A stretch of DNA of 39,056 nucleotides. It comes from Chitinophagales bacterium (GTDB lineage Bacteria > Bacteroidota > Bacteroidia > Chitinophagales > UBA2359). Within the stretch, counting starts at the first letter, position 1. Every line of letters begins with the position of its first letter. The notes under the pieces were generated by a model. That model had not been told where the DNA came from. It saw nothing but the letters and a program-made list of their open reading frames with translations, and did no database searches. Below are positions 1 to 39,056 of this stretch, in pieces. The position numbers and the translations under genes were made by a program. The stretch is from contig JAEUUX010000062.1 of the NCBI GenBank assembly GCA_016787295.1, positions 1 through 39,056 of the forward strand. Reading direction: 5' to 3'.

Positions 1-100
1 ATTGCTAACTTATGTGTCCTTATGTGGTTGCTTACATAAAATAAAACCATACGAACCAATTCCCACAAATTTGGCGTACCTTTGCGGCTAAACAAAAAGC
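1..100. other. Intergenic leader with dispersed TTATGTG repeat
   Basis: Positions 7-30 carry a short motif, AACTTATGTGTCCTTATGTG followed by GTTG, that recurs twice near 28.65 and 28.82 kb. The remainder is the upstream region of psuK and includes the promoter listed separately. No gene is visible here, but the left edge of the window cuts off whatever lies upstream. Confidence 0.5.
77..84 (+). promoter_or_regulatory. Putative -7 promoter element of psuKG
   Basis: TACCTTTG matches the Bacteroidota TAnnTTTG element and lies 16 bases before the psuK start, implying a very short 5' UTR. No clear -33 TTG was found at the usual spacing, so the call rests on the -7 box alone. Confidence 0.4.
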
Positions 101-1051
101 ATGACACCACATAAAGTATTAGTCATTGGCGCTTCAATACTCGATATTACAGGCTATCCAATAAGCCAACTGCTCCCCAACGACTCTAACCCAGGGTATA
201 TCTATTTGACAGCGGGCGGCGTAGCACGAAACATAGCCGAAAATTTGGCTTTGCTTCAGGTCGATACGCACCTACTTTCGGCTATAGGCAATGACGTTTG
301 GGGACAAATTTTGCGGGAGCGGTGTCAGCAAGCACGCCTCAATATTGAGCATAGCGTTTGTCCCGCCGATGCGCCGAGTGCCTTATATTTGGCTATCAAC
401 AACGACCAAAGAGACTTAGCCGTAGCCATTGTCAATACAGCCATTATCGACCACATAAACCCTACCTATTTGGCAAGCAAAGCCTCCATTATCAACGATT
501 TTCCGTTGCTTGTCGCAGATGCCAACCTTCGGGAGGATAGCCTGCATTACCTTTGCACCACTTTTGCCCACATTCCCATCTATTTAGACGTGGTATCGGC
601 TACAAAAGCCCAAAAGGTGAAAGACTTTGTAGGCAAATGCCACACCCTCAAAGCCAACCTCACCGAAGCCGCCGCCATGTCGGGCATTGAGGGACACACA
701 ACTAAGGCATTGCTCCAAATGCGCGACTATTTTATGAACAAAGGCACACAACAAATCATTATCACTTTGGGCAAGGACGGGTCTTTCTACGCCAATACCG
801 CAATATATGGTTTTGTGGCACCCACCTCCATTGCAGTTGTCAACACATCGGGCGCGGGCGATGCCTATATGGCAGGTTTAGTATATGCCCATTTGCAGCA
901 AGAAAGTCTATCCAACGCCGCTATTTTTGCCAGTGCCATGTCTATTGCCGCTTTGATGAGTCAACATACCGTCAATCCCCAACTCCATCTTTCTTTTATC
1001 CAAGACATCATAAAAAAATACGCAATATGTTTGAAAAATACCTTGACATAA
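101..1051 (+). CDS. psuK: PfkB-family carbohydrate kinase, probable pseudouridine kinase
   Basis: The 316-residue protein is a ribokinase/PfkB-family kinase. The N-terminal PfkB signature is visible as AGGVARNIAENLA (residues 38-50). The C-terminal signature is NTSGAGDAYMAG, with the expected catalytic base at D254. The substrate is inferred from context: the next gene encodes pseudouridine-5'-phosphate glycosidase and overlaps this one by 25 bp. The kinase would phosphorylate pseudouridine to pseudouridine 5'-phosphate, which PsuG then splits into uracil and ribose 5-phosphate in the cytoplasm. Length is normal for the family. By sequence alone a ribokinase or adenosine-kinase-like role could not be excluded; the overlap with psuG makes PsuK much the best call. 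Confidence 0.88.
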   Translation: MTPHKVLVIGASILDITGYPISQLLPNDSNPGYIYLTAGGVARNIAENLALLQVDTHLLSAIGNDVWGQILRERCQQARLNIEHSVCPADAPSALYLAINNDQRDLAVAIVNTAIIDHINPTYLASKASIINDFPLLVADANLREDSLHYLCTTFAHIPIYLDVVSATKAQKVKDFVGKCHTLKANLTEAAAMSGIEGHTTKALLQMRDYFMNKGTQQIIITLGKDGSFYANTAIYGFVAPTSIAVVNTSGAGDAYMAGLVYAHLQQESLSNAAIFASAMSIAALMSQHTVNPQLHLSFIQDIIKKYAICLKNTLT

Positions 1052-1953
1052 AACCCGACATTCAAGCAGCATTAGCTGCCAACAAAGCCGTCGTTGCCCT
1101 CGAATCGACCATCATTTCGCACGGCATGCCCTATCCCCAGAATGTAGCCACCGCCAAGCAATGCGAGCAAATTGTCCGCGAAAACGGCGCTATTCCTGCC
1201 ACCATTGGCATCATTAACGGCAAACTAAAGGTAGGTTTATCCGACGAAGAATTGGAACTCATGGGGCAGGCGAACAACATTATGAAAGTAAGCCGCCGCG
1301 ACCTGCCTTGGGTTGTTGCCCAAAAACTACACGGAGCCACCACCGTCGCCTCCACCATGATTATTGCAAATATGGCAGGCATCAAAGTCTTTGCTACGGG
1401 CGGAATTGGTGGCGTACATCGCGGAGCCGAGACCACTTTTGACATTTCTGCCGACCTCACCGAATTGGCAAACACCAGCGTTGCGGTAGTCTGTGCGGGT
1501 GCCAAATCTATCTTAGACCTCCCACTCACGCTCGAATACCTCGAAACACAAGGCGTTCCTATCATAAGCTATCAAACCAACGAATTACCCGCTTTTTATA
1601 CGCGCCAAAGCGGGCTAATGCTACCCCAATGGAGCAACGACATCACCAACATAGCCGACCTTATTCACACCAAATGGGCATTAAACCTCAAAGGTGGCGT
1701 AGTCGTTGCCAATCCCGTTCCTGAAGCCTACGCCATGGACTTTGACTATATTTCTAATTGCATAGAACAGTCATTGCAAAAAGCCACCGCTTTGGGCATC
1801 AAAGGCAAAGATACTACCCCTTTTTTGTTAGCCGAAATCAAAAAAATTACAGCAGGCAAAAGCTTGGACACCAATATACAGTTGGTTTTCAATAATGCCA
1901 AAGTAGCCGCAGCATTAGCAGTAGCTTTGTGCGCCGCAATAAGTAGCAGATAA
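1027..1953 (+). CDS. psuG: Pseudouridine-5'-phosphate glycosidase
   Basis: The 308-residue protein matches the PsuG/IndA family in length and motifs (E. coli YeiN is about 312 residues). It has the N-terminal block VALESTIISHGMPYPQN (E26 corresponds to the conserved active-site glutamate), GAIPATIGIINGKLKVGL, the KVSRRDLP block with K87, and CAGAKSILDLP containing K160, which corresponds to the Schiff-base lysine of the family. The enzyme reversibly cleaves the C-C glycosidic bond of pseudouridine 5'-phosphate to uracil and ribose 5-phosphate. The reading frame begins 25 bp inside the end of psuK, so the two are almost certainly translationally coupled. Confidence 0.95.
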   Translation: MFEKYLDIKPDIQAALAANKAVVALESTIISHGMPYPQNVATAKQCEQIVRENGAIPATIGIINGKLKVGLSDEELELMGQANNIMKVSRRDLPWVVAQKLHGATTVASTMIIANMAGIKVFATGGIGGVHRGAETTFDISADLTELANTSVAVVCAGAKSILDLPLTLEYLETQGVPIISYQTNELPAFYTRQSGLMLPQWSNDITNIADLIHTKWALNLKGGVVVANPVPEAYAMDFDYISNCIEQSLQKATALGIKGKDTTPFLLAEIKKITAGKSLDTNIQLVFNNAKVAAALAVALCAAISSR

Positions 1954-1982
1954 AAATAGGCAAGAAAAACAAAAAATATAGC

Positions 1983-1990
1983 TACCTTTG
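1983..1990 (+). promoter_or_regulatory. Putative -7 promoter element of the DUF3298-like lipoprotein gene
   Basis: TACCTTTG matches TAnnTTTG. Transcription from here would give a leader of roughly 90 nt that contains the inverted repeat at 2011-2055. Confidence 0.45.
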
Positions 1991-2010
1991 CAACAACAAA
2001 TTAGAAAACC

Positions 2011-2055
2011 GTTTCGATGTGGGATAGGGGTCTAAACGTTACGCTACATCGAAAC
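2011..2055 (+). promoter_or_regulatory. Inverted repeat in the 5' leader
   Basis: GTTTCGATGT at 2011-2020 is exactly complementary to ACATCGAAAC at 2046-2055. A G-U pair and a further G-C pair (2021/2045 and 2022/2044) extend the stem to 12 bp around a loop of about 21 nt. It lies between the putative promoter and the ATG at 2087 and could be an operator dyad or an RNA hairpin. No known riboswitch class is recognised. Confidence 0.45.
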
Positions 2056-2086
2056 ATTAAGATACAAGAAAACTCTTCCAATCCCC

Positions 2087-3139
2087 ATGACCAAAAAAAT
2101 CCTAATATACCTACTTTGCGCCTGCTGCGTCGCTTGTCAACAAGAGACTGAGCGTCCGCCGCAAGCCGTTAGTCCGCCCCCAGCACCTGCCACCACACCG
2201 TCGCCCGTCGCACCCGCCGCCACTGCTTTACCCAAGCATTTCTACAAACACTTAGTAGGCATAATAGCAGGGCAAGCCGTCGCCATGGATTTGGTACAAA
2301 CCGACGAGCAGGCATTGGCATATTTGCGGACAAAAGACGCACCCGTTTTGCTCGCCAAAACCCAAACACCCGAACAATGGCAGTTAAGCGACTACGCCAA
2401 AGGCAAAGCCGCAGGCACTATCTCCGCCGTCCGCTTTACTGATGCTCGCACCTTAGCGGGCAAATACAGCGCCGCGCCCAATGCCGCCGCCCAAAATTTC
2501 AGCCTACAAGAGTCCTATACGGGCAGCACGCCCTTGCTCCTCAACGCCCAAATCCAACGACAAGGCAATTGCAACACCGAAGGCAGCACCTGCTTCGACT
2601 GGAAAGTCATCTATCCACAACTGCCCGACACCGCCCGCTATGCCGCACAAATCAACCCACAAATCGAACAAGCCGTGAGCCGTTACCTGTCCAACGGACA
2701 AAACACTCTCGCCGCTGCTTGGGAACACCAACGACAAGCCTTCGTCAAAGCTAAAAACCCTTTGTGGGAAGTGCGTTTGCAGCCCAGCGTATTGTATAAC
2801 CAAGACGGAAAACTCTCTATTGGCTTCGAACACTACGAACAAAAAGGCACAGCACATCCTTTGCGCACCACACACTACCTATCTTTTCAGCTACAAACCG
2901 GCAAAGCCTTAGCCTTGACCGACTTTATGACCGCAACACAATACCAAAAATTAGCAGGCAAAAAATTAGCAGCCGCTTATCCACAAGCCGCTGCCACCTT
3001 ATCGAGCCGTCCGCTCAAAATGTCCGCCGATTTCTATGTCGCACCCGACGGCATTGTCATTAGCTATCCGTCCGGCACCTTGCTGCCGCCACAAGCAGGC
3101 GATTTGCAGGTCAAAATACCGTTTAAGGAACTGCAATAA
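2087..3139 (+). CDS. Lipoprotein with C-terminal DUF3298/RsiV-like domain
   Basis: The 350-residue protein starts with a short signal peptide ending in CCVAC, so C17 is the probable lipidated cysteine. A Pro/Ala-rich linker follows (about residues 22-48), which is typical of an envelope-anchored protein. The second half resembles the DUF4163/DUF3298 arrangement found in RsiV-like proteins: a strand-rich domain, then LSFQLQTGKALALTDFM and a final VAPDGIVISYPSGTLLPP segment of the type seen at the end of DUF3298. Some RsiV proteins bind lysozyme, but nothing here allows that to be claimed. It has its own promoter and follows psuG on the same strand. G+C is higher than in many neighbours. Confidence 0.7.
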   Translation: MTKKILIYLLCACCVACQQETERPPQAVSPPPAPATTPSPVAPAATALPKHFYKHLVGIIAGQAVAMDLVQTDEQALAYLRTKDAPVLLAKTQTPEQWQLSDYAKGKAAGTISAVRFTDARTLAGKYSAAPNAAAQNFSLQESYTGSTPLLLNAQIQRQGNCNTEGSTCFDWKVIYPQLPDTARYAAQINPQIEQAVSRYLSNGQNTLAAAWEHQRQAFVKAKNPLWEVRLQPSVLYNQDGKLSIGFEHYEQKGTAHPLRTTHYLSFQLQTGKALALTDFMTATQYQKLAGKKLAAAYPQAAATLSSRPLKMSADFYVAPDGIVISYPSGTLLPPQAGDLQVKIPFKELQ

Positions 3140-3157
3140 ACACCGAAACAAACAGAC

Positions 3158-3198
3158 AAAAAAAAATTTCTGCCTCGCCTCTCGACAAGACAGAAATT
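3158..3198 (-). terminator. Rho-independent terminator of tRNA-Arg
   Basis: AATTTCTG at 3165-3172 pairs with CAGAAATT at 3191-3198. On the minus strand this hairpin is followed by an uninterrupted T tract (plus-strand A run 3158-3166). It lies directly downstream of the tRNA. Confidence 0.6.
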
Positions 3199-3208
3199 CC
3201 TACTACAG

Positions 3209-3282
3209 CGACTCCAGTTGGATTCGAACCAACGACCCACAGCTTAGAAGGCTGTTGCTCTATCCAGCTGAGCTATGGAGTC
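3209..3282 (-). tRNA. tRNA-Arg (anticodon TCT)
   Basis: The reverse complement folds into a full cloverleaf. The acceptor stem is GACTCCA/TGGAGTC, the D arm GCTC...GAGC, the anticodon stem ACAGC/GCTGT around loop CTTCTAA (anticodon TCT), and the T arm GTTGG-TTCGAAT-CCAAC, with a G discriminator base. It is 74 nt long and the 3' CCA is not encoded. It reads AGA codons. Confidence 0.96.
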
Positions 3283-3327
3283 GCTATAGCATACAATCAT
3301 TAATAATTCTTCACCTTTTAAACGCCG

Positions 3328-3358
3328 CAAAGGTACGGTGTTTTTCTGGAATTTCCAA
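3328..3358 (-). promoter_or_regulatory. Promoter of tRNA-Arg
   Basis: On the minus strand TACCTTTG (plus 3328-3335) matches TAnnTTTG. A TTG at plus 3356-3358 lies 20 bases upstream, the spacing expected of the Bacteroidota -33 element. Both fit a transcript starting just before the tRNA. Confidence 0.6.
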
Positions 3359-3407
3359 ATAGTAAAGCTGTCTTTTTTTTCATACCACATCATTTTTTTA
3401 TTCCACT

Positions 3408-4046
3408 ATGTTTCCTATCAAAGCCAATAGCGTGTGTGACCTTTCGGCGGGACGCTATTTCGCCACATTTGCAGAGTGGGTGGGTTTCTGTTTCGATGCC
3501 GCAGAACCATCTGCAATTACACCCACTACGGCGCAAAGCATTAGTGCTTGGTTGTCAGGGCCACGTTTGGTGGCGGAATGCGGACAAATGTCCATTACAG
3601 CCATTAACGAGCTGATGCAAGCTATGCCGTTCGATACCATACAAACCGACAATGACTTGCCATTTGACCAATTGTCGCGCAACATTTCTACCGTTATCCG
3701 ACGAATAGTTGTGCAGCCCACTACATCTCTTGAAGATATAACGATTATTATTGCTGCGCAAAAACCATATATTGCCCATTTCCTGATAGATTTTGCAACC
3801 AACGCGCTATACTGGGAGCAGTTGGGTATAGACACTCAACTATTGCCGCAAGATGTAGTACAGTTGTGTCGACAAGCCTCTGTCATCTTGCAATTTCCTT
3901 TCACCGAAGCTAACATTTTGTCTATCATTGAGCAATGCCAACCAACAGCTATTGCATTCGAAAGTGGCATGGAAAAAGCAGTAGGTATTCGTTTGTTTGA
4001 CGAAATTGCTGTGGTGATAGAGCAATTGGATGAGGCGGGATATTAG
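3408..4046 (+). CDS. TrpF-like (beta/alpha) barrel protein
   Basis: The 212-residue protein resembles a divergent phosphoribosylanthranilate isomerase. It begins with VCDLSAGRYFATFAEWVGFCFDA, split here as a VCDL strand with C10 at the place of the TrpF catalytic cysteine, a helix, and the WVGFCFD strand that corresponds to GFxFxP in TrpF. A proline/threonine segment, a VAECG strand and an IQTDNDLP strand follow in TrpF order. The phosphate-binding glycines of true TrpF are not obvious and no other trp gene is present. A paralogue of unknown substrate is therefore more likely than tryptophan synthesis. It is a single gene converging on the glycosyltransferase gene across a shared terminator. 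Confidence 0.5.
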   Translation: MFPIKANSVCDLSAGRYFATFAEWVGFCFDAAEPSAITPTTAQSISAWLSGPRLVAECGQMSITAINELMQAMPFDTIQTDNDLPFDQLSRNISTVIRRIVVQPTTSLEDITIIIAAQKPYIAHFLIDFATNALYWEQLGIDTQLLPQDVVQLCRQASVILQFPFTEANILSIIEQCQPTAIAFESGMEKAVGIRLFDEIAVVIEQLDEAGY

Positions 4047-4101
4047 CTCCCAACAGCGACAGCAATAGCCACGCAAAATACAACCAATCAACAACCAACA
4101 A

Positions 4102-4137
4102 TATAGCCCACCAATTATTTTACATTGGTGGGCTATA
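4102..4137. terminator. Bidirectional hairpin between convergent genes
   Basis: TATAGCCCACCAAT (4102-4115) and ATTGGTGGGCTATA (4124-4137) form a perfect 14-bp stem with an 8-nt loop. It sits between the TrpF-like gene and the GT9 gene, which converge. There is no strong T tract, so termination is inferred from position and stem strength. Confidence 0.6.
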
Positions 4138-4171
4138 CTATGTTATAAAAGTCCTCAAAATAACTATCTAA

Positions 4172-5167
4172 TTAACTGTTCACCCATGTTGCAATAGCTT
4201 GCAAGTCATGTGCAGTCATGCAGCGGAAATGTTTTTTGGGGCAATTGTTATAACCTATCTTGGAACAGGGACGACAAGATAAGTTGTTTACTTCTGCCGA
4301 AAAGTAAGGTACAGCAGTATTAGTGGGATAGTAAGGATACATGCCAAATTCGGGAATTGTATTACCCCAAATAACAGCAATAGGGCGGCAAAAAGCAGCA
4401 GCAATGTGCATCAAACCAGTATCATGCGCCACAACTTTATGCGCTTGTCGAACGATGGAAGCTGATTGATGTAAGCTAAACTTTCCACAGGCGTTGTGTA
4501 AATGTGGCAATGCTGCATGTATAGCTTCAGCCGTTGGGAGGTCATCTTTTCCACCCAAAATTATTACAGCTAATTGTATTTTTGCAGCCAATTCAATGAG
4601 TTGTGCAGTGGGCAAACGCTTGGTGCTATGTGCTGCGCCAATGACCAAAGCAATATAGTTTTGGTTTCTTAAAGCAGGAAAATGTTCGCTAATAGCTACT
4701 TCTTGGTCAGCAGGAATGTGATAATCTAAACCAGCATGGTCGTTGCGAACTTGTAAAGATGCTACTGCTACCATATAACGGTCAACAATATGTACATTTG
4801 GTAGGCGGTTAATGTAATGAAACTGTGTGGCTAAAAACTTTTCAAAGTTAAGTTTGTTAAAAGAAGTGGTGGATTTTCGTAATAGGCATTTGAACAGCAA
4901 AGTGCGTTGGTTGTGGTGTAAATCTATAATATAGTCAAAGTTATAAGCTTTCAATTGTTGAACAGTAGCCCAAATGCTTTGTTGTAAGCTATGTATTTGG
5001 TAGATATAAGGATTGTTTTGCAGTATAAAAACAAAATTAGGTTTAGTAAGATAATGAATTTCAATGTCAGGACGTTGTTGTGCTATGCAACGCAATACGG
5101 GTGTGGTGAGAACAATATCACCAATAGCACTAAAACGTATGATGAGAATTTTTTTTGATGTTGACAT
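4172..5167 (-). CDS. Glycosyltransferase family 9 (heptosyltransferase-like)
   Basis: This is a 331-residue protein when started at the ATG at 5167, which places KKILIIRFSAIGDIVLTTPV immediately at the N-terminus as usual in GT9/ADP-heptose:LPS heptosyltransferases. The longer reading from 5224 adds 19 atypical residues. The C-terminal domain has VVAHDTGLMHIAAAFCRPIA and IWGNTIPEFGMYPY, the conserved donor-binding region of the family. A cysteine-rich tail (CRPCSKIGYNNCPKKHFRCM) is common in Bacteroidota members. The protein would add a sugar to LPS or another surface glycan at the inner face of the cytoplasmic membrane; the acceptor is unknown. No other LPS gene is adjacent. Confidence 0.85.
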   Translation of the reverse strand: MSTSKKILIIRFSAIGDIVLTTPVLRCIAQQRPDIEIHYLTKPNFVFILQNNPYIYQIHSLQQSIWATVQQLKAYNFDYIIDLHHNQRTLLFKCLLRKSTTSFNKLNFEKFLATQFHYINRLPNVHIVDRYMVAVASLQVRNDHAGLDYHIPADQEVAISEHFPALRNQNYIALVIGAAHSTKRLPTAQLIELAAKIQLAVIILGGKDDLPTAEAIHAALPHLHNACGKFSLHQSASIVRQAHKVVAHDTGLMHIAAAFCRPIAVIWGNTIPEFGMYPYYPTNTAVPYFSAEVNNLSCRPCSKIGYNNCPKKHFRCMTAHDLQAIATWVNS

Positions 5168-5320
5168 AAATGAAAAAGGCTTTTTGCACAAATAATATTG
5201 ATGTTTGTACAACGAAAAAATCAAGACATTTAAGACAAAAAAAACTTAAAACAATAGAGCAATTAAGATGTTACAAACATTTTAGACAACAAAATGGTTA
5301 AACCATTAGACAAATTAGCA

Positions 5321-5381
5321 AATAATGCTTTTTCTTTGTGGAGCAGGTCTATTGCCTGTTCGACGAAGAAAAAGCATTATT
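5321..5381. repeat. Long perfect-type hairpin (27-bp stem)
   Basis: The arm 5321-5347 pairs with 5355-5381 through 27 positions, with one mismatch and two G-U pairs, around a 7-nt loop. The outer 16 bp (AATAATGCTTTTTCTT with AAGAAAAAGCATTATT) are perfect. It lies downstream of the gene at 5435-6385 and upstream of the GT9 gene, so it may terminate the former. It is longer than an ordinary terminator and could also be a small mobile palindrome. Confidence 0.7.
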
Positions 5382-5434
5382 CATTATATATTGTATGATA
5401 AAACAGCCGTTTCAAAGCCAATACAAGCAGCATA

Positions 5435-6385
5435 TTAATCTACCATAGCAGCTTCATAGCGACCTTCATCGTTACTCATGTTAGCAACAATTAATAAACC
5501 GTATTTACCCGTACTAATTTCGCGGCTTAAAATATTAATGGCATCACCTGCCGCCACTGCAACAGCATTGTCAGGCAAAACATCGAGCAGTTGGTCTGTT
5601 ACATAGAAACGCAAAGGCACAACTCCCAAATTACTTAATTGTAAAATGCTATCTGCATCTAAGTATTCTGAACTGATAGCAGTAGTTTGGGTATTTGGAA
5701 AAATAACACTACCAATTTCTTCCATAACAACTGTATTGCGACTTGCGCGTGGTACGATGTAAGCCTTTGCCATTTCAAAGTTATCACGATGAACAATCAA
5801 TGCCAAATCTTCTACGTCGCGCAAAGCAGCATATAAAATATTGACTTTTTCTATGCGGTTAGCTGTTTTTTGTACGCGTTGTTTTTTAAATACTTCTTGT
5901 ATAGTGTTAGCTTTTTCTATGTCTTGGTACAAAGTAGCTGTGCGCGCCAACAAAGCAGGGGTGGCACCAACAGTCAACAAATCGGCTTCGTACTTTGGCT
6001 GTACTTCATTTAATACTCTAAAAAATTGAATGAAAGCTAATTGGTTGCGTTTGGCATCAGAAAAAGTGTCTCTTCCCAAGATATTTTGTACAACAATTTT
6101 ATCTTTAAATGCTTTGCGAACAAAATAAGACAACTCTTCATAATGTTCCCTGCCTGTTTTCATTAAGTCTAAAAATTGTTGTGTCAAACCTGTTTGTTCG
6201 TCAACTACCACTTCGTCGGGCAACTGTTCTGCTTCGCCCAATAAACCTTGTATTTCTACAATTTTATCTTCTGTAAAAGTAGTATCTTTGGCAGCAAATA
6301 ATGGTAAATCTTGTCTTAACAATTCCATAACCACACGGGCATGCTGCAAAATAAGTAAAATGGAGACGTTAAATAGTCTTTGCAT
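5435..6385 (-). CDS. Unrecognised two-domain protein
   Basis: I do not recognise this 316-residue protein. Residues 1-210 appear largely helical (long amphipathic stretches such as QLAFIQFFRVLNEV and RIEKVNILYAALRDVEDLAL) with no signal peptide. Residues about 230-316 look strand-rich, with ILQLSNLGVVPLRFYVTD, an AVAVAAGDAINI segment and YGLLIVANMSNDEGRYE at the end, a pattern suggesting a C-terminal beta-sandwich. An alternative internal start exists at M20. It is a single-gene unit with a putative promoter about 124 bases upstream and a strong hairpin downstream. No catalytic motif is visible. Confidence 0.65.
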   Translation of the reverse strand: MQRLFNVSILLILQHARVVMELLRQDLPLFAAKDTTFTEDKIVEIQGLLGEAEQLPDEVVVDEQTGLTQQFLDLMKTGREHYEELSYFVRKAFKDKIVVQNILGRDTFSDAKRNQLAFIQFFRVLNEVQPKYEADLLTVGATPALLARTATLYQDIEKANTIQEVFKKQRVQKTANRIEKVNILYAALRDVEDLALIVHRDNFEMAKAYIVPRASRNTVVMEEIGSVIFPNTQTTAISSEYLDADSILQLSNLGVVPLRFYVTDQLLDVLPDNAVAVAAGDAINILSREISTGKYGLLIVANMSNDEGRYEAAMVD

Positions 6386-6508
6386 GGGGAAATAAAATTA
6401 TGAGGTAAAAAAATAAAAAAAGCATCATTAAACATCAAGAAGCAAGCAATAACAATGTAGTATAACAATAATGCTATATCAAACTTTGCAAGTTCAATAA
6501 TGTTGTTG

Positions 6509-6516
6509 CAAAAGTA
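6509..6516 (-). promoter_or_regulatory. Putative -7 element upstream of the 5435-6385 gene
   Basis: On the minus strand TACTTTTG matches TAnnTTTG. It would give a leader of about 115 nt. No -33 element at normal spacing is evident. Confidence 0.35.
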
Positions 6517-6639
6517 ACGGTTTATTGCCAAATTTAGTATACATCAACACAAAAAAAACATCTTTTTTTTGCAATTATCACTTTATAATGCCTCAATAGC
6601 ACTATAATACCAAAAAAAACAACTAAAACAAGTCAAAAG

Positions 6640-6937
6640 CCGTAGCAAAGCCTTCGCAAGCCGTAGTTAACTATTTGCAGCCCGTAGCAAGTCAAATGCA
6701 AGCCGTAGCAAGTCAAATGCAAAGTATATTAATGCTCATGTAGTGTATAGCAATAGCCATGTTGTGTATAGCAGCTTTTATGCAGTGTATAGCAATAGTC
6801 ATGTTGTGTATAGCAATAATGCTTCTTACATATAGCAATAATGAAGTGCTGCATAGCAATAGCCATGTTGTGTATAGCAATAATGGAATGCTGTATAGCA
6901 ATAATCGTGTACTGTATAGCAATTATCAAGTAGCCAG
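6640..6937. repeat. 21-bp-phased tandem repeat array (two sequence flavours, one register)
   Basis: The triplet TAG of a TAGCAA core recurs at 6643, 6664, 6685, 6706, (degenerate 6727), 6748, 6769, 6790, 6811, 6833, 6854, 6875, 6896 and 6917. The step is exactly 21 bp except for one 22-bp step. The first four units read about CGTAGCAAGTCAAATGCAAG and the later ones about TGTATAGCAATAATCATGTT, so two unit families share one phase. The array is flanked by A/T-rich DNA. Open frames across it on both strands are a by-product of a period divisible by three and are broken in frame by the 22-bp unit. Confidence 0.85.
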
Positions 6938-7280
6938 CGGAGAAGCATATTTACTATTCACGATTATTGTTAGTCCAAAATGCTTATAAACTATGCACAA
7001 AGGTATGAAAAATTTTCTGAACTACCAATTTTTTACTAACCTAATACCAATTTATTTCATTTTTTTATTGTCAACTACATTCTGCAATTAGATTACTCAC
7101 GCCAAAAATCTCATTAATGTATTTTGTGAATAAGCAAAAACACGCTACAATAAATTGCATGTCAATTTATTTTCTTTCTTTTTTTGAGCAGAAAAAAAAG
7201 CTATACTTAGTTTCGCCACCTATTGTAATTATTTTTTAGCCCATATCCATTACAACTCGACCTTTTACAACAGATTATAA
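6938..7280. other. A/T-rich gene-free stretch
   Basis: This lies between the 21-bp array and the biotin carboxylase terminator. It is strongly A/T-rich with long T runs. I see no open frame, RNA gene or repeat that I can support. Confidence 0.4.
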
Positions 7281-7321
7281 CAAAAAAAACGCCCAATAAC
7301 CATTGCGGTCATTGGACGTTT
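7281..7321 (-). terminator. Rho-independent terminator of the biotin carboxylase gene
   Basis: AAACG-CCAAT (from 7287) pairs with ATTGG-CGTTT (to 7321), with small internal mismatches and an inner ACC/GGT pair. On the minus strand the hairpin is followed by a run of eight T (plus A run 7282-7289). It is 17 bases past the stop of the gene. Confidence 0.65.
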
Positions 7322-7337
7322 GTTATATTTGCACAGC

Positions 7338-8819
7338 TTAATAGCGTCTGTTTTTCCATCGGCTTTGCGTAGGCATTGCGAGAGTCATTGTATCGGTAGC
7401 GCCTTTTTTGTTAGCATAATACTTAACTGCAATTAAAGCTGCAATACGCGCTTCATCGGAGTCAAAACGTTGGAGGTATTCTGGTTTAAAGTGTTTAGGA
7501 ATGAAATTAGTATCATAATGACCCGCAACAAAATCGCTTTGTTGCATGACCCACCTGCCAAACTTCAAAGTGTTTTCTACCCCAATAATATGGTATTCGT
7601 CAATAGCTGCCACCATTTTGTTCAAGGCTTCTTGGCGGTTGCTAGCATGTACAGACAATTTAGCCAACATTGGGTCATAGTAAATAGGAATGTTCATGCC
7701 TTCTTCAAAACCGTCATCAACCCGAATGCCTGCTCCTTGAGGCGGACGGTAAGTGTGCAGCGTACCAATGTCGGGCAAGAAATTGTTAGTAGGATCTTCG
7801 GCATACACCCTTAACTCTACGGCATGTCCATTAATCTGCAAGTCTTCTTGTCTAAACGATAAGGGATTACCTTTTGCCACTTCGATTTGTTCTTTTACAA
7901 TATCAATGCCCGTTATCCACTCCGTAATGGGGTGTTCCACCTGTAAGCGGGTATTCATTTCCAAAAAGTAATAGTTCATTTGGTCATCGACCAAGAACTC
8001 TACCGTTCCCGCACCCACATAGTTACACGCCCGTGCAGCATTTACCGCACTTTCACCCATGCGTTTACGCAAATCGGGGGTCATTAGCGGCGACGGAGCC
8101 TCTTCTATCACTTTCTGGTGACGGCGTTGAATCGAACACTCTCTTTCAAACAAATAACAGATATTGCCGTGCATATCCGCAAGTATTTGTATCTCAATAT
8201 GTCGCGGAGAACGCACATACCGCTCAATAAATACAGCTCCATTGCCAAAAGCTGCCACCGCCTCGCTAATAGCTCGCTGCATCTGCCCGTCCAATTCATC
8301 AATATTCTCCACAATTCGCATACCCTTGCCACCGCCTCCCGCCGACGCTTTTATCAATAACGGAAAACCCACTTCGACTGCAATCCGTTTTGCCTCATCA
8401 AGGTTGTCGATGGCTTCTGTTGTACCCGGCACCATAGGAATGTTGTACTGCAAAGCCGCGCGTTTCGCCGACAGCTTATCGCCCATCATCTGCATAGCTT
8501 CGGGTGACGGACCAATGAAATTGATGCCCGCCGCAGTGACTTTGCTCGCAAATGCAGCGTTTTCAGACAAAAAACCAAAGCCCGGATGTAAGCCGTCGAC
8601 ACCCAATTTCAAAGCCTCAGCAATGATGCGGTCGCCTTGCAAATATGATTCCGCAGACGGAGACTTGCCGATGTACACTGCTTCATCTGCAAAACGAACG
8701 TGCGGGGCATTGCGGTCGGCTTCCGAATATATAGCCACCGTCGCAATGCCCATAGATTTGATGGTTCGCATGATGCGTAAGGCAATTTCGCCTCTGTTAG
8801 CCACTAAAATTTTCTTCAT
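7338..8819 (-). CDS. accC: Biotin carboxylase (acyl-CoA carboxylase subunit)
   Basis: The 493-residue protein is a complete biotin carboxylase. The N-terminal MKKILVANRGEIALRI, the HPGFGFLSEN block (78-87), the ATP-grasp glycine loop GGGGKGMR (161-168) and EMNTRLQVEHPITE (287-300) are all present. It carboxylates biotin on a carrier protein using ATP and bicarbonate. It is about 45 residues longer than E. coli AccC, with a C-terminal extension after the biotin-carboxylase C domain. That length is often seen in propionyl- or acyl-CoA carboxylase alpha subunits, so the acyl substrate is uncertain. No biotin carrier (accB) or carboxyltransferase gene is adjacent in this window. Confidence 0.9.
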   Translation of the reverse strand: MKKILVANRGEIALRIMRTIKSMGIATVAIYSEADRNAPHVRFADEAVYIGKSPSAESYLQGDRIIAEALKLGVDGLHPGFGFLSENAAFASKVTAAGINFIGPSPEAMQMMGDKLSAKRAALQYNIPMVPGTTEAIDNLDEAKRIAVEVGFPLLIKASAGGGGKGMRIVENIDELDGQMQRAISEAVAAFGNGAVFIERYVRSPRHIEIQILADMHGNICYLFERECSIQRRHQKVIEEAPSPLMTPDLRKRMGESAVNAARACNYVGAGTVEFLVDDQMNYYFLEMNTRLQVEHPITEWITGIDIVKEQIEVAKGNPLSFRQEDLQINGHAVELRVYAEDPTNNFLPDIGTLHTYRPPQGAGIRVDDGFEEGMNIPIYYDPMLAKLSVHASNRQEALNKMVAAIDEYHIIGVENTLKFGRWVMQQSDFVAGHYDTNFIPKHFKPEYLQRFDSDEARIAALIAVKYYANKKGATDTMTLAMPTQSRWKNRRY

Positions 8820-8882
8820 AGTATTAGATATAAGTGAAATGTAAAAAAATAAAAAATGCTTGTTGGTTGCAGGATTTCATCT

Positions 8883-9470
8883 ATCAACCCTTCGGGGGTT
8901 CAAAACATCTGAAAGATTTCAGCTTTTAACCCTTCGGGGTTTCAAAACCCCCGAAGGGTTACGCATAACGTTCGAAACATTACGCATAACATTCGCAAGA
9001 TTTCAAAAAACACCAGAAACACACTTCTTAGCAGTTGCGAGCATATAGATAGCATTATTTTTTGGGCGTTTCCCTGCGGGTCGGGCTTTGCGGGGCTTCG
9101 CTAACGCTTCGGTGCAAGCACCAGCCTAACGGCTGCCCCTACAATCCCTAACGCGCTTCGCCATTCGAACGCTTTACCGCAATACTTTTTTATTAATGGC
9201 GGGCTAACGCCCTTGCCTATCGCCTGCAACAACCTAATTTTTAACTCTTTGGGGGTTCAAAACCCCCGAAGGGTTAGGTATAACGTTCGAAGCATTACGT
9301 ATAACGTTCGCAAGATTCCAGCTTTTAACCCTTCGGGGGTTCGAAACTTCCGAAAGGTTTTAACGTTTAACCCTTCGGGGGTTCGAAACCCCCGAAGGGT
9401 TAGGTATAACGTTCGAAGCATTACGTATAACATTCGCAAGATTTCAAAAAACGCCCAAAACACTTTTGCT
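8883..9470. repeat. Cluster of GC-rich palindromic intergenic repeats
   Basis: The block contains several copies of a hairpin built from AACCCTTCGGGGGTT and its complement. The stems are at 8928-8939/8949-8960, 9243-9257/9261-9275, an imperfect one at 9327-9360, and a perfect 15-bp stem with a 3-nt loop at 9369-9383/9387-9401. Each full hairpin is followed by a tail with GTATAACGTTCGAAGCATTA-like sequence and then a TTCGCAAGATTTCAAAAAAC segment, so the composite unit is repeated on both sides of the 105-bp repeat at 9063-9170. Open frames here are repeat artefacts. It fills the whole 660-bp gap between the MBL and accC genes. Confidence 0.85.
9063..9170 (+). repeat. 105-bp dispersed repeat, copy A
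   Basis: This runs from TGGGCGTTTCCCTGCGGGTC to CGCGCTTCGCCATTCGAAC. It is more than 90% identical by eye to copies at 22335-22435 (reverse orientation), 26831-26936 and 30860-30966. It contains the local stems GGTGC/GCACC and CAGCC-TAAC-GGCTG (9122-9135), enclosed by GGGGC/GCCCC. Confidence 0.9.
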
Positions 9471-9481
9471 ATCTGTTGCCA

Positions 9482-10324
9482 CTAATAATCTTTCAAATCA
9501 AAGCGACGTGCTATCACAAAATCGCCTTTATCTGTCATCGTAACGGTAGCAGCTTCGGTGTGCGGGTCATGCTCAAAAAACAAAATATGGTTCTCTTGCG
9601 CCGCGCGGGAGGTAAATTGCTGTTTTTCGGCAAGCGTTACCAACGGCTGCATATCATATCCCATCACATACGCCTGTTTGATGTGTCCCGCCGAAGGAAT
9701 TAGGTCGGCACAATAGACCAATGTAGTATCTTTATAAGCAATATGCGGCAACATCATGGCAGTTGTATGTCCATACACAAACTTTACAGCTATTTGGGGA
9801 TAAATGTAACTATTGTTAGCAGCAAATCGCAACACGCCCGCCTCTTGTAACGGCAGTATATTTTCGGATAGAAAAGACGCTTTTTCGCGTGCATTAGGTT
9901 GCAAAGCCGCTGCCCAATGCTCCTCGTTTGTCCAATAAAGCGCGTTAGGAAATGTAGGCGTGAGTATTCCTGCTTCGGTGCGTGTGACAGCCCCTCCAAC
10001 GTGGTCAAAATGCAAGTGCGTCAGAATAACATCGGTTATATCTTCGGCTTGCAAACCGTGCTGTTGCAACGACCCCAATAGCGTGTCATTGCCATGTAAG
10101 TCATAAAAACTAAAGAACTTTTCCGACTGCTTACTACCAATTCCCGTGTCGATGAGAATGCGTCTATTGTCATCAGTAATCGCTAACAAACACCGCATTG
10201 CCCATGTACAAAGATTCTTATCGTCGGCAGGATTAAGTTTTTGCCATATCACCTTCGGCACAACGCCAAACATTGCACCGCCATCAAGTTTAAAAAAGCC
10301 TGTGTTTATGGTATGTAACTGCAT
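9482..10324 (-). CDS. MBL-fold metallo-hydrolase
   Basis: This is a 280-residue protein if started at the ATG at 10324 (MQLHTINTGFFKLDGGAMFG), the usual beginning of this subfamily. The longer frame from 10405 adds a Lys/Asn-rich segment that does not look coding. The zinc-binding motif HLHFDH lies at residues 103-108, preceded by the ILIDTGIGS strand (57-64). The layout resembles lactonase- and quorum-quenching-type MBL hydrolases as well as general hydrolases of the superfamily, so the substrate cannot be named. No signal peptide is visible, so it is probably cytoplasmic. Downstream lies only the palindrome cluster. Confidence 0.85.
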   Translation of the reverse strand: MQLHTINTGFFKLDGGAMFGVVPKVIWQKLNPADDKNLCTWAMRCLLAITDDNRRILIDTGIGSKQSEKFFSFYDLHGNDTLLGSLQQHGLQAEDITDVILTHLHFDHVGGAVTRTEAGILTPTFPNALYWTNEEHWAAALQPNAREKASFLSENILPLQEAGVLRFAANNSYIYPQIAVKFVYGHTTAMMLPHIAYKDTTLVYCADLIPSAGHIKQAYVMGYDMQPLVTLAEKQQFTSRAAQENHILFFEHDPHTEAATVTMTDKGDFVIARRFDLKDY

Positions 10325-10514
10325 ATTGTTTAGAATGTTTATTTTGTTTGTTATTATTGGTTTTAGTAAAAAAAACGAAACGAATTGCCTTACTGTTGGC
10401 TGCAAAGCCTTTAAAATGCAGCAATTTTACCCATTTTGCACTCGCCAAAGGGTCAATGAAGGTAAATATCAGACGATTAGTAAGTATTTTAGCCCATTTT
10501 GCAAATACAATGTT

Positions 10515-12302
10515 TTAGTAAGACATCGTGACGCTCACGCTGCCGCTGCCGTTGCCATTCCACAAAACATCTACAGTATTAGTGCCTTGTCCGCTGACAA
10601 TAGTGCCACCTGTGATAGTCCATTGGTAAGTAGCGTTGGGTATGCTGGGCGTGCTGTATTGTCGCATTTCATTGTGACAAACAGTACTTGTAGCAAACAA
10701 CGAAGGCGCTACATTGACATGGATATTATCTATCAAACAATTATTAGCGCCGTCAATAACGCTATACACTGTTGGCGATGTGGGCGAAACAGTAATGCTT
10801 TGCGCCGTACTGCCGTTGCTCCACAAATAGTCTCCTTCCCACGACGCACTAAGCACTAAACTATTCCCCTGACAAAGTAACGTATCAGTGCTTATATTTA
10901 CATCTTTCATCATCGTAAATTGGTCATACACCGTGCCAGTGTCCGTAATAAATTTGGCATCTAAACGGTTGCCATCAACTTCTATCAACAACGAACCAGC
11001 TACTGCCGCCGTACCGAGATACATGGCATTGTGCGGGAACAGTCCTTGCGTTCCGCTTAACTTACCTGCCGAGCCAGCTACGACATATACAATTCCTTCA
11101 TTGCTGCTACTGTTAGCGTTTTTGATGTAAGGACAAGATTCAGGTGTGTTGTTATAGGCGCCGCTTGAGTGGCTGGCGTTGTGAATATAACTATCAAATG
11201 TTTCTTCCATGCCATAATGTCCGTGCATCAATTTGCTGCGTTCATAGCAGTGGCTATGTCCACACAGCACAAGGTCAACTTTGTATCGGTCTAATATAGG
11301 AATTACACGCTCTCTGATGTAGACAAGGTCGAGTTCCGTGTCCGAATTGTGAGACCCCATAGTATATGGAGGGTGATGCCAATACAATACAGTCCATTGT
11401 TGTTGGTTATTTTCGAGGTCGCTTTTGAGCCATTCGATTTGCGCACCAATTGTATCGTGCATCATCAAACCGTTGACTTTGCCGTAAGAGTTGAGGCTAA
11501 TGAAATGTATGTTGGCATAGTCAAAGCTGTAATAAGCTTCGGTTCCAGAAGCAACCCCGCCAATTTCGCTTTGGGTTGGAACAGTAAAGTTTTGGAAATA
11601 GGGAGTATCGGTGCTATTTTGGTCGGTGGTATTGTAGTAGTCGTGGTTGCCCGGTGTGGGGAAAATGGTAGTTTGTCGCATAAGATAGCCTTGCATGTAG
11701 GGTTCAAAGAATTTGCTTTGGTATTCCCAATCATGTCCACTATTGTAGGCATTATCTCCCAACAGCAGCCAGAGGTCGGTGTATTGTCCGTTAGTATAGT
11801 TTTGGTAAGCATTGAGGACGTTAGTTTGTGTGGTATAGCCCGTACCACAATCGCCTGTTGCCCAAATTCGAGTGGGTTTTTTGCTACCAATTGGTGGGGC
11901 GGTAATGAAATAATAAGAAGAGTCACTTTGCAAGGTATCGGTGCTTGTACCAATGGCATAATAGTATTTCGTATTAGCCTGTAGCCCGTTGAGTGCTACA
12001 CTATGTTCAATAACAAGTGCTGTATCGTTGCTTGTCCATGCGAGGTTGTCTATGGTATTGCCATAGGATACTTTGCTGTCGGCAGGCAAGTTGGTGCGCC
12101 AACGGATAATAATGCTGGTATCGGTGAGCATTTGTAGGTAACTACCGCGCGTGACAATGACCGAGTCATTGGTACTATTTGATGTTGTAGGCATAGCTGT
12201 TGCTTGTTGCAGTCCTACATCGGTCACCAACAAACTCCATAATAGCCACAAAATAACTATGCAGCAAAATTGTTGGATATATTTACTATGATAAGTTGTC
12301 AT
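10515..12302 (-). CDS. Secreted purple-acid-phosphatase-like metallophosphoesterase
   Basis: The protein has 595 residues from the ATG at 12302. The -7 promoter element at 12330-12337 would start transcription inside the longer frame, which supports this start. A hydrophobic signal segment (CCIVILWLLWSLLVT) leads to a fibronectin-like purple acid phosphatase N-terminal domain. The catalytic domain follows with ATGDCGTG, LLLGDNAYNSG, PGNHDYYN, YWHHPPYTMGSH and CGHSHCYERS, the full metal-ligand set of the calcineurin-like superfamily. The last 120 residues are Ig/PKD-like (YLWSNGSTAQSITVSP). The chain ends at VSVTMSY with no T9SS C-terminal domain, which is unusual for this architecture in the phylum. 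It probably hydrolyses phosphomonoesters outside the cell or in the periplasm. Confidence 0.85.
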   Translation of the reverse strand: MTTYHSKYIQQFCCIVILWLLWSLLVTDVGLQQATAMPTTSNSTNDSVIVTRGSYLQMLTDTSIIIRWRTNLPADSKVSYGNTIDNLAWTSNDTALVIEHSVALNGLQANTKYYYAIGTSTDTLQSDSSYYFITAPPIGSKKPTRIWATGDCGTGYTTQTNVLNAYQNYTNGQYTDLWLLLGDNAYNSGHDWEYQSKFFEPYMQGYLMRQTTIFPTPGNHDYYNTTDQNSTDTPYFQNFTVPTQSEIGGVASGTEAYYSFDYANIHFISLNSYGKVNGLMMHDTIGAQIEWLKSDLENNQQQWTVLYWHHPPYTMGSHNSDTELDLVYIRERVIPILDRYKVDLVLCGHSHCYERSKLMHGHYGMEETFDSYIHNASHSSGAYNNTPESCPYIKNANSSSNEGIVYVVAGSAGKLSGTQGLFPHNAMYLGTAAVAGSLLIEVDGNRLDAKFITDTGTVYDQFTMMKDVNISTDTLLCQGNSLVLSASWEGDYLWSNGSTAQSITVSPTSPTVYSVIDGANNCLIDNIHVNVAPSLFATSTVCHNEMRQYSTPSIPNATYQWTITGGTIVSGQGTNTVDVLWNGNGSGSVSVTMSY

Positions 12303-12329
12303 GGATTTAGACAAATTGGTTTTAGCGTG

Positions 12330-12337
12330 CAAATGTA
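12330..12337 (-). promoter_or_regulatory. -7 promoter element of the metallophosphoesterase gene
   Basis: On the minus strand TACATTTG matches TAnnTTTG. It lies 28 bases upstream of the chosen start and supports using the ATG at 12302. Confidence 0.5.
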
Positions 12338-12369
12338 CTATTTTTTATTAAGAAAGTGCCTTTTTAGCG

Positions 12370-12413
12370 CAAAAAATATGCCGCTGTACTTCCTGTAGAA
12401 GTCAGCGGCATAT
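12370..12413 (-). terminator. Rho-independent terminator of the 1405-residue protein gene
   Basis: ATATGCCGCTG-ACTTC (12376-12392, one bulged base at 12387) pairs with GAAGT-CAGCGGCATAT (12398-12413), a 16-bp stem with a 5-nt loop. On the minus strand a T run follows (plus A run 12371-12376). Confidence 0.75.
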
Positions 12414-12446
12414 TATGTTTAGGCATCAAGATGCACTATAAAAAGA

Positions 12447-15400
12447 TTATTCTTTCACAAACTTAGCAGTTGCTGTGCTTGCGCCTTCTGTAGCGGTTAA
12501 GAAATACATACCGCTTGGCAATTGCTCGGTGTTAAGGATAACATGGTTTACACCTGCTATAACTGTTTGTGTTTGTACGGTCACCAACTGACCAATAGCG
12601 TCAAACACTCGGATTTTAACTGCATTGGTATTAACCGTATTAATAACTATATCAACATAATTGTTAACAGGAACAGGAGATAATGCTCCAATACCAAATT
12701 TGATTTCACCACGTGTTAGGTTGATGGTATTGCAGAAATCAGCATCTCCGCTGTAGCTGTTGCCTACTATGCGGTAGTAGCTCATGCCGTTAGGTGCTTC
12801 TTTGTCCAAGTAGCTATAGTTAGTAGGTGCAAAAGTAGTACCGTTGCCGTCTACTGTAGCAATAGCTGTAAAGTTAACACCATCGGTAGAGCGTTCAACT
12901 GTAAAGAAGTTGTTGTCTGTTTCGACAACTGCCCATTTCAATAAGTTACCTTGTGTTGTCACTTCACCATTGAAAGATACACATTCGATGGATAGGATTT
13001 TACAATCGGTAAGAATGGTAGCGGTATCTGCACAACCGTTAGCATCTGTAACAAATGCGTCATAGGTAGCATCTTCTAAATCGGATTGTGAAGGAGCAGG
13101 ATCTGAACCATCATACTCTAAATTGAAGAATACGTTACCGTTAATCAGATATGGAGCTGCTCCGCCTTCGACATTTAGGGTAAGTGTAGCCGTTTTAGTG
13201 AGCGGATTACAAACTTTTACCCATGTAGCGCTTAATGGATCGTTCCAGTCTACCCGTGTACCCGCTGCTACTTTGGTGCAGAAGTCAGCAAGGTCGTCGA
13301 TGCTACCATCGCCGTCTTCGTCAGTACCTACTACGGCAGAGATGTAATATGTGCCGGGAGCTAATGAAGCGAAGCTAAATTGTCCGGTGGTATTTGTAGC
13401 GATAATAGTTCCTGCTGTGGTATCGGGGCTGGTGTGTAGCGCATAGATGAGGATAGCTCCGGGAGCTACTACTGCATCGGTGGTTGTTGCTCCGAATGTG
13501 CTACCACAAGGGTTGCCAGTAGGATCTAATGGCATTGTACCTGCATCGTTGTCACATTTAGAGCAAGTGGGCTGTCCTTCTGCTGTGGCGATACATCCGT
13601 TACCATCGGTCAATAAGATTTGGTAAGGAGTATCGTCAGGGAAGTTTTGCGTAAGAGTTTCGCCTGCTGTTAATGTTTGGTTGAAAGTACCTGACAGAGC
13701 ATAAGTACCTGTACCACCGCTTGCGCTTACAGTAAGGATGTATTCGCTGGTTGCATCGTCGCAATCTTCACTAACAGTCAATACTACTGGACCACCCCAG
13801 CTAACAGGAGTTCCTACGGAAATAAGGGTACATTCGTCGTTTAGGTTGTCGATAGTACCATCTTCGTCATGGTCATAACCAGCTACTGATGAAATGTAAT
13901 AAGTACCGGGAGCTAATGAGCTAAGGTCAAAAGAACCGTTAGCATCTGTGGCGATAACTGTACCTAATTCTTCGGTTGCGCTGGTGTGTAGATAATATAC
14001 TAAAATAGAACTATCTGCCAATACAAAACCTGTTGCGGTGGCTGTTACGATGTTTTGTTCGCAATCGAGCGTTGCAGCACCCATTGTACCTGCTTCGTTG
14101 TCGCATTTGCTACAAGTAGCATTGCCACTTGCTAAGGCTTGACAACCGTTATCGTCTGTAATGGAATAGTTATAGTTACTATCATCGGGAACTGTTGATT
14201 GTATGGTTTGTCCATAGGCAATGCTACCAGATACTTGTCCTTCAGATGTGTAGCTGAAGGTGTTATCATATTCGGGTAAGCCACCTGTTGGAGCGATAGA
14301 AAGAATTACTTCGCCTGTATTGTCATCACAACCTTCATCAACGTTCACTTGGATAGGCGTAAGGTGGTGAATAGCTGTTCCTTGTACGTCTAATTCGGCA
14401 CAGATAGTACCATCAGCAATTAGAGCGGCTACATCAAAACCAGTTGTTACACCTACTTGAACGGCTGCTAAGATAGTACTTGCTTGGTCTAATTGGAAAT
14501 TGAAAGCGTGGATAAGGTATTCGCCTGCGGGAAGTGCGGAGAAATCAAATACACTTGAACCATCTAAGTTAATGGCTTGGATAGTAAGATCAGGAACAGA
14601 AGTTAGAGCAAATACGGTACCATAGGCACCTGTTGCTGCACCACTTACGCTGATAGGTTGGTTGGTACCGCCTGCACAAACGAAAGGATTAAAACCATTG
14701 GGCAATACTATGGTACCAAAGTCTGCATCGCAAGTAGCTACTGCTTGTGCTTCAACAGCGATATTGAATTGACCAGCGGCTCCGCCACCTAGACTGTTAT
14801 AGTAATAGCCGTCAACAACAACATAATAGGTAACACCTACTTCTGTTTGTAGTGTGACAGTAGAAAGATAGTTTTCGCCGTCTATGTCATCGCCACAAGC
14901 TACTTCGGTGCCACCACAACTTACTGCATAAACACCTATTTGAGTATCAATGTTAGCATCTGTGGAGTCGATACCATTGATATTAGTGGTAAGGGTAATT
15001 TGTTCGCCTGTTCCTTGGAACATGAACCATACAGAATTGTCATAATAGTTGTCACCAGAACTTGGTGCATCACCGAAACAAGCAGGAGGAATAACACCTT
15101 CTTCACCTGTTGCTCCAACATTAGAGAATGGACCGTTTATAGCGCCATCAGTAACAGTAAGTTCAATGGCGTTGGCACATTCGTCGTTAGGTACGGCTGC
15201 GGTACATTCTGCTGCACTTAAATAGGTTACTGCTATGGGTGCGCCAATGTTTGAACTACAGCCTTCGTCTATGAAAGGATATGTATTGCCGCCTGATGCA
15301 ACAACATTGCTAAGGATAACAGGTATAACAACTACTTGTGATAAACCACCATAAGGAGAAGCACCGTCTACTTCCATAGACAAGTTGTCATCAGCGCCTA

Positions 15401-16664
15401 CAATTGCTACTACATCTTGTGTTGATGGGTCTAATACATAGAAAGCAACTTGTGGTGTATTACCATTTATTGTTAAGCCATAATCTACAGTGGTAGCATT
15501 AACACTAATAGTTACTACATCAGCAGGGCAAACTTCAAGTGCATCGTTACTTGTTAATTCTACGAAACCACAAGGATTTTCTGCTGCTTCTAAGCAGAAT
15601 TGTCCTGCTGCTCCGTCAAAACCGTCTACCATAATATAATAGGTAACACCTGCTTCGGTGGCAACGGTAACACCTGCGAAATAACCTGCTCCGTCTTGAT
15701 TTGTTGCCCCATAAGCGATGTCATCTTCGGAACAACCCAAAGAAGTAAGGTTGCTACAATCGCCAGAAAATACTTCCATTTGTGTATCACCGCCATCAAC
15801 ATAGCCTCCTTCTGTTAATAGGTCTATTCCGTTACATTCGGGGGAGGTGTAGAAGTGCCATGTTTGTCCGTCACCTACAAAGGTAAACCATAGGGAGTTG
15901 TCATCACTTGGGCCAGCTCCGCCAAAGTCGCCTTCTGCAAAGCAGTTGTCGATAATGCCAGCACCTGTTGCTTCGCTATTATCAAAAGGTCCATTTTCGG
16001 AGAATGGGTCAATAGTGGTAGCTCCGTCACATTCGTCGTTGCCAGAGCTTGCTCCTTGTACTGTAACAGTATAAGAAGGGATTTCGTCTACGGCGAGGCA
16101 GACATTGATGAAACCCGCAAAACTGGATACACAAACGATAGAGTCTACTACATGAACAACAGAGGGGACGGTGGCTTGACCACCACCTAAAAGACCGATT
16201 AGGGAGAAGAAATTGCCCAGTGTGCATTCAAAATTGGGGTCTTGAACCATGGGACAGAATGGGTCTGGTGGAGGTGTTGGACCGTTACAGATAACAGGTA
16301 ATAAGCCACAAACTGTGGTGATTTGGGTTTGGTTATAGGCAATGCCTGTAAAACCATAAGTACCTGCGGGAGAGGAAGAGAAGTCGTAAGAGCCGTCTTC
16401 TGTAAGCCCGAGAATAAAACCATTGGGGTCGGTAACTACATACGCATAGTCTGTAGTTCCTGTTCCTGTTGGGTCTGTTACAACAAGGTCACTTGCTTGA
16501 CTTTCGCCTTGGATAAAGACGTTGTTAGCGGGTCCCGTGGGATCACCTGCTGTTACGGTCGCGGCACAATCGCAAGACCGATAGGGAAATGTTTGCGCAT
16601 TTACTTGGAGATAAGACGCAATGAACAAACCCAATAGTACTAAGACTGATAGAGGTCTTTTCAT
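12447..16664 (-). CDS. Giant T9SS-secreted multi-domain protein
   Basis: The 1405-residue protein has a signal peptide (MKRPLSVLVLLGLFIASYLQ, cleavage probably after VNA). Two homologous modules begin with NDEC (about residues 210 and 493) and share SLWFTF/SVWFMF, a GxTYYIMVDG/GVTYYVVVDG strand and GAAGQF. Two tandem modules of about 180 residues then start with CSKCDN-AGTM (about 852 and 1035) and share YYLHTS/YALHTS, FSLAPGTYYIS-like strands and a final DxNGC. A fibronectin-like region follows (FFTVERSTDGVNF). The last 75 residues are a type-A T9SS sorting domain (VKIRVFDAIGQLV, LPSGMYFLTA, AKFVKE). It would be exported through the outer membrane and cell-surface attached or released. It shares modules with the protein at 31263-33956. 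No enzymatic domain is visible; adhesion is a guess. Confidence 0.85.
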   Translation of the reverse strand: MKRPLSVLVLLGLFIASYLQVNAQTFPYRSCDCAATVTAGDPTGPANNVFIQGESQASDLVVTDPTGTGTTDYAYVVTDPNGFILGLTEDGSYDFSSSPAGTYGFTGIAYNQTQITTVCGLLPVICNGPTPPPDPFCPMVQDPNFECTLGNFFSLIGLLGGGQATVPSVVHVVDSIVCVSSFAGFINVCLAVDEIPSYTVTVQGASSGNDECDGATTIDPFSENGPFDNSEATGAGIIDNCFAEGDFGGAGPSDDNSLWFTFVGDGQTWHFYTSPECNGIDLLTEGGYVDGGDTQMEVFSGDCSNLTSLGCSEDDIAYGATNQDGAGYFAGVTVATEAGVTYYIMVDGFDGAAGQFCLEAAENPCGFVELTSNDALEVCPADVVTISVNATTVDYGLTINGNTPQVAFYVLDPSTQDVVAIVGADDNLSMEVDGASPYGGLSQVVVIPVILSNVVASGGNTYPFIDEGCSSNIGAPIAVTYLSAAECTAAVPNDECANAIELTVTDGAINGPFSNVGATGEEGVIPPACFGDAPSSGDNYYDNSVWFMFQGTGEQITLTTNINGIDSTDANIDTQIGVYAVSCGGTEVACGDDIDGENYLSTVTLQTEVGVTYYVVVDGYYYNSLGGGAAGQFNIAVEAQAVATCDADFGTIVLPNGFNPFVCAGGTNQPISVSGAATGAYGTVFALTSVPDLTIQAINLDGSSVFDFSALPAGEYLIHAFNFQLDQASTILAAVQVGVTTGFDVAALIADGTICAELDVQGTAIHHLTPIQVNVDEGCDDNTGEVILSIAPTGGLPEYDNTFSYTSEGQVSGSIAYGQTIQSTVPDDSNYNYSITDDNGCQALASGNATCSKCDNEAGTMGAATLDCEQNIVTATATGFVLADSSILVYYLHTSATEELGTVIATDANGSFDLSSLAPGTYYISSVAGYDHDEDGTIDNLNDECTLISVGTPVSWGGPVVLTVSEDCDDATSEYILTVSASGGTGTYALSGTFNQTLTAGETLTQNFPDDTPYQILLTDGNGCIATAEGQPTCSKCDNDAGTMPLDPTGNPCGSTFGATTTDAVVAPGAILIYALHTSPDTTAGTIIATNTTGQFSFASLAPGTYYISAVVGTDEDGDGSIDDLADFCTKVAAGTRVDWNDPLSATWVKVCNPLTKTATLTLNVEGGAAPYLINGNVFFNLEYDGSDPAPSQSDLEDATYDAFVTDANGCADTATILTDCKILSIECVSFNGEVTTQGNLLKWAVVETDNNFFTVERSTDGVNFTAIATVDGNGTTFAPTNYSYLDKEAPNGMSYYRIVGNSYSGDADFCNTINLTRGEIKFGIGALSPVPVNNYVDIVINTVNTNAVKIRVFDAIGQLVTVQTQTVIAGVNHVILNTEQLPSGMYFLTATEGASTATAKFVKE

Positions 16665-16731
16665 TTTAATAATTTTAGCGTTTATAATTTAATTTAATTT
16701 TTGATGGAATGGGTTAAAAGCAAAGTTTGGG

Positions 16732-16761
16732 CAAAGATACGCATTTATTTTCAATGAACAA
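16732..16761 (-). promoter_or_regulatory. Promoter of the 1405-residue protein gene
   Basis: On the minus strand TATCTTTG (plus 16732-16739) matches TAnnTTTG, with TTG at plus 16759-16761 after a 19-base spacer. This is a well-formed Bacteroidota promoter about 68 bases upstream of the start. Confidence 0.6.
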
Positions 16762-16908
16762 GCACTTTAGCGTAAATTTTGTGCTATTTTTTTATCTTAG
16801 CGGGATTAAAGACGATAAAATAGCGTATTTTGTTGGGGATTAGGTTTGAAAAATGATGTATTGTCATTTAATTATTGCTAAAAGACAGTTTGATGACAAT
16901 TAAAGTAA

Positions 16909-18828
16909 TTAATTGCGGTTATTTTTTTGCAAAATAGCTTGTTCTAATTGACGTACAAAGGTAGCGCCATTTTGTTTAGCTTGTTGCATAAAATGATAAG
17001 AGAGGGAAAAATTACCTATTTTATAGTGTATTTCTGCCAATTGTTGGGCGGCTTTGGCGTTGTTGGGTTGTAGTTGTAGGCATTTTTCGGCGTTTTTTTG
17101 GGCGGTTATGAGGTCATTTTGTTTTAAACTTAATGTTCCTTGAGTTAGTAAAGCATCGATGATAAACATGGGGCGGAGTTGGAAAACATGTTGCAAGTAT
17201 TGTTGAGCTTGTGTATAGTTGCCTTGTTGCAAATGGAGTAAAGCAAGGTTGAAATATAGTTTGGCTTGGTAAGGATTTTGTTGTAAGGCGATTTGTAGGT
17301 CTCGCATAGCTTGTTGGCGCTGAGAAAGGAGGGAGAAAATAGTAGCTCGGTTAGCTAAATTATTGACTCCTTGCACAGGAATTTGGCAGGCTTTTTGGAG
17401 GTATTGTTGGGCTATATTTGTTTGTCCATTAGCAACCATAGCGCTACTTAGGGAAATATACGCCAACATGTTTTGAGGGTCTAATTCGATAGCTTTTTGT
17501 AGGGCAGCTACGCCATTGGATAGGTCTTGTTGATGGAGATAGGCATCGCCCAAGTTCTGCCACAGTTGAGCAACATGTGGGTATTGTTGTAGGGCATCGT
17601 TCCACACGCTTTTGCCATCATGCCAAATTTGGGTTCGCCAAAAGGTGAGCGCGCCAAGTAGTAGGCAATAAATCACCAAAAAGGCATAGATAATTTTGAT
17701 TTTATTGGTCGAATAAAAACGTTGTACTATCCAAGACAACATTATAAATAACCCTATGGACGGCACATAGTTGTAGCGGTCAGGCATAATGTTGTCGGCA
17801 ATCGGCAGGAGGCGAATCATCAAAATGATGTGTATGAGATAGAATATGATACCAAAAAAAAGTAGTTTATGGTATTTTATTCGGTAGATAAACAATGCCA
17901 ATAGTAACCAAATCCCGGTGTAGAGCCACATTGTAGGTGGTATTGGTTCGCCAATAGCATTGGGATACGGATAGAAGACTGAAAGTTGTATAGGAAGTAG
18001 GTTTTTCGCCAGATAATGGGTCAAAACATAGCTGGCATGGACAAATGGTTCGTAAAAAGGCATGTTGACATTGTTCCAAACATAACCTGTGTAACGTTGG
18101 GCAAAGAGATTGAGTATGCCGAATAGGAGGGCTAATGCAAAAAAAGGAATTTTCTCTGTCCAAATTTGCTTGGAGCGAAATGAGCGGTTGTAATAGCTAT
18201 CTATGAGCCACAAAGTGGGAGCTAAAGCTACGGCTTGTCCTTTGGAAAGAAGCGAAAGCAGAAAAAAAGCAAGTGACCAAACGTAGTTGGGGATTTGCTG
18301 TTGTTGCACATAACGGGTATACTGCCACAAGGATAGGAGCAAAAAGGCACTAAATAGCATGTCTTTTCGTTCGGTGATTCGGGCAACAGACTCGACGTGT
18401 AGGGTGTGTAAGCCAAAAAGCAAGGCAACGATGAAAGGGAGAAGGTAGTGTGGGATTTGTGATTTGTTGTCAGATGTAGAAAGGGTAGGAGAGGAGAGGG
18501 TGAGTTGATACAAAAAAAGGTATGCTAAGGTTGTGTTGAGTAGGTGGAGTGATAGGTTGGTGAGTTGGTATAGAAAAGGAGAGTCGCCCGCTATGCTATA
18601 AGTAAGCATGAGGGAAAGGAGTGTGAGTGGATGATAGTGTCCGTCAAAGTAAGACGTAAAAATGTACTGAAGGTTACTTAGGGAGAGGTGTTGAATGAGT
18701 GGATTTTTTAGGATATATACGTCGTCGCTATAATTGGTGAATTGGTTGTTGAGCATGGGGAGGTAACATATACAAGTAGCGAATAGCACTACTATAATTG
18801 CCCACGTATGTTGTTGGGAAAAGCGCAT
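16909..18828 (-). CDS. Polytopic membrane protein with GT-C-like fold and C-terminal TPRs
   Basis: The 639-residue protein has about ten hydrophobic segments in its first 400 residues. The first loop, NNQFTNYSDDVYILKNP followed by YHPLTLLSLML, carries the acidic/His features of GT-C (PMT/TMTC-like) glycosyltransferases. Residues 410-630 contain consecutive tetratricopeptide repeats (for example LWQNLGDAYLHQQDLSNGVA and AKLYFNLALLHLQQGNYTQA), with the last repeats rich in glutamine. This architecture is known in bacterial relatives of TMTC O-mannosyltransferases, usually annotated only as TPR proteins. The sugar donor and acceptor are unknown. The gene stands alone, downstream of the 18927-19392 element and upstream of the giant T9SS gene on the same strand. 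Confidence 0.75.
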   Translation of the reverse strand: MRFSQQHTWAIIVVLFATCICYLPMLNNQFTNYSDDVYILKNPLIQHLSLSNLQYIFTSYFDGHYHPLTLLSLMLTYSIAGDSPFLYQLTNLSLHLLNTTLAYLFLYQLTLSSPTLSTSDNKSQIPHYLLPFIVALLFGLHTLHVESVARITERKDMLFSAFLLLSLWQYTRYVQQQQIPNYVWSLAFFLLSLLSKGQAVALAPTLWLIDSYYNRSFRSKQIWTEKIPFFALALLFGILNLFAQRYTGYVWNNVNMPFYEPFVHASYVLTHYLAKNLLPIQLSVFYPYPNAIGEPIPPTMWLYTGIWLLLALFIYRIKYHKLLFFGIIFYLIHIILMIRLLPIADNIMPDRYNYVPSIGLFIMLSWIVQRFYSTNKIKIIYAFLVIYCLLLGALTFWRTQIWHDGKSVWNDALQQYPHVAQLWQNLGDAYLHQQDLSNGVAALQKAIELDPQNMLAYISLSSAMVANGQTNIAQQYLQKACQIPVQGVNNLANRATIFSLLSQRQQAMRDLQIALQQNPYQAKLYFNLALLHLQQGNYTQAQQYLQHVFQLRPMFIIDALLTQGTLSLKQNDLITAQKNAEKCLQLQPNNAKAAQQLAEIHYKIGNFSLSYHFMQQAKQNGATFVRQLEQAILQKNNRN

Positions 18829-18926
18829 GGCATTGGCTTTGCATTATTTTTTAGGTACTATGACGTTTTTTTATGAATAAGAAAAAAGCGGATTTGAGAA
18901 TGTTATAGTACTATTATGCTAATCTG

Positions 18927-19392
18927 TATACTGAATTGAAAATACTTTTCGGATTTGATAATAGACGATGTCACGCACTCGTCCCCAAATGTAACATCAA
19001 TTAACGATCATTTGCCGTTCCTCCAAATGCTATTATCGTAAGTGACAAATGGTGATTCATCTTTTTTGCTCACCCAAACAGCAGCAAAAAAGGGTGTTCT
19101 TTTTTCGAGTGGATTCGTCCGGCGTGCTGCGGTCTTTGCTTAATTTTGTGGTAGCAAACAAAATCGTAGACATTTTGTCTATTTTATCGTATTAGCTACC
19201 ACAAAATGTAGGCAATCGTTGAGGCAGTTTATCTTTCTTTGTATATTTCTTCGTGACTTTCATGCCTCAACGACCGAAACAGCACTATTTCCGGTGACGA
19301 AAATAGTGTAAGCAGATGTGCGTTTTTTGTGACCGCAATTATTCGACTGTCAACATTTGACAAAATCCGAAGACTGTATTCAATTTAGTATA
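18927..19392 (-). mobile_element. MITE-like element, copy 1 (inverted relative to copies 2 and 3)
   Basis: The 466-bp unit begins TATACTGAATTGAAAATACT and ends in the complement of TATACTAAATTGAATACAGT. It is the reverse complement of the units at 37007-37471 and 38591-39056. The imperfect terminal inverted repeats extend over about 30 bp and both ends are TATA, consistent with TA target duplication as in IS630/Tc1-type elements (inference). No open frame of useful length exists, so it is non-autonomous. The interior has hairpins, including TTTTGTGGTAGC/GCTACCACAAAA. Confidence 0.85.
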
Positions 19393-19402
19393 AAAAAACT
19401 AT

Positions 19403-19450
19403 GAATGACGAATGGTGATTTCTCCTTTTTGCTCACACTGCAACAAAAAA
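19403..19450. repeat. Fragment resembling the interior of the MITE-like element
   Basis: The stretch around GACGAATGGTGATT, then TTTTTGCTCACACTGCAACA, closely matches the inside of the neighbouring element (near 19041-19090: GACAAATGGTGATT...TTTTGCTCACCC). It lies 11 bases outside the element's end. It may be the remnant of an older, truncated copy. Confidence 0.55.
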
Positions 19451-19528
19451 CTGAAAACTTTGGAGAGATATTAATAAATAAAAGGCACTTTATGGCCTAT
19501 TTTTTTATTTTTTTGACTTCTCCGAAGT

Positions 19529-19981
19529 TCATAGCTGATTAAGAACGTAATATTCCCCATCAACAATTTTCTGCTTTGTAACAGTAAAAATTGGGTTGGC
19601 AAATATTCTGTGAGTTATTGTATCAGGCATTAGAAAAATTACTTCTTGGTTTTTTACTCCTTCTACATTTGGAAAAACATCTTCGTGATAAATCACCTTA
19701 TTGGTATTATCCGTAAAAACTAATCTTCTTGCTACATCGACATAATAAGGATATTTCTGATTTAGTATCTGCTCTACCACCTCTAATGAGGCAGTTTCTC
19801 TAAATACATACAACTTACTCCATCTGAATGTAGTAAGTTGCGAAATATCGACTTGACAATTTTCGCTCTTGCAGTTTTTCTTTATTGAGGTAGCTATTTC
19901 GTTTTCTAATTTTCCGTTGCCATTGTTTAAACAACCTATAAAAAAGAAAAATGCTGCTATAAAAATTATTTGCTTCTTCAT
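19529..19981 (-). CDS. Small hypothetical lipoprotein
   Basis: The 150-residue protein has a lipoprotein signal (KKQIIFIAAFFFFIGC; lipidation at C17) and a mature domain of about 130 residues. Recognisable stretches are FRWSKLYVFRETASLEVVEQ and IYHEDVFPNVEGVKNQEVIF. I recall similar small lipoproteins of unknown function in Bacteroidota but no characterised homologue. It starts 39 bp after the vWA gene on the same strand and is probably co-transcribed with it. Its codon use and composition are more A/T-rich than the vWA gene, and it sits next to a MITE-like element, so it may be a late addition. Confidence 0.75.
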   Translation of the reverse strand: MKKQIIFIAAFFFFIGCLNNGNGKLENEIATSIKKNCKSENCQVDISQLTTFRWSKLYVFRETASLEVVEQILNQKYPYYVDVARRLVFTDNTNKVIYHEDVFPNVEGVKNQEVIFLMPDTITHRIFANPIFTVTKQKIVDGEYYVLNQL

Positions 19982-20020
19982 AGAATTGAGAAACCCATAA
20001 AATTTTTCGTAATGCTGTTT

Positions 20021-21313
20021 TTAGAATCCAATATAAAAACCTTTGTTTTCGCGTGCCAAATCGTTCATGAATTTCACACCTTTGTTGCTCATGTTTTCGT
20101 TGCGGAAATCGGAGCCAACACCAATACAGTTGATTACTCTGCCTGAATTTTTGGATTTGATGTCTGCTAAAACATCGGCAATATCATCATCGTCACAATC
20201 TAATTGCCCTACACGTTTGGTGGGTGCGCCATCGGAGAGGAGGATAATTGTTCCAGCAGCTTTGTAGGCGGGTTCATCGAGGACATAGTTCATTGCTTGG
20301 CGTGTGGGTGTACAGCCAAAGGCTTTGAGGCTACTCAAATAGCGATAGATGTCGTATTTTGTGCTTTCGGTGACGGTGGTAAGTTTACCATATTTATAAC
20401 CGTATTCTTCGGTTTTGCTTTTGGGAAAAATCACCACATCAACTTTATAGTTTTCGTCCATCGTTGCCACCATCATTTTTAGTCCAGCTTTTACTTGGTC
20501 TAATTTATCGGTTTCGGGAGCATCGTCCATACTGCCTGACAAGTCGACTACGAACACGACATTTTTGTCTTTGATATCAAAACCTGTTTTAGGATTTGGT
20601 TTGCAATCGGCAATTTGTTGTTGTTGGAGTTTGATGGTTTGATCTTTGGCTTTAATGGTTTCTTGAAGTTGTTTAATTTGTTCGGCGGTATTTTGGGTGA
20701 CTTCGGTTTGTGTTTTAAGTTTATCTTCTTGGTTTTTGATGGTCAGGAGTTGCTTGTTGACTTCTTCTTGCAGTTGCACCAATTGTTTTTCGAGTTCGCC
20801 TTTGTTTTCGAGGTTCTTTTTGATTTGTTCGTAGTCTTTGAGTTGTTCTTTCGTTACTTCGAGTTCGTTTTGCAATTTGTCGCGCTGTTCTTTGACTTCT
20901 ATCATTGTTTCAACGCTTTCTTTGGTTTTTGAATCCAAGGCGTTGAGTTCTTTTTCCAATTTATTGATACGATCTTGCAAAAATTGGCGCTGATTGTCGC
21001 ATTGTGCCAAGCTGTGTTGCAAGGACTCGATGCGTGCTTCCAAGTTTTTGGTAGTGTTTTGCACTTCCTTAAACTTTTGTTCCAATGGTTTGTAGACCGC
21101 TTCGGGAACCGATTTTTTGAGTTTGGCGAGCATACCGTCCATTTGAACGACTTGTTGTTTGAGTTCGTCCAATTGTTCGAGTTCCTCTAATTTATGTTTT
21201 ACGTCGCCTGTCAATTTAGGCACCATAATAAACAAAATGATCATGGCTCCAAGGGCTTTGGAGAATAGGATAAGAAATAAGTGATAATCGATATGTATTT
21301 CACGTCTTGCCAT
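20021..21313 (-). CDS. Membrane-anchored coiled-coil protein with von Willebrand A domain
   Basis: In this 430-residue protein, residues about 11-33 form one transmembrane segment (YHLFLILFSKALGAMIILFI). Residues 37-237 are an extended Glu/Lys/Gln-rich coiled coil. Residues 250-430 are a vWA domain with a complete MIDAS: DLSGS at 257-261, T335 in CTPTRQA and D361 in LLSDG. It should bind a divalent metal and a protein partner. There is no signal peptide beyond the anchor. It follows the PD-(D/E)XK-like gene by 60 bp and precedes the lipoprotein gene by 39 bp. A PP2C phosphatase gene lies nearby, a pairing known from TerY-type vWA/phosphatase/kinase modules, though no kinase is present here. 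Confidence 0.85.
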   Translation of the reverse strand: MARREIHIDYHLFLILFSKALGAMIILFIMVPKLTGDVKHKLEELEQLDELKQQVVQMDGMLAKLKKSVPEAVYKPLEQKFKEVQNTTKNLEARIESLQHSLAQCDNQRQFLQDRINKLEKELNALDSKTKESVETMIEVKEQRDKLQNELEVTKEQLKDYEQIKKNLENKGELEKQLVQLQEEVNKQLLTIKNQEDKLKTQTEVTQNTAEQIKQLQETIKAKDQTIKLQQQQIADCKPNPKTGFDIKDKNVVFVVDLSGSMDDAPETDKLDQVKAGLKMMVATMDENYKVDVVIFPKSKTEEYGYKYGKLTTVTESTKYDIYRYLSSLKAFGCTPTRQAMNYVLDEPAYKAAGTIILLSDGAPTKRVGQLDCDDDDIADVLADIKSKNSGRVINCIGVGSDFRNENMSNKGVKFMNDLARENKGFYIGF

Positions 21314-21373
21314 TGGCTATTTGTTTAGCGTTTTTTTTATGATGAAATGCGCGCGCGAATAGTAGATGGGTGT

Positions 21374-22018
21374 TTAGTTGGTGTGTAAGATGAGGTTTTT
21401 TAGTGCTTTTAATATGTGTATAATATTGATGAGGTCGTGGGTTTGTGTAGCATCATACGTTCTACTGAAACAGTAGGAGGTGTCATGCAAAGTAGTAAAA
21501 GTCCATTGTTTGCCTTGTACATAACAACCATAAATGGGTTGTTTATTGGCGTTTTGTTGTTGAGCAATCAGCATGGCTACCAACATTTGTCCTTCTGCGT
21601 CGTCGTTGGTGTTTTTGCTTTTTTTAAATTCTTGCAGAAAAAAATAAGGTGTTTGTGGTGTATTGATACCAAAAGGACGAGCTATCATGGCATCACACAC
21701 AACCGACAGTGGAGTGTCTTGCACCACTCCTGATAGCGCACGTTCATAAAATACTTTGGCTTTTTGGGGTATTTCTAGGTCGGCATAATCTATTACAAAA
21801 CTCAAAAAGTGCATTTTTAGTTCTTCTTCATTCCAGACATCGCCTTCTAAAAAAAGTTTTTGGCGTTTGGTTTCTAAAAAATTGGGTAGATGATACAGGG
21901 GTGCTACGACGACATTGAGCCAATGGGTAAGTATATCACATTCGACTCCGCGCACCAACCCAAAGTGTCCTACTATTTGGTCTATTGCATATCGTTGTTT
22001 TTTTATATCTAATTTCAT
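21374..22018 (-). CDS. PD-(D/E)XK-like protein of unknown role
   Basis: This is a 214-residue protein from the ATG at 22018 (MKLDIKKQRYAIDQIVGHFG). An in-frame ATG 21 bases upstream is also possible. A D109...E130-x-K132 arrangement (VCDAMIA, then PYFFLQEFKKSK) followed by DAEGQMLVAMLIAQQ fits the core strand-strand-helix of the PD-(D/E)XK nuclease-like superfamily. The tail PIYGCYVQGKQWTFTTL, then an IIHILKALKNLI helix, resembles a common uncharacterised Bacteroidota/cyanobacterial family. The family call comes from motif spacing only, so nuclease activity is an inference. It is the first gene of the minus-strand cluster with the vWA protein and lipoprotein. Confidence 0.6.
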   Translation of the reverse strand: MKLDIKKQRYAIDQIVGHFGLVRGVECDILTHWLNVVVAPLYHLPNFLETKRQKLFLEGDVWNEEELKMHFLSFVIDYADLEIPQKAKVFYERALSGVVQDTPLSVVCDAMIARPFGINTPQTPYFFLQEFKKSKNTNDDAEGQMLVAMLIAQQQNANKQPIYGCYVQGKQWTFTTLHDTSYCFSRTYDATQTHDLINIIHILKALKNLILHTN

Positions 22019-22084
22019 ACAAAAGTTATTTGACCTCAAAAAAGTTTTGAGCTAATTTGCGGTTACAGGTTGTTTCTTTGTGCG

Positions 22085-22092
22085 CAAAAGTA
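22085..22092 (-). promoter_or_regulatory. Putative -7 element of the PD-(D/E)XK-like/vWA cluster
   Basis: On the minus strand TACTTTTG matches TAnnTTTG, 67 bases upstream of the chosen start. No convincing -33 element was found. Confidence 0.4.
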
Positions 22093-22218
22093 CACAAAAT
22101 AGTTCGAAAATATGGCACATTCCTGCAAAAAACGCTACTTTTGTGAAAAAAATGTGGTTTTTTGTAGGAAAAGCTAAAAGATTTTGCGACTTGTTGTGCA
22201 AAGATACAACTTTTTTGC

Positions 22219-22226
22219 TACCTTTG
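22219..22226 (+). promoter_or_regulatory. Second plus-strand -7-like element
   Basis: TACCTTTG lies on the plus strand with TTG at 22194-22196, 22 bases upstream. It faces the 105-bp repeat copy B and is more than 550 bases from the next gene. It may drive an unrecognised transcript or be chance. Confidence 0.25.
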
Positions 22227-22334
22227 TGGTGTTTTTTATTCAAAAAATGCTGTGTGGTTTTATTCGTTGTATTTAGTGACGATAGGAAAAAGGCTTTAGC
22301 CTGTTTTAAAAAAGTATTGGGTACAAAAGTTTGA

Positions 22335-22435
22335 GTGGCGAAGCGCGTTAGGGATTGTAGGGGCAGCCGTTAGGCTGGTGCTTGCACCGAAGCAAAGCGA
22401 AGCCCCGTAAAGCCCGACCCGCAGGGGAACGCCCA
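22335..22435 (-). repeat. 105-bp dispersed repeat, copy B
   Basis: This is the reverse-oriented copy of the repeat at 9063-9170. It has GCTTCGCTTTGCTTCGG where copy A has GCTTCGCTAACGCTTCGG, and keeps the CAGCC/GGCTG stem. It lies in the 776-bp gap between the vWA cluster and the PP2C gene. Confidence 0.9.
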
Positions 22436-22576
22436 ACTAATTATTGCTGTCATAATGACTCTAATTGGCGTTGTTAGTGGTGGTTAGAGGATTTAATAAT
22501 GGGCGAGTTTTGTAAGAATTTGTAATAAAACCCCAAAAGTATTGACACAAAATAAGATTAAGTACAAAAATAGTAG

Positions 22577-22584
22577 TACCTTTG
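22577..22584 (+). promoter_or_regulatory. Putative -7 element of the PP2C gene
   Basis: TACCTTTG matches TAnnTTTG and would give a leader of about 200 nt before the ATG at 22795. No -33 element at normal spacing is visible. Confidence 0.4.
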
Positions 22585-22794
22585 GCGCAGTTTTTGCTAA
22601 TTATGGGGCTAAAATGTTTTTTGACCCTATTTTAGGTCAACTTTTTGCTATATTCTTGCCGCTTTTCTTGTTATTTTTGAATGTTCACTATTGGTTAAGT
22701 TTTTGCTATTTGTGTTACAGTTAACGAAATGATAGCCTTCCACACACTAATGGGCTATCCCACCAATTTATTGTTCATGTTTTCTCACTAAGCT

Positions 22795-24204
22795 ATGGCA
22801 ATTCAAATTCAACAAATTGCGTTTTTGAACGAAAAAGGCAAACGAAAGAACAACGAAGACAACATTATGCCTTTGGGTAGCAGCGCATCGTCCGATACCA
22901 AACTGTTTTTGGTGTGTGACGGCGTAGGTGGTGCCAACAAAGGCGAAGTAGCTTCTTTATTGGTCTGCCAAAATTTCGATGCTTTTTTTCAGCAACACCC
23001 CAATCGCACTGTCGATGCGCAGTATTTGCATGATGCCCTTCGGTATGTAGAAGGCAAATTGAGCGAATACGCCAACGAACACAGCGAGTGCGCGGGTATG
23101 GCAACCACTCTCACCCTGCTCTATCTCGATGATGTCAATCAGCGTGCTGTCATTGCTTGGTGCGGTGATAGTCGGGTGTATCATATACGCGACAAAGAAG
23201 TGCTGTTTGTGACCTCCGACCACTCGTTGGTCAACGAATTGGTGAAACGCGGCGAAATTACTGCCGAAGAAGCCCACAAACACCCACAACGCAATGTGAT
23301 TTTGCGCGCCATTTCGGGCAAAGAAACCCCCACCTCCATCGACATCTATGAAACTTCCGATTTGCGGCAGCATGACTATTTCTTGCTTTGCAGCGATGGT
23401 ATTTTGGAGAGCATAGACGAGAGAATCCTTACCACTCTGTTGCCCAATACCACTATCAATACCGAACAAAAAAAGGATTTGATAAGGGAAATGTGCGATA
23501 TGAACTCCAATGACAACTTCTCGATGTATCTTATCGAGTTGGGAGAGGTGAGCCAACCCAGCCCGCAAGCTACTACCAAACCCATCGAACCCCTAAGTAC
23601 AGCAGAGGTCAACAAACCCACTTCGGCTCCCATAGATACAACGCTGATTAGCCAAATTCCACCCGCCATTGACGATAATAGCGCAGGTAGCACCAAATTT
23701 GTCTATCTATTGGTCACAGCCGCTATCCTGGCGTTGGGCGTATTGGGTTTTGTGCAGTGGAAAAACAACAAAGCCGCCGAAGCCTTGAACGAACAAATAC
23801 AACAAGCCAAAACATGGAGCGAAAGTGGTGACCTTGCCTCTTTGATGCGTGCCGACTCTTTGCTACAGGCGTTGCAGAAACACGAACCGCAAGACTCGAG
23901 TATCGCTAATTTGTTGACACAAGTGGAACTAAAAATTAGTGAACAAAAAGGAGTGGTTTGGCAAGATTCGTTGCGCGCACACGTCCAACAAAAATGGAAC
24001 AATGCCGACGACTCTATTGTCTTTAAACGCCTAAAATATAGCCTTGTGTTATTAGACAGTTTTGTTAATAGCAAAGATAGTCTACAATTGCAAATAGCTT
24101 TTGCAAAAATAGATTCTGCTATCCAAAGGCGCGACTCCATTAAAGCAAGTTTGCAAGCACCAGCAAAACCTGCAAAACCTGTTGTAAAAGATAGTATTCA
24201 GTAA
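22795..24204 (+). CDS. Membrane-anchored PP2C-family serine/threonine phosphatase
   Basis: In this 469-residue protein, residues 1-250 form a PP2C/PPM phosphatase domain. The metal-binding motifs are NED (20-22), CDGVGG (41-46), GDSR (124-127), SDG (200-202) and DN (240-241, with Ser where DNxT usually has Thr at the end). A Pro/Thr-rich linker (about 253-300) leads to one transmembrane helix (FVYLLVTAAILALGVLGFVQ, 302-321). A Lys/Gln/Asp-rich C-terminal part of about 145 residues would lie on the other side of the membrane. It should remove phosphate from Ser/Thr of cytoplasmic proteins. No Ser/Thr kinase gene is in the window. The neighbouring divergent cluster encodes a vWA protein, hinting at a common signalling role. 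Confidence 0.9.
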   Translation: MAIQIQQIAFLNEKGKRKNNEDNIMPLGSSASSDTKLFLVCDGVGGANKGEVASLLVCQNFDAFFQQHPNRTVDAQYLHDALRYVEGKLSEYANEHSECAGMATTLTLLYLDDVNQRAVIAWCGDSRVYHIRDKEVLFVTSDHSLVNELVKRGEITAEEAHKHPQRNVILRAISGKETPTSIDIYETSDLRQHDYFLLCSDGILESIDERILTTLLPNTTINTEQKKDLIREMCDMNSNDNFSMYLIELGEVSQPSPQATTKPIEPLSTAEVNKPTSAPIDTTLISQIPPAIDDNSAGSTKFVYLLVTAAILALGVLGFVQWKNNKAAEALNEQIQQAKTWSESGDLASLMRADSLLQALQKHEPQDSSIANLLTQVELKISEQKGVVWQDSLRAHVQQKWNNADDSIVFKRLKYSLVLLDSFVNSKDSLQLQIAFAKIDSAIQRRDSIKASLQAPAKPAKPVVKDSIQ

Positions 24205-24238
24205 AACTCTGTTTAGGTTTATCAGCATAAATCAACCA

Positions 24239-24278
24239 AAACGCCGATGGAAGACACATTGTCCTCCCATCGGCGTTT
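24239..24278. terminator. Bidirectional terminator between PP2C and TonB receptor genes
   Basis: AAACGCCGATGG (24239-24250) pairs with CCATCGGCGTTT (24267-24278), a 12-bp stem with a 16-nt loop. It is flanked by A residues on one side and T residues on the other, in the gap between two convergent genes. Confidence 0.7.
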
Positions 24279-24307
24279 GTTATTGTACATACTCACAACC
24301 TTACTCA

Positions 24308-26671
24308 TTACCCCTTAGTATTCGCATTTTTTTTCTCACTATAATCAAAATTATAGTTAAGGCGCAAAGTGAAGTTGCGCGGTGCTTCAATTTTTACAGG
24401 ACTAATGGCATATTCCAAATTGGTGAGGTTGTTACAAATAAAAGACATACTAAAACTTTTGTTGGCAATATAACTCAGCCTTGCACCCCACACACTCGTG
24501 CCACCGTCGTGTTGTTCGCGGTAGGTTTTCACACCGGGCATTGCCAAGTTAAATGCAATATCAATAGCTTCCATAAAACTCAAGTATTGATAGGATAAAC
24601 CGACAGTCAATTTATGTATGGTTGTCTCGGCATCTATTTTGGCTATGTGTCGGTTGCGGTATTTCAGCACATTATAGTCGGCGGTGCTTTGGGAACGTTG
24701 AAGACTATCAAACGTCCTGTAAGTTGGGTCTACGTAGGTATAACCCGCTAAAATGTTGGTTGGCATACCGAGCAAACTACCTTGCCCTACTACTGAACAA
24801 TCAATACCCCAAATGCGCGTATCTCCCACATTCAAAGATTTGTAGCCTATGCCCGGATAATTGCCTATGGGCGAGGCAGGCGTACCAAACGAGAACTCCA
24901 TCATATTGTTATATTCGCTAATAAACACTGCCACATCACCAAAACCTTTCCATTCCGACACCTTGAAACCTTGTTTAATACCCAATTCGGCACTCCAACC
25001 TGTTTCGGAACGTAGCTCAGGATTGGGAAATACGCCAATGCTAAAACCAGCACCACCACTACCCACATAAGTATTCAAAAATTTCTCCGAAATGCTTGGA
25101 AAACGATATGCTTCGCCATAAGAAGCCCTAATAAAAGTGGCACGGGTCAATTCGTAATTCATGCCTGCTCGCAAAACGGGCTTGGCTTCCGAAGCTAAAG
25201 TATCAATACGGTTGTGTTCGTAGCGCGCACCTATAGAGACATTCATGCGTTGCATAATTTTTTTATCTGCCTGCACATAACCACCAAAATTCCTAAATTT
25301 GTGGTTGCCGCCCGTATAGAGTTCTGCTTCCACAAAAGCCGCACTTGTCACCAAACCCGCAGTAACAACCATATCTGCTTTGCTAAAACGTTTCTGAAAT
25401 TGGTATTCACCATAATAAAGGTCAGACAAAGTGGTGCGGTTTTGTGTGGTGTGGTTGTTATTTTGATAATAGCGCATCACCAACTTTTGTTTCACCTCCG
25501 TAGCGGCATTAAAATACTCAATAAAAGGATCAACAGTCAACAAATAGGTGCGGTTTTCTATTGTATCATTTAAGCCCCAAATCTGATAAGCTTTTTCGTC
25601 AATACCATTCCAAATCAAAAAAGTGCCACTCGCAACAGCTTGATAATTGCTGTTCAAACCGATGGACAATCCCGGTACATTTTTGAATCGATAGCGCATA
25701 TTGACATTTGCACGTCCGCGTCGCTCAAACTCGGTGGCGCGGAAACTTTTTTTGTCATACAAATAGCTGCCCATCACCAAATCAAACTGTCCATATCTTT
25801 GACGATGTGCAAAAGTAGCGCCGCGTTCATAAGGTTGTTCGTTGCCCCACCACGATTTTTGTACGGTATCAGTAGGCGTACCGTCGGGTGAATAGTGGAT
25901 AACTTGGTTGTTGCGCGGATTTTGGTAGATATTGTTAAACAAAGCTATTTTTGTCACAGGTTCAGATTTGGGATAGGCGGTGCGCATATTAATAATACCG
26001 TTCATAGCTGCCGAACCATACAAAGCCGACGACGCGCCTTTAATAATCTCTATCTGTTCGAGATTTTCTATAGGCAAAAAATCCCAACGCGGGAAGCCCA
26101 AGTCAGCAGTCAATATTGGTAAATCGTCCATCAACAACAAAACACGGCTACCCGCGCCGTATGAAAAGCCACTACCACCGCGAATGTTCGCTTGTTGATC
26201 AACCACCACCACACCCGGCACTTTTTGAATAGTTTGGTCGGCAGAAGTGCTATTAATGTTATCCACCAAAGCAGGTTTTATGACTTCCATCGACACTGTT
26301 TGCTCGCTTAGTTTTTGTTCAAATTTTGAGCCTGTAATCACCACAGGGTCGAGCAAAGCATCATTTTCCACCAAATTAAAATCCAAGGTGCGCACTTCGT
26401 TAGCTCCCAAACTCAACTCCATGCGTTGTTCTGTTAATCCCACATACGTACAGATTAGTTCATAGCGGTCGGGAGGAACAGCAATAGTATACAAACCATC
26501 AAAATCAGTTACTACCCCATATTGCGTCGTAGCGGACAGCAAACGAATAGAGGCATTAGGCAAAGTTTCTTGTGTATCTTTGTTGCGCACCACCCCACTT
26601 AGTTGAGCGTTTTGTGCCAACACTTGTAAACAAATCAATCCGCTTAATAGAGAAAGTAAACGTACCAGCAT
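24308..26671 (-). CDS. TonB-dependent outer-membrane receptor
   Basis: The protein has 787 residues from the ATG at 26671, which gives a clean signal peptide (MLVRLLSLLSGLICLQVLAQ). The frame can be opened upstream to 26710, but that start lies before the predicted promoter start. An N-terminal carboxypeptidase-regulatory-like domain (GVVRNKDTQETLPNASI, VTDFDGLYTIAVPP) precedes the plug domain (DQTIQKVPGVVV, IRGGSGFSYGAGSRVLLLMD, IEIIKGASSALYGSAAMNGI). A 22-strand-type barrel ends in LRLNYNFDY. It lacks an adjacent SusD gene, so a siderophore, cobalamin or metal substrate is more likely than a polysaccharide. The substrate cannot be stated. Confidence 0.92.
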   Translation of the reverse strand: MLVRLLSLLSGLICLQVLAQNAQLSGVVRNKDTQETLPNASIRLLSATTQYGVVTDFDGLYTIAVPPDRYELICTYVGLTEQRMELSLGANEVRTLDFNLVENDALLDPVVITGSKFEQKLSEQTVSMEVIKPALVDNINSTSADQTIQKVPGVVVVDQQANIRGGSGFSYGAGSRVLLLMDDLPILTADLGFPRWDFLPIENLEQIEIIKGASSALYGSAAMNGIINMRTAYPKSEPVTKIALFNNIYQNPRNNQVIHYSPDGTPTDTVQKSWWGNEQPYERGATFAHRQRYGQFDLVMGSYLYDKKSFRATEFERRGRANVNMRYRFKNVPGLSIGLNSNYQAVASGTFLIWNGIDEKAYQIWGLNDTIENRTYLLTVDPFIEYFNAATEVKQKLVMRYYQNNNHTTQNRTTLSDLYYGEYQFQKRFSKADMVVTAGLVTSAAFVEAELYTGGNHKFRNFGGYVQADKKIMQRMNVSIGARYEHNRIDTLASEAKPVLRAGMNYELTRATFIRASYGEAYRFPSISEKFLNTYVGSGGAGFSIGVFPNPELRSETGWSAELGIKQGFKVSEWKGFGDVAVFISEYNNMMEFSFGTPASPIGNYPGIGYKSLNVGDTRIWGIDCSVVGQGSLLGMPTNILAGYTYVDPTYRTFDSLQRSQSTADYNVLKYRNRHIAKIDAETTIHKLTVGLSYQYLSFMEAIDIAFNLAMPGVKTYREQHDGGTSVWGARLSYIANKSFSMSFICNNLTNLEYAISPVKIEAPRNFTLRLNYNFDYSEKKNANTKG

Positions 26672-26699
26672 AGCTTGGGTTTTAAGGTTATTTAAGGTG

Positions 26700-26707
26700 T
26701 AAAGGTA
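26700..26707 (-). promoter_or_regulatory. Near-consensus -7 element of the TonB receptor gene
   Basis: On the minus strand TACCTTTA differs from TAnnTTTG only in the last base. It is 28 bases upstream of the chosen start. Confidence 0.35.
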
Positions 26708-26830
26708 CAAAGTTTTATATAGTTTTTGTCACTGAGGTTTGTTTTTGACGAAAATAGTCCTTTTGGTCAAGTAAATGGATAAAAAAAAGCAAAATCTCCC
26801 ATACAAAATGGCAGATAAATGATATAAATT

Positions 26831-26936
26831 TGGGCGTTCCCCTGCGGGTCGGGCTTTACGGGGCTTCGCTTCGCTTCGGTGCAAGCACCAGCCTAACGGC
26901 TGCCCCTACAATCCCTAACGCGCTTCGCCACTCGAC
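26831..26936 (+). repeat. 105-bp dispersed repeat, copy C
   Basis: This has the same orientation as copy A and is closest to copy B (GTTCCCCTGCGGG, GCTTCGCTTCGCTTCGG). The CAGCC-TAAC-GGCTG stem is conserved. It fills most of the gap between the TonB receptor and lgt genes. Confidence 0.9.
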
Positions 26937-26954
26937 AATACAGCACCTCAAAAC

Positions 26955-27725
26955 TCATTCATTTGCACTTTTTTTGCCACCACTAACAGAGTACCACAGC
27001 AAAATCCCTCCCAAAACAATCAAAGGAAGGTTGAGCAATTGCGTGAAATCGGCGTTTGCTTTCCAAAACTCCAAACAAAACCTGCCCGAAAAAGTGAGTA
27101 CAAAGAACAATCCTGCAATAAAACCCGCCGCGCGCCTTTTGCCAAGATAGAGTCGCCACAAAACAATACCAACAATCGTCAACCAAAGTGCTTCGTACAA
27201 CACAACGGGATGTCGAGCAATAGTCTCCCCTTGTCGTACAAAAACAAAACCCCAAGGCACAGTCGTAGCTTTGCCTATGATTTCGGAATTCATAAGATTA
27301 CCAATCCGAATTAACGCACCAAAGAAAGGCATTCCGAGCGCCAGCACGTCCAACAAGCGAATATACGAATACCCAAACCTATAAACATACAAAAAAGAAG
27401 CCACCAAGATACCAATAGCTCCACCATGACTCGCCAAACCGCCTTGCCAGATATACAATATCTCAATAGGATGCGCCCAATAGTGACTCGGATTATACAA
27501 TAATACCTCACCCAAGCGCGCACCAATCAAACCGCCAAAGAAAACATATTCGATAATCGCCGTACCATGTCTATTCTCAGCAGGTTCGTGACGATTAGCA
27601 TATAGCAGTAAATAATAAGCAAGAATAATGCAACTTGCCCACAAAAAGCCATACCATTGCAGTTTCCAAACCCCCAAGTCGATGAGAGTAGGACTAACAT
27701 TCCAAGTAATATAAGATAAAAACAT
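26955..27725 (-). CDS. lgt: Prolipoprotein diacylglyceryl transferase
   Basis: The 256-residue polytopic membrane protein transfers diacylglycerol from phosphatidylglycerol to the lipobox cysteine of prolipoproteins. The Lgt signature GGLASHGGAIGI contains the conserved H100 (E. coli H103). RIGNLMNSE (140-148) carries the Lgt arginine and glutamate, RHPVVLYEA follows at 171-179, and SGRFCLEFWK (213-222) carries the C-terminal arginine. Seven hydrophobic segments are visible. It is 45 bp downstream of the TPR-protein gene on the same strand and may be co-transcribed with it. Several lipoproteins in this window would be its substrates. Confidence 0.95.
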   Translation of the reverse strand: MFLSYITWNVSPTLIDLGVWKLQWYGFLWASCIILAYYLLLYANRHEPAENRHGTAIIEYVFFGGLIGARLGEVLLYNPSHYWAHPIEILYIWQGGLASHGGAIGILVASFLYVYRFGYSYIRLLDVLALGMPFFGALIRIGNLMNSEIIGKATTVPWGFVFVRQGETIARHPVVLYEALWLTIVGIVLWRLYLGKRRAAGFIAGLFFVLTFSGRFCLEFWKANADFTQLLNLPLIVLGGILLWYSVSGGKKSANE

Positions 27726-27770
27726 CGCTTATAGAGAATAAAAATAAACAAACATAACACACCAATAAAC

Positions 27771-28505
27771 CTATTTTTGCTGCAACGCCTTTTCTGCTAT
27801 TTGTTTGTCTGCCAAATAAAAAGTAAGGCTATTATTAATAGCTTCTCCCTTCTTAAATGCCTCCATAGCTGCCTCATATTGTTGCAAACCCACTAAGGCT
27901 CTGCCTTTGTTCAAATAGGCATAAAAAAAGCGCGAATCAATACTTAGTGCCTTGTCAAAATCTGCTATAGCATCAGCATACTGTTGCAAATTAAGATACA
28001 TAGACCCACGATTATTGTATGCCTTTTGGTCGTTCGGGTTCAGGGCAATCACACGATTAAAATCATCTATTGCCAAGGCATAATTCTTCAGACTAACATA
28101 AGCAAAACCCCGCGACAAATACAACTTTGCATTGCCACTACCGTTTGCAATAAGTCTATTATAGTCCTCAATAGCCAATTCATATTGCGTAGTAATAGCA
28201 TAATTCGTTGACCGAGCAAAATAATAGCTCATATCATTGGGATTAAGCCGAATAGCCTCATTCAAATCCGAAATAGCCCCCTCATATTGACTAATATTCT
28301 GCTTTGCCATGCCCCTAAAATAGTAAGCCTTATCAATAGGACTAAATTGTAATTGAATCGCCATATCAAAAGCCTTAATTGCCTCTTGATATTGTTGTGC
28401 CTGATACGCTTTTTCGCCCTTTAAATAATGATCCCTTCCGCTTTGAGCCGACAAAAACGGTGTCAAAACTAAAAAAAACAACAAAAAAACACTTTTTTTT
28501 ATCAT
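27771..28505 (-). CDS. Exported TPR-repeat protein
   Basis: The protein has 244 residues from the ATG at 28505, which yields a signal peptide (MIKKSVFLLFFLVLTPFLSA followed by QSG). The upstream extension to 28553 adds 16 residues that mask it. The mature chain is six tetratricopeptide repeats, for example AYYFRGMAKQNISQYEGAIS, ALSIDSRFFYAYLNKGRALV and GLQQYEAAMEAF. TPR arrays bind protein partners; none is indicated here beyond proximity to lgt. It is likely periplasmic. No lipobox is present. Confidence 0.85.
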   Translation of the reverse strand: MIKKSVFLLFFLVLTPFLSAQSGRDHYLKGEKAYQAQQYQEAIKAFDMAIQLQFSPIDKAYYFRGMAKQNISQYEGAISDLNEAIRLNPNDMSYYFARSTNYAITTQYELAIEDYNRLIANGSGNAKLYLSRGFAYVSLKNYALAIDDFNRVIALNPNDQKAYNNRGSMYLNLQQYADAIADFDKALSIDSRFFYAYLNKGRALVGLQQYEAAMEAFKKGEAINNSLTFYLADKQIAEKALQQK

Positions 28506-28553
28506 AGCAGTAAATTTAAATGATGATAGATAAGAAAAACACCAACTCCTCAA

Positions 28554-28906
28554 TAGAATTAGATAACATCGATACTTCTACCGATGAAAATGCAGAAACT
28601 TTAGCAGAGTCCAACACGACTTTAGCAGAGTCCAACAAAGCTGTCAATAACTTATGTGTCCTTATGTGCCTTATGTGGTTCGTTATACAAAATACCCTAT
28701 CACCCTTTCAGGGTTGGAACTTTTCCATTCCAAAAAAAATTATCCCCATAACGAACAACCTAACAACCTCCTCATTAACCATTAACCATTAACAATTAAC
28801 CATTAACAATTAACAACTTATGTGTCCATACCTGCCTTATGTGGTTCAACTATACAATTTAAATTCCTATTTTTTCGGAGCAACATAGAGAAATATTCCC
28901 CTGTCT
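28554..28906. repeat. Repeat-rich intergenic stretch
   Basis: This 350-bp gap holds several simple repeats. There is a 21-bp tandem duplication (ACTTTAGCAGAGTCCAACAC plus one base, 28598-28618 and 28619-28639) and two copies of the AACTTATGTGTCC...CCTTATGTGGTT motif (28649-28680 and 28815-28847; a third is at 7-30). A run of ATTAACC/ATTAACA units lies near 28780-28815, and a hairpin-forming TAACATCGATACTTCTACCG motif lies at 28564-28590. A short plus-strand open frame crosses part of it but looks like repeat sequence. Confidence 0.6.
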
Positions 28907-30700
28907 TCAGTCTCCCAAAACGCTAGTATGGCTTAACATGCTGCGCAACACAACGAAACTAACCAGCGCAACAGCCGCCCATATCGCCGCCGTTCCATAA
29001 TGCTTAAAAATAAGACTTCCCAAACCGAACAACAAAGAATAAGTCATGGCAACAGCGCTCAACCAGCATACCAACAAACTACCCAACTGCGACGCACGGC
29101 TTTTATGTGTTTTGCTTTGAGCTTGTATGGGTTTCCAAGCACCATCGGGACGCACCTTTTCATAAAAACGCAACAAAGTAGCCGTATCAGTAGGCGGAGT
29201 TAAGAAAGTAACCACTACCCACGTTAGAACCGTTGCGCCAATAGTGATAAAGTAACTGTTCGGAAAAGAAAGATAGGCATGGTCAGGATAATAGACCGAT
29301 AGTATTTTGATAGTTCCAAAAACCACCAAAGGCGCCACTGTTGCCGCAATTTCACTCCACGCATTAATACGCCACCAATACCATCGCAAAATCAAGACCG
29401 ACCCTAAACCCGCTCCACATTCAATCAAAAATGCCCAAACACCTGCAATACTCTGGATTTGAGTCGACACACCCAAGCCAACAGCCATCAGCAACACCGT
29501 TGCAATGCGGGCAGCCCACAACAATTCTTGGTCATTGGCTTTCGGATTCATAAAACGATGATACAAGTCATTGACCAAATAACTCGCTCCCCAATTCAAT
29601 TGCGTGGCAATCGTACTCATATAAGCCGCAAAAAATGCAACTAACAACAAACCGCGAATACCATCAGGCAAAAAGTCTTTCATTGCCAAAATGTAGCCCA
29701 TCTGTGGGTCTTTAAGGTTGGGATATAGAATAATACAGCTTAAACCCACCAAAATCCAAGGCCACGGACGGATACAATAGTGTGCAATTTGAAAAAACAA
29801 GGTGGCATATACGGCATCTTTCTCGCTCTTTGTACTCATCATGCGTTGAGCAACATAGCCACCGCCGCCCGGTTCGGCTCCCGGATACCAACTTGCCCAC
29901 CATTGAAAAGCAATATGCGCCACAAAAGTACTAATACTAATGGCAAGTGTTGTGCCAAGTTGTGCGCCGCCTTCCCCAATCGTTGGAAAGAAAGACAAAG
30001 CAGAAGGTTGCAACTGCAATAGCTGTGTCTGCAAACCATCAATGCCACCAATTTGCGGACTATTGACCACCAAATATGCCAACACAATACAACCAAACAT
30101 AGCAATAACAAACTGCACCGCATCGGTCATTGCCACGCCCAACAAACCCGACAAAGACGAATACACCGCCACAAAAAGCATTGCCGCAGCCGTATACAGC
30201 AAAGCCGCATCGCCCGACAAGCCAAAGAATCCTTGCAAAATTTTGACCATTGCCACATTCACCCACGCCAGAACGAGCATATTCAAAAACAACCCAAGAT
30301 AAACCGCCTTAAAGCCCCGCAAAAAAGCGGCAGCTTTGCCACTATAGCGCAACTCTATCAGTTCTACCTCCGTCAATACGCCCGACCTGCGCCACAAATT
30401 GGCAAAGAAAAAGGTAGTAAGCATTCCGCCCGCCAAAAAATTCCACCATAGCCAATTACCCGATATACCGTTTTTGACCACCAGTTCATTCACAGCCAAA
30501 GGCGTATCCGCAGCAAAAGTAGTAGCCACCATACTCACGCCCGCCAGCAACCACGACAAACCACGTCCTCCCAAAAAGAAAGAATCCATGTCTTTGTTGG
30601 CACGAGCCGCATAGCGCAAACCTATCCAAAGGGTAAGCGCAAAATAAAGGACAATAATACCATAGTCCCAATAACTCAAAATGCTATTAGTTGTTTCCAT
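28907..30700 (-). CDS. Sodium:solute symporter (SSS family)
   Basis: The protein has 597 residues from the ATG at 30700 (METTNSILSYWDYGIIVLYF). The frame extends to 30781 but that part precedes the predicted promoter. It has about fourteen hydrophobic segments. SSS features include FFLGGRGLSWLLAGVSMVAT in TM1-2, TTFAADTPLAV, and the central ISTFVAHIAFQWWASWYPGA segment. The protein would couple sodium uptake to transport of a sugar, acid or related solute. The WWASWYPGAEPGGGG stretch is typical of a Bacteroidota subgroup of SSS proteins without assigned substrate. There is no neighbouring catabolic gene to indicate the solute. Confidence 0.9.
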   Translation of the reverse strand: METTNSILSYWDYGIIVLYFALTLWIGLRYAARANKDMDSFFLGGRGLSWLLAGVSMVATTFAADTPLAVNELVVKNGISGNWLWWNFLAGGMLTTFFFANLWRRSGVLTEVELIELRYSGKAAAFLRGFKAVYLGLFLNMLVLAWVNVAMVKILQGFFGLSGDAALLYTAAAMLFVAVYSSLSGLLGVAMTDAVQFVIAMFGCIVLAYLVVNSPQIGGIDGLQTQLLQLQPSALSFFPTIGEGGAQLGTTLAISISTFVAHIAFQWWASWYPGAEPGGGGYVAQRMMSTKSEKDAVYATLFFQIAHYCIRPWPWILVGLSCIILYPNLKDPQMGYILAMKDFLPDGIRGLLLVAFFAAYMSTIATQLNWGASYLVNDLYHRFMNPKANDQELLWAARIATVLLMAVGLGVSTQIQSIAGVWAFLIECGAGLGSVLILRWYWWRINAWSEIAATVAPLVVFGTIKILSVYYPDHAYLSFPNSYFITIGATVLTWVVVTFLTPPTDTATLLRFYEKVRPDGAWKPIQAQSKTHKSRASQLGSLLVCWLSAVAMTYSLLFGLGSLIFKHYGTAAIWAAVALVSFVVLRSMLSHTSVLGD

Positions 30701-30719
30701 ACATGCTTTATAGATGCGG

Positions 30720-30748
30720 TAAAGGTAGGTATTTGTTATGAAAAACAA
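30720..30748 (-). promoter_or_regulatory. Putative promoter of the SSS gene
   Basis: On the minus strand TACCTTTA (plus 30720-30727; one base from consensus) is preceded by TTG (plus 30746-30748) with an 18-base spacer. Confidence 0.45.
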
Positions 30749-30859
30749 TACTTTTGTGGATAAAAAAGAGAAAATTAGCAATTTTTTGCAATAAAATAGA
30801 CAAAAAAAAGCAAAAGTAGCTACTGTCCCATGTAGATTATTTAGTCGAATACATTTTTT

Positions 30860-30966
30860 TGGGCGTTTCCCTGCGGGTCGGGCTTTACGGGGCTTCGCTA
30901 ACGCTACGGTGCAAGCACCTGCCTAACGGCAGCCCCTACAATCCCTAACGCGCTTCGCCCTTCGAA
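30860..30966 (+). repeat. 105-bp dispersed repeat, copy D
   Basis: This has the same orientation as copies A and C. It differs from the others in the local stem: CTGCC-TAAC-GGCAG (30919-30932) replaces CAGCC-TAAC-GGCTG, a double change that keeps the pairing. Confidence 0.9.
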
Positions 30967-31030
30967 CATTTTTATAATGTTCTATAAGATAATAGCATTT
31001 TATCCCAACAAAATACATAAAACACAACAC

Positions 31031-31147
31031 TAACATCGCTACTCATAATGCCGAAAAACCAAACCCAACCAGGCGTGTGTGTCCTCCACTCGCACATTCC
31101 GCACCAATAATAGGTAACATCGCTACTTGTATCGATGAAAAACCAAA
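31031..31147. repeat. Direct repeat TAACATCGCTACT...AAAAACCAAA
   Basis: Two copies, 31031-31063 and 31115-31147, share TAACATCGCTACT at the start and GAAAAACCAAA-like ends. A related sequence occurs at 28564-28590. In two of the three copies CATCG and CGATG flank the centre and can form a small hairpin. Confidence 0.55.
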
Positions 31148-31171
31148 ATAATCTACCATTTAGCAGAAATA

Positions 31172-31214
31172 AAACAAAAAAAGCCCTATTTACCAATCGT
31201 AAAATAGGGCTTTT
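31172..31214 (-). terminator. Rho-independent terminator of the second T9SS protein gene
   Basis: AAAAGCCCTATTT (31179-31191) pairs with AAATAGGGCTTTT (31202-31214), a 13-bp stem with a 10-nt loop. On the minus strand it is followed by a T-rich tract. It is 48 bases past the stop codon. Confidence 0.75.
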
Positions 31215-31262
31215 GGGGTGTTGAAAGATAGTGAAAAAACGATTTTGTGCAAAGCTAAAAGC

Positions 31263-33956
31263 CTATTGTTTGCACCACTTAGCGACCGCCGTTTCCGTAT
31301 CGCTTTGTACTACAAAAGTATAGACACCCTTCGCCCACACTTGGCTATTACACCATAAAACATTGCTACCAGCTTGCGTTTGATAAGTTTGTGTATGTAA
31401 CAACTGTCCTGTAATACTATATACTTGCAAACGAACCGGACTTGTTTGTGGATTATTAATGTTCAAATAAACCTCATTAGTATTACCCAAGCCATATACC
31501 TGCTCGATTTGCAAAGTAGCATGACTTTGGGTGCGTTGCAACACAACCACTTCCTTAGCCGTTGTGGTTTCGCCATTATAATCTGTTTGCGACAAACGAT
31601 AATAAGCAATACCGTTAGGAGCGTAGCGGTCTAAGTATTGATAATTTTGTTCTGCAAAACTTGTACCTGCACCATTCACACGCGTCAAGGCAACAAAATG
31701 TGTACCATCGGTCGAACGTTCTAAGGTAAAATAATGGTTATTTGTTTCAGAAGCCGTTACCCAAGTCAATAAATTGCCGTTATCTGTAATTTTACCTGCA
31801 AAATCAAGCAATTCGATGGGTGTTTTTAGACAAATAGGGAAGTCCGCAGCCGCATTACCCACACAACCCAAATCATCAACAGCCATAAATTCATAATTAT
31901 TCGGTGTTTGGCTCGATGTAAAGACAACAGAAGCCGTTTGACCGTTGGCTAAAGTTTCAGTAATCGTTCCTGTTACGGCATATTGGTTATCAGGATTAAA
32001 ACTGCCATACCCACCATTAGGCAAAATCACCACAGTATAGTCACCAATACTCCAATCACAGTCTTCATTGACCGTAATAACCACTGGCGAAAGGAAAACC
32101 ACAGGCGTACCGTTGGCAACATCAGTACAACCGCTGTTTAAAATAGGTGTGCCGTCACCACTATCAGGACCCGCCACAGCCGAAATATAATAAGTCGTAT
32201 TGTATTGCAAAGTGGCGTTATCCGTATAAGCAAAAGTACCACCACCGTTGCTTGCCAACACCTGACCCAAAGCATCACCCGCATTAGTATGCAAATAATA
32301 GGCTAAAACATTGCCATTGTCGACAACTGCGCCCGTTGTAGTAGCGCCAACCGTTTCACCCGAACAAACGACTTGTTGTTGCGTGGGCATAGTTCCTGCA
32401 TTGGCAGGTGTGCCGGTCACAAAAGTAAAAGCCGTTGCTCCGTTCAGTTGCAAAGCACCATTCACCACCACATTGTTAATCGTTTGTCCGTTATAGCTCA
32501 AATGATAAGACTCGTTTCCAAGCAAACAAGTGGAAATGTTACTTGGACAACCCGTGATGGAATACATACCAAAGGTAGCACCAGTCGAAGATGCGATTAA
32601 ACTCACCGATTGCGGGTTTTGTATAGAGGCTTCACAACCCACACAACCTTCAATGCTAACAGGAATATTGAGTGTTAAACCCAAATTTTGTTCTTCCAAA
32701 GTCACCGAATTAGCTGCTTGACAACCCGTTGCATCAGTAGCCGTGACACTATAAAAACCTTCGCCCAAATCACTCAAAGTAGAGGCAGCGCCTGTTTCAG
32801 TAAAGCCGTTGCTCCAAACAAAGGTAAAAGGAGGATTTCCCACACCCGTCGCAACAATGTTTCCACCTGTGGGATTAGCACAACTTGGATTAACAGCAGA
32901 TAGGGTAGGAGGGGTGCAACAAGCCAATTCCACTTTAAACTTATAGTTCGGGTCTTGCGGACAAGGACTGGAAGAGTTCCAGCTACCTGTTTCGGCATCA
33001 GAGAAATTCAAAAACTCTATAGTAAGGTCTTCGCTACTAAATCCTTCGGGACAATCGTTTTTAGTTGTAATAGTGAGACAAAACAGCCAGTCACATGCGT
33101 CGCCATTGCTATTGTCTCCATAATTATTGCCCGGCTCATCGTCCATCGTTCCCGAAGTACTACCTGATGTAGTTTCGTAGAAAAAACCAGGTCCTTGTGG
33201 CCCTGCATTGATAGCAGAAGTATTGTCGGGCGTACACAGTTCGTACCAATCCCAAACACCACTATCACTACAACTTGCAGGTGGTTCAGCAATAAGGGTA
33301 GAAATATCCCAACCTGGTCCAAAGACAGGCACAATGCCATGCAGCCAGTCCGCAGAATTTTGCACATAACCGCCAACACTCAAACACATTTGAACAGTTT
33401 GTCCTGGTGTATAGTTGCCATTTTGTGGCAAAGGATCTACAAAGAACGTTTGTGAATTGATACAATAGTTAGTCGTAATGTCATAATTGTTAATACAAAG
33501 TTCAAAAGACCCAAAGTCGGTGGTATTGGTGCTACTCACTTGTATATAGTATATAGCACCAGGCGCAACAGGAGCAAAAGTAGTAGAGATAACGCCATTG
33601 TTGCTTATTTCGCAATCGCGCCCAATCAAACCCTCACATTCTCCTTCATAGAATGCCAACACAACATTGTCTATAGAACTATTGAGGTCGACTTCCATAA
33701 TATTGCCGACGGCTTGTACCATATACCACACATCAGCAGCAGCGGAAGGCATATCTCCACCGTTTAGGCAGTTAGCTTGGTTAGTAAAAGGTTGTTCTGC
33801 CAAGGCATTGATGTTGTTGCCGTCAATACAAGTTTGTATTCCCGGAATGAGGTCGGGGAAAACCTCAGCGGTGTAACAATTGTCGTTGCTGACTTGCGCC
33901 CAAAGTGAGGAAACACTCAATAGAAGCAAAATGCAAAAGGTATAAATTTTATTCAT
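31263..33956 (-). CDS. T9SS-secreted protein with SprB-like repeat
   Basis: The protein has 897 residues from the ATG at 33956, giving signal peptide MNKIYTFCILLLLSVSSLWA. An N-terminal module starting SNDNCYTAEVFPDL has a WYMVQAVGN strand and a YYIQVSS strand, like the NDEC modules of the 1405-residue protein. A Cys-rich region follows, then a SprB-like repeat (PSCANPTGGNIVATGVGNPP, then FVWSNG and YSVTATDATGCQ). Next comes an NAGTM-type module with AYYLHTN and TTYYISAVAG that matches the repeat of the larger protein. The chain ends with HYFTLERSTDGTHF and a T9SS sorting domain (VRLQVYSITGQLLHT, AKGVYTFVV, AKWCKQ). It is expected to be exported through the outer membrane to the surface. No catalytic domain is visible. 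Confidence 0.85.
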   Translation of the reverse strand: MNKIYTFCILLLLSVSSLWAQVSNDNCYTAEVFPDLIPGIQTCIDGNNINALAEQPFTNQANCLNGGDMPSAAADVWYMVQAVGNIMEVDLNSSIDNVVLAFYEGECEGLIGRDCEISNNGVISTTFAPVAPGAIYYIQVSSTNTTDFGSFELCINNYDITTNYCINSQTFFVDPLPQNGNYTPGQTVQMCLSVGGYVQNSADWLHGIVPVFGPGWDISTLIAEPPASCSDSGVWDWYELCTPDNTSAINAGPQGPGFFYETTSGSTSGTMDDEPGNNYGDNSNGDACDWLFCLTITTKNDCPEGFSSEDLTIEFLNFSDAETGSWNSSSPCPQDPNYKFKVELACCTPPTLSAVNPSCANPTGGNIVATGVGNPPFTFVWSNGFTETGAASTLSDLGEGFYSVTATDATGCQAANSVTLEEQNLGLTLNIPVSIEGCVGCEASIQNPQSVSLIASSTGATFGMYSITGCPSNISTCLLGNESYHLSYNGQTINNVVVNGALQLNGATAFTFVTGTPANAGTMPTQQQVVCSGETVGATTTGAVVDNGNVLAYYLHTNAGDALGQVLASNGGGTFAYTDNATLQYNTTYYISAVAGPDSGDGTPILNSGCTDVANGTPVVFLSPVVITVNEDCDWSIGDYTVVILPNGGYGSFNPDNQYAVTGTITETLANGQTASVVFTSSQTPNNYEFMAVDDLGCVGNAAADFPICLKTPIELLDFAGKITDNGNLLTWVTASETNNHYFTLERSTDGTHFVALTRVNGAGTSFAEQNYQYLDRYAPNGIAYYRLSQTDYNGETTTAKEVVVLQRTQSHATLQIEQVYGLGNTNEVYLNINNPQTSPVRLQVYSITGQLLHTQTYQTQAGSNVLWCNSQVWAKGVYTFVVQSDTETAVAKWCKQ

Positions 33957-34003
33957 AATGTAACTTGTTTGATAAATCAATTGTTAAATAGCAAAAGCAA
34001 GCG

Positions 34004-34011
34004 CAAAAGTA
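34004..34011 (-). promoter_or_regulatory. -7 element of the second T9SS protein gene
   Basis: On the minus strand TACTTTTG matches TAnnTTTG, 47 bases upstream of the chosen start. The nearest TTG is 24 bases upstream, which is longer than usual. Confidence 0.4.
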
Positions 34012-34107
34012 CGCAATTTTTTATTGATTTATAGGCAAGTAGCGCATTTTTTTTATGCTCAACCTAATTTTGGGTATCACAAAAGCAATTTTTATGCTGA
34101 AATAGGA

Positions 34108-34147
34108 CAAAAAGAAATCCGCATACCTCAAAAAGATATGCGGATTT
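34108..34147 (-). terminator. Rho-independent terminator of the TlpA-like gene
   Basis: AAATCCGCATA (34115-34125) pairs with TATGCGGATTT (34137-34147), a perfect 11-bp stem with an 11-nt loop. A T-rich run follows on the minus strand. Confidence 0.7.
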
Positions 34148-34169
34148 TTGTTTGGTGCAATGAAAAAGC

Positions 34170-34673
34170 TTATTCAGCGGACAATTCGGCAATTTTTTTC
34201 TCCAACTCCAACTCGTCGCCTTCGGTATAGCCTGCATGTTTATAAACAATTTCGCCTTTTTTGTTCAACACAACAGTGTAAGGAACTTCTAAGCCGTTAA
34301 GGGCGCGTTTTAGTTCTTCTTTGGTATCCAACAGCACCTCATATTCCCAACCTTTGCCATTCACGTAGGAAGGAACACGGCTTGAGGTACGTTGGTCATC
34401 AACACTCACAGCCACTAATTGCATGTTGTATTTTTCTTTCCATTCGTCATACAAAGCGGCTATATTGTCCAACTCTTTGCGACAAGGCACACACCATGTT
34501 GCCCAAAAAGAAAGCACAACTACTTGTTCTTTTTTGCCATATGACTCGACATTAATTTTTTCGCCTTTGGTGTTGGCTAATTCCAACGAAGGTAAGCGCT
34601 CTTGCGCCCAAAGACTACTCATGCCTGCCAACAAAAGGAAGGCAAATAGCCCAAAATGCTGTAATAATTTCAT
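34170..34673 (-). CDS. TlpA-like periplasmic thioredoxin
   Basis: The 167-residue protein has a signal peptide (MKLLQHFGLFAFLLLAGMSS, cleaved near LWAQ) and a single thioredoxin-fold domain of the TlpA/AhpC-TSA type. The redox motif is WATWCVPCRKELDN (CVPC). The cis-proline region EVPYTVVLNKKGEIVYKHAG is present. It probably reduces disulfides of exported proteins or apocytochromes in the periplasm. It sits between two genes for exported proteins and is divergent from the DUF6029-like gene. Length is normal for a minimal TlpA protein. Confidence 0.9.
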   Translation of the reverse strand: MKLLQHFGLFAFLLLAGMSSLWAQERLPSLELANTKGEKINVESYGKKEQVVVLSFWATWCVPCRKELDNIAALYDEWKEKYNMQLVAVSVDDQRTSSRVPSYVNGKGWEYEVLLDTKEELKRALNGLEVPYTVVLNKKGEIVYKHAGYTEGDELELEKKIAELSAE

Positions 34674-34731
34674 TGTAAAAGTTTATTTTAGAATTTTATT
34701 GGTCTAATAAGGTGTAAAAACGCACGCTTTG

Positions 34732-34762
34732 TTGTAAGAGTGCTTATTATTAATTACTTTTG
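34732..34762 (+). promoter_or_regulatory. Promoter of the DUF6029-like gene
   Basis: TTG at 34732-34734 and TACTTTTG at 34755-34762 are separated by 20 bases. Both match Bacteroidota -33/-7 elements. The leader would be about 60 nt. Confidence 0.6.
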
Positions 34763-34829
34763 CGCCCAAGTTTGCTTGTTATTATTGACTCTATAGCTCA
34801 CTAAAGGTTTAAAAAAACGATAAATAAAC

Positions 34830-36482
34830 ATGTTTTTTCAGCGATTCAACAAGTGGCTGCTTTGGGCGGCTATTATGACAGTGAGTGCTTCGGCGCTGGC
34901 ACAAGAAAAAGGGCAATTGTCGGGTAATTTTCAGATGAACACGCGCTTCTATGAACGTGATAGTACACGTGGAGCGTATGGCACACCTTTCTATGAATAC
35001 CTTTTTTATGGTGCTGACTCTTGGCTCAACTTAAACTATCGAATATCTGGTTTTGACATCGGTATTCGTTTTGATGGTTTTCTCAATTCACAGTTGATTA
35101 ATCCTGTACGCGAAACAAATGCGGCAGCTATCGGACGTTGGTATGTCACCAAAGACATAGATAAGTTGCGCGTGAGTGTAGGTTATTTATACGACCAATT
35201 TGGCTCAGGCTTGATTTATCGCAGCTTTGAAAACCGTCCTTTGGGTATTGACCAATCTTTGTTTGGAGCTTCTGTCACCTATAAATTGAACAATAATTGG
35301 CAAATAAAAGGAACAACAGGACGACTCAAACGCCAACTAAATCCTGACCAAACAACCGTAGAACTCTACAAACCTGTCATCAAAGGCATCAACTTAGAAG
35401 GCTATGTGGCGGTGAATGAAAAAGTAAGTCTGAGTCCCGGCATAGCAGCTTTGGGTAGAACAATGGACAGCAAAACCATGCAAGGATTAGCCACCGAAAT
35501 CAATAGTTATGTGGATAGCTCCAAGCGTTTTGTGCCAAACTACAACACTTATGCCTTTAATCTATACAACAACCTCAACGTAGGTAATTTCTCGTGGTAT
35601 ATAGAAGGAGCTTTGAAAACAAAAGACGTGTTGCGCGATGTTGCGGGAACGCTCATCCAACCTAAACATGGCTATGTGGTGTTACAAAACTTAGGCTACA
35701 CCCGAAAAGGTTTGGGTATATTACTACAAACGCGCTACATCAAATCGTTTGACATGCGCACATCACCCAACGAAACATTTAATCAAGGTTTGTTGAATTT
35801 TATGCCGCCTTTAGCACGCCAAAACAGTTCGCGCCTCTTGGCTCGATATGCTCCTGCTACACAATTGTTGGGTGAAATGGCAATACAAGCCGATGTAACA
35901 TATACACCTAAAAAAGGTTTGACCTTCAATGCTAATTATTCGTTGCTCGAAAACTTAGACCGCGAACGCCTTTACAACGAAATATATGTAGATTGCGAAA
36001 TAAAACCTTTGAAAAAGAAATACAAAATGACGGTAGGTGTGCAGTCTTTGGATTATAACCGTTTTGTATACCAACAAAAAGAAGGTTTTGTAAATAGCCT
36101 AACACCTTTTGTTGATTTTTCGTATAAACTAAACAAAAAAACGGCTATCAAATCTGAACTCTCCTATATGATAACCAAGCGCGACGTGCGCCTATTTGGC
36201 AAAGAAGACCCACATCCCGACCAATTACAAGACTTTGGCGATTGGGCTTGGGCAATGGTTGAGCTAACAGTAGCACCACATTGGGCTTTTTCTGCCAGCG
36301 ATATGTATACTATAGGTAAAGACATTCACTATCCAACTTTTGCTGCCTTCTTTACCCAAAAAGCCAGCCGTTTTGGAGTGACCTATACCAAACAACCCGA
36401 AGGTATTGTATGTACAGGTGGCGTGTGCCGATTTGAACCTGCTTTTAGTGGTGTAAAAATAGATGTGACCAGCAGTTTCTAA
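34830..36482 (+). CDS. DUF6029-like outer-membrane beta-barrel protein
   Basis: The 550-residue protein has a signal peptide (cleavage near ASALAQ) and a body of alternating amphipathic strands ending in a C-terminal Phe (VKIDVTSSF), as in outer-membrane barrels. Features I associate with the DUF6029 family are GNFQMNTRFYERDS, ADSWLNLNYRISGFDIGIRF, VGYLYDQFGSGLIYRSFENR and LGIDQSLFGASV. Members occur across Bacteroidota near housekeeping envelope genes, and their function is not established. The gene is monocistronic with its own promoter and is divergent from the TlpA-like gene. Confidence 0.7.
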   Translation: MFFQRFNKWLLWAAIMTVSASALAQEKGQLSGNFQMNTRFYERDSTRGAYGTPFYEYLFYGADSWLNLNYRISGFDIGIRFDGFLNSQLINPVRETNAAAIGRWYVTKDIDKLRVSVGYLYDQFGSGLIYRSFENRPLGIDQSLFGASVTYKLNNNWQIKGTTGRLKRQLNPDQTTVELYKPVIKGINLEGYVAVNEKVSLSPGIAALGRTMDSKTMQGLATEINSYVDSSKRFVPNYNTYAFNLYNNLNVGNFSWYIEGALKTKDVLRDVAGTLIQPKHGYVVLQNLGYTRKGLGILLQTRYIKSFDMRTSPNETFNQGLLNFMPPLARQNSSRLLARYAPATQLLGEMAIQADVTYTPKKGLTFNANYSLLENLDRERLYNEIYVDCEIKPLKKKYKMTVGVQSLDYNRFVYQQKEGFVNSLTPFVDFSYKLNKKTAIKSELSYMITKRDVRLFGKEDPHPDQLQDFGDWAWAMVELTVAPHWAFSASDMYTIGKDIHYPTFAAFFTQKASRFGVTYTKQPEGIVCTGGVCRFEPAFSGVKIDVTSSF

Positions 36483-36546
36483 AATACCATTTTTCGGTGG
36501 CAAAAATAGTACGTATTGGGCATAAATGCAGGGCTTCTCCCCGTTT

Positions 36547-36580
36547 TTGCCCAATTTTTAACATTTTTTACGTATCTTTG
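36547..36580 (+). promoter_or_regulatory. Promoter of the rhodanese gene
   Basis: TATCTTTG at 36573-36580 matches TAnnTTTG, with a TTG at 36547-36549 (23-base spacer). It supports a start at 36611, because the frame from 36497 would begin upstream of transcription. Confidence 0.5.
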
Positions 36581-36610
36581 CTCCCATTTTTATCAATTTC
36601 CACAACAGAT

Positions 36611-36913
36611 ATGTTAGATATTACTTCAGAAGAACTAAAAAAACGCTTAGATGCAGGCGAAGACCTCATCGTGATCGACGTGCGCGAACCCTACGAGTAC
36701 GAAGCGTTTAACATTGGGGTAGAAAATATCCCTTTGGGGCAAATCAACCTTGCCATAGAACAATTAGGTAACTATCGCAACCGCGAAATCGTTGTATTGT
36801 GTCGGTCAGGTATGCGAAGCGGACAAGCCAAAATGTTTTTACTTGGCAACGGTTTTAGCAACGTCCGAAATCTCATTGGCGGTATGCTCGATTGGCAAGC
36901 CAAATTTGCATAA
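36611..36913 (+). CDS. Single-domain rhodanese-like protein
   Basis: The 100-residue protein starts MLDITSEELKKRLDAGEDL. It is a complete single rhodanese domain: IVIDVREPYEYEAFNI at the N-terminal CH2A-like signature, the active-site loop CRSGMRS with its catalytic cysteine, and GGMLDWQAKFA at the C-terminus. It would carry a persulfide sulfur in the cytoplasm, resembling PspE/GlpE-type proteins. The upstream extension to 36497 lacks domain character and precedes the promoter. It is followed by a hairpin and then the second MITE-like element. Confidence 0.9.
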   Translation: MLDITSEELKKRLDAGEDLIVIDVREPYEYEAFNIGVENIPLGQINLAIEQLGNYRNREIVVLCRSGMRSGQAKMFLLGNGFSNVRNLIGGMLDWQAKFA

Positions 36914-36930
36914 ATATCCCACCACACACC

Positions 36931-36960
36931 TTCGGACAATAGTGTTGTCTATTGTCCGAA
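36931..36960 (+). terminator. Hairpin after the rhodanese gene
   Basis: TTCGGACAATAG (36931-36942) pairs perfectly with CTATTGTCCGAA (36949-36960) around a 6-nt loop. There is no pronounced T tract. Part of the sequence resembles the neighbouring element's end (CTATTGTC...CCGAAAAG), so it may be derived from that element. Confidence 0.5.
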
Positions 36961-37006
36961 AGTATTGTTTGACCATCAGGTCTACATCTCCCACCAACAT
37001 GATAGC

Positions 37007-37471
37007 TATACTAAATTGAATACAGTCTTCGGATTTTGTAAAATGTTGACAGGCTAATAATTGCGGTCACAAAAATGTACAGATGCCTACACTATTTTCG
37101 CTGTCCGAAATAGTGCTGTTTCGGTCGTTGAGGCACCGAAGTCACGAAAAAAACAGACAAAGAATGATAAATTGCCTCAACGATTGCCTACATTTTGTGG
37201 TAGCTAATGTGGAAAAACAGACAAAAAGCCTACGATTTCGCTTGCTACCACAAAATTAAGCAAAGACCACAGCACGCCGGACGAATCCACTCGAAAAAGA
37301 ACACCTTTTTTTGCTAATTTTTGGGTGAGCAAAAAAGCAGAATCACCCTTTGTTGCTTACGATAATAGTATTTCGAGGAACAGCAAATGGTCGTTAATTG
37401 ATGTTACATTTTGGAGAGAGTGAGTAACATCGTCTATTGTCAAATCCGAAAAGTATTTTCAATTCAGTATA
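37007..37471 (+). mobile_element. MITE-like element, copy 2
   Basis: The 465-bp unit starts TATACTAAATTGAATACAGT and ends in the complement of TATACTGAATTGAAAATACT. It is a direct repeat of the unit at 38591-39056 and inverted relative to 18927-19392. Internal palindromes include CACTATTT...AAATAGTG, TCGTTGAGGCA (37125-37135)/TGCCTCAACGA (37173-37183) and ATTTTGTGGTAGC/GCTACCACAAAAT. No open frame is usable. It ends 29 bp before the AAA gene. Confidence 0.85.
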
Positions 37472-37500
37472 AATCCTAATTTTAAAAACTTAATAACCCA

Positions 37501-38580
37501 ATGCCCATTACGCAACAGGAACTCGAGCAGTTGCACCAAACCATCGATTGGCACGATTTGTTTTATCATGGTCGTGATAGTTTTCCCTATGAACTATACT
37601 ATTACAAATTGTTCAAAAAAGTGCCGCAATTTGTGACAGGACCCTACAACATTGACCGTCCTAAATTGCACACCGCTTTGCAAGAAACCTATAACGACCA
37701 ACTTGTAAAGTGCTATGAAGGTAATTACATTAACGAAGAAAACGAAAAAAGTATTCAAAGTTGTGCGTATGCCATGACCACCGAAGTGGTAGTAGGCTTT
37801 ATGCACTCACCTTTTGTGTGTTATAGTGATGACACACCACCCGAAATAGTAGAACAGATTAGCAAGATGTTTGTCGACTGTTGCGTCGAAGAAAAAGACC
37901 CCATCGACACCATTTACATCCTCAACAGCGCCCCTCACCGCGGATATTATTTTGAACCTTTTGATGTCAAAAACACCGCCCTCGATTTAAACCTCAACTA
38001 TAACGACGACCTTAAACCCGTTGACGAAGTGATAGTCAGCCGCCTATCTACACCACGCGACAAAGGTTTGGTGGTTTTGTATGGAAAACCGGGAACAGGC
38101 AAAACATCTTATATCCGTTATCTGATTCATAAAGTAGAAAAACGGAAATTGTTTATTCCGCCCAGCCTTGCCGAACATATTGCCGACCCACAATTTATCT
38201 CTTTGCTCAATAGCTACCAAGACTCCATCTTGATTATCGAAGATGCTGAAAATATTATCCAACAACGACATAGTTTGGGTAGTAGTGCCATCTCCAATTT
38301 GCTGAACCTCACCGACGGTTTGTTATCCGATTGTTTTAGTATCCAAATTATTTGCACTTTCAATAGCGACATTTCGACCATCGACAAAGCACTTTTGCGA
38401 AAAGGACGTTTGATTGCTCGTTATGAGTTTAAAGAATTAACGGGCGAAAAAGCACAACAATTAGCCACACATTTGGGCATACAACAAGCCATTAACACAC
38501 CCATCACCTTAGCCGACGTATACAATTATCATGAAACTGATTTTGGTGATAAAAAAAGTGCCATTGGCTTTGGCAAATAA
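37501..38580 (+). CDS. BCS1-like AAA ATPase
   Basis: The 359-residue protein has an N-terminal region (1-185) without recognisable motifs and a C-terminal AAA domain. Walker A is GKPGTGKT (195-202). Walker B is ILIIEDAEN with the E-D order seen in BCS1-type AAA proteins, sensor 1 is N288 in CTFNSD, and ALLRKGRLIARYEF (298-310) carries the arginine-finger region in BCS1-like order. It likely forms a hexamer that remodels a protein partner. Eukaryotic BCS1 translocates the Rieske protein, but that function should not be transferred. It is tightly enclosed by two MITE-like elements (29 bp before, 10 bp after), leaving no room for its own promoter or terminator outside them. Confidence 0.85.
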   Translation: MPITQQELEQLHQTIDWHDLFYHGRDSFPYELYYYKLFKKVPQFVTGPYNIDRPKLHTALQETYNDQLVKCYEGNYINEENEKSIQSCAYAMTTEVVVGFMHSPFVCYSDDTPPEIVEQISKMFVDCCVEEKDPIDTIYILNSAPHRGYYFEPFDVKNTALDLNLNYNDDLKPVDEVIVSRLSTPRDKGLVVLYGKPGTGKTSYIRYLIHKVEKRKLFIPPSLAEHIADPQFISLLNSYQDSILIIEDAENIIQQRHSLGSSAISNLLNLTDGLLSDCFSIQIICTFNSDISTIDKALLRKGRLIARYEFKELTGEKAQQLATHLGIQQAINTPITLADVYNYHETDFGDKKSAIGFGK

Positions 38581-38590
38581 AAAACTGTTA

Positions 38591-39056
38591 TATACTAAAT
38601 TGAATACAGTATTCGGATTTTGTAAGATGTTGACAGCCGAATAATTGTGGTCACAAAAACGTGCCTCTACCTACACTATTTTCGTCACCCGAAATAGTGC
38701 TGTAGTCGGTCGTTGGGGCACCGAAGTCACGAAAAAACAGACAAAGAATGATAAATTGCCTCAACGATTGCCTACATTTTGTGGTAGCTAATGTGGAAAA
38801 ACAGACAAAATGCCTGCGATTTTTCTTGCTACCACAAAATTAAGCAAAGACCACAGCACGCCTGACGAATCCACTCGAAAAAGAACACCTTTTTTTGCTA
38901 CTTTTTTGGGTGAGCAAAAAAGTAGAATCACCATTTGATGCTTACGATAATAGTATTTCGAGGAATGGTAAATTGCTGTTAATTGATGTTACATCTTGGG
39001 ACGAGTGCATGACATCGTCTATTATCAAATCCGAAAAGTATTTTCAATTCAGTATA
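38591..39056 (+). mobile_element. MITE-like element, copy 3
   Basis: The 466-bp unit runs from TATACTAAATTGAATACAGT to a terminal CAATTCAGTATA that coincides with the window's end. It is in the same orientation as copy 2 and about 90% identical to it by eye. The 13-bp internal stem ATTTTGTGGTAGC (38776-38788)/GCTACCACAAAAT (38828-38840) is perfect. Sequence beyond the window would show the right target site. Confidence 0.85.

Follow-up and report, generated by a model that had tools for sequence, protein, structure and literature searches.

The closest described systems to the element considered here are the RUP elements of pneumococcus, which likewise are intergenic and non-autonomous, occur in about 100 copies and insert at TA (PMC2229807), and for which mobilisation by an IS630 transposase has been proposed (PMC2229807). 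RUP differs in being 107 bp long, with 9-bp perfect ends in common with its known partner IS630-Spn1, whereas the present element is 465 bp long with imperfect ends of about 30 bp, and its partner element was not found in the searches described below. The Correia/NEMIS elements of Neisseria share with it a terminal TA, terminal inverted repeats and many copies (PMC2229807), but measure 107–155 bp; their transcripts form stem-loops (PMC2229807), comparable to the fold predicted here, and RNase III processing and an IHF site are features of Correia/NEMIS. By analogy, the present family would work like RUP or Correia elements. Elements of the IS630/Tc1/mariner group such as ISY100 also have TA as the target that they duplicate on insertion (PMC2170065), but the present element carries no transposase gene and its ends are unlike those of the resident IS630. 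An IS-derived MITE of Cardinium (Bacteroidota) is similarly confined to one bacterium, probably of the same phylum (PMC9769881), although there an IS982 parent has been identified. Lastly, hairpins shaped by template switching show arm homogenisation and full loop inversion (PMC8794818), as does one hairpin of the present element, but were described for other sequences and not for a MITE family. Against this background the element is a MITE family that is apparently unrecorded, of a known kind but with an unusual population structure, and it is set apart by its size, by invariant stems that contrast with shuffled loops, and by near-complete mixing of alleles.

Three copies lie in the window, the whole 39,056-nucleotide stretch of DNA that was analysed. 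An earlier note, made from the sequence, had placed them at 18927–19392 (inverted), 37007–37471 and 38591–39056, and end-to-end alignment showed these coordinates to be right to the base. The window ends at 39056 because the contig stops exactly at the element end. The features of the window, with the internal parts given for copy 2, are as follows:

18927..19392, minus strand: MITE copy 1, inverted, 466 bp
19406..19436, minus strand: degenerate relic of the element interior adjoining copy 1, 31 bp, 84% identity, E 0.001
37007..37471, plus strand: MITE copy 2, 465 bp
37007..37036, plus strand: left terminal repeat TATACTAAATTGAATACAGTCTTCGGATTT, of which the first TA is target duplication
37090..37115, plus strand: hairpin CACTATTT...AAATAGTG, with a diversity across copies of 0.6% in the stem and 16% in the loop
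37113..37126, plus strand: 5' side (GTGCTGT, GGTC) of the enclosing stem of the branched fold
37125..37183, plus strand: dyad TCGTTGAGGCA...TGCCTCAACGA with a variable loop
37192..37256, plus strand: 13-bp stem ATTTTGTGGTAGC...GCTACCACAAAAT with a hypervariable loop
37265..37275, plus strand: 3' side GACCACAGCAC of the enclosing stem
37314..37340, plus strand: sixth hairpin TTTTTG GGTGAG CAAAAA, whose arms covary between copies
37442..37471, minus strand: right terminal repeat TATACTGAATTGAAAATACTTTTCGGATTT, of which the outer TA is target duplication
37501..38580, plus strand: AAA ATPase gene between the directly oriented copies 2 and 3, given as context only
38591..39056, plus strand: MITE copy 3, 466 bp, with which the contig stops

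Copy 2 is 91% identical to copy 3 and 88% identical to copy 1. The imperfect terminal inverted repeats of about 30 bp starting TATACT, also claimed in the earlier note, match at 25 of 30 bases and are present in all full copies; the terminal repeat pattern occurs six times in the window against 0.12 expected in shuffled sequence. All the stems of the named internal palindromes were likewise found, except that in copy 3 one arm of the second dyad is TCGTTGGGGCA. The interior was said to carry no open frame, and in the consensus no stop-free run exceeds 55 codons in any frame; as copy lengths also differ by one or two bases, the element is non-coding. With full-length copies of 434–476 bp it falls within the 50–500 bp that, with lack of coding capacity, define a MITE.

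The genome is a fragmented metagenome-type draft of 5.42 Mb in 296 contigs. The high copy number and conserved size anticipated for the family hold genome-wide: at least 39 full-length copies (434–476 bp) were recovered, with flanks that do not align, together with 44 further pieces longer than 120 bp, most of them truncated where a contig stops, and many contigs end inside the element. The terminal repeat pattern matches 224 sites in the genome, as against 42 for a reversed-pattern control. Left and right ends, counted separately, number about 62–64 each, and the family is therefore estimated to total about 65 copies, which would make up roughly 0.6% of the genome. The element was absent from the 60 relatives searched, which are of other genera; two matches of 28–31 bp there are attributable to chance, as one lies within a coding gene and no element ends adjoin either of them. 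Nor was it found in 396 genomes of the order, where short matches in two genomes concerned only the motif of the sixth hairpin. A hairpin like the sixth, ACTTTTTTG..CAAAAAAGTA, was also seen outside any MITE in other genomes of the order (L162 1500–1540 and 1697–1737; L163 1500–1540). The element was not found in plasmid and phage collections, and exact terminal repeat or core patterns gave no match in the genome_contigs and viral_contigs collections. Smaller elements with the same TATACT...AGTATA ends were also seen, of 173 bp (L062 3053–3225), 197 bp (L070 3077–3273), 84 bp (L057 3117–3200) and 247 bp (L067 2853–3099), the 173-bp element differing in its interior, where a terminator-like AACCCCGCTCTAATTG hairpin lies; their possession of common ends suggests that the ends may suffice. 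An array of units of about 24 bp (GGCGCAATCACGAGAACAATT) lies at L047 about 3220–3760, a few hundred bases past a MITE-like end.

The insertion target could be read directly from empty sites, for which the two flanks of every copy were fused through a single TA and compared with other sequence of the genome. Three copies sit within other dispersed repeats, whose uninterrupted relatives provide the empty sites. For the copy at C67:28204–28666, the host repeat has seven empty relatives with the sequence GGGTTTATTTAAATACTT or close variants of it, while the filled site reads GGGTTTATT-element-AATACTT, which leaves exactly one TA before insertion. Relatives of the site at C273:14060–14525 read AGGGTTTAAACCC or close variants, again with one TA. 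At the third site, C145:4665–5138, the empty relative has a TA within about one base, the right end of this copy being TT. The test proposed in the earlier note thus gave a single TA at two sites and a TA within about one base at the third; the target duplication is therefore TA, and the element proper is TACT...AGTA. Among 36 readable targets T is favoured before the TA and A after it, giving a partly palindromic (T)TA(A); their AT content within 3 bp is 75%, against 60% at random TA sites, and they are more palindromic than these. The dispersed repeat that hosts MITEs and gave the empty sites is about 170–230 bp long, has AAACCCCGAAGGGGTGAAAT-like palindromes and is present in many copies in the genome (loci L018, L007, L045, L015, L081, L059, L087 and L077).

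The same evidence bears on whether copies might instead have been spread by segmental duplication or recombination, as parts of larger repeats. Such an origin would fit copies 2 and 3, since they lie in direct orientation on either side of one gene and copy 3 is the best match of copy 2 in the genome. Yet identity among the 39 copies ends sharply at TATACT...AGTATA, the flanks being unrelated, and the empty sites restore a single TA. Size-conserved copies, unalignable flanks and TA empty sites together exclude segmental duplication; as a general mode it is refuted, and we give this explanation next to no credence. The AAA ATPase gene, lying 29 bp and 10 bp from its flanking MITE copies, could be lost or amplified through recombination between them.

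Since duplication of a TA target is a hallmark of insertion by IS630-family transposases (PMC2170065), insertion of the IS630/Tc1/mariner type is indicated. The mobilisation of this type through TA that had been proposed from the TATA ends is accordingly upheld as regards the target; a transposase gene bearing the ends of the element was not found by a search of the draft, part of which was read directly, with three profiles (Pfam DDE_3, NCBIfam transpos_IS630 and DDE_Tnp_1). Neither the fragmented draft nor the 60 relatives yielded an autonomous element with TATACTRAATTGAA ends and a transposase. The genome does contain one relic IS630-like gene (DDE_3, transpos_IS630), apparently split across the ends of contigs C41 and C82 (L140/L141), but it was rejected as the partner, its ends, TATAGTCAAAACA..TC...TTTTCAATTAT, being like those of the MITE only in TATA and scattered positions. 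IS630-like loci in the relatives had no MITE ends, and the ends in common with an IS630-family element that mark an IS630-derived MITE were not observed. None of six DDE_Tnp_1 loci (IS4/IS5/ISAs1-type) is flanked by a pair of MITE ends. Among the candidates set aside, an ISAs1-type element in contig C85 (L094 1373–2571), with a 372-aa transposase and ends CAGGGCAAACGCATTAAAA, sits within a MITE copy and has its own 9-bp duplication ACACTATTT; an IS4-type element at the end of C145 is separated from the MITE end by about 167 bp, in which another repeat lies; and the C203 transposase lies outside the 173-bp small element that it adjoins. No parent IS can thus be assigned to the family. As the draft breaks in repeats, a multi-copy parent could be absent from it.

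Mobilisation might alternatively depend on another TA-duplicating transposase, such as that of some IS5-group elements, or on the resident IS630 in spite of its different ends. The missing cognate element, and the TATA with which the resident IS630 ends also start, lend this some plausibility; the divergence of those ends from the MITE beyond TATA and scattered positions, and the lack of paired MITE ends around the six DDE_Tnp_1 loci, make it on balance rather unlikely.

The copies are strikingly mosaic. For pairs of two-allele sites in the 39 copies, r2 falls from 0.35 at 1–2 bp to 0.06 at 21–30 bp and 0.03 beyond 50 bp, against a null of 0.0275 from shuffled alleles. Permutation of site order reproduced the short-range signal in 0 of 1000 trials, which excludes recurrent mutation alone. 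The variable segments that the stems separate are in mutual equilibrium, and recombined alleles are visible by eye. A pattern of this kind might be produced by misassembly, the more so as this is a metagenome-type draft of 296 contigs, many ending in the element. However, contig ends overlap by 140–141 bp, which was taken as the assembly k-mer, while linkage is lost within 50 bp, and the longest exact run common to two resolved full copies is at most 134 bp; k-mer chimeras are therefore unlikely as the cause, and an assembly artefact is very improbable. Repeated short-tract exchange between copies appears the likeliest cause of the mosaics. Among resolved full-length copies identity reaches about 95% at most, while copies at which the assembly breaks have identical stretches of about 140 bp in common. 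The family may be active or recently active, as had been suggested, but because the copies have probably exchanged tracts, which would blur their age, sequence divergence cannot date the insertions.

The stems are conserved in a quite different way from the loops. A single copy folds at −133 kcal/mol (z = −6.3), beating all shuffles. In the minimum-energy structure of the consensus an enclosing stem (GTGCTGT..GGTC/GACCACAGCAC) surrounds the TCGTTGAGGCA dyad and an extended ATTTTGTGGTAGC stem, and the alignment-based fold places the CACTATTT hairpin beside this nested branched core. The three named stems have a diversity of 1.2%, the remainder of the interior one of 9.5% (p = 1e-8), about an eightfold difference, and the loops of these stems vary by 13–16% across copies. 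The contrast between paired and unpaired positions in the single-sequence consensus fold is weaker, with 12 of 388 rotations reaching it, but runs in the same direction. Given the structure, 97.4% of cells pair, and there are seven double-change pairs against 2.5 in shuffles; only three of the seven lie in the conserved stems, in one sequence each, the sixth hairpin accounting for the remaining four. The conserved folding asserted in the earlier note is thus borne out by stems far less variable across copies than loops and by a nested branched fold.

The sixth hairpin requires separate treatment. Its arms vary in concert, with A-T, G-C and T-A versions, and its loop is inverted to the reverse complement in 3 of 39 copies. 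Arm homogenisation with loop inversion is a signature of replication template switching (PMC8794818), and hairpin evolution by template switching is described in RNA genes and inverted repeats (PMC8604942). The paired changes and inverted loops would seem best explained by this process; covariation of the sixth hairpin alone is not evidence of selection, because template switching gives the same signature.

Conserved stems and a nested branched fold would also be expected if the element served mainly as a functional structured RNA or as a regulatory repeat, spread by benefit to the host with transposition incidental. Against this, there is no strong preference of position or orientation, no Rfam match, and no occurrence in related genomes, and we regard it as improbable. 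At a permissive Rfam threshold the element gave matches of 13.8–17.3 bits, all below gathering scores, and in the window only a tRNA exceeded its gathering score. Of 34 copies with open frames on both sides, 13 have co-directional neighbours and point the same way as these, 5 have co-directional neighbours and point the opposite way, 8 lie between convergent genes and 8 between divergent ones. A promoter or terminator role by position was set aside on this lack of clear orientation bias, and placement relative to genes does not clearly point to a fixed regulatory role. In contig C229 a RidA-like gene, so named by eye from sequence, runs at its 3' end into the element, which provides it with a stop codon.

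Very probably, then, this is a TA-target MITE family of the IS630/Tc1/mariner type, whose copies later exchanged tracts and whose stems are kept by constraint on the fold. A TA-specific DDE transposase of that type would act in trans on the terminal repeats; elements would be cut out and then inserted at AT-rich TA sites, where the TA is duplicated, both the transposase class and the cut-and-paste mode being what we infer. After insertion, copies would swap short tracts by ectopic gene conversion, for which the near-invariant terminal repeats and stems may serve as stretches of identity, making each copy a mosaic of loop alleles. Constraint on a single strand able to fold, of RNA or DNA, would preserve the stems, and the changes in the sixth hairpin would come from template switching during replication. 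More tentatively, and with considerable doubt, the copy population might be selected for a branched hairpin core acting single-stranded, its loops freely shuffled through stem-anchored short-tract exchange.

If that were true, this would be in effect a sexually recombining MITE population within one genome. Independently of that reading, linkage equilibrium among its copies beyond tens of bp makes the family a record of how frequently sequence passes between short dispersed repeats of a bacterial genome, and the opposition of invariant stems to shuffled loops separates folding constraint from shared ancestry, which is usually hard in repeat families. The family also offers a clean example of a MITE with direct empty-site evidence of TA targeting.

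What the first reader, a model, noticed from the sequence alone, without database searches (positions are those of the whole stretch)
19529..24204. Candidate module: PD-(D/E)XK-like protein, coiled-coil vWA protein, lipoprotein and membrane PP2C
A minus-strand cluster with 60- and 39-bp gaps encodes a putative PD-(D/E)XK-fold protein, a transmembrane coiled-coil vWA protein with full MIDAS, and a small lipoprotein. A membrane-anchored PP2C phosphatase lies next to it, divergent. vWA plus PP2C is the core of known phosphorylation modules (TerY-type), but here the kinase is missing and a nuclease-like protein and lipoprotein are present. The cluster is bordered by mobile/repeat DNA. This is the best candidate for an undescribed membrane signalling or defence module.
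Basis: inference. Interest (0 to 1): 0.6.

Follow-up and report, generated by a model that had tools for sequence, protein, structure and literature searches.

The report
Half of a split envelope signalling system
Two of the four reported genes (a membrane vWA rod protein and a PP2C phosphatase) are a conserved pair whose relatives sit with a proton-channel protein, kinases and phosphate-reading proteins, while the nuclease-like gene and the small lipoprotein gene beside them look like unrelated neighbours.

Summary
The four genes are real and at the stated coordinates, but they are not a four-gene module. vWA and PP2C form a conserved divergent pair (14 of 16 family-type loci). The PD-(D/E)XK-like gene is one of 38 scattered matches in this genome; the lipoprotein is in none of 19 relatives; neither occurs in the homologous vWA loci. 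The vWA protein has an N-terminal MotB/ExbD/TolR-type pore helix, a long helical rod and a C-terminal vWA domain. In other Bacteroidota the same vWA gene lies by a MotA/TolQ/ExbB gene (16 of 17 loci), with kinase (16) and PP2C (14) within 7 kb. The 'missing' kinase is elsewhere in this genome beside a zinc-ribbon FHA gene, and the channel gene is at a third place. A 2025 paper describes pore-helix vWA proteins paired with TolQ; its text has no kinase. The window copy has lost the pore aspartate kept by all 78 other aligned loci: an uncoupled or decaying derivative. The mechanism is inferred; no defence role was shown.

The parts
20021..21313 (-). vWA protein, 430 aa: pore-type N-terminal helix, long helical rod, C-terminal vWA domain with intact MIDAS
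   Evidence: Pfam VWA; alignments; AlphaFold2 model pLDDT 74.6 with helix 10-29, long helix to 230, vWA 251-430; Foldseek vWA matches
21221..21292 (-). pore-type (transpore) helix segment, residues 8-31
   Evidence: aligned to SFLDLLSGALGA-type helices; 7 of 17 family-conserved columns changed in the window copy
21269..21271 (-). codon 15: Ile where the other aligned loci have the proton-binding-type Asp
   Evidence: 78 of 78 other distinct aligned loci have Asp
22795..24204 (+). PP2C phosphatase with one transmembrane helix, divergent from vWA
   Evidence: PP2C_2 48.3 bits, cut-off 24; NCBIfam Stp1/IreP-type 4.8e-58 but below that model's cut-off; conserved neighbour of vWA
21374..22018 (-). 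PD-(D/E)XK-like protein, 214 aa; judged a bystander
   Evidence: 38 matches in own genome; no such ORF in 79 vWA loci; PADLOC PD_DExK
19529..19981 (-). small lipoprotein-like protein, 150 aa; judged a bystander
   Evidence: 0 of 19 relatives; no relative among the ORFs of the loci fetched by then
22333..22436 (+). 104-bp dispersed repeat in the widened vWA-PP2C gap
   Evidence: 40 matches scored of 260 candidates in own genome
18927..19392 (.). ~465-bp repeat element with 30-bp inverted ends (MITE-like), downstream border
   Evidence: inverted arms; 40 candidates scored of 168, nearly all near-full-length matches

Best explanation
The vWA and PP2C genes are one part of a split envelope system. 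Shown by sequence: relatives carry a MotA/TolQ/ExbB channel protein, a vWA protein whose N-terminal helix has the Asp of MotB/ExbD/TolR-type pore helices, Ser/Thr kinases, FHA proteins and a PP2C, together in one stretch in other Bacteroidota. In this family they lie at two places (vWA/PP2C; kinase/zinc-ribbon-FHA/channel) and in this genome at three. Inferred: five channel subunits hold two vWA pore helices, proton flow turns or pulls the long periplasmic rod, and its vWA domain grips an envelope partner through the MIDAS metal; kinase, FHA protein and PP2C switch the complex or report its state by phosphorylation. Inferred for the window: with Asp15 gone and a Lys at 19 in the helix, its vWA protein no longer takes part in proton coupling and acts as a static anchored sensor, or is decaying. 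The PD-(D/E)XK gene and the lipoprotein are bystanders.
For: PP2C beside vWA in 14 of 16 family-type loci; channel beside vWA in 16 of 17 other-Bacteroidota loci with kinase in 16 and PP2C in 14 within 7 kb; channel beside vWA in 45 of 46 remaining loci. G016 has kinase, channel, vWA, FHA/trypsin, secreted protein and PP2C in one run. In the family the channel follows a zinc-ribbon FHA gene in 9 of 10 genomes, with a kinase before that in 7 of the 9. Own genome: channel at C170 (MotA_ExbB 5.9e-14), kinase (5.8e-49) and FHA protein (4.2e-13) together at C240. The pore-helix Asp and partnership with TolQ-like proteins are described in PMC12204202.
Against: The window copy lacks the Asp, so it cannot be a normal motor part. 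Channel and vWA are not neighbours in any of the 16 family-type loci. 3 of 12 same-family relatives lack a clear vWA match and 3 of 12 a clear channel match, not all the same ones; five of the six cases are in genomes at most 90% complete... completeness 68-90%. Non-Bacteroidota relatives show no nearby kinase or PP2C, so phospho-control is not general. Kinase and PP2C labels come from small profiles built here and show class, not orthology. No complex was modelled and no function was tested.
Confidence: 0.6

Rival explanations
1. The first reader's module: the nuclease-like protein, vWA, lipoprotein and PP2C act together as a membrane signalling or defence unit.
For: Short same-strand gaps of 39 and 60 bp, so the three minus-strand genes may be co-transcribed.
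Against: Nuclease-like gene: 38 matches at varied places in this genome and none in 79 vWA loci. Lipoprotein in 0 of 19 relatives.
Confidence: 0.04
2. vWA and PP2C are a regulatory pair of their own in this family; their tie to the channel, kinase and FHA protein was lost when the operon split, so the locus no longer works with them.
For: 0 of 16 family-type loci have the channel or kinase nearby; in the own genome even the channel has left the kinase/FHA place.
Against: 10 of 10 other vWA proteins found with the window protein keep the pore Asp, which is pointless without a channel; the channel is kept in 9 of 12 same-family relatives.
Confidence: 0.15
3. The system is simply decaying in the window lineage and the vWA gene is a pseudogene in the making.
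For: Changed pore helix (7 of 17 conserved columns), moved channel gene, insertion of another gene and a repeat into the shared promoter region.
Against: The vWA domain keeps 55 of 57 conserved columns, the MIDAS is intact, PP2C, kinase and FHA proteins show few changes at invariant positions, all frames are open.
Confidence: 0.2
4. A TerY-P triad variant (vWA, PP2C, kinase with zinc ribbon).
For: vWA, PP2C, kinase and a zinc-ribbon-like protein all exist in the genome.
Against: The vWA protein is membrane-anchored with a long rod and a pore-type helix; the kinase is not fused to a zinc ribbon, the Cys-rich N-terminus sits on an FHA protein instead (definition read in PMC11090510); no kinase is adjacent.
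Confidence: 0.04

Closest known systems
Transpore-helix vWA proteins paired with TolQ-like genes (PMC12204202, 2025)
   Same: N-terminal pore-type helix then a vWA domain; TolQ/MotA/ExbB-type neighbour in most relatives; Asp in the helix of the relatives
   Different: Linked to kinase, FHA and PP2C in Bacteroidota; single rather than paired vWA gene; partner gene at another place; the window copy has lost the Asp
TerY-P triad (vWA, PP2C, kinase-zinc ribbon; passages of PMC11090510)
   Same: The three protein classes
   Different: Membrane rod with pore-type helix, no kinase-zinc-ribbon fusion, genes apart in this genome
Zorya ZorA/ZorB motor (recalled)
   Same: A MotA-type channel protein with a single-helix partner; channel proteins match ZorA models weakly (6.6e-06 and 4.1e-05)
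   Different: Partner ends in vWA, not in an OmpA-like domain (recalled); no ZorC or ZorD looked for or seen
PADLOC PD_DExK / PD-(D/E)XK nuclease superfamily (the bystander gene)
   Same: 25 of 25 members match; D, E, K and Q positions invariant or nearly so
   Different: Stand-alone and scattered in one genome; hardly covered by Pfam (2 of 25)

Membership tests
Transpore-helix vWA with TolQ | N-terminal membrane helix followed by a vWA domain | tested here: met
   Sequence and model; homologous helix in the relatives
Transpore-helix vWA with TolQ | Proton-binding Asp in the pore helix | tested here: not met
   Ile in the window copy; Asp in 78 of 78 other aligned loci
Transpore-helix vWA with TolQ | Adjacent tolQ-like gene | tested here: not met
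   Not adjacent in the window or in the 16 family-type loci; adjacent in 61 of the 63 other loci; partner elsewhere in the own genome
Transpore-helix vWA with TolQ | vWA genes mostly in heterologous pairs | tested here: not met
   A pore-helix query finds a single copy in the own genome
TerY-P triad | Kinase with C-terminal zinc ribbon next to vWA and PP2C | tested here: not met
   No kinase in the cluster; the C240 kinase has no zinc-ribbon match in Pfam
TerY-P triad | TerY-like vWA clade | not tested
   No tree was built
PD-(D/E)XK nuclease superfamily (bystander gene) | D...ExK motif | tested here: met
   K132 invariant, D109 and E130 at 90% or more over 25 members; one copy has Ala for Glu (L212_04)
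PD-(D/E)XK nuclease superfamily (bystander gene) | Nuclease core fold | tested here: inconclusive
   Single-sequence model pLDDT 36.3
PP2C phosphatase | PP2C domain above curated cut-off | tested here: met
   PF13672 48.3 bits, cut-off 24

The most novel reading that the evidence does not exclude
A proton-driven 5:2 motor whose output rod ends in a vWA domain is controlled by reversible Ser/Thr phosphorylation (kinase, FHA readers, PP2C) in Bacteroidota; in the window lineage the motor helix has lost its proton-binding Asp while phosphatase, kinase, FHA reader and vWA head stay intact, turning a motor into a static envelope sensor.
Probability: 0.25. Interest if true: 0.75.

Novelty: new variant of a known kind. 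Interest (0 to 1): 0.5.

Why it matters
Proton-driven envelope motors are known from flagella, Ton, Tol, gliding and Zorya (recalled), but control of one by eukaryote-like Ser/Thr phosphorylation would be a new layer. The gene set makes that testable in cultured Bacteroidota (one listed record is Bacteroides sp. 519, L181). The window supplies a natural variant of the pore helix for comparison. The result also corrects a plausible but wrong four-gene defence module.

Tried and rejected
Four-gene module: rejected on neighbourhoods. Mobile spread of the nuclease-like gene: no shared partner family in the fetched neighbourhoods, closest paralogue 64% identical, no relative in viral contigs; not tested further. 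Structure of the nuclease-like protein: one single-sequence job, uninformative; Pfam, PHROGs and PDB profile searches gave little. Frameshift as the cause of the altered pore helix: I read the other two frames by eye, not with a tool, and neither gives the consensus. Second pore-helix vWA in the genome: none found. Defence: the vWA PADLOC hits lie in the coiled coil, the kinase hits are to many kinase models at once. Phylum-wide sample: 4 of 395 genomes, the own one included, match at E <= 1e-15; only four candidates were scored in each genome listed, so rarity is not firmly measured. The PDB sequence search with the vWA alignment gave mainly coiled coils. Grouping is by record title; L155 is titled only 'bacterium' and was put with Bacteroidota by gene order, which is circular for that one locus. 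One scan pattern was DLLSGALGA, which favours Asp-bearing loci; the set does not have that bias.

Full report
Check.

The two bystanders. The nuclease-like protein has 38 matches in its own genome including itself; the others are at most 64% identical and some are fragments. I fetched 26 stretches of the own genome holding 30 such ORFs, leaving six weaker matches unfetched; no other family clustered across these stretches has more than four members, and the genes up- and downstream vary in size, strand and distance. A profile of the family finds no ORF in the 79 vWA loci. The lipoprotein is found only in its own genome (0 of 19 relatives). In the family the vWA-PP2C gap is 107-529 bp in the 14 loci that have the pair; in the window it is 1481 bp and holds the nuclease-like gene and a 104-bp repeat.

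The conserved pair. The vWA search gave clear matches in 9 of 12 same-family relatives. PP2C is its divergent neighbour in 7 of these 9; in G004 and G005 the best PP2C match is on another contig. In the set of named records it is next to vWA in 14 of 16 (L138 is cut by its contig end, L139 has a different gene there). The two sets overlap: several records are the same contigs (for example L138 and G004:C495, by length and sequence position).

What the vWA protein is. In G016, from another family of the order, the gene lies in a run kinase - MotA/TolQ/ExbB - vWA - FHA/trypsin - secreted - PP2C. The channel protein has strong matches in 9 of 12 same-family relatives and in the own genome at C170:62412-63128. 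In 9 of 10 family genomes it follows a zinc-ribbon FHA gene, preceded by a kinase in 7 of those 9 (L116 starts at its contig end). In the own genome kinase and FHA gene are together at C240 without the channel. Pfam confirms the three domains in the own genome; the zinc ribbon of the family's FHA protein is my reading of its CxxC pairs, no Pfam zinc-ribbon model matched it there, while the L181 counterpart matches zinc-ribbon models and FHA.

Wider set. A scan of genome contigs with the 11-sequence alignment gave 79 loci. Channel beside vWA: 45 of 46 in the remaining group, mostly Bacteriovoracales and relatives by title, without a kinase or PP2C; 16 of 17 in other Bacteroidota, with a kinase within 7 kb in 16 and PP2C in 14; none in the 16 family-type loci. 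The kinase and PP2C labels come from small profiles built here, so they show class, not orthology. One scan pattern was DLLSGALGA, which favours finding the Asp; the 10 others found with the window protein itself also all have it.

The window variant. At the Asp column 78 of 78 other distinct loci have Asp and the window has Ile; one more row (L088) repeats L138 and is not counted, and L153 could not be placed but shows the Asp by eye. In the helix 7 of 17 columns conserved in the family are changed in the window, against 0 or 1 in the 17 other rows; in the vWA domain 2 of 57, against 0 to 5 of 56-61 in the others. Measured over all 80 rows with the stricter set of 12 conserved helix columns, the window changes two (Asp15, Gly19) and the others at most one. 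The channel partner has 11 of 81 invariant positions changed, close to G010 with 10 of 80, and keeps its pore-region threonines (by eye). No second pore helix of this family was found in the genome.

Model. AlphaFold2 gives helix 10-29, a long helix to 230 and a confident vWA domain; the first 40 residues have low confidence. Foldseek finds vWA-type domains.

Literature. PMC12204202 (section 8 and passages read) proposes pore-helix vWA proteins as direct partners of TolQ-like pentamers; the word kinase does not occur in its main text. PMC11090510 (passages) defines TerY-P. Of the other papers I saw only search listings with abstract starts. Searches joining vWA with ExbB, ExbD, TolQ, FHA, kinase or phosphatase terms listed no paper that, by title and abstract start, treats a phosphorylation-linked vWA motor; the library lacks most subscription papers, so this is weak evidence of novelty.

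Verdict. Composition and split are shown; the motor and its phospho-control are inferred; defence is unsupported. The window copy should not be filed as a working member of the pore-helix vWA family, since the Asp test fails.

Noticed in passing
window 21374-22018 and 37 other places in G000: A stand-alone PD-(D/E)XK-like family with 38 matches in one genome, hardly covered by Pfam (2 of 25 members), with diverged paralogues, some fragments, beside varied genes; also 22 matches in G004.
   Followed up: partly
window 18927-19392, 37007-37471, 38588-39056: A ~465-bp repeat with 30-bp inverted ends (TATACTGAATTG-type); 40 of 168 candidate places in the genome were scored and matched at 87% identity or more.
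   Followed up: partly
window 22333-22436, 26830-26933, 9062-9166, 30859-30959: A 104-bp G+C-rich dispersed repeat; 40 of 260 candidates in the genome were scored and matched. Two copies, 99% alike and inverted, flank the PP2C and TonB-receptor genes 4.4 kb apart, a possible inversion site.
   Followed up: partly
L114 10407-12895 (G000:C170): In the own genome the channel gene lies by two genes (L114_13, L114_14) that look by eye like further PD-(D/E)XK or HsdR-N-type proteins, not by kinase and FHA gene as in relatives.
   Followed up: no
L181 11649-14167 and similar loci: Other-Bacteroidota operons carry an FHA plus trypsin-like protein and a 260-300 aa protein without Pfam match before PP2C; their roles are open.
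   Followed up: partly
46 loci outside the two Bacteroidota groups (such as L140, L143, L144): Predatory-type Bdellovibrio relatives carry the channel and a shorter vWA protein without the long rod, and no nearby kinase or PP2C.
   Followed up: no
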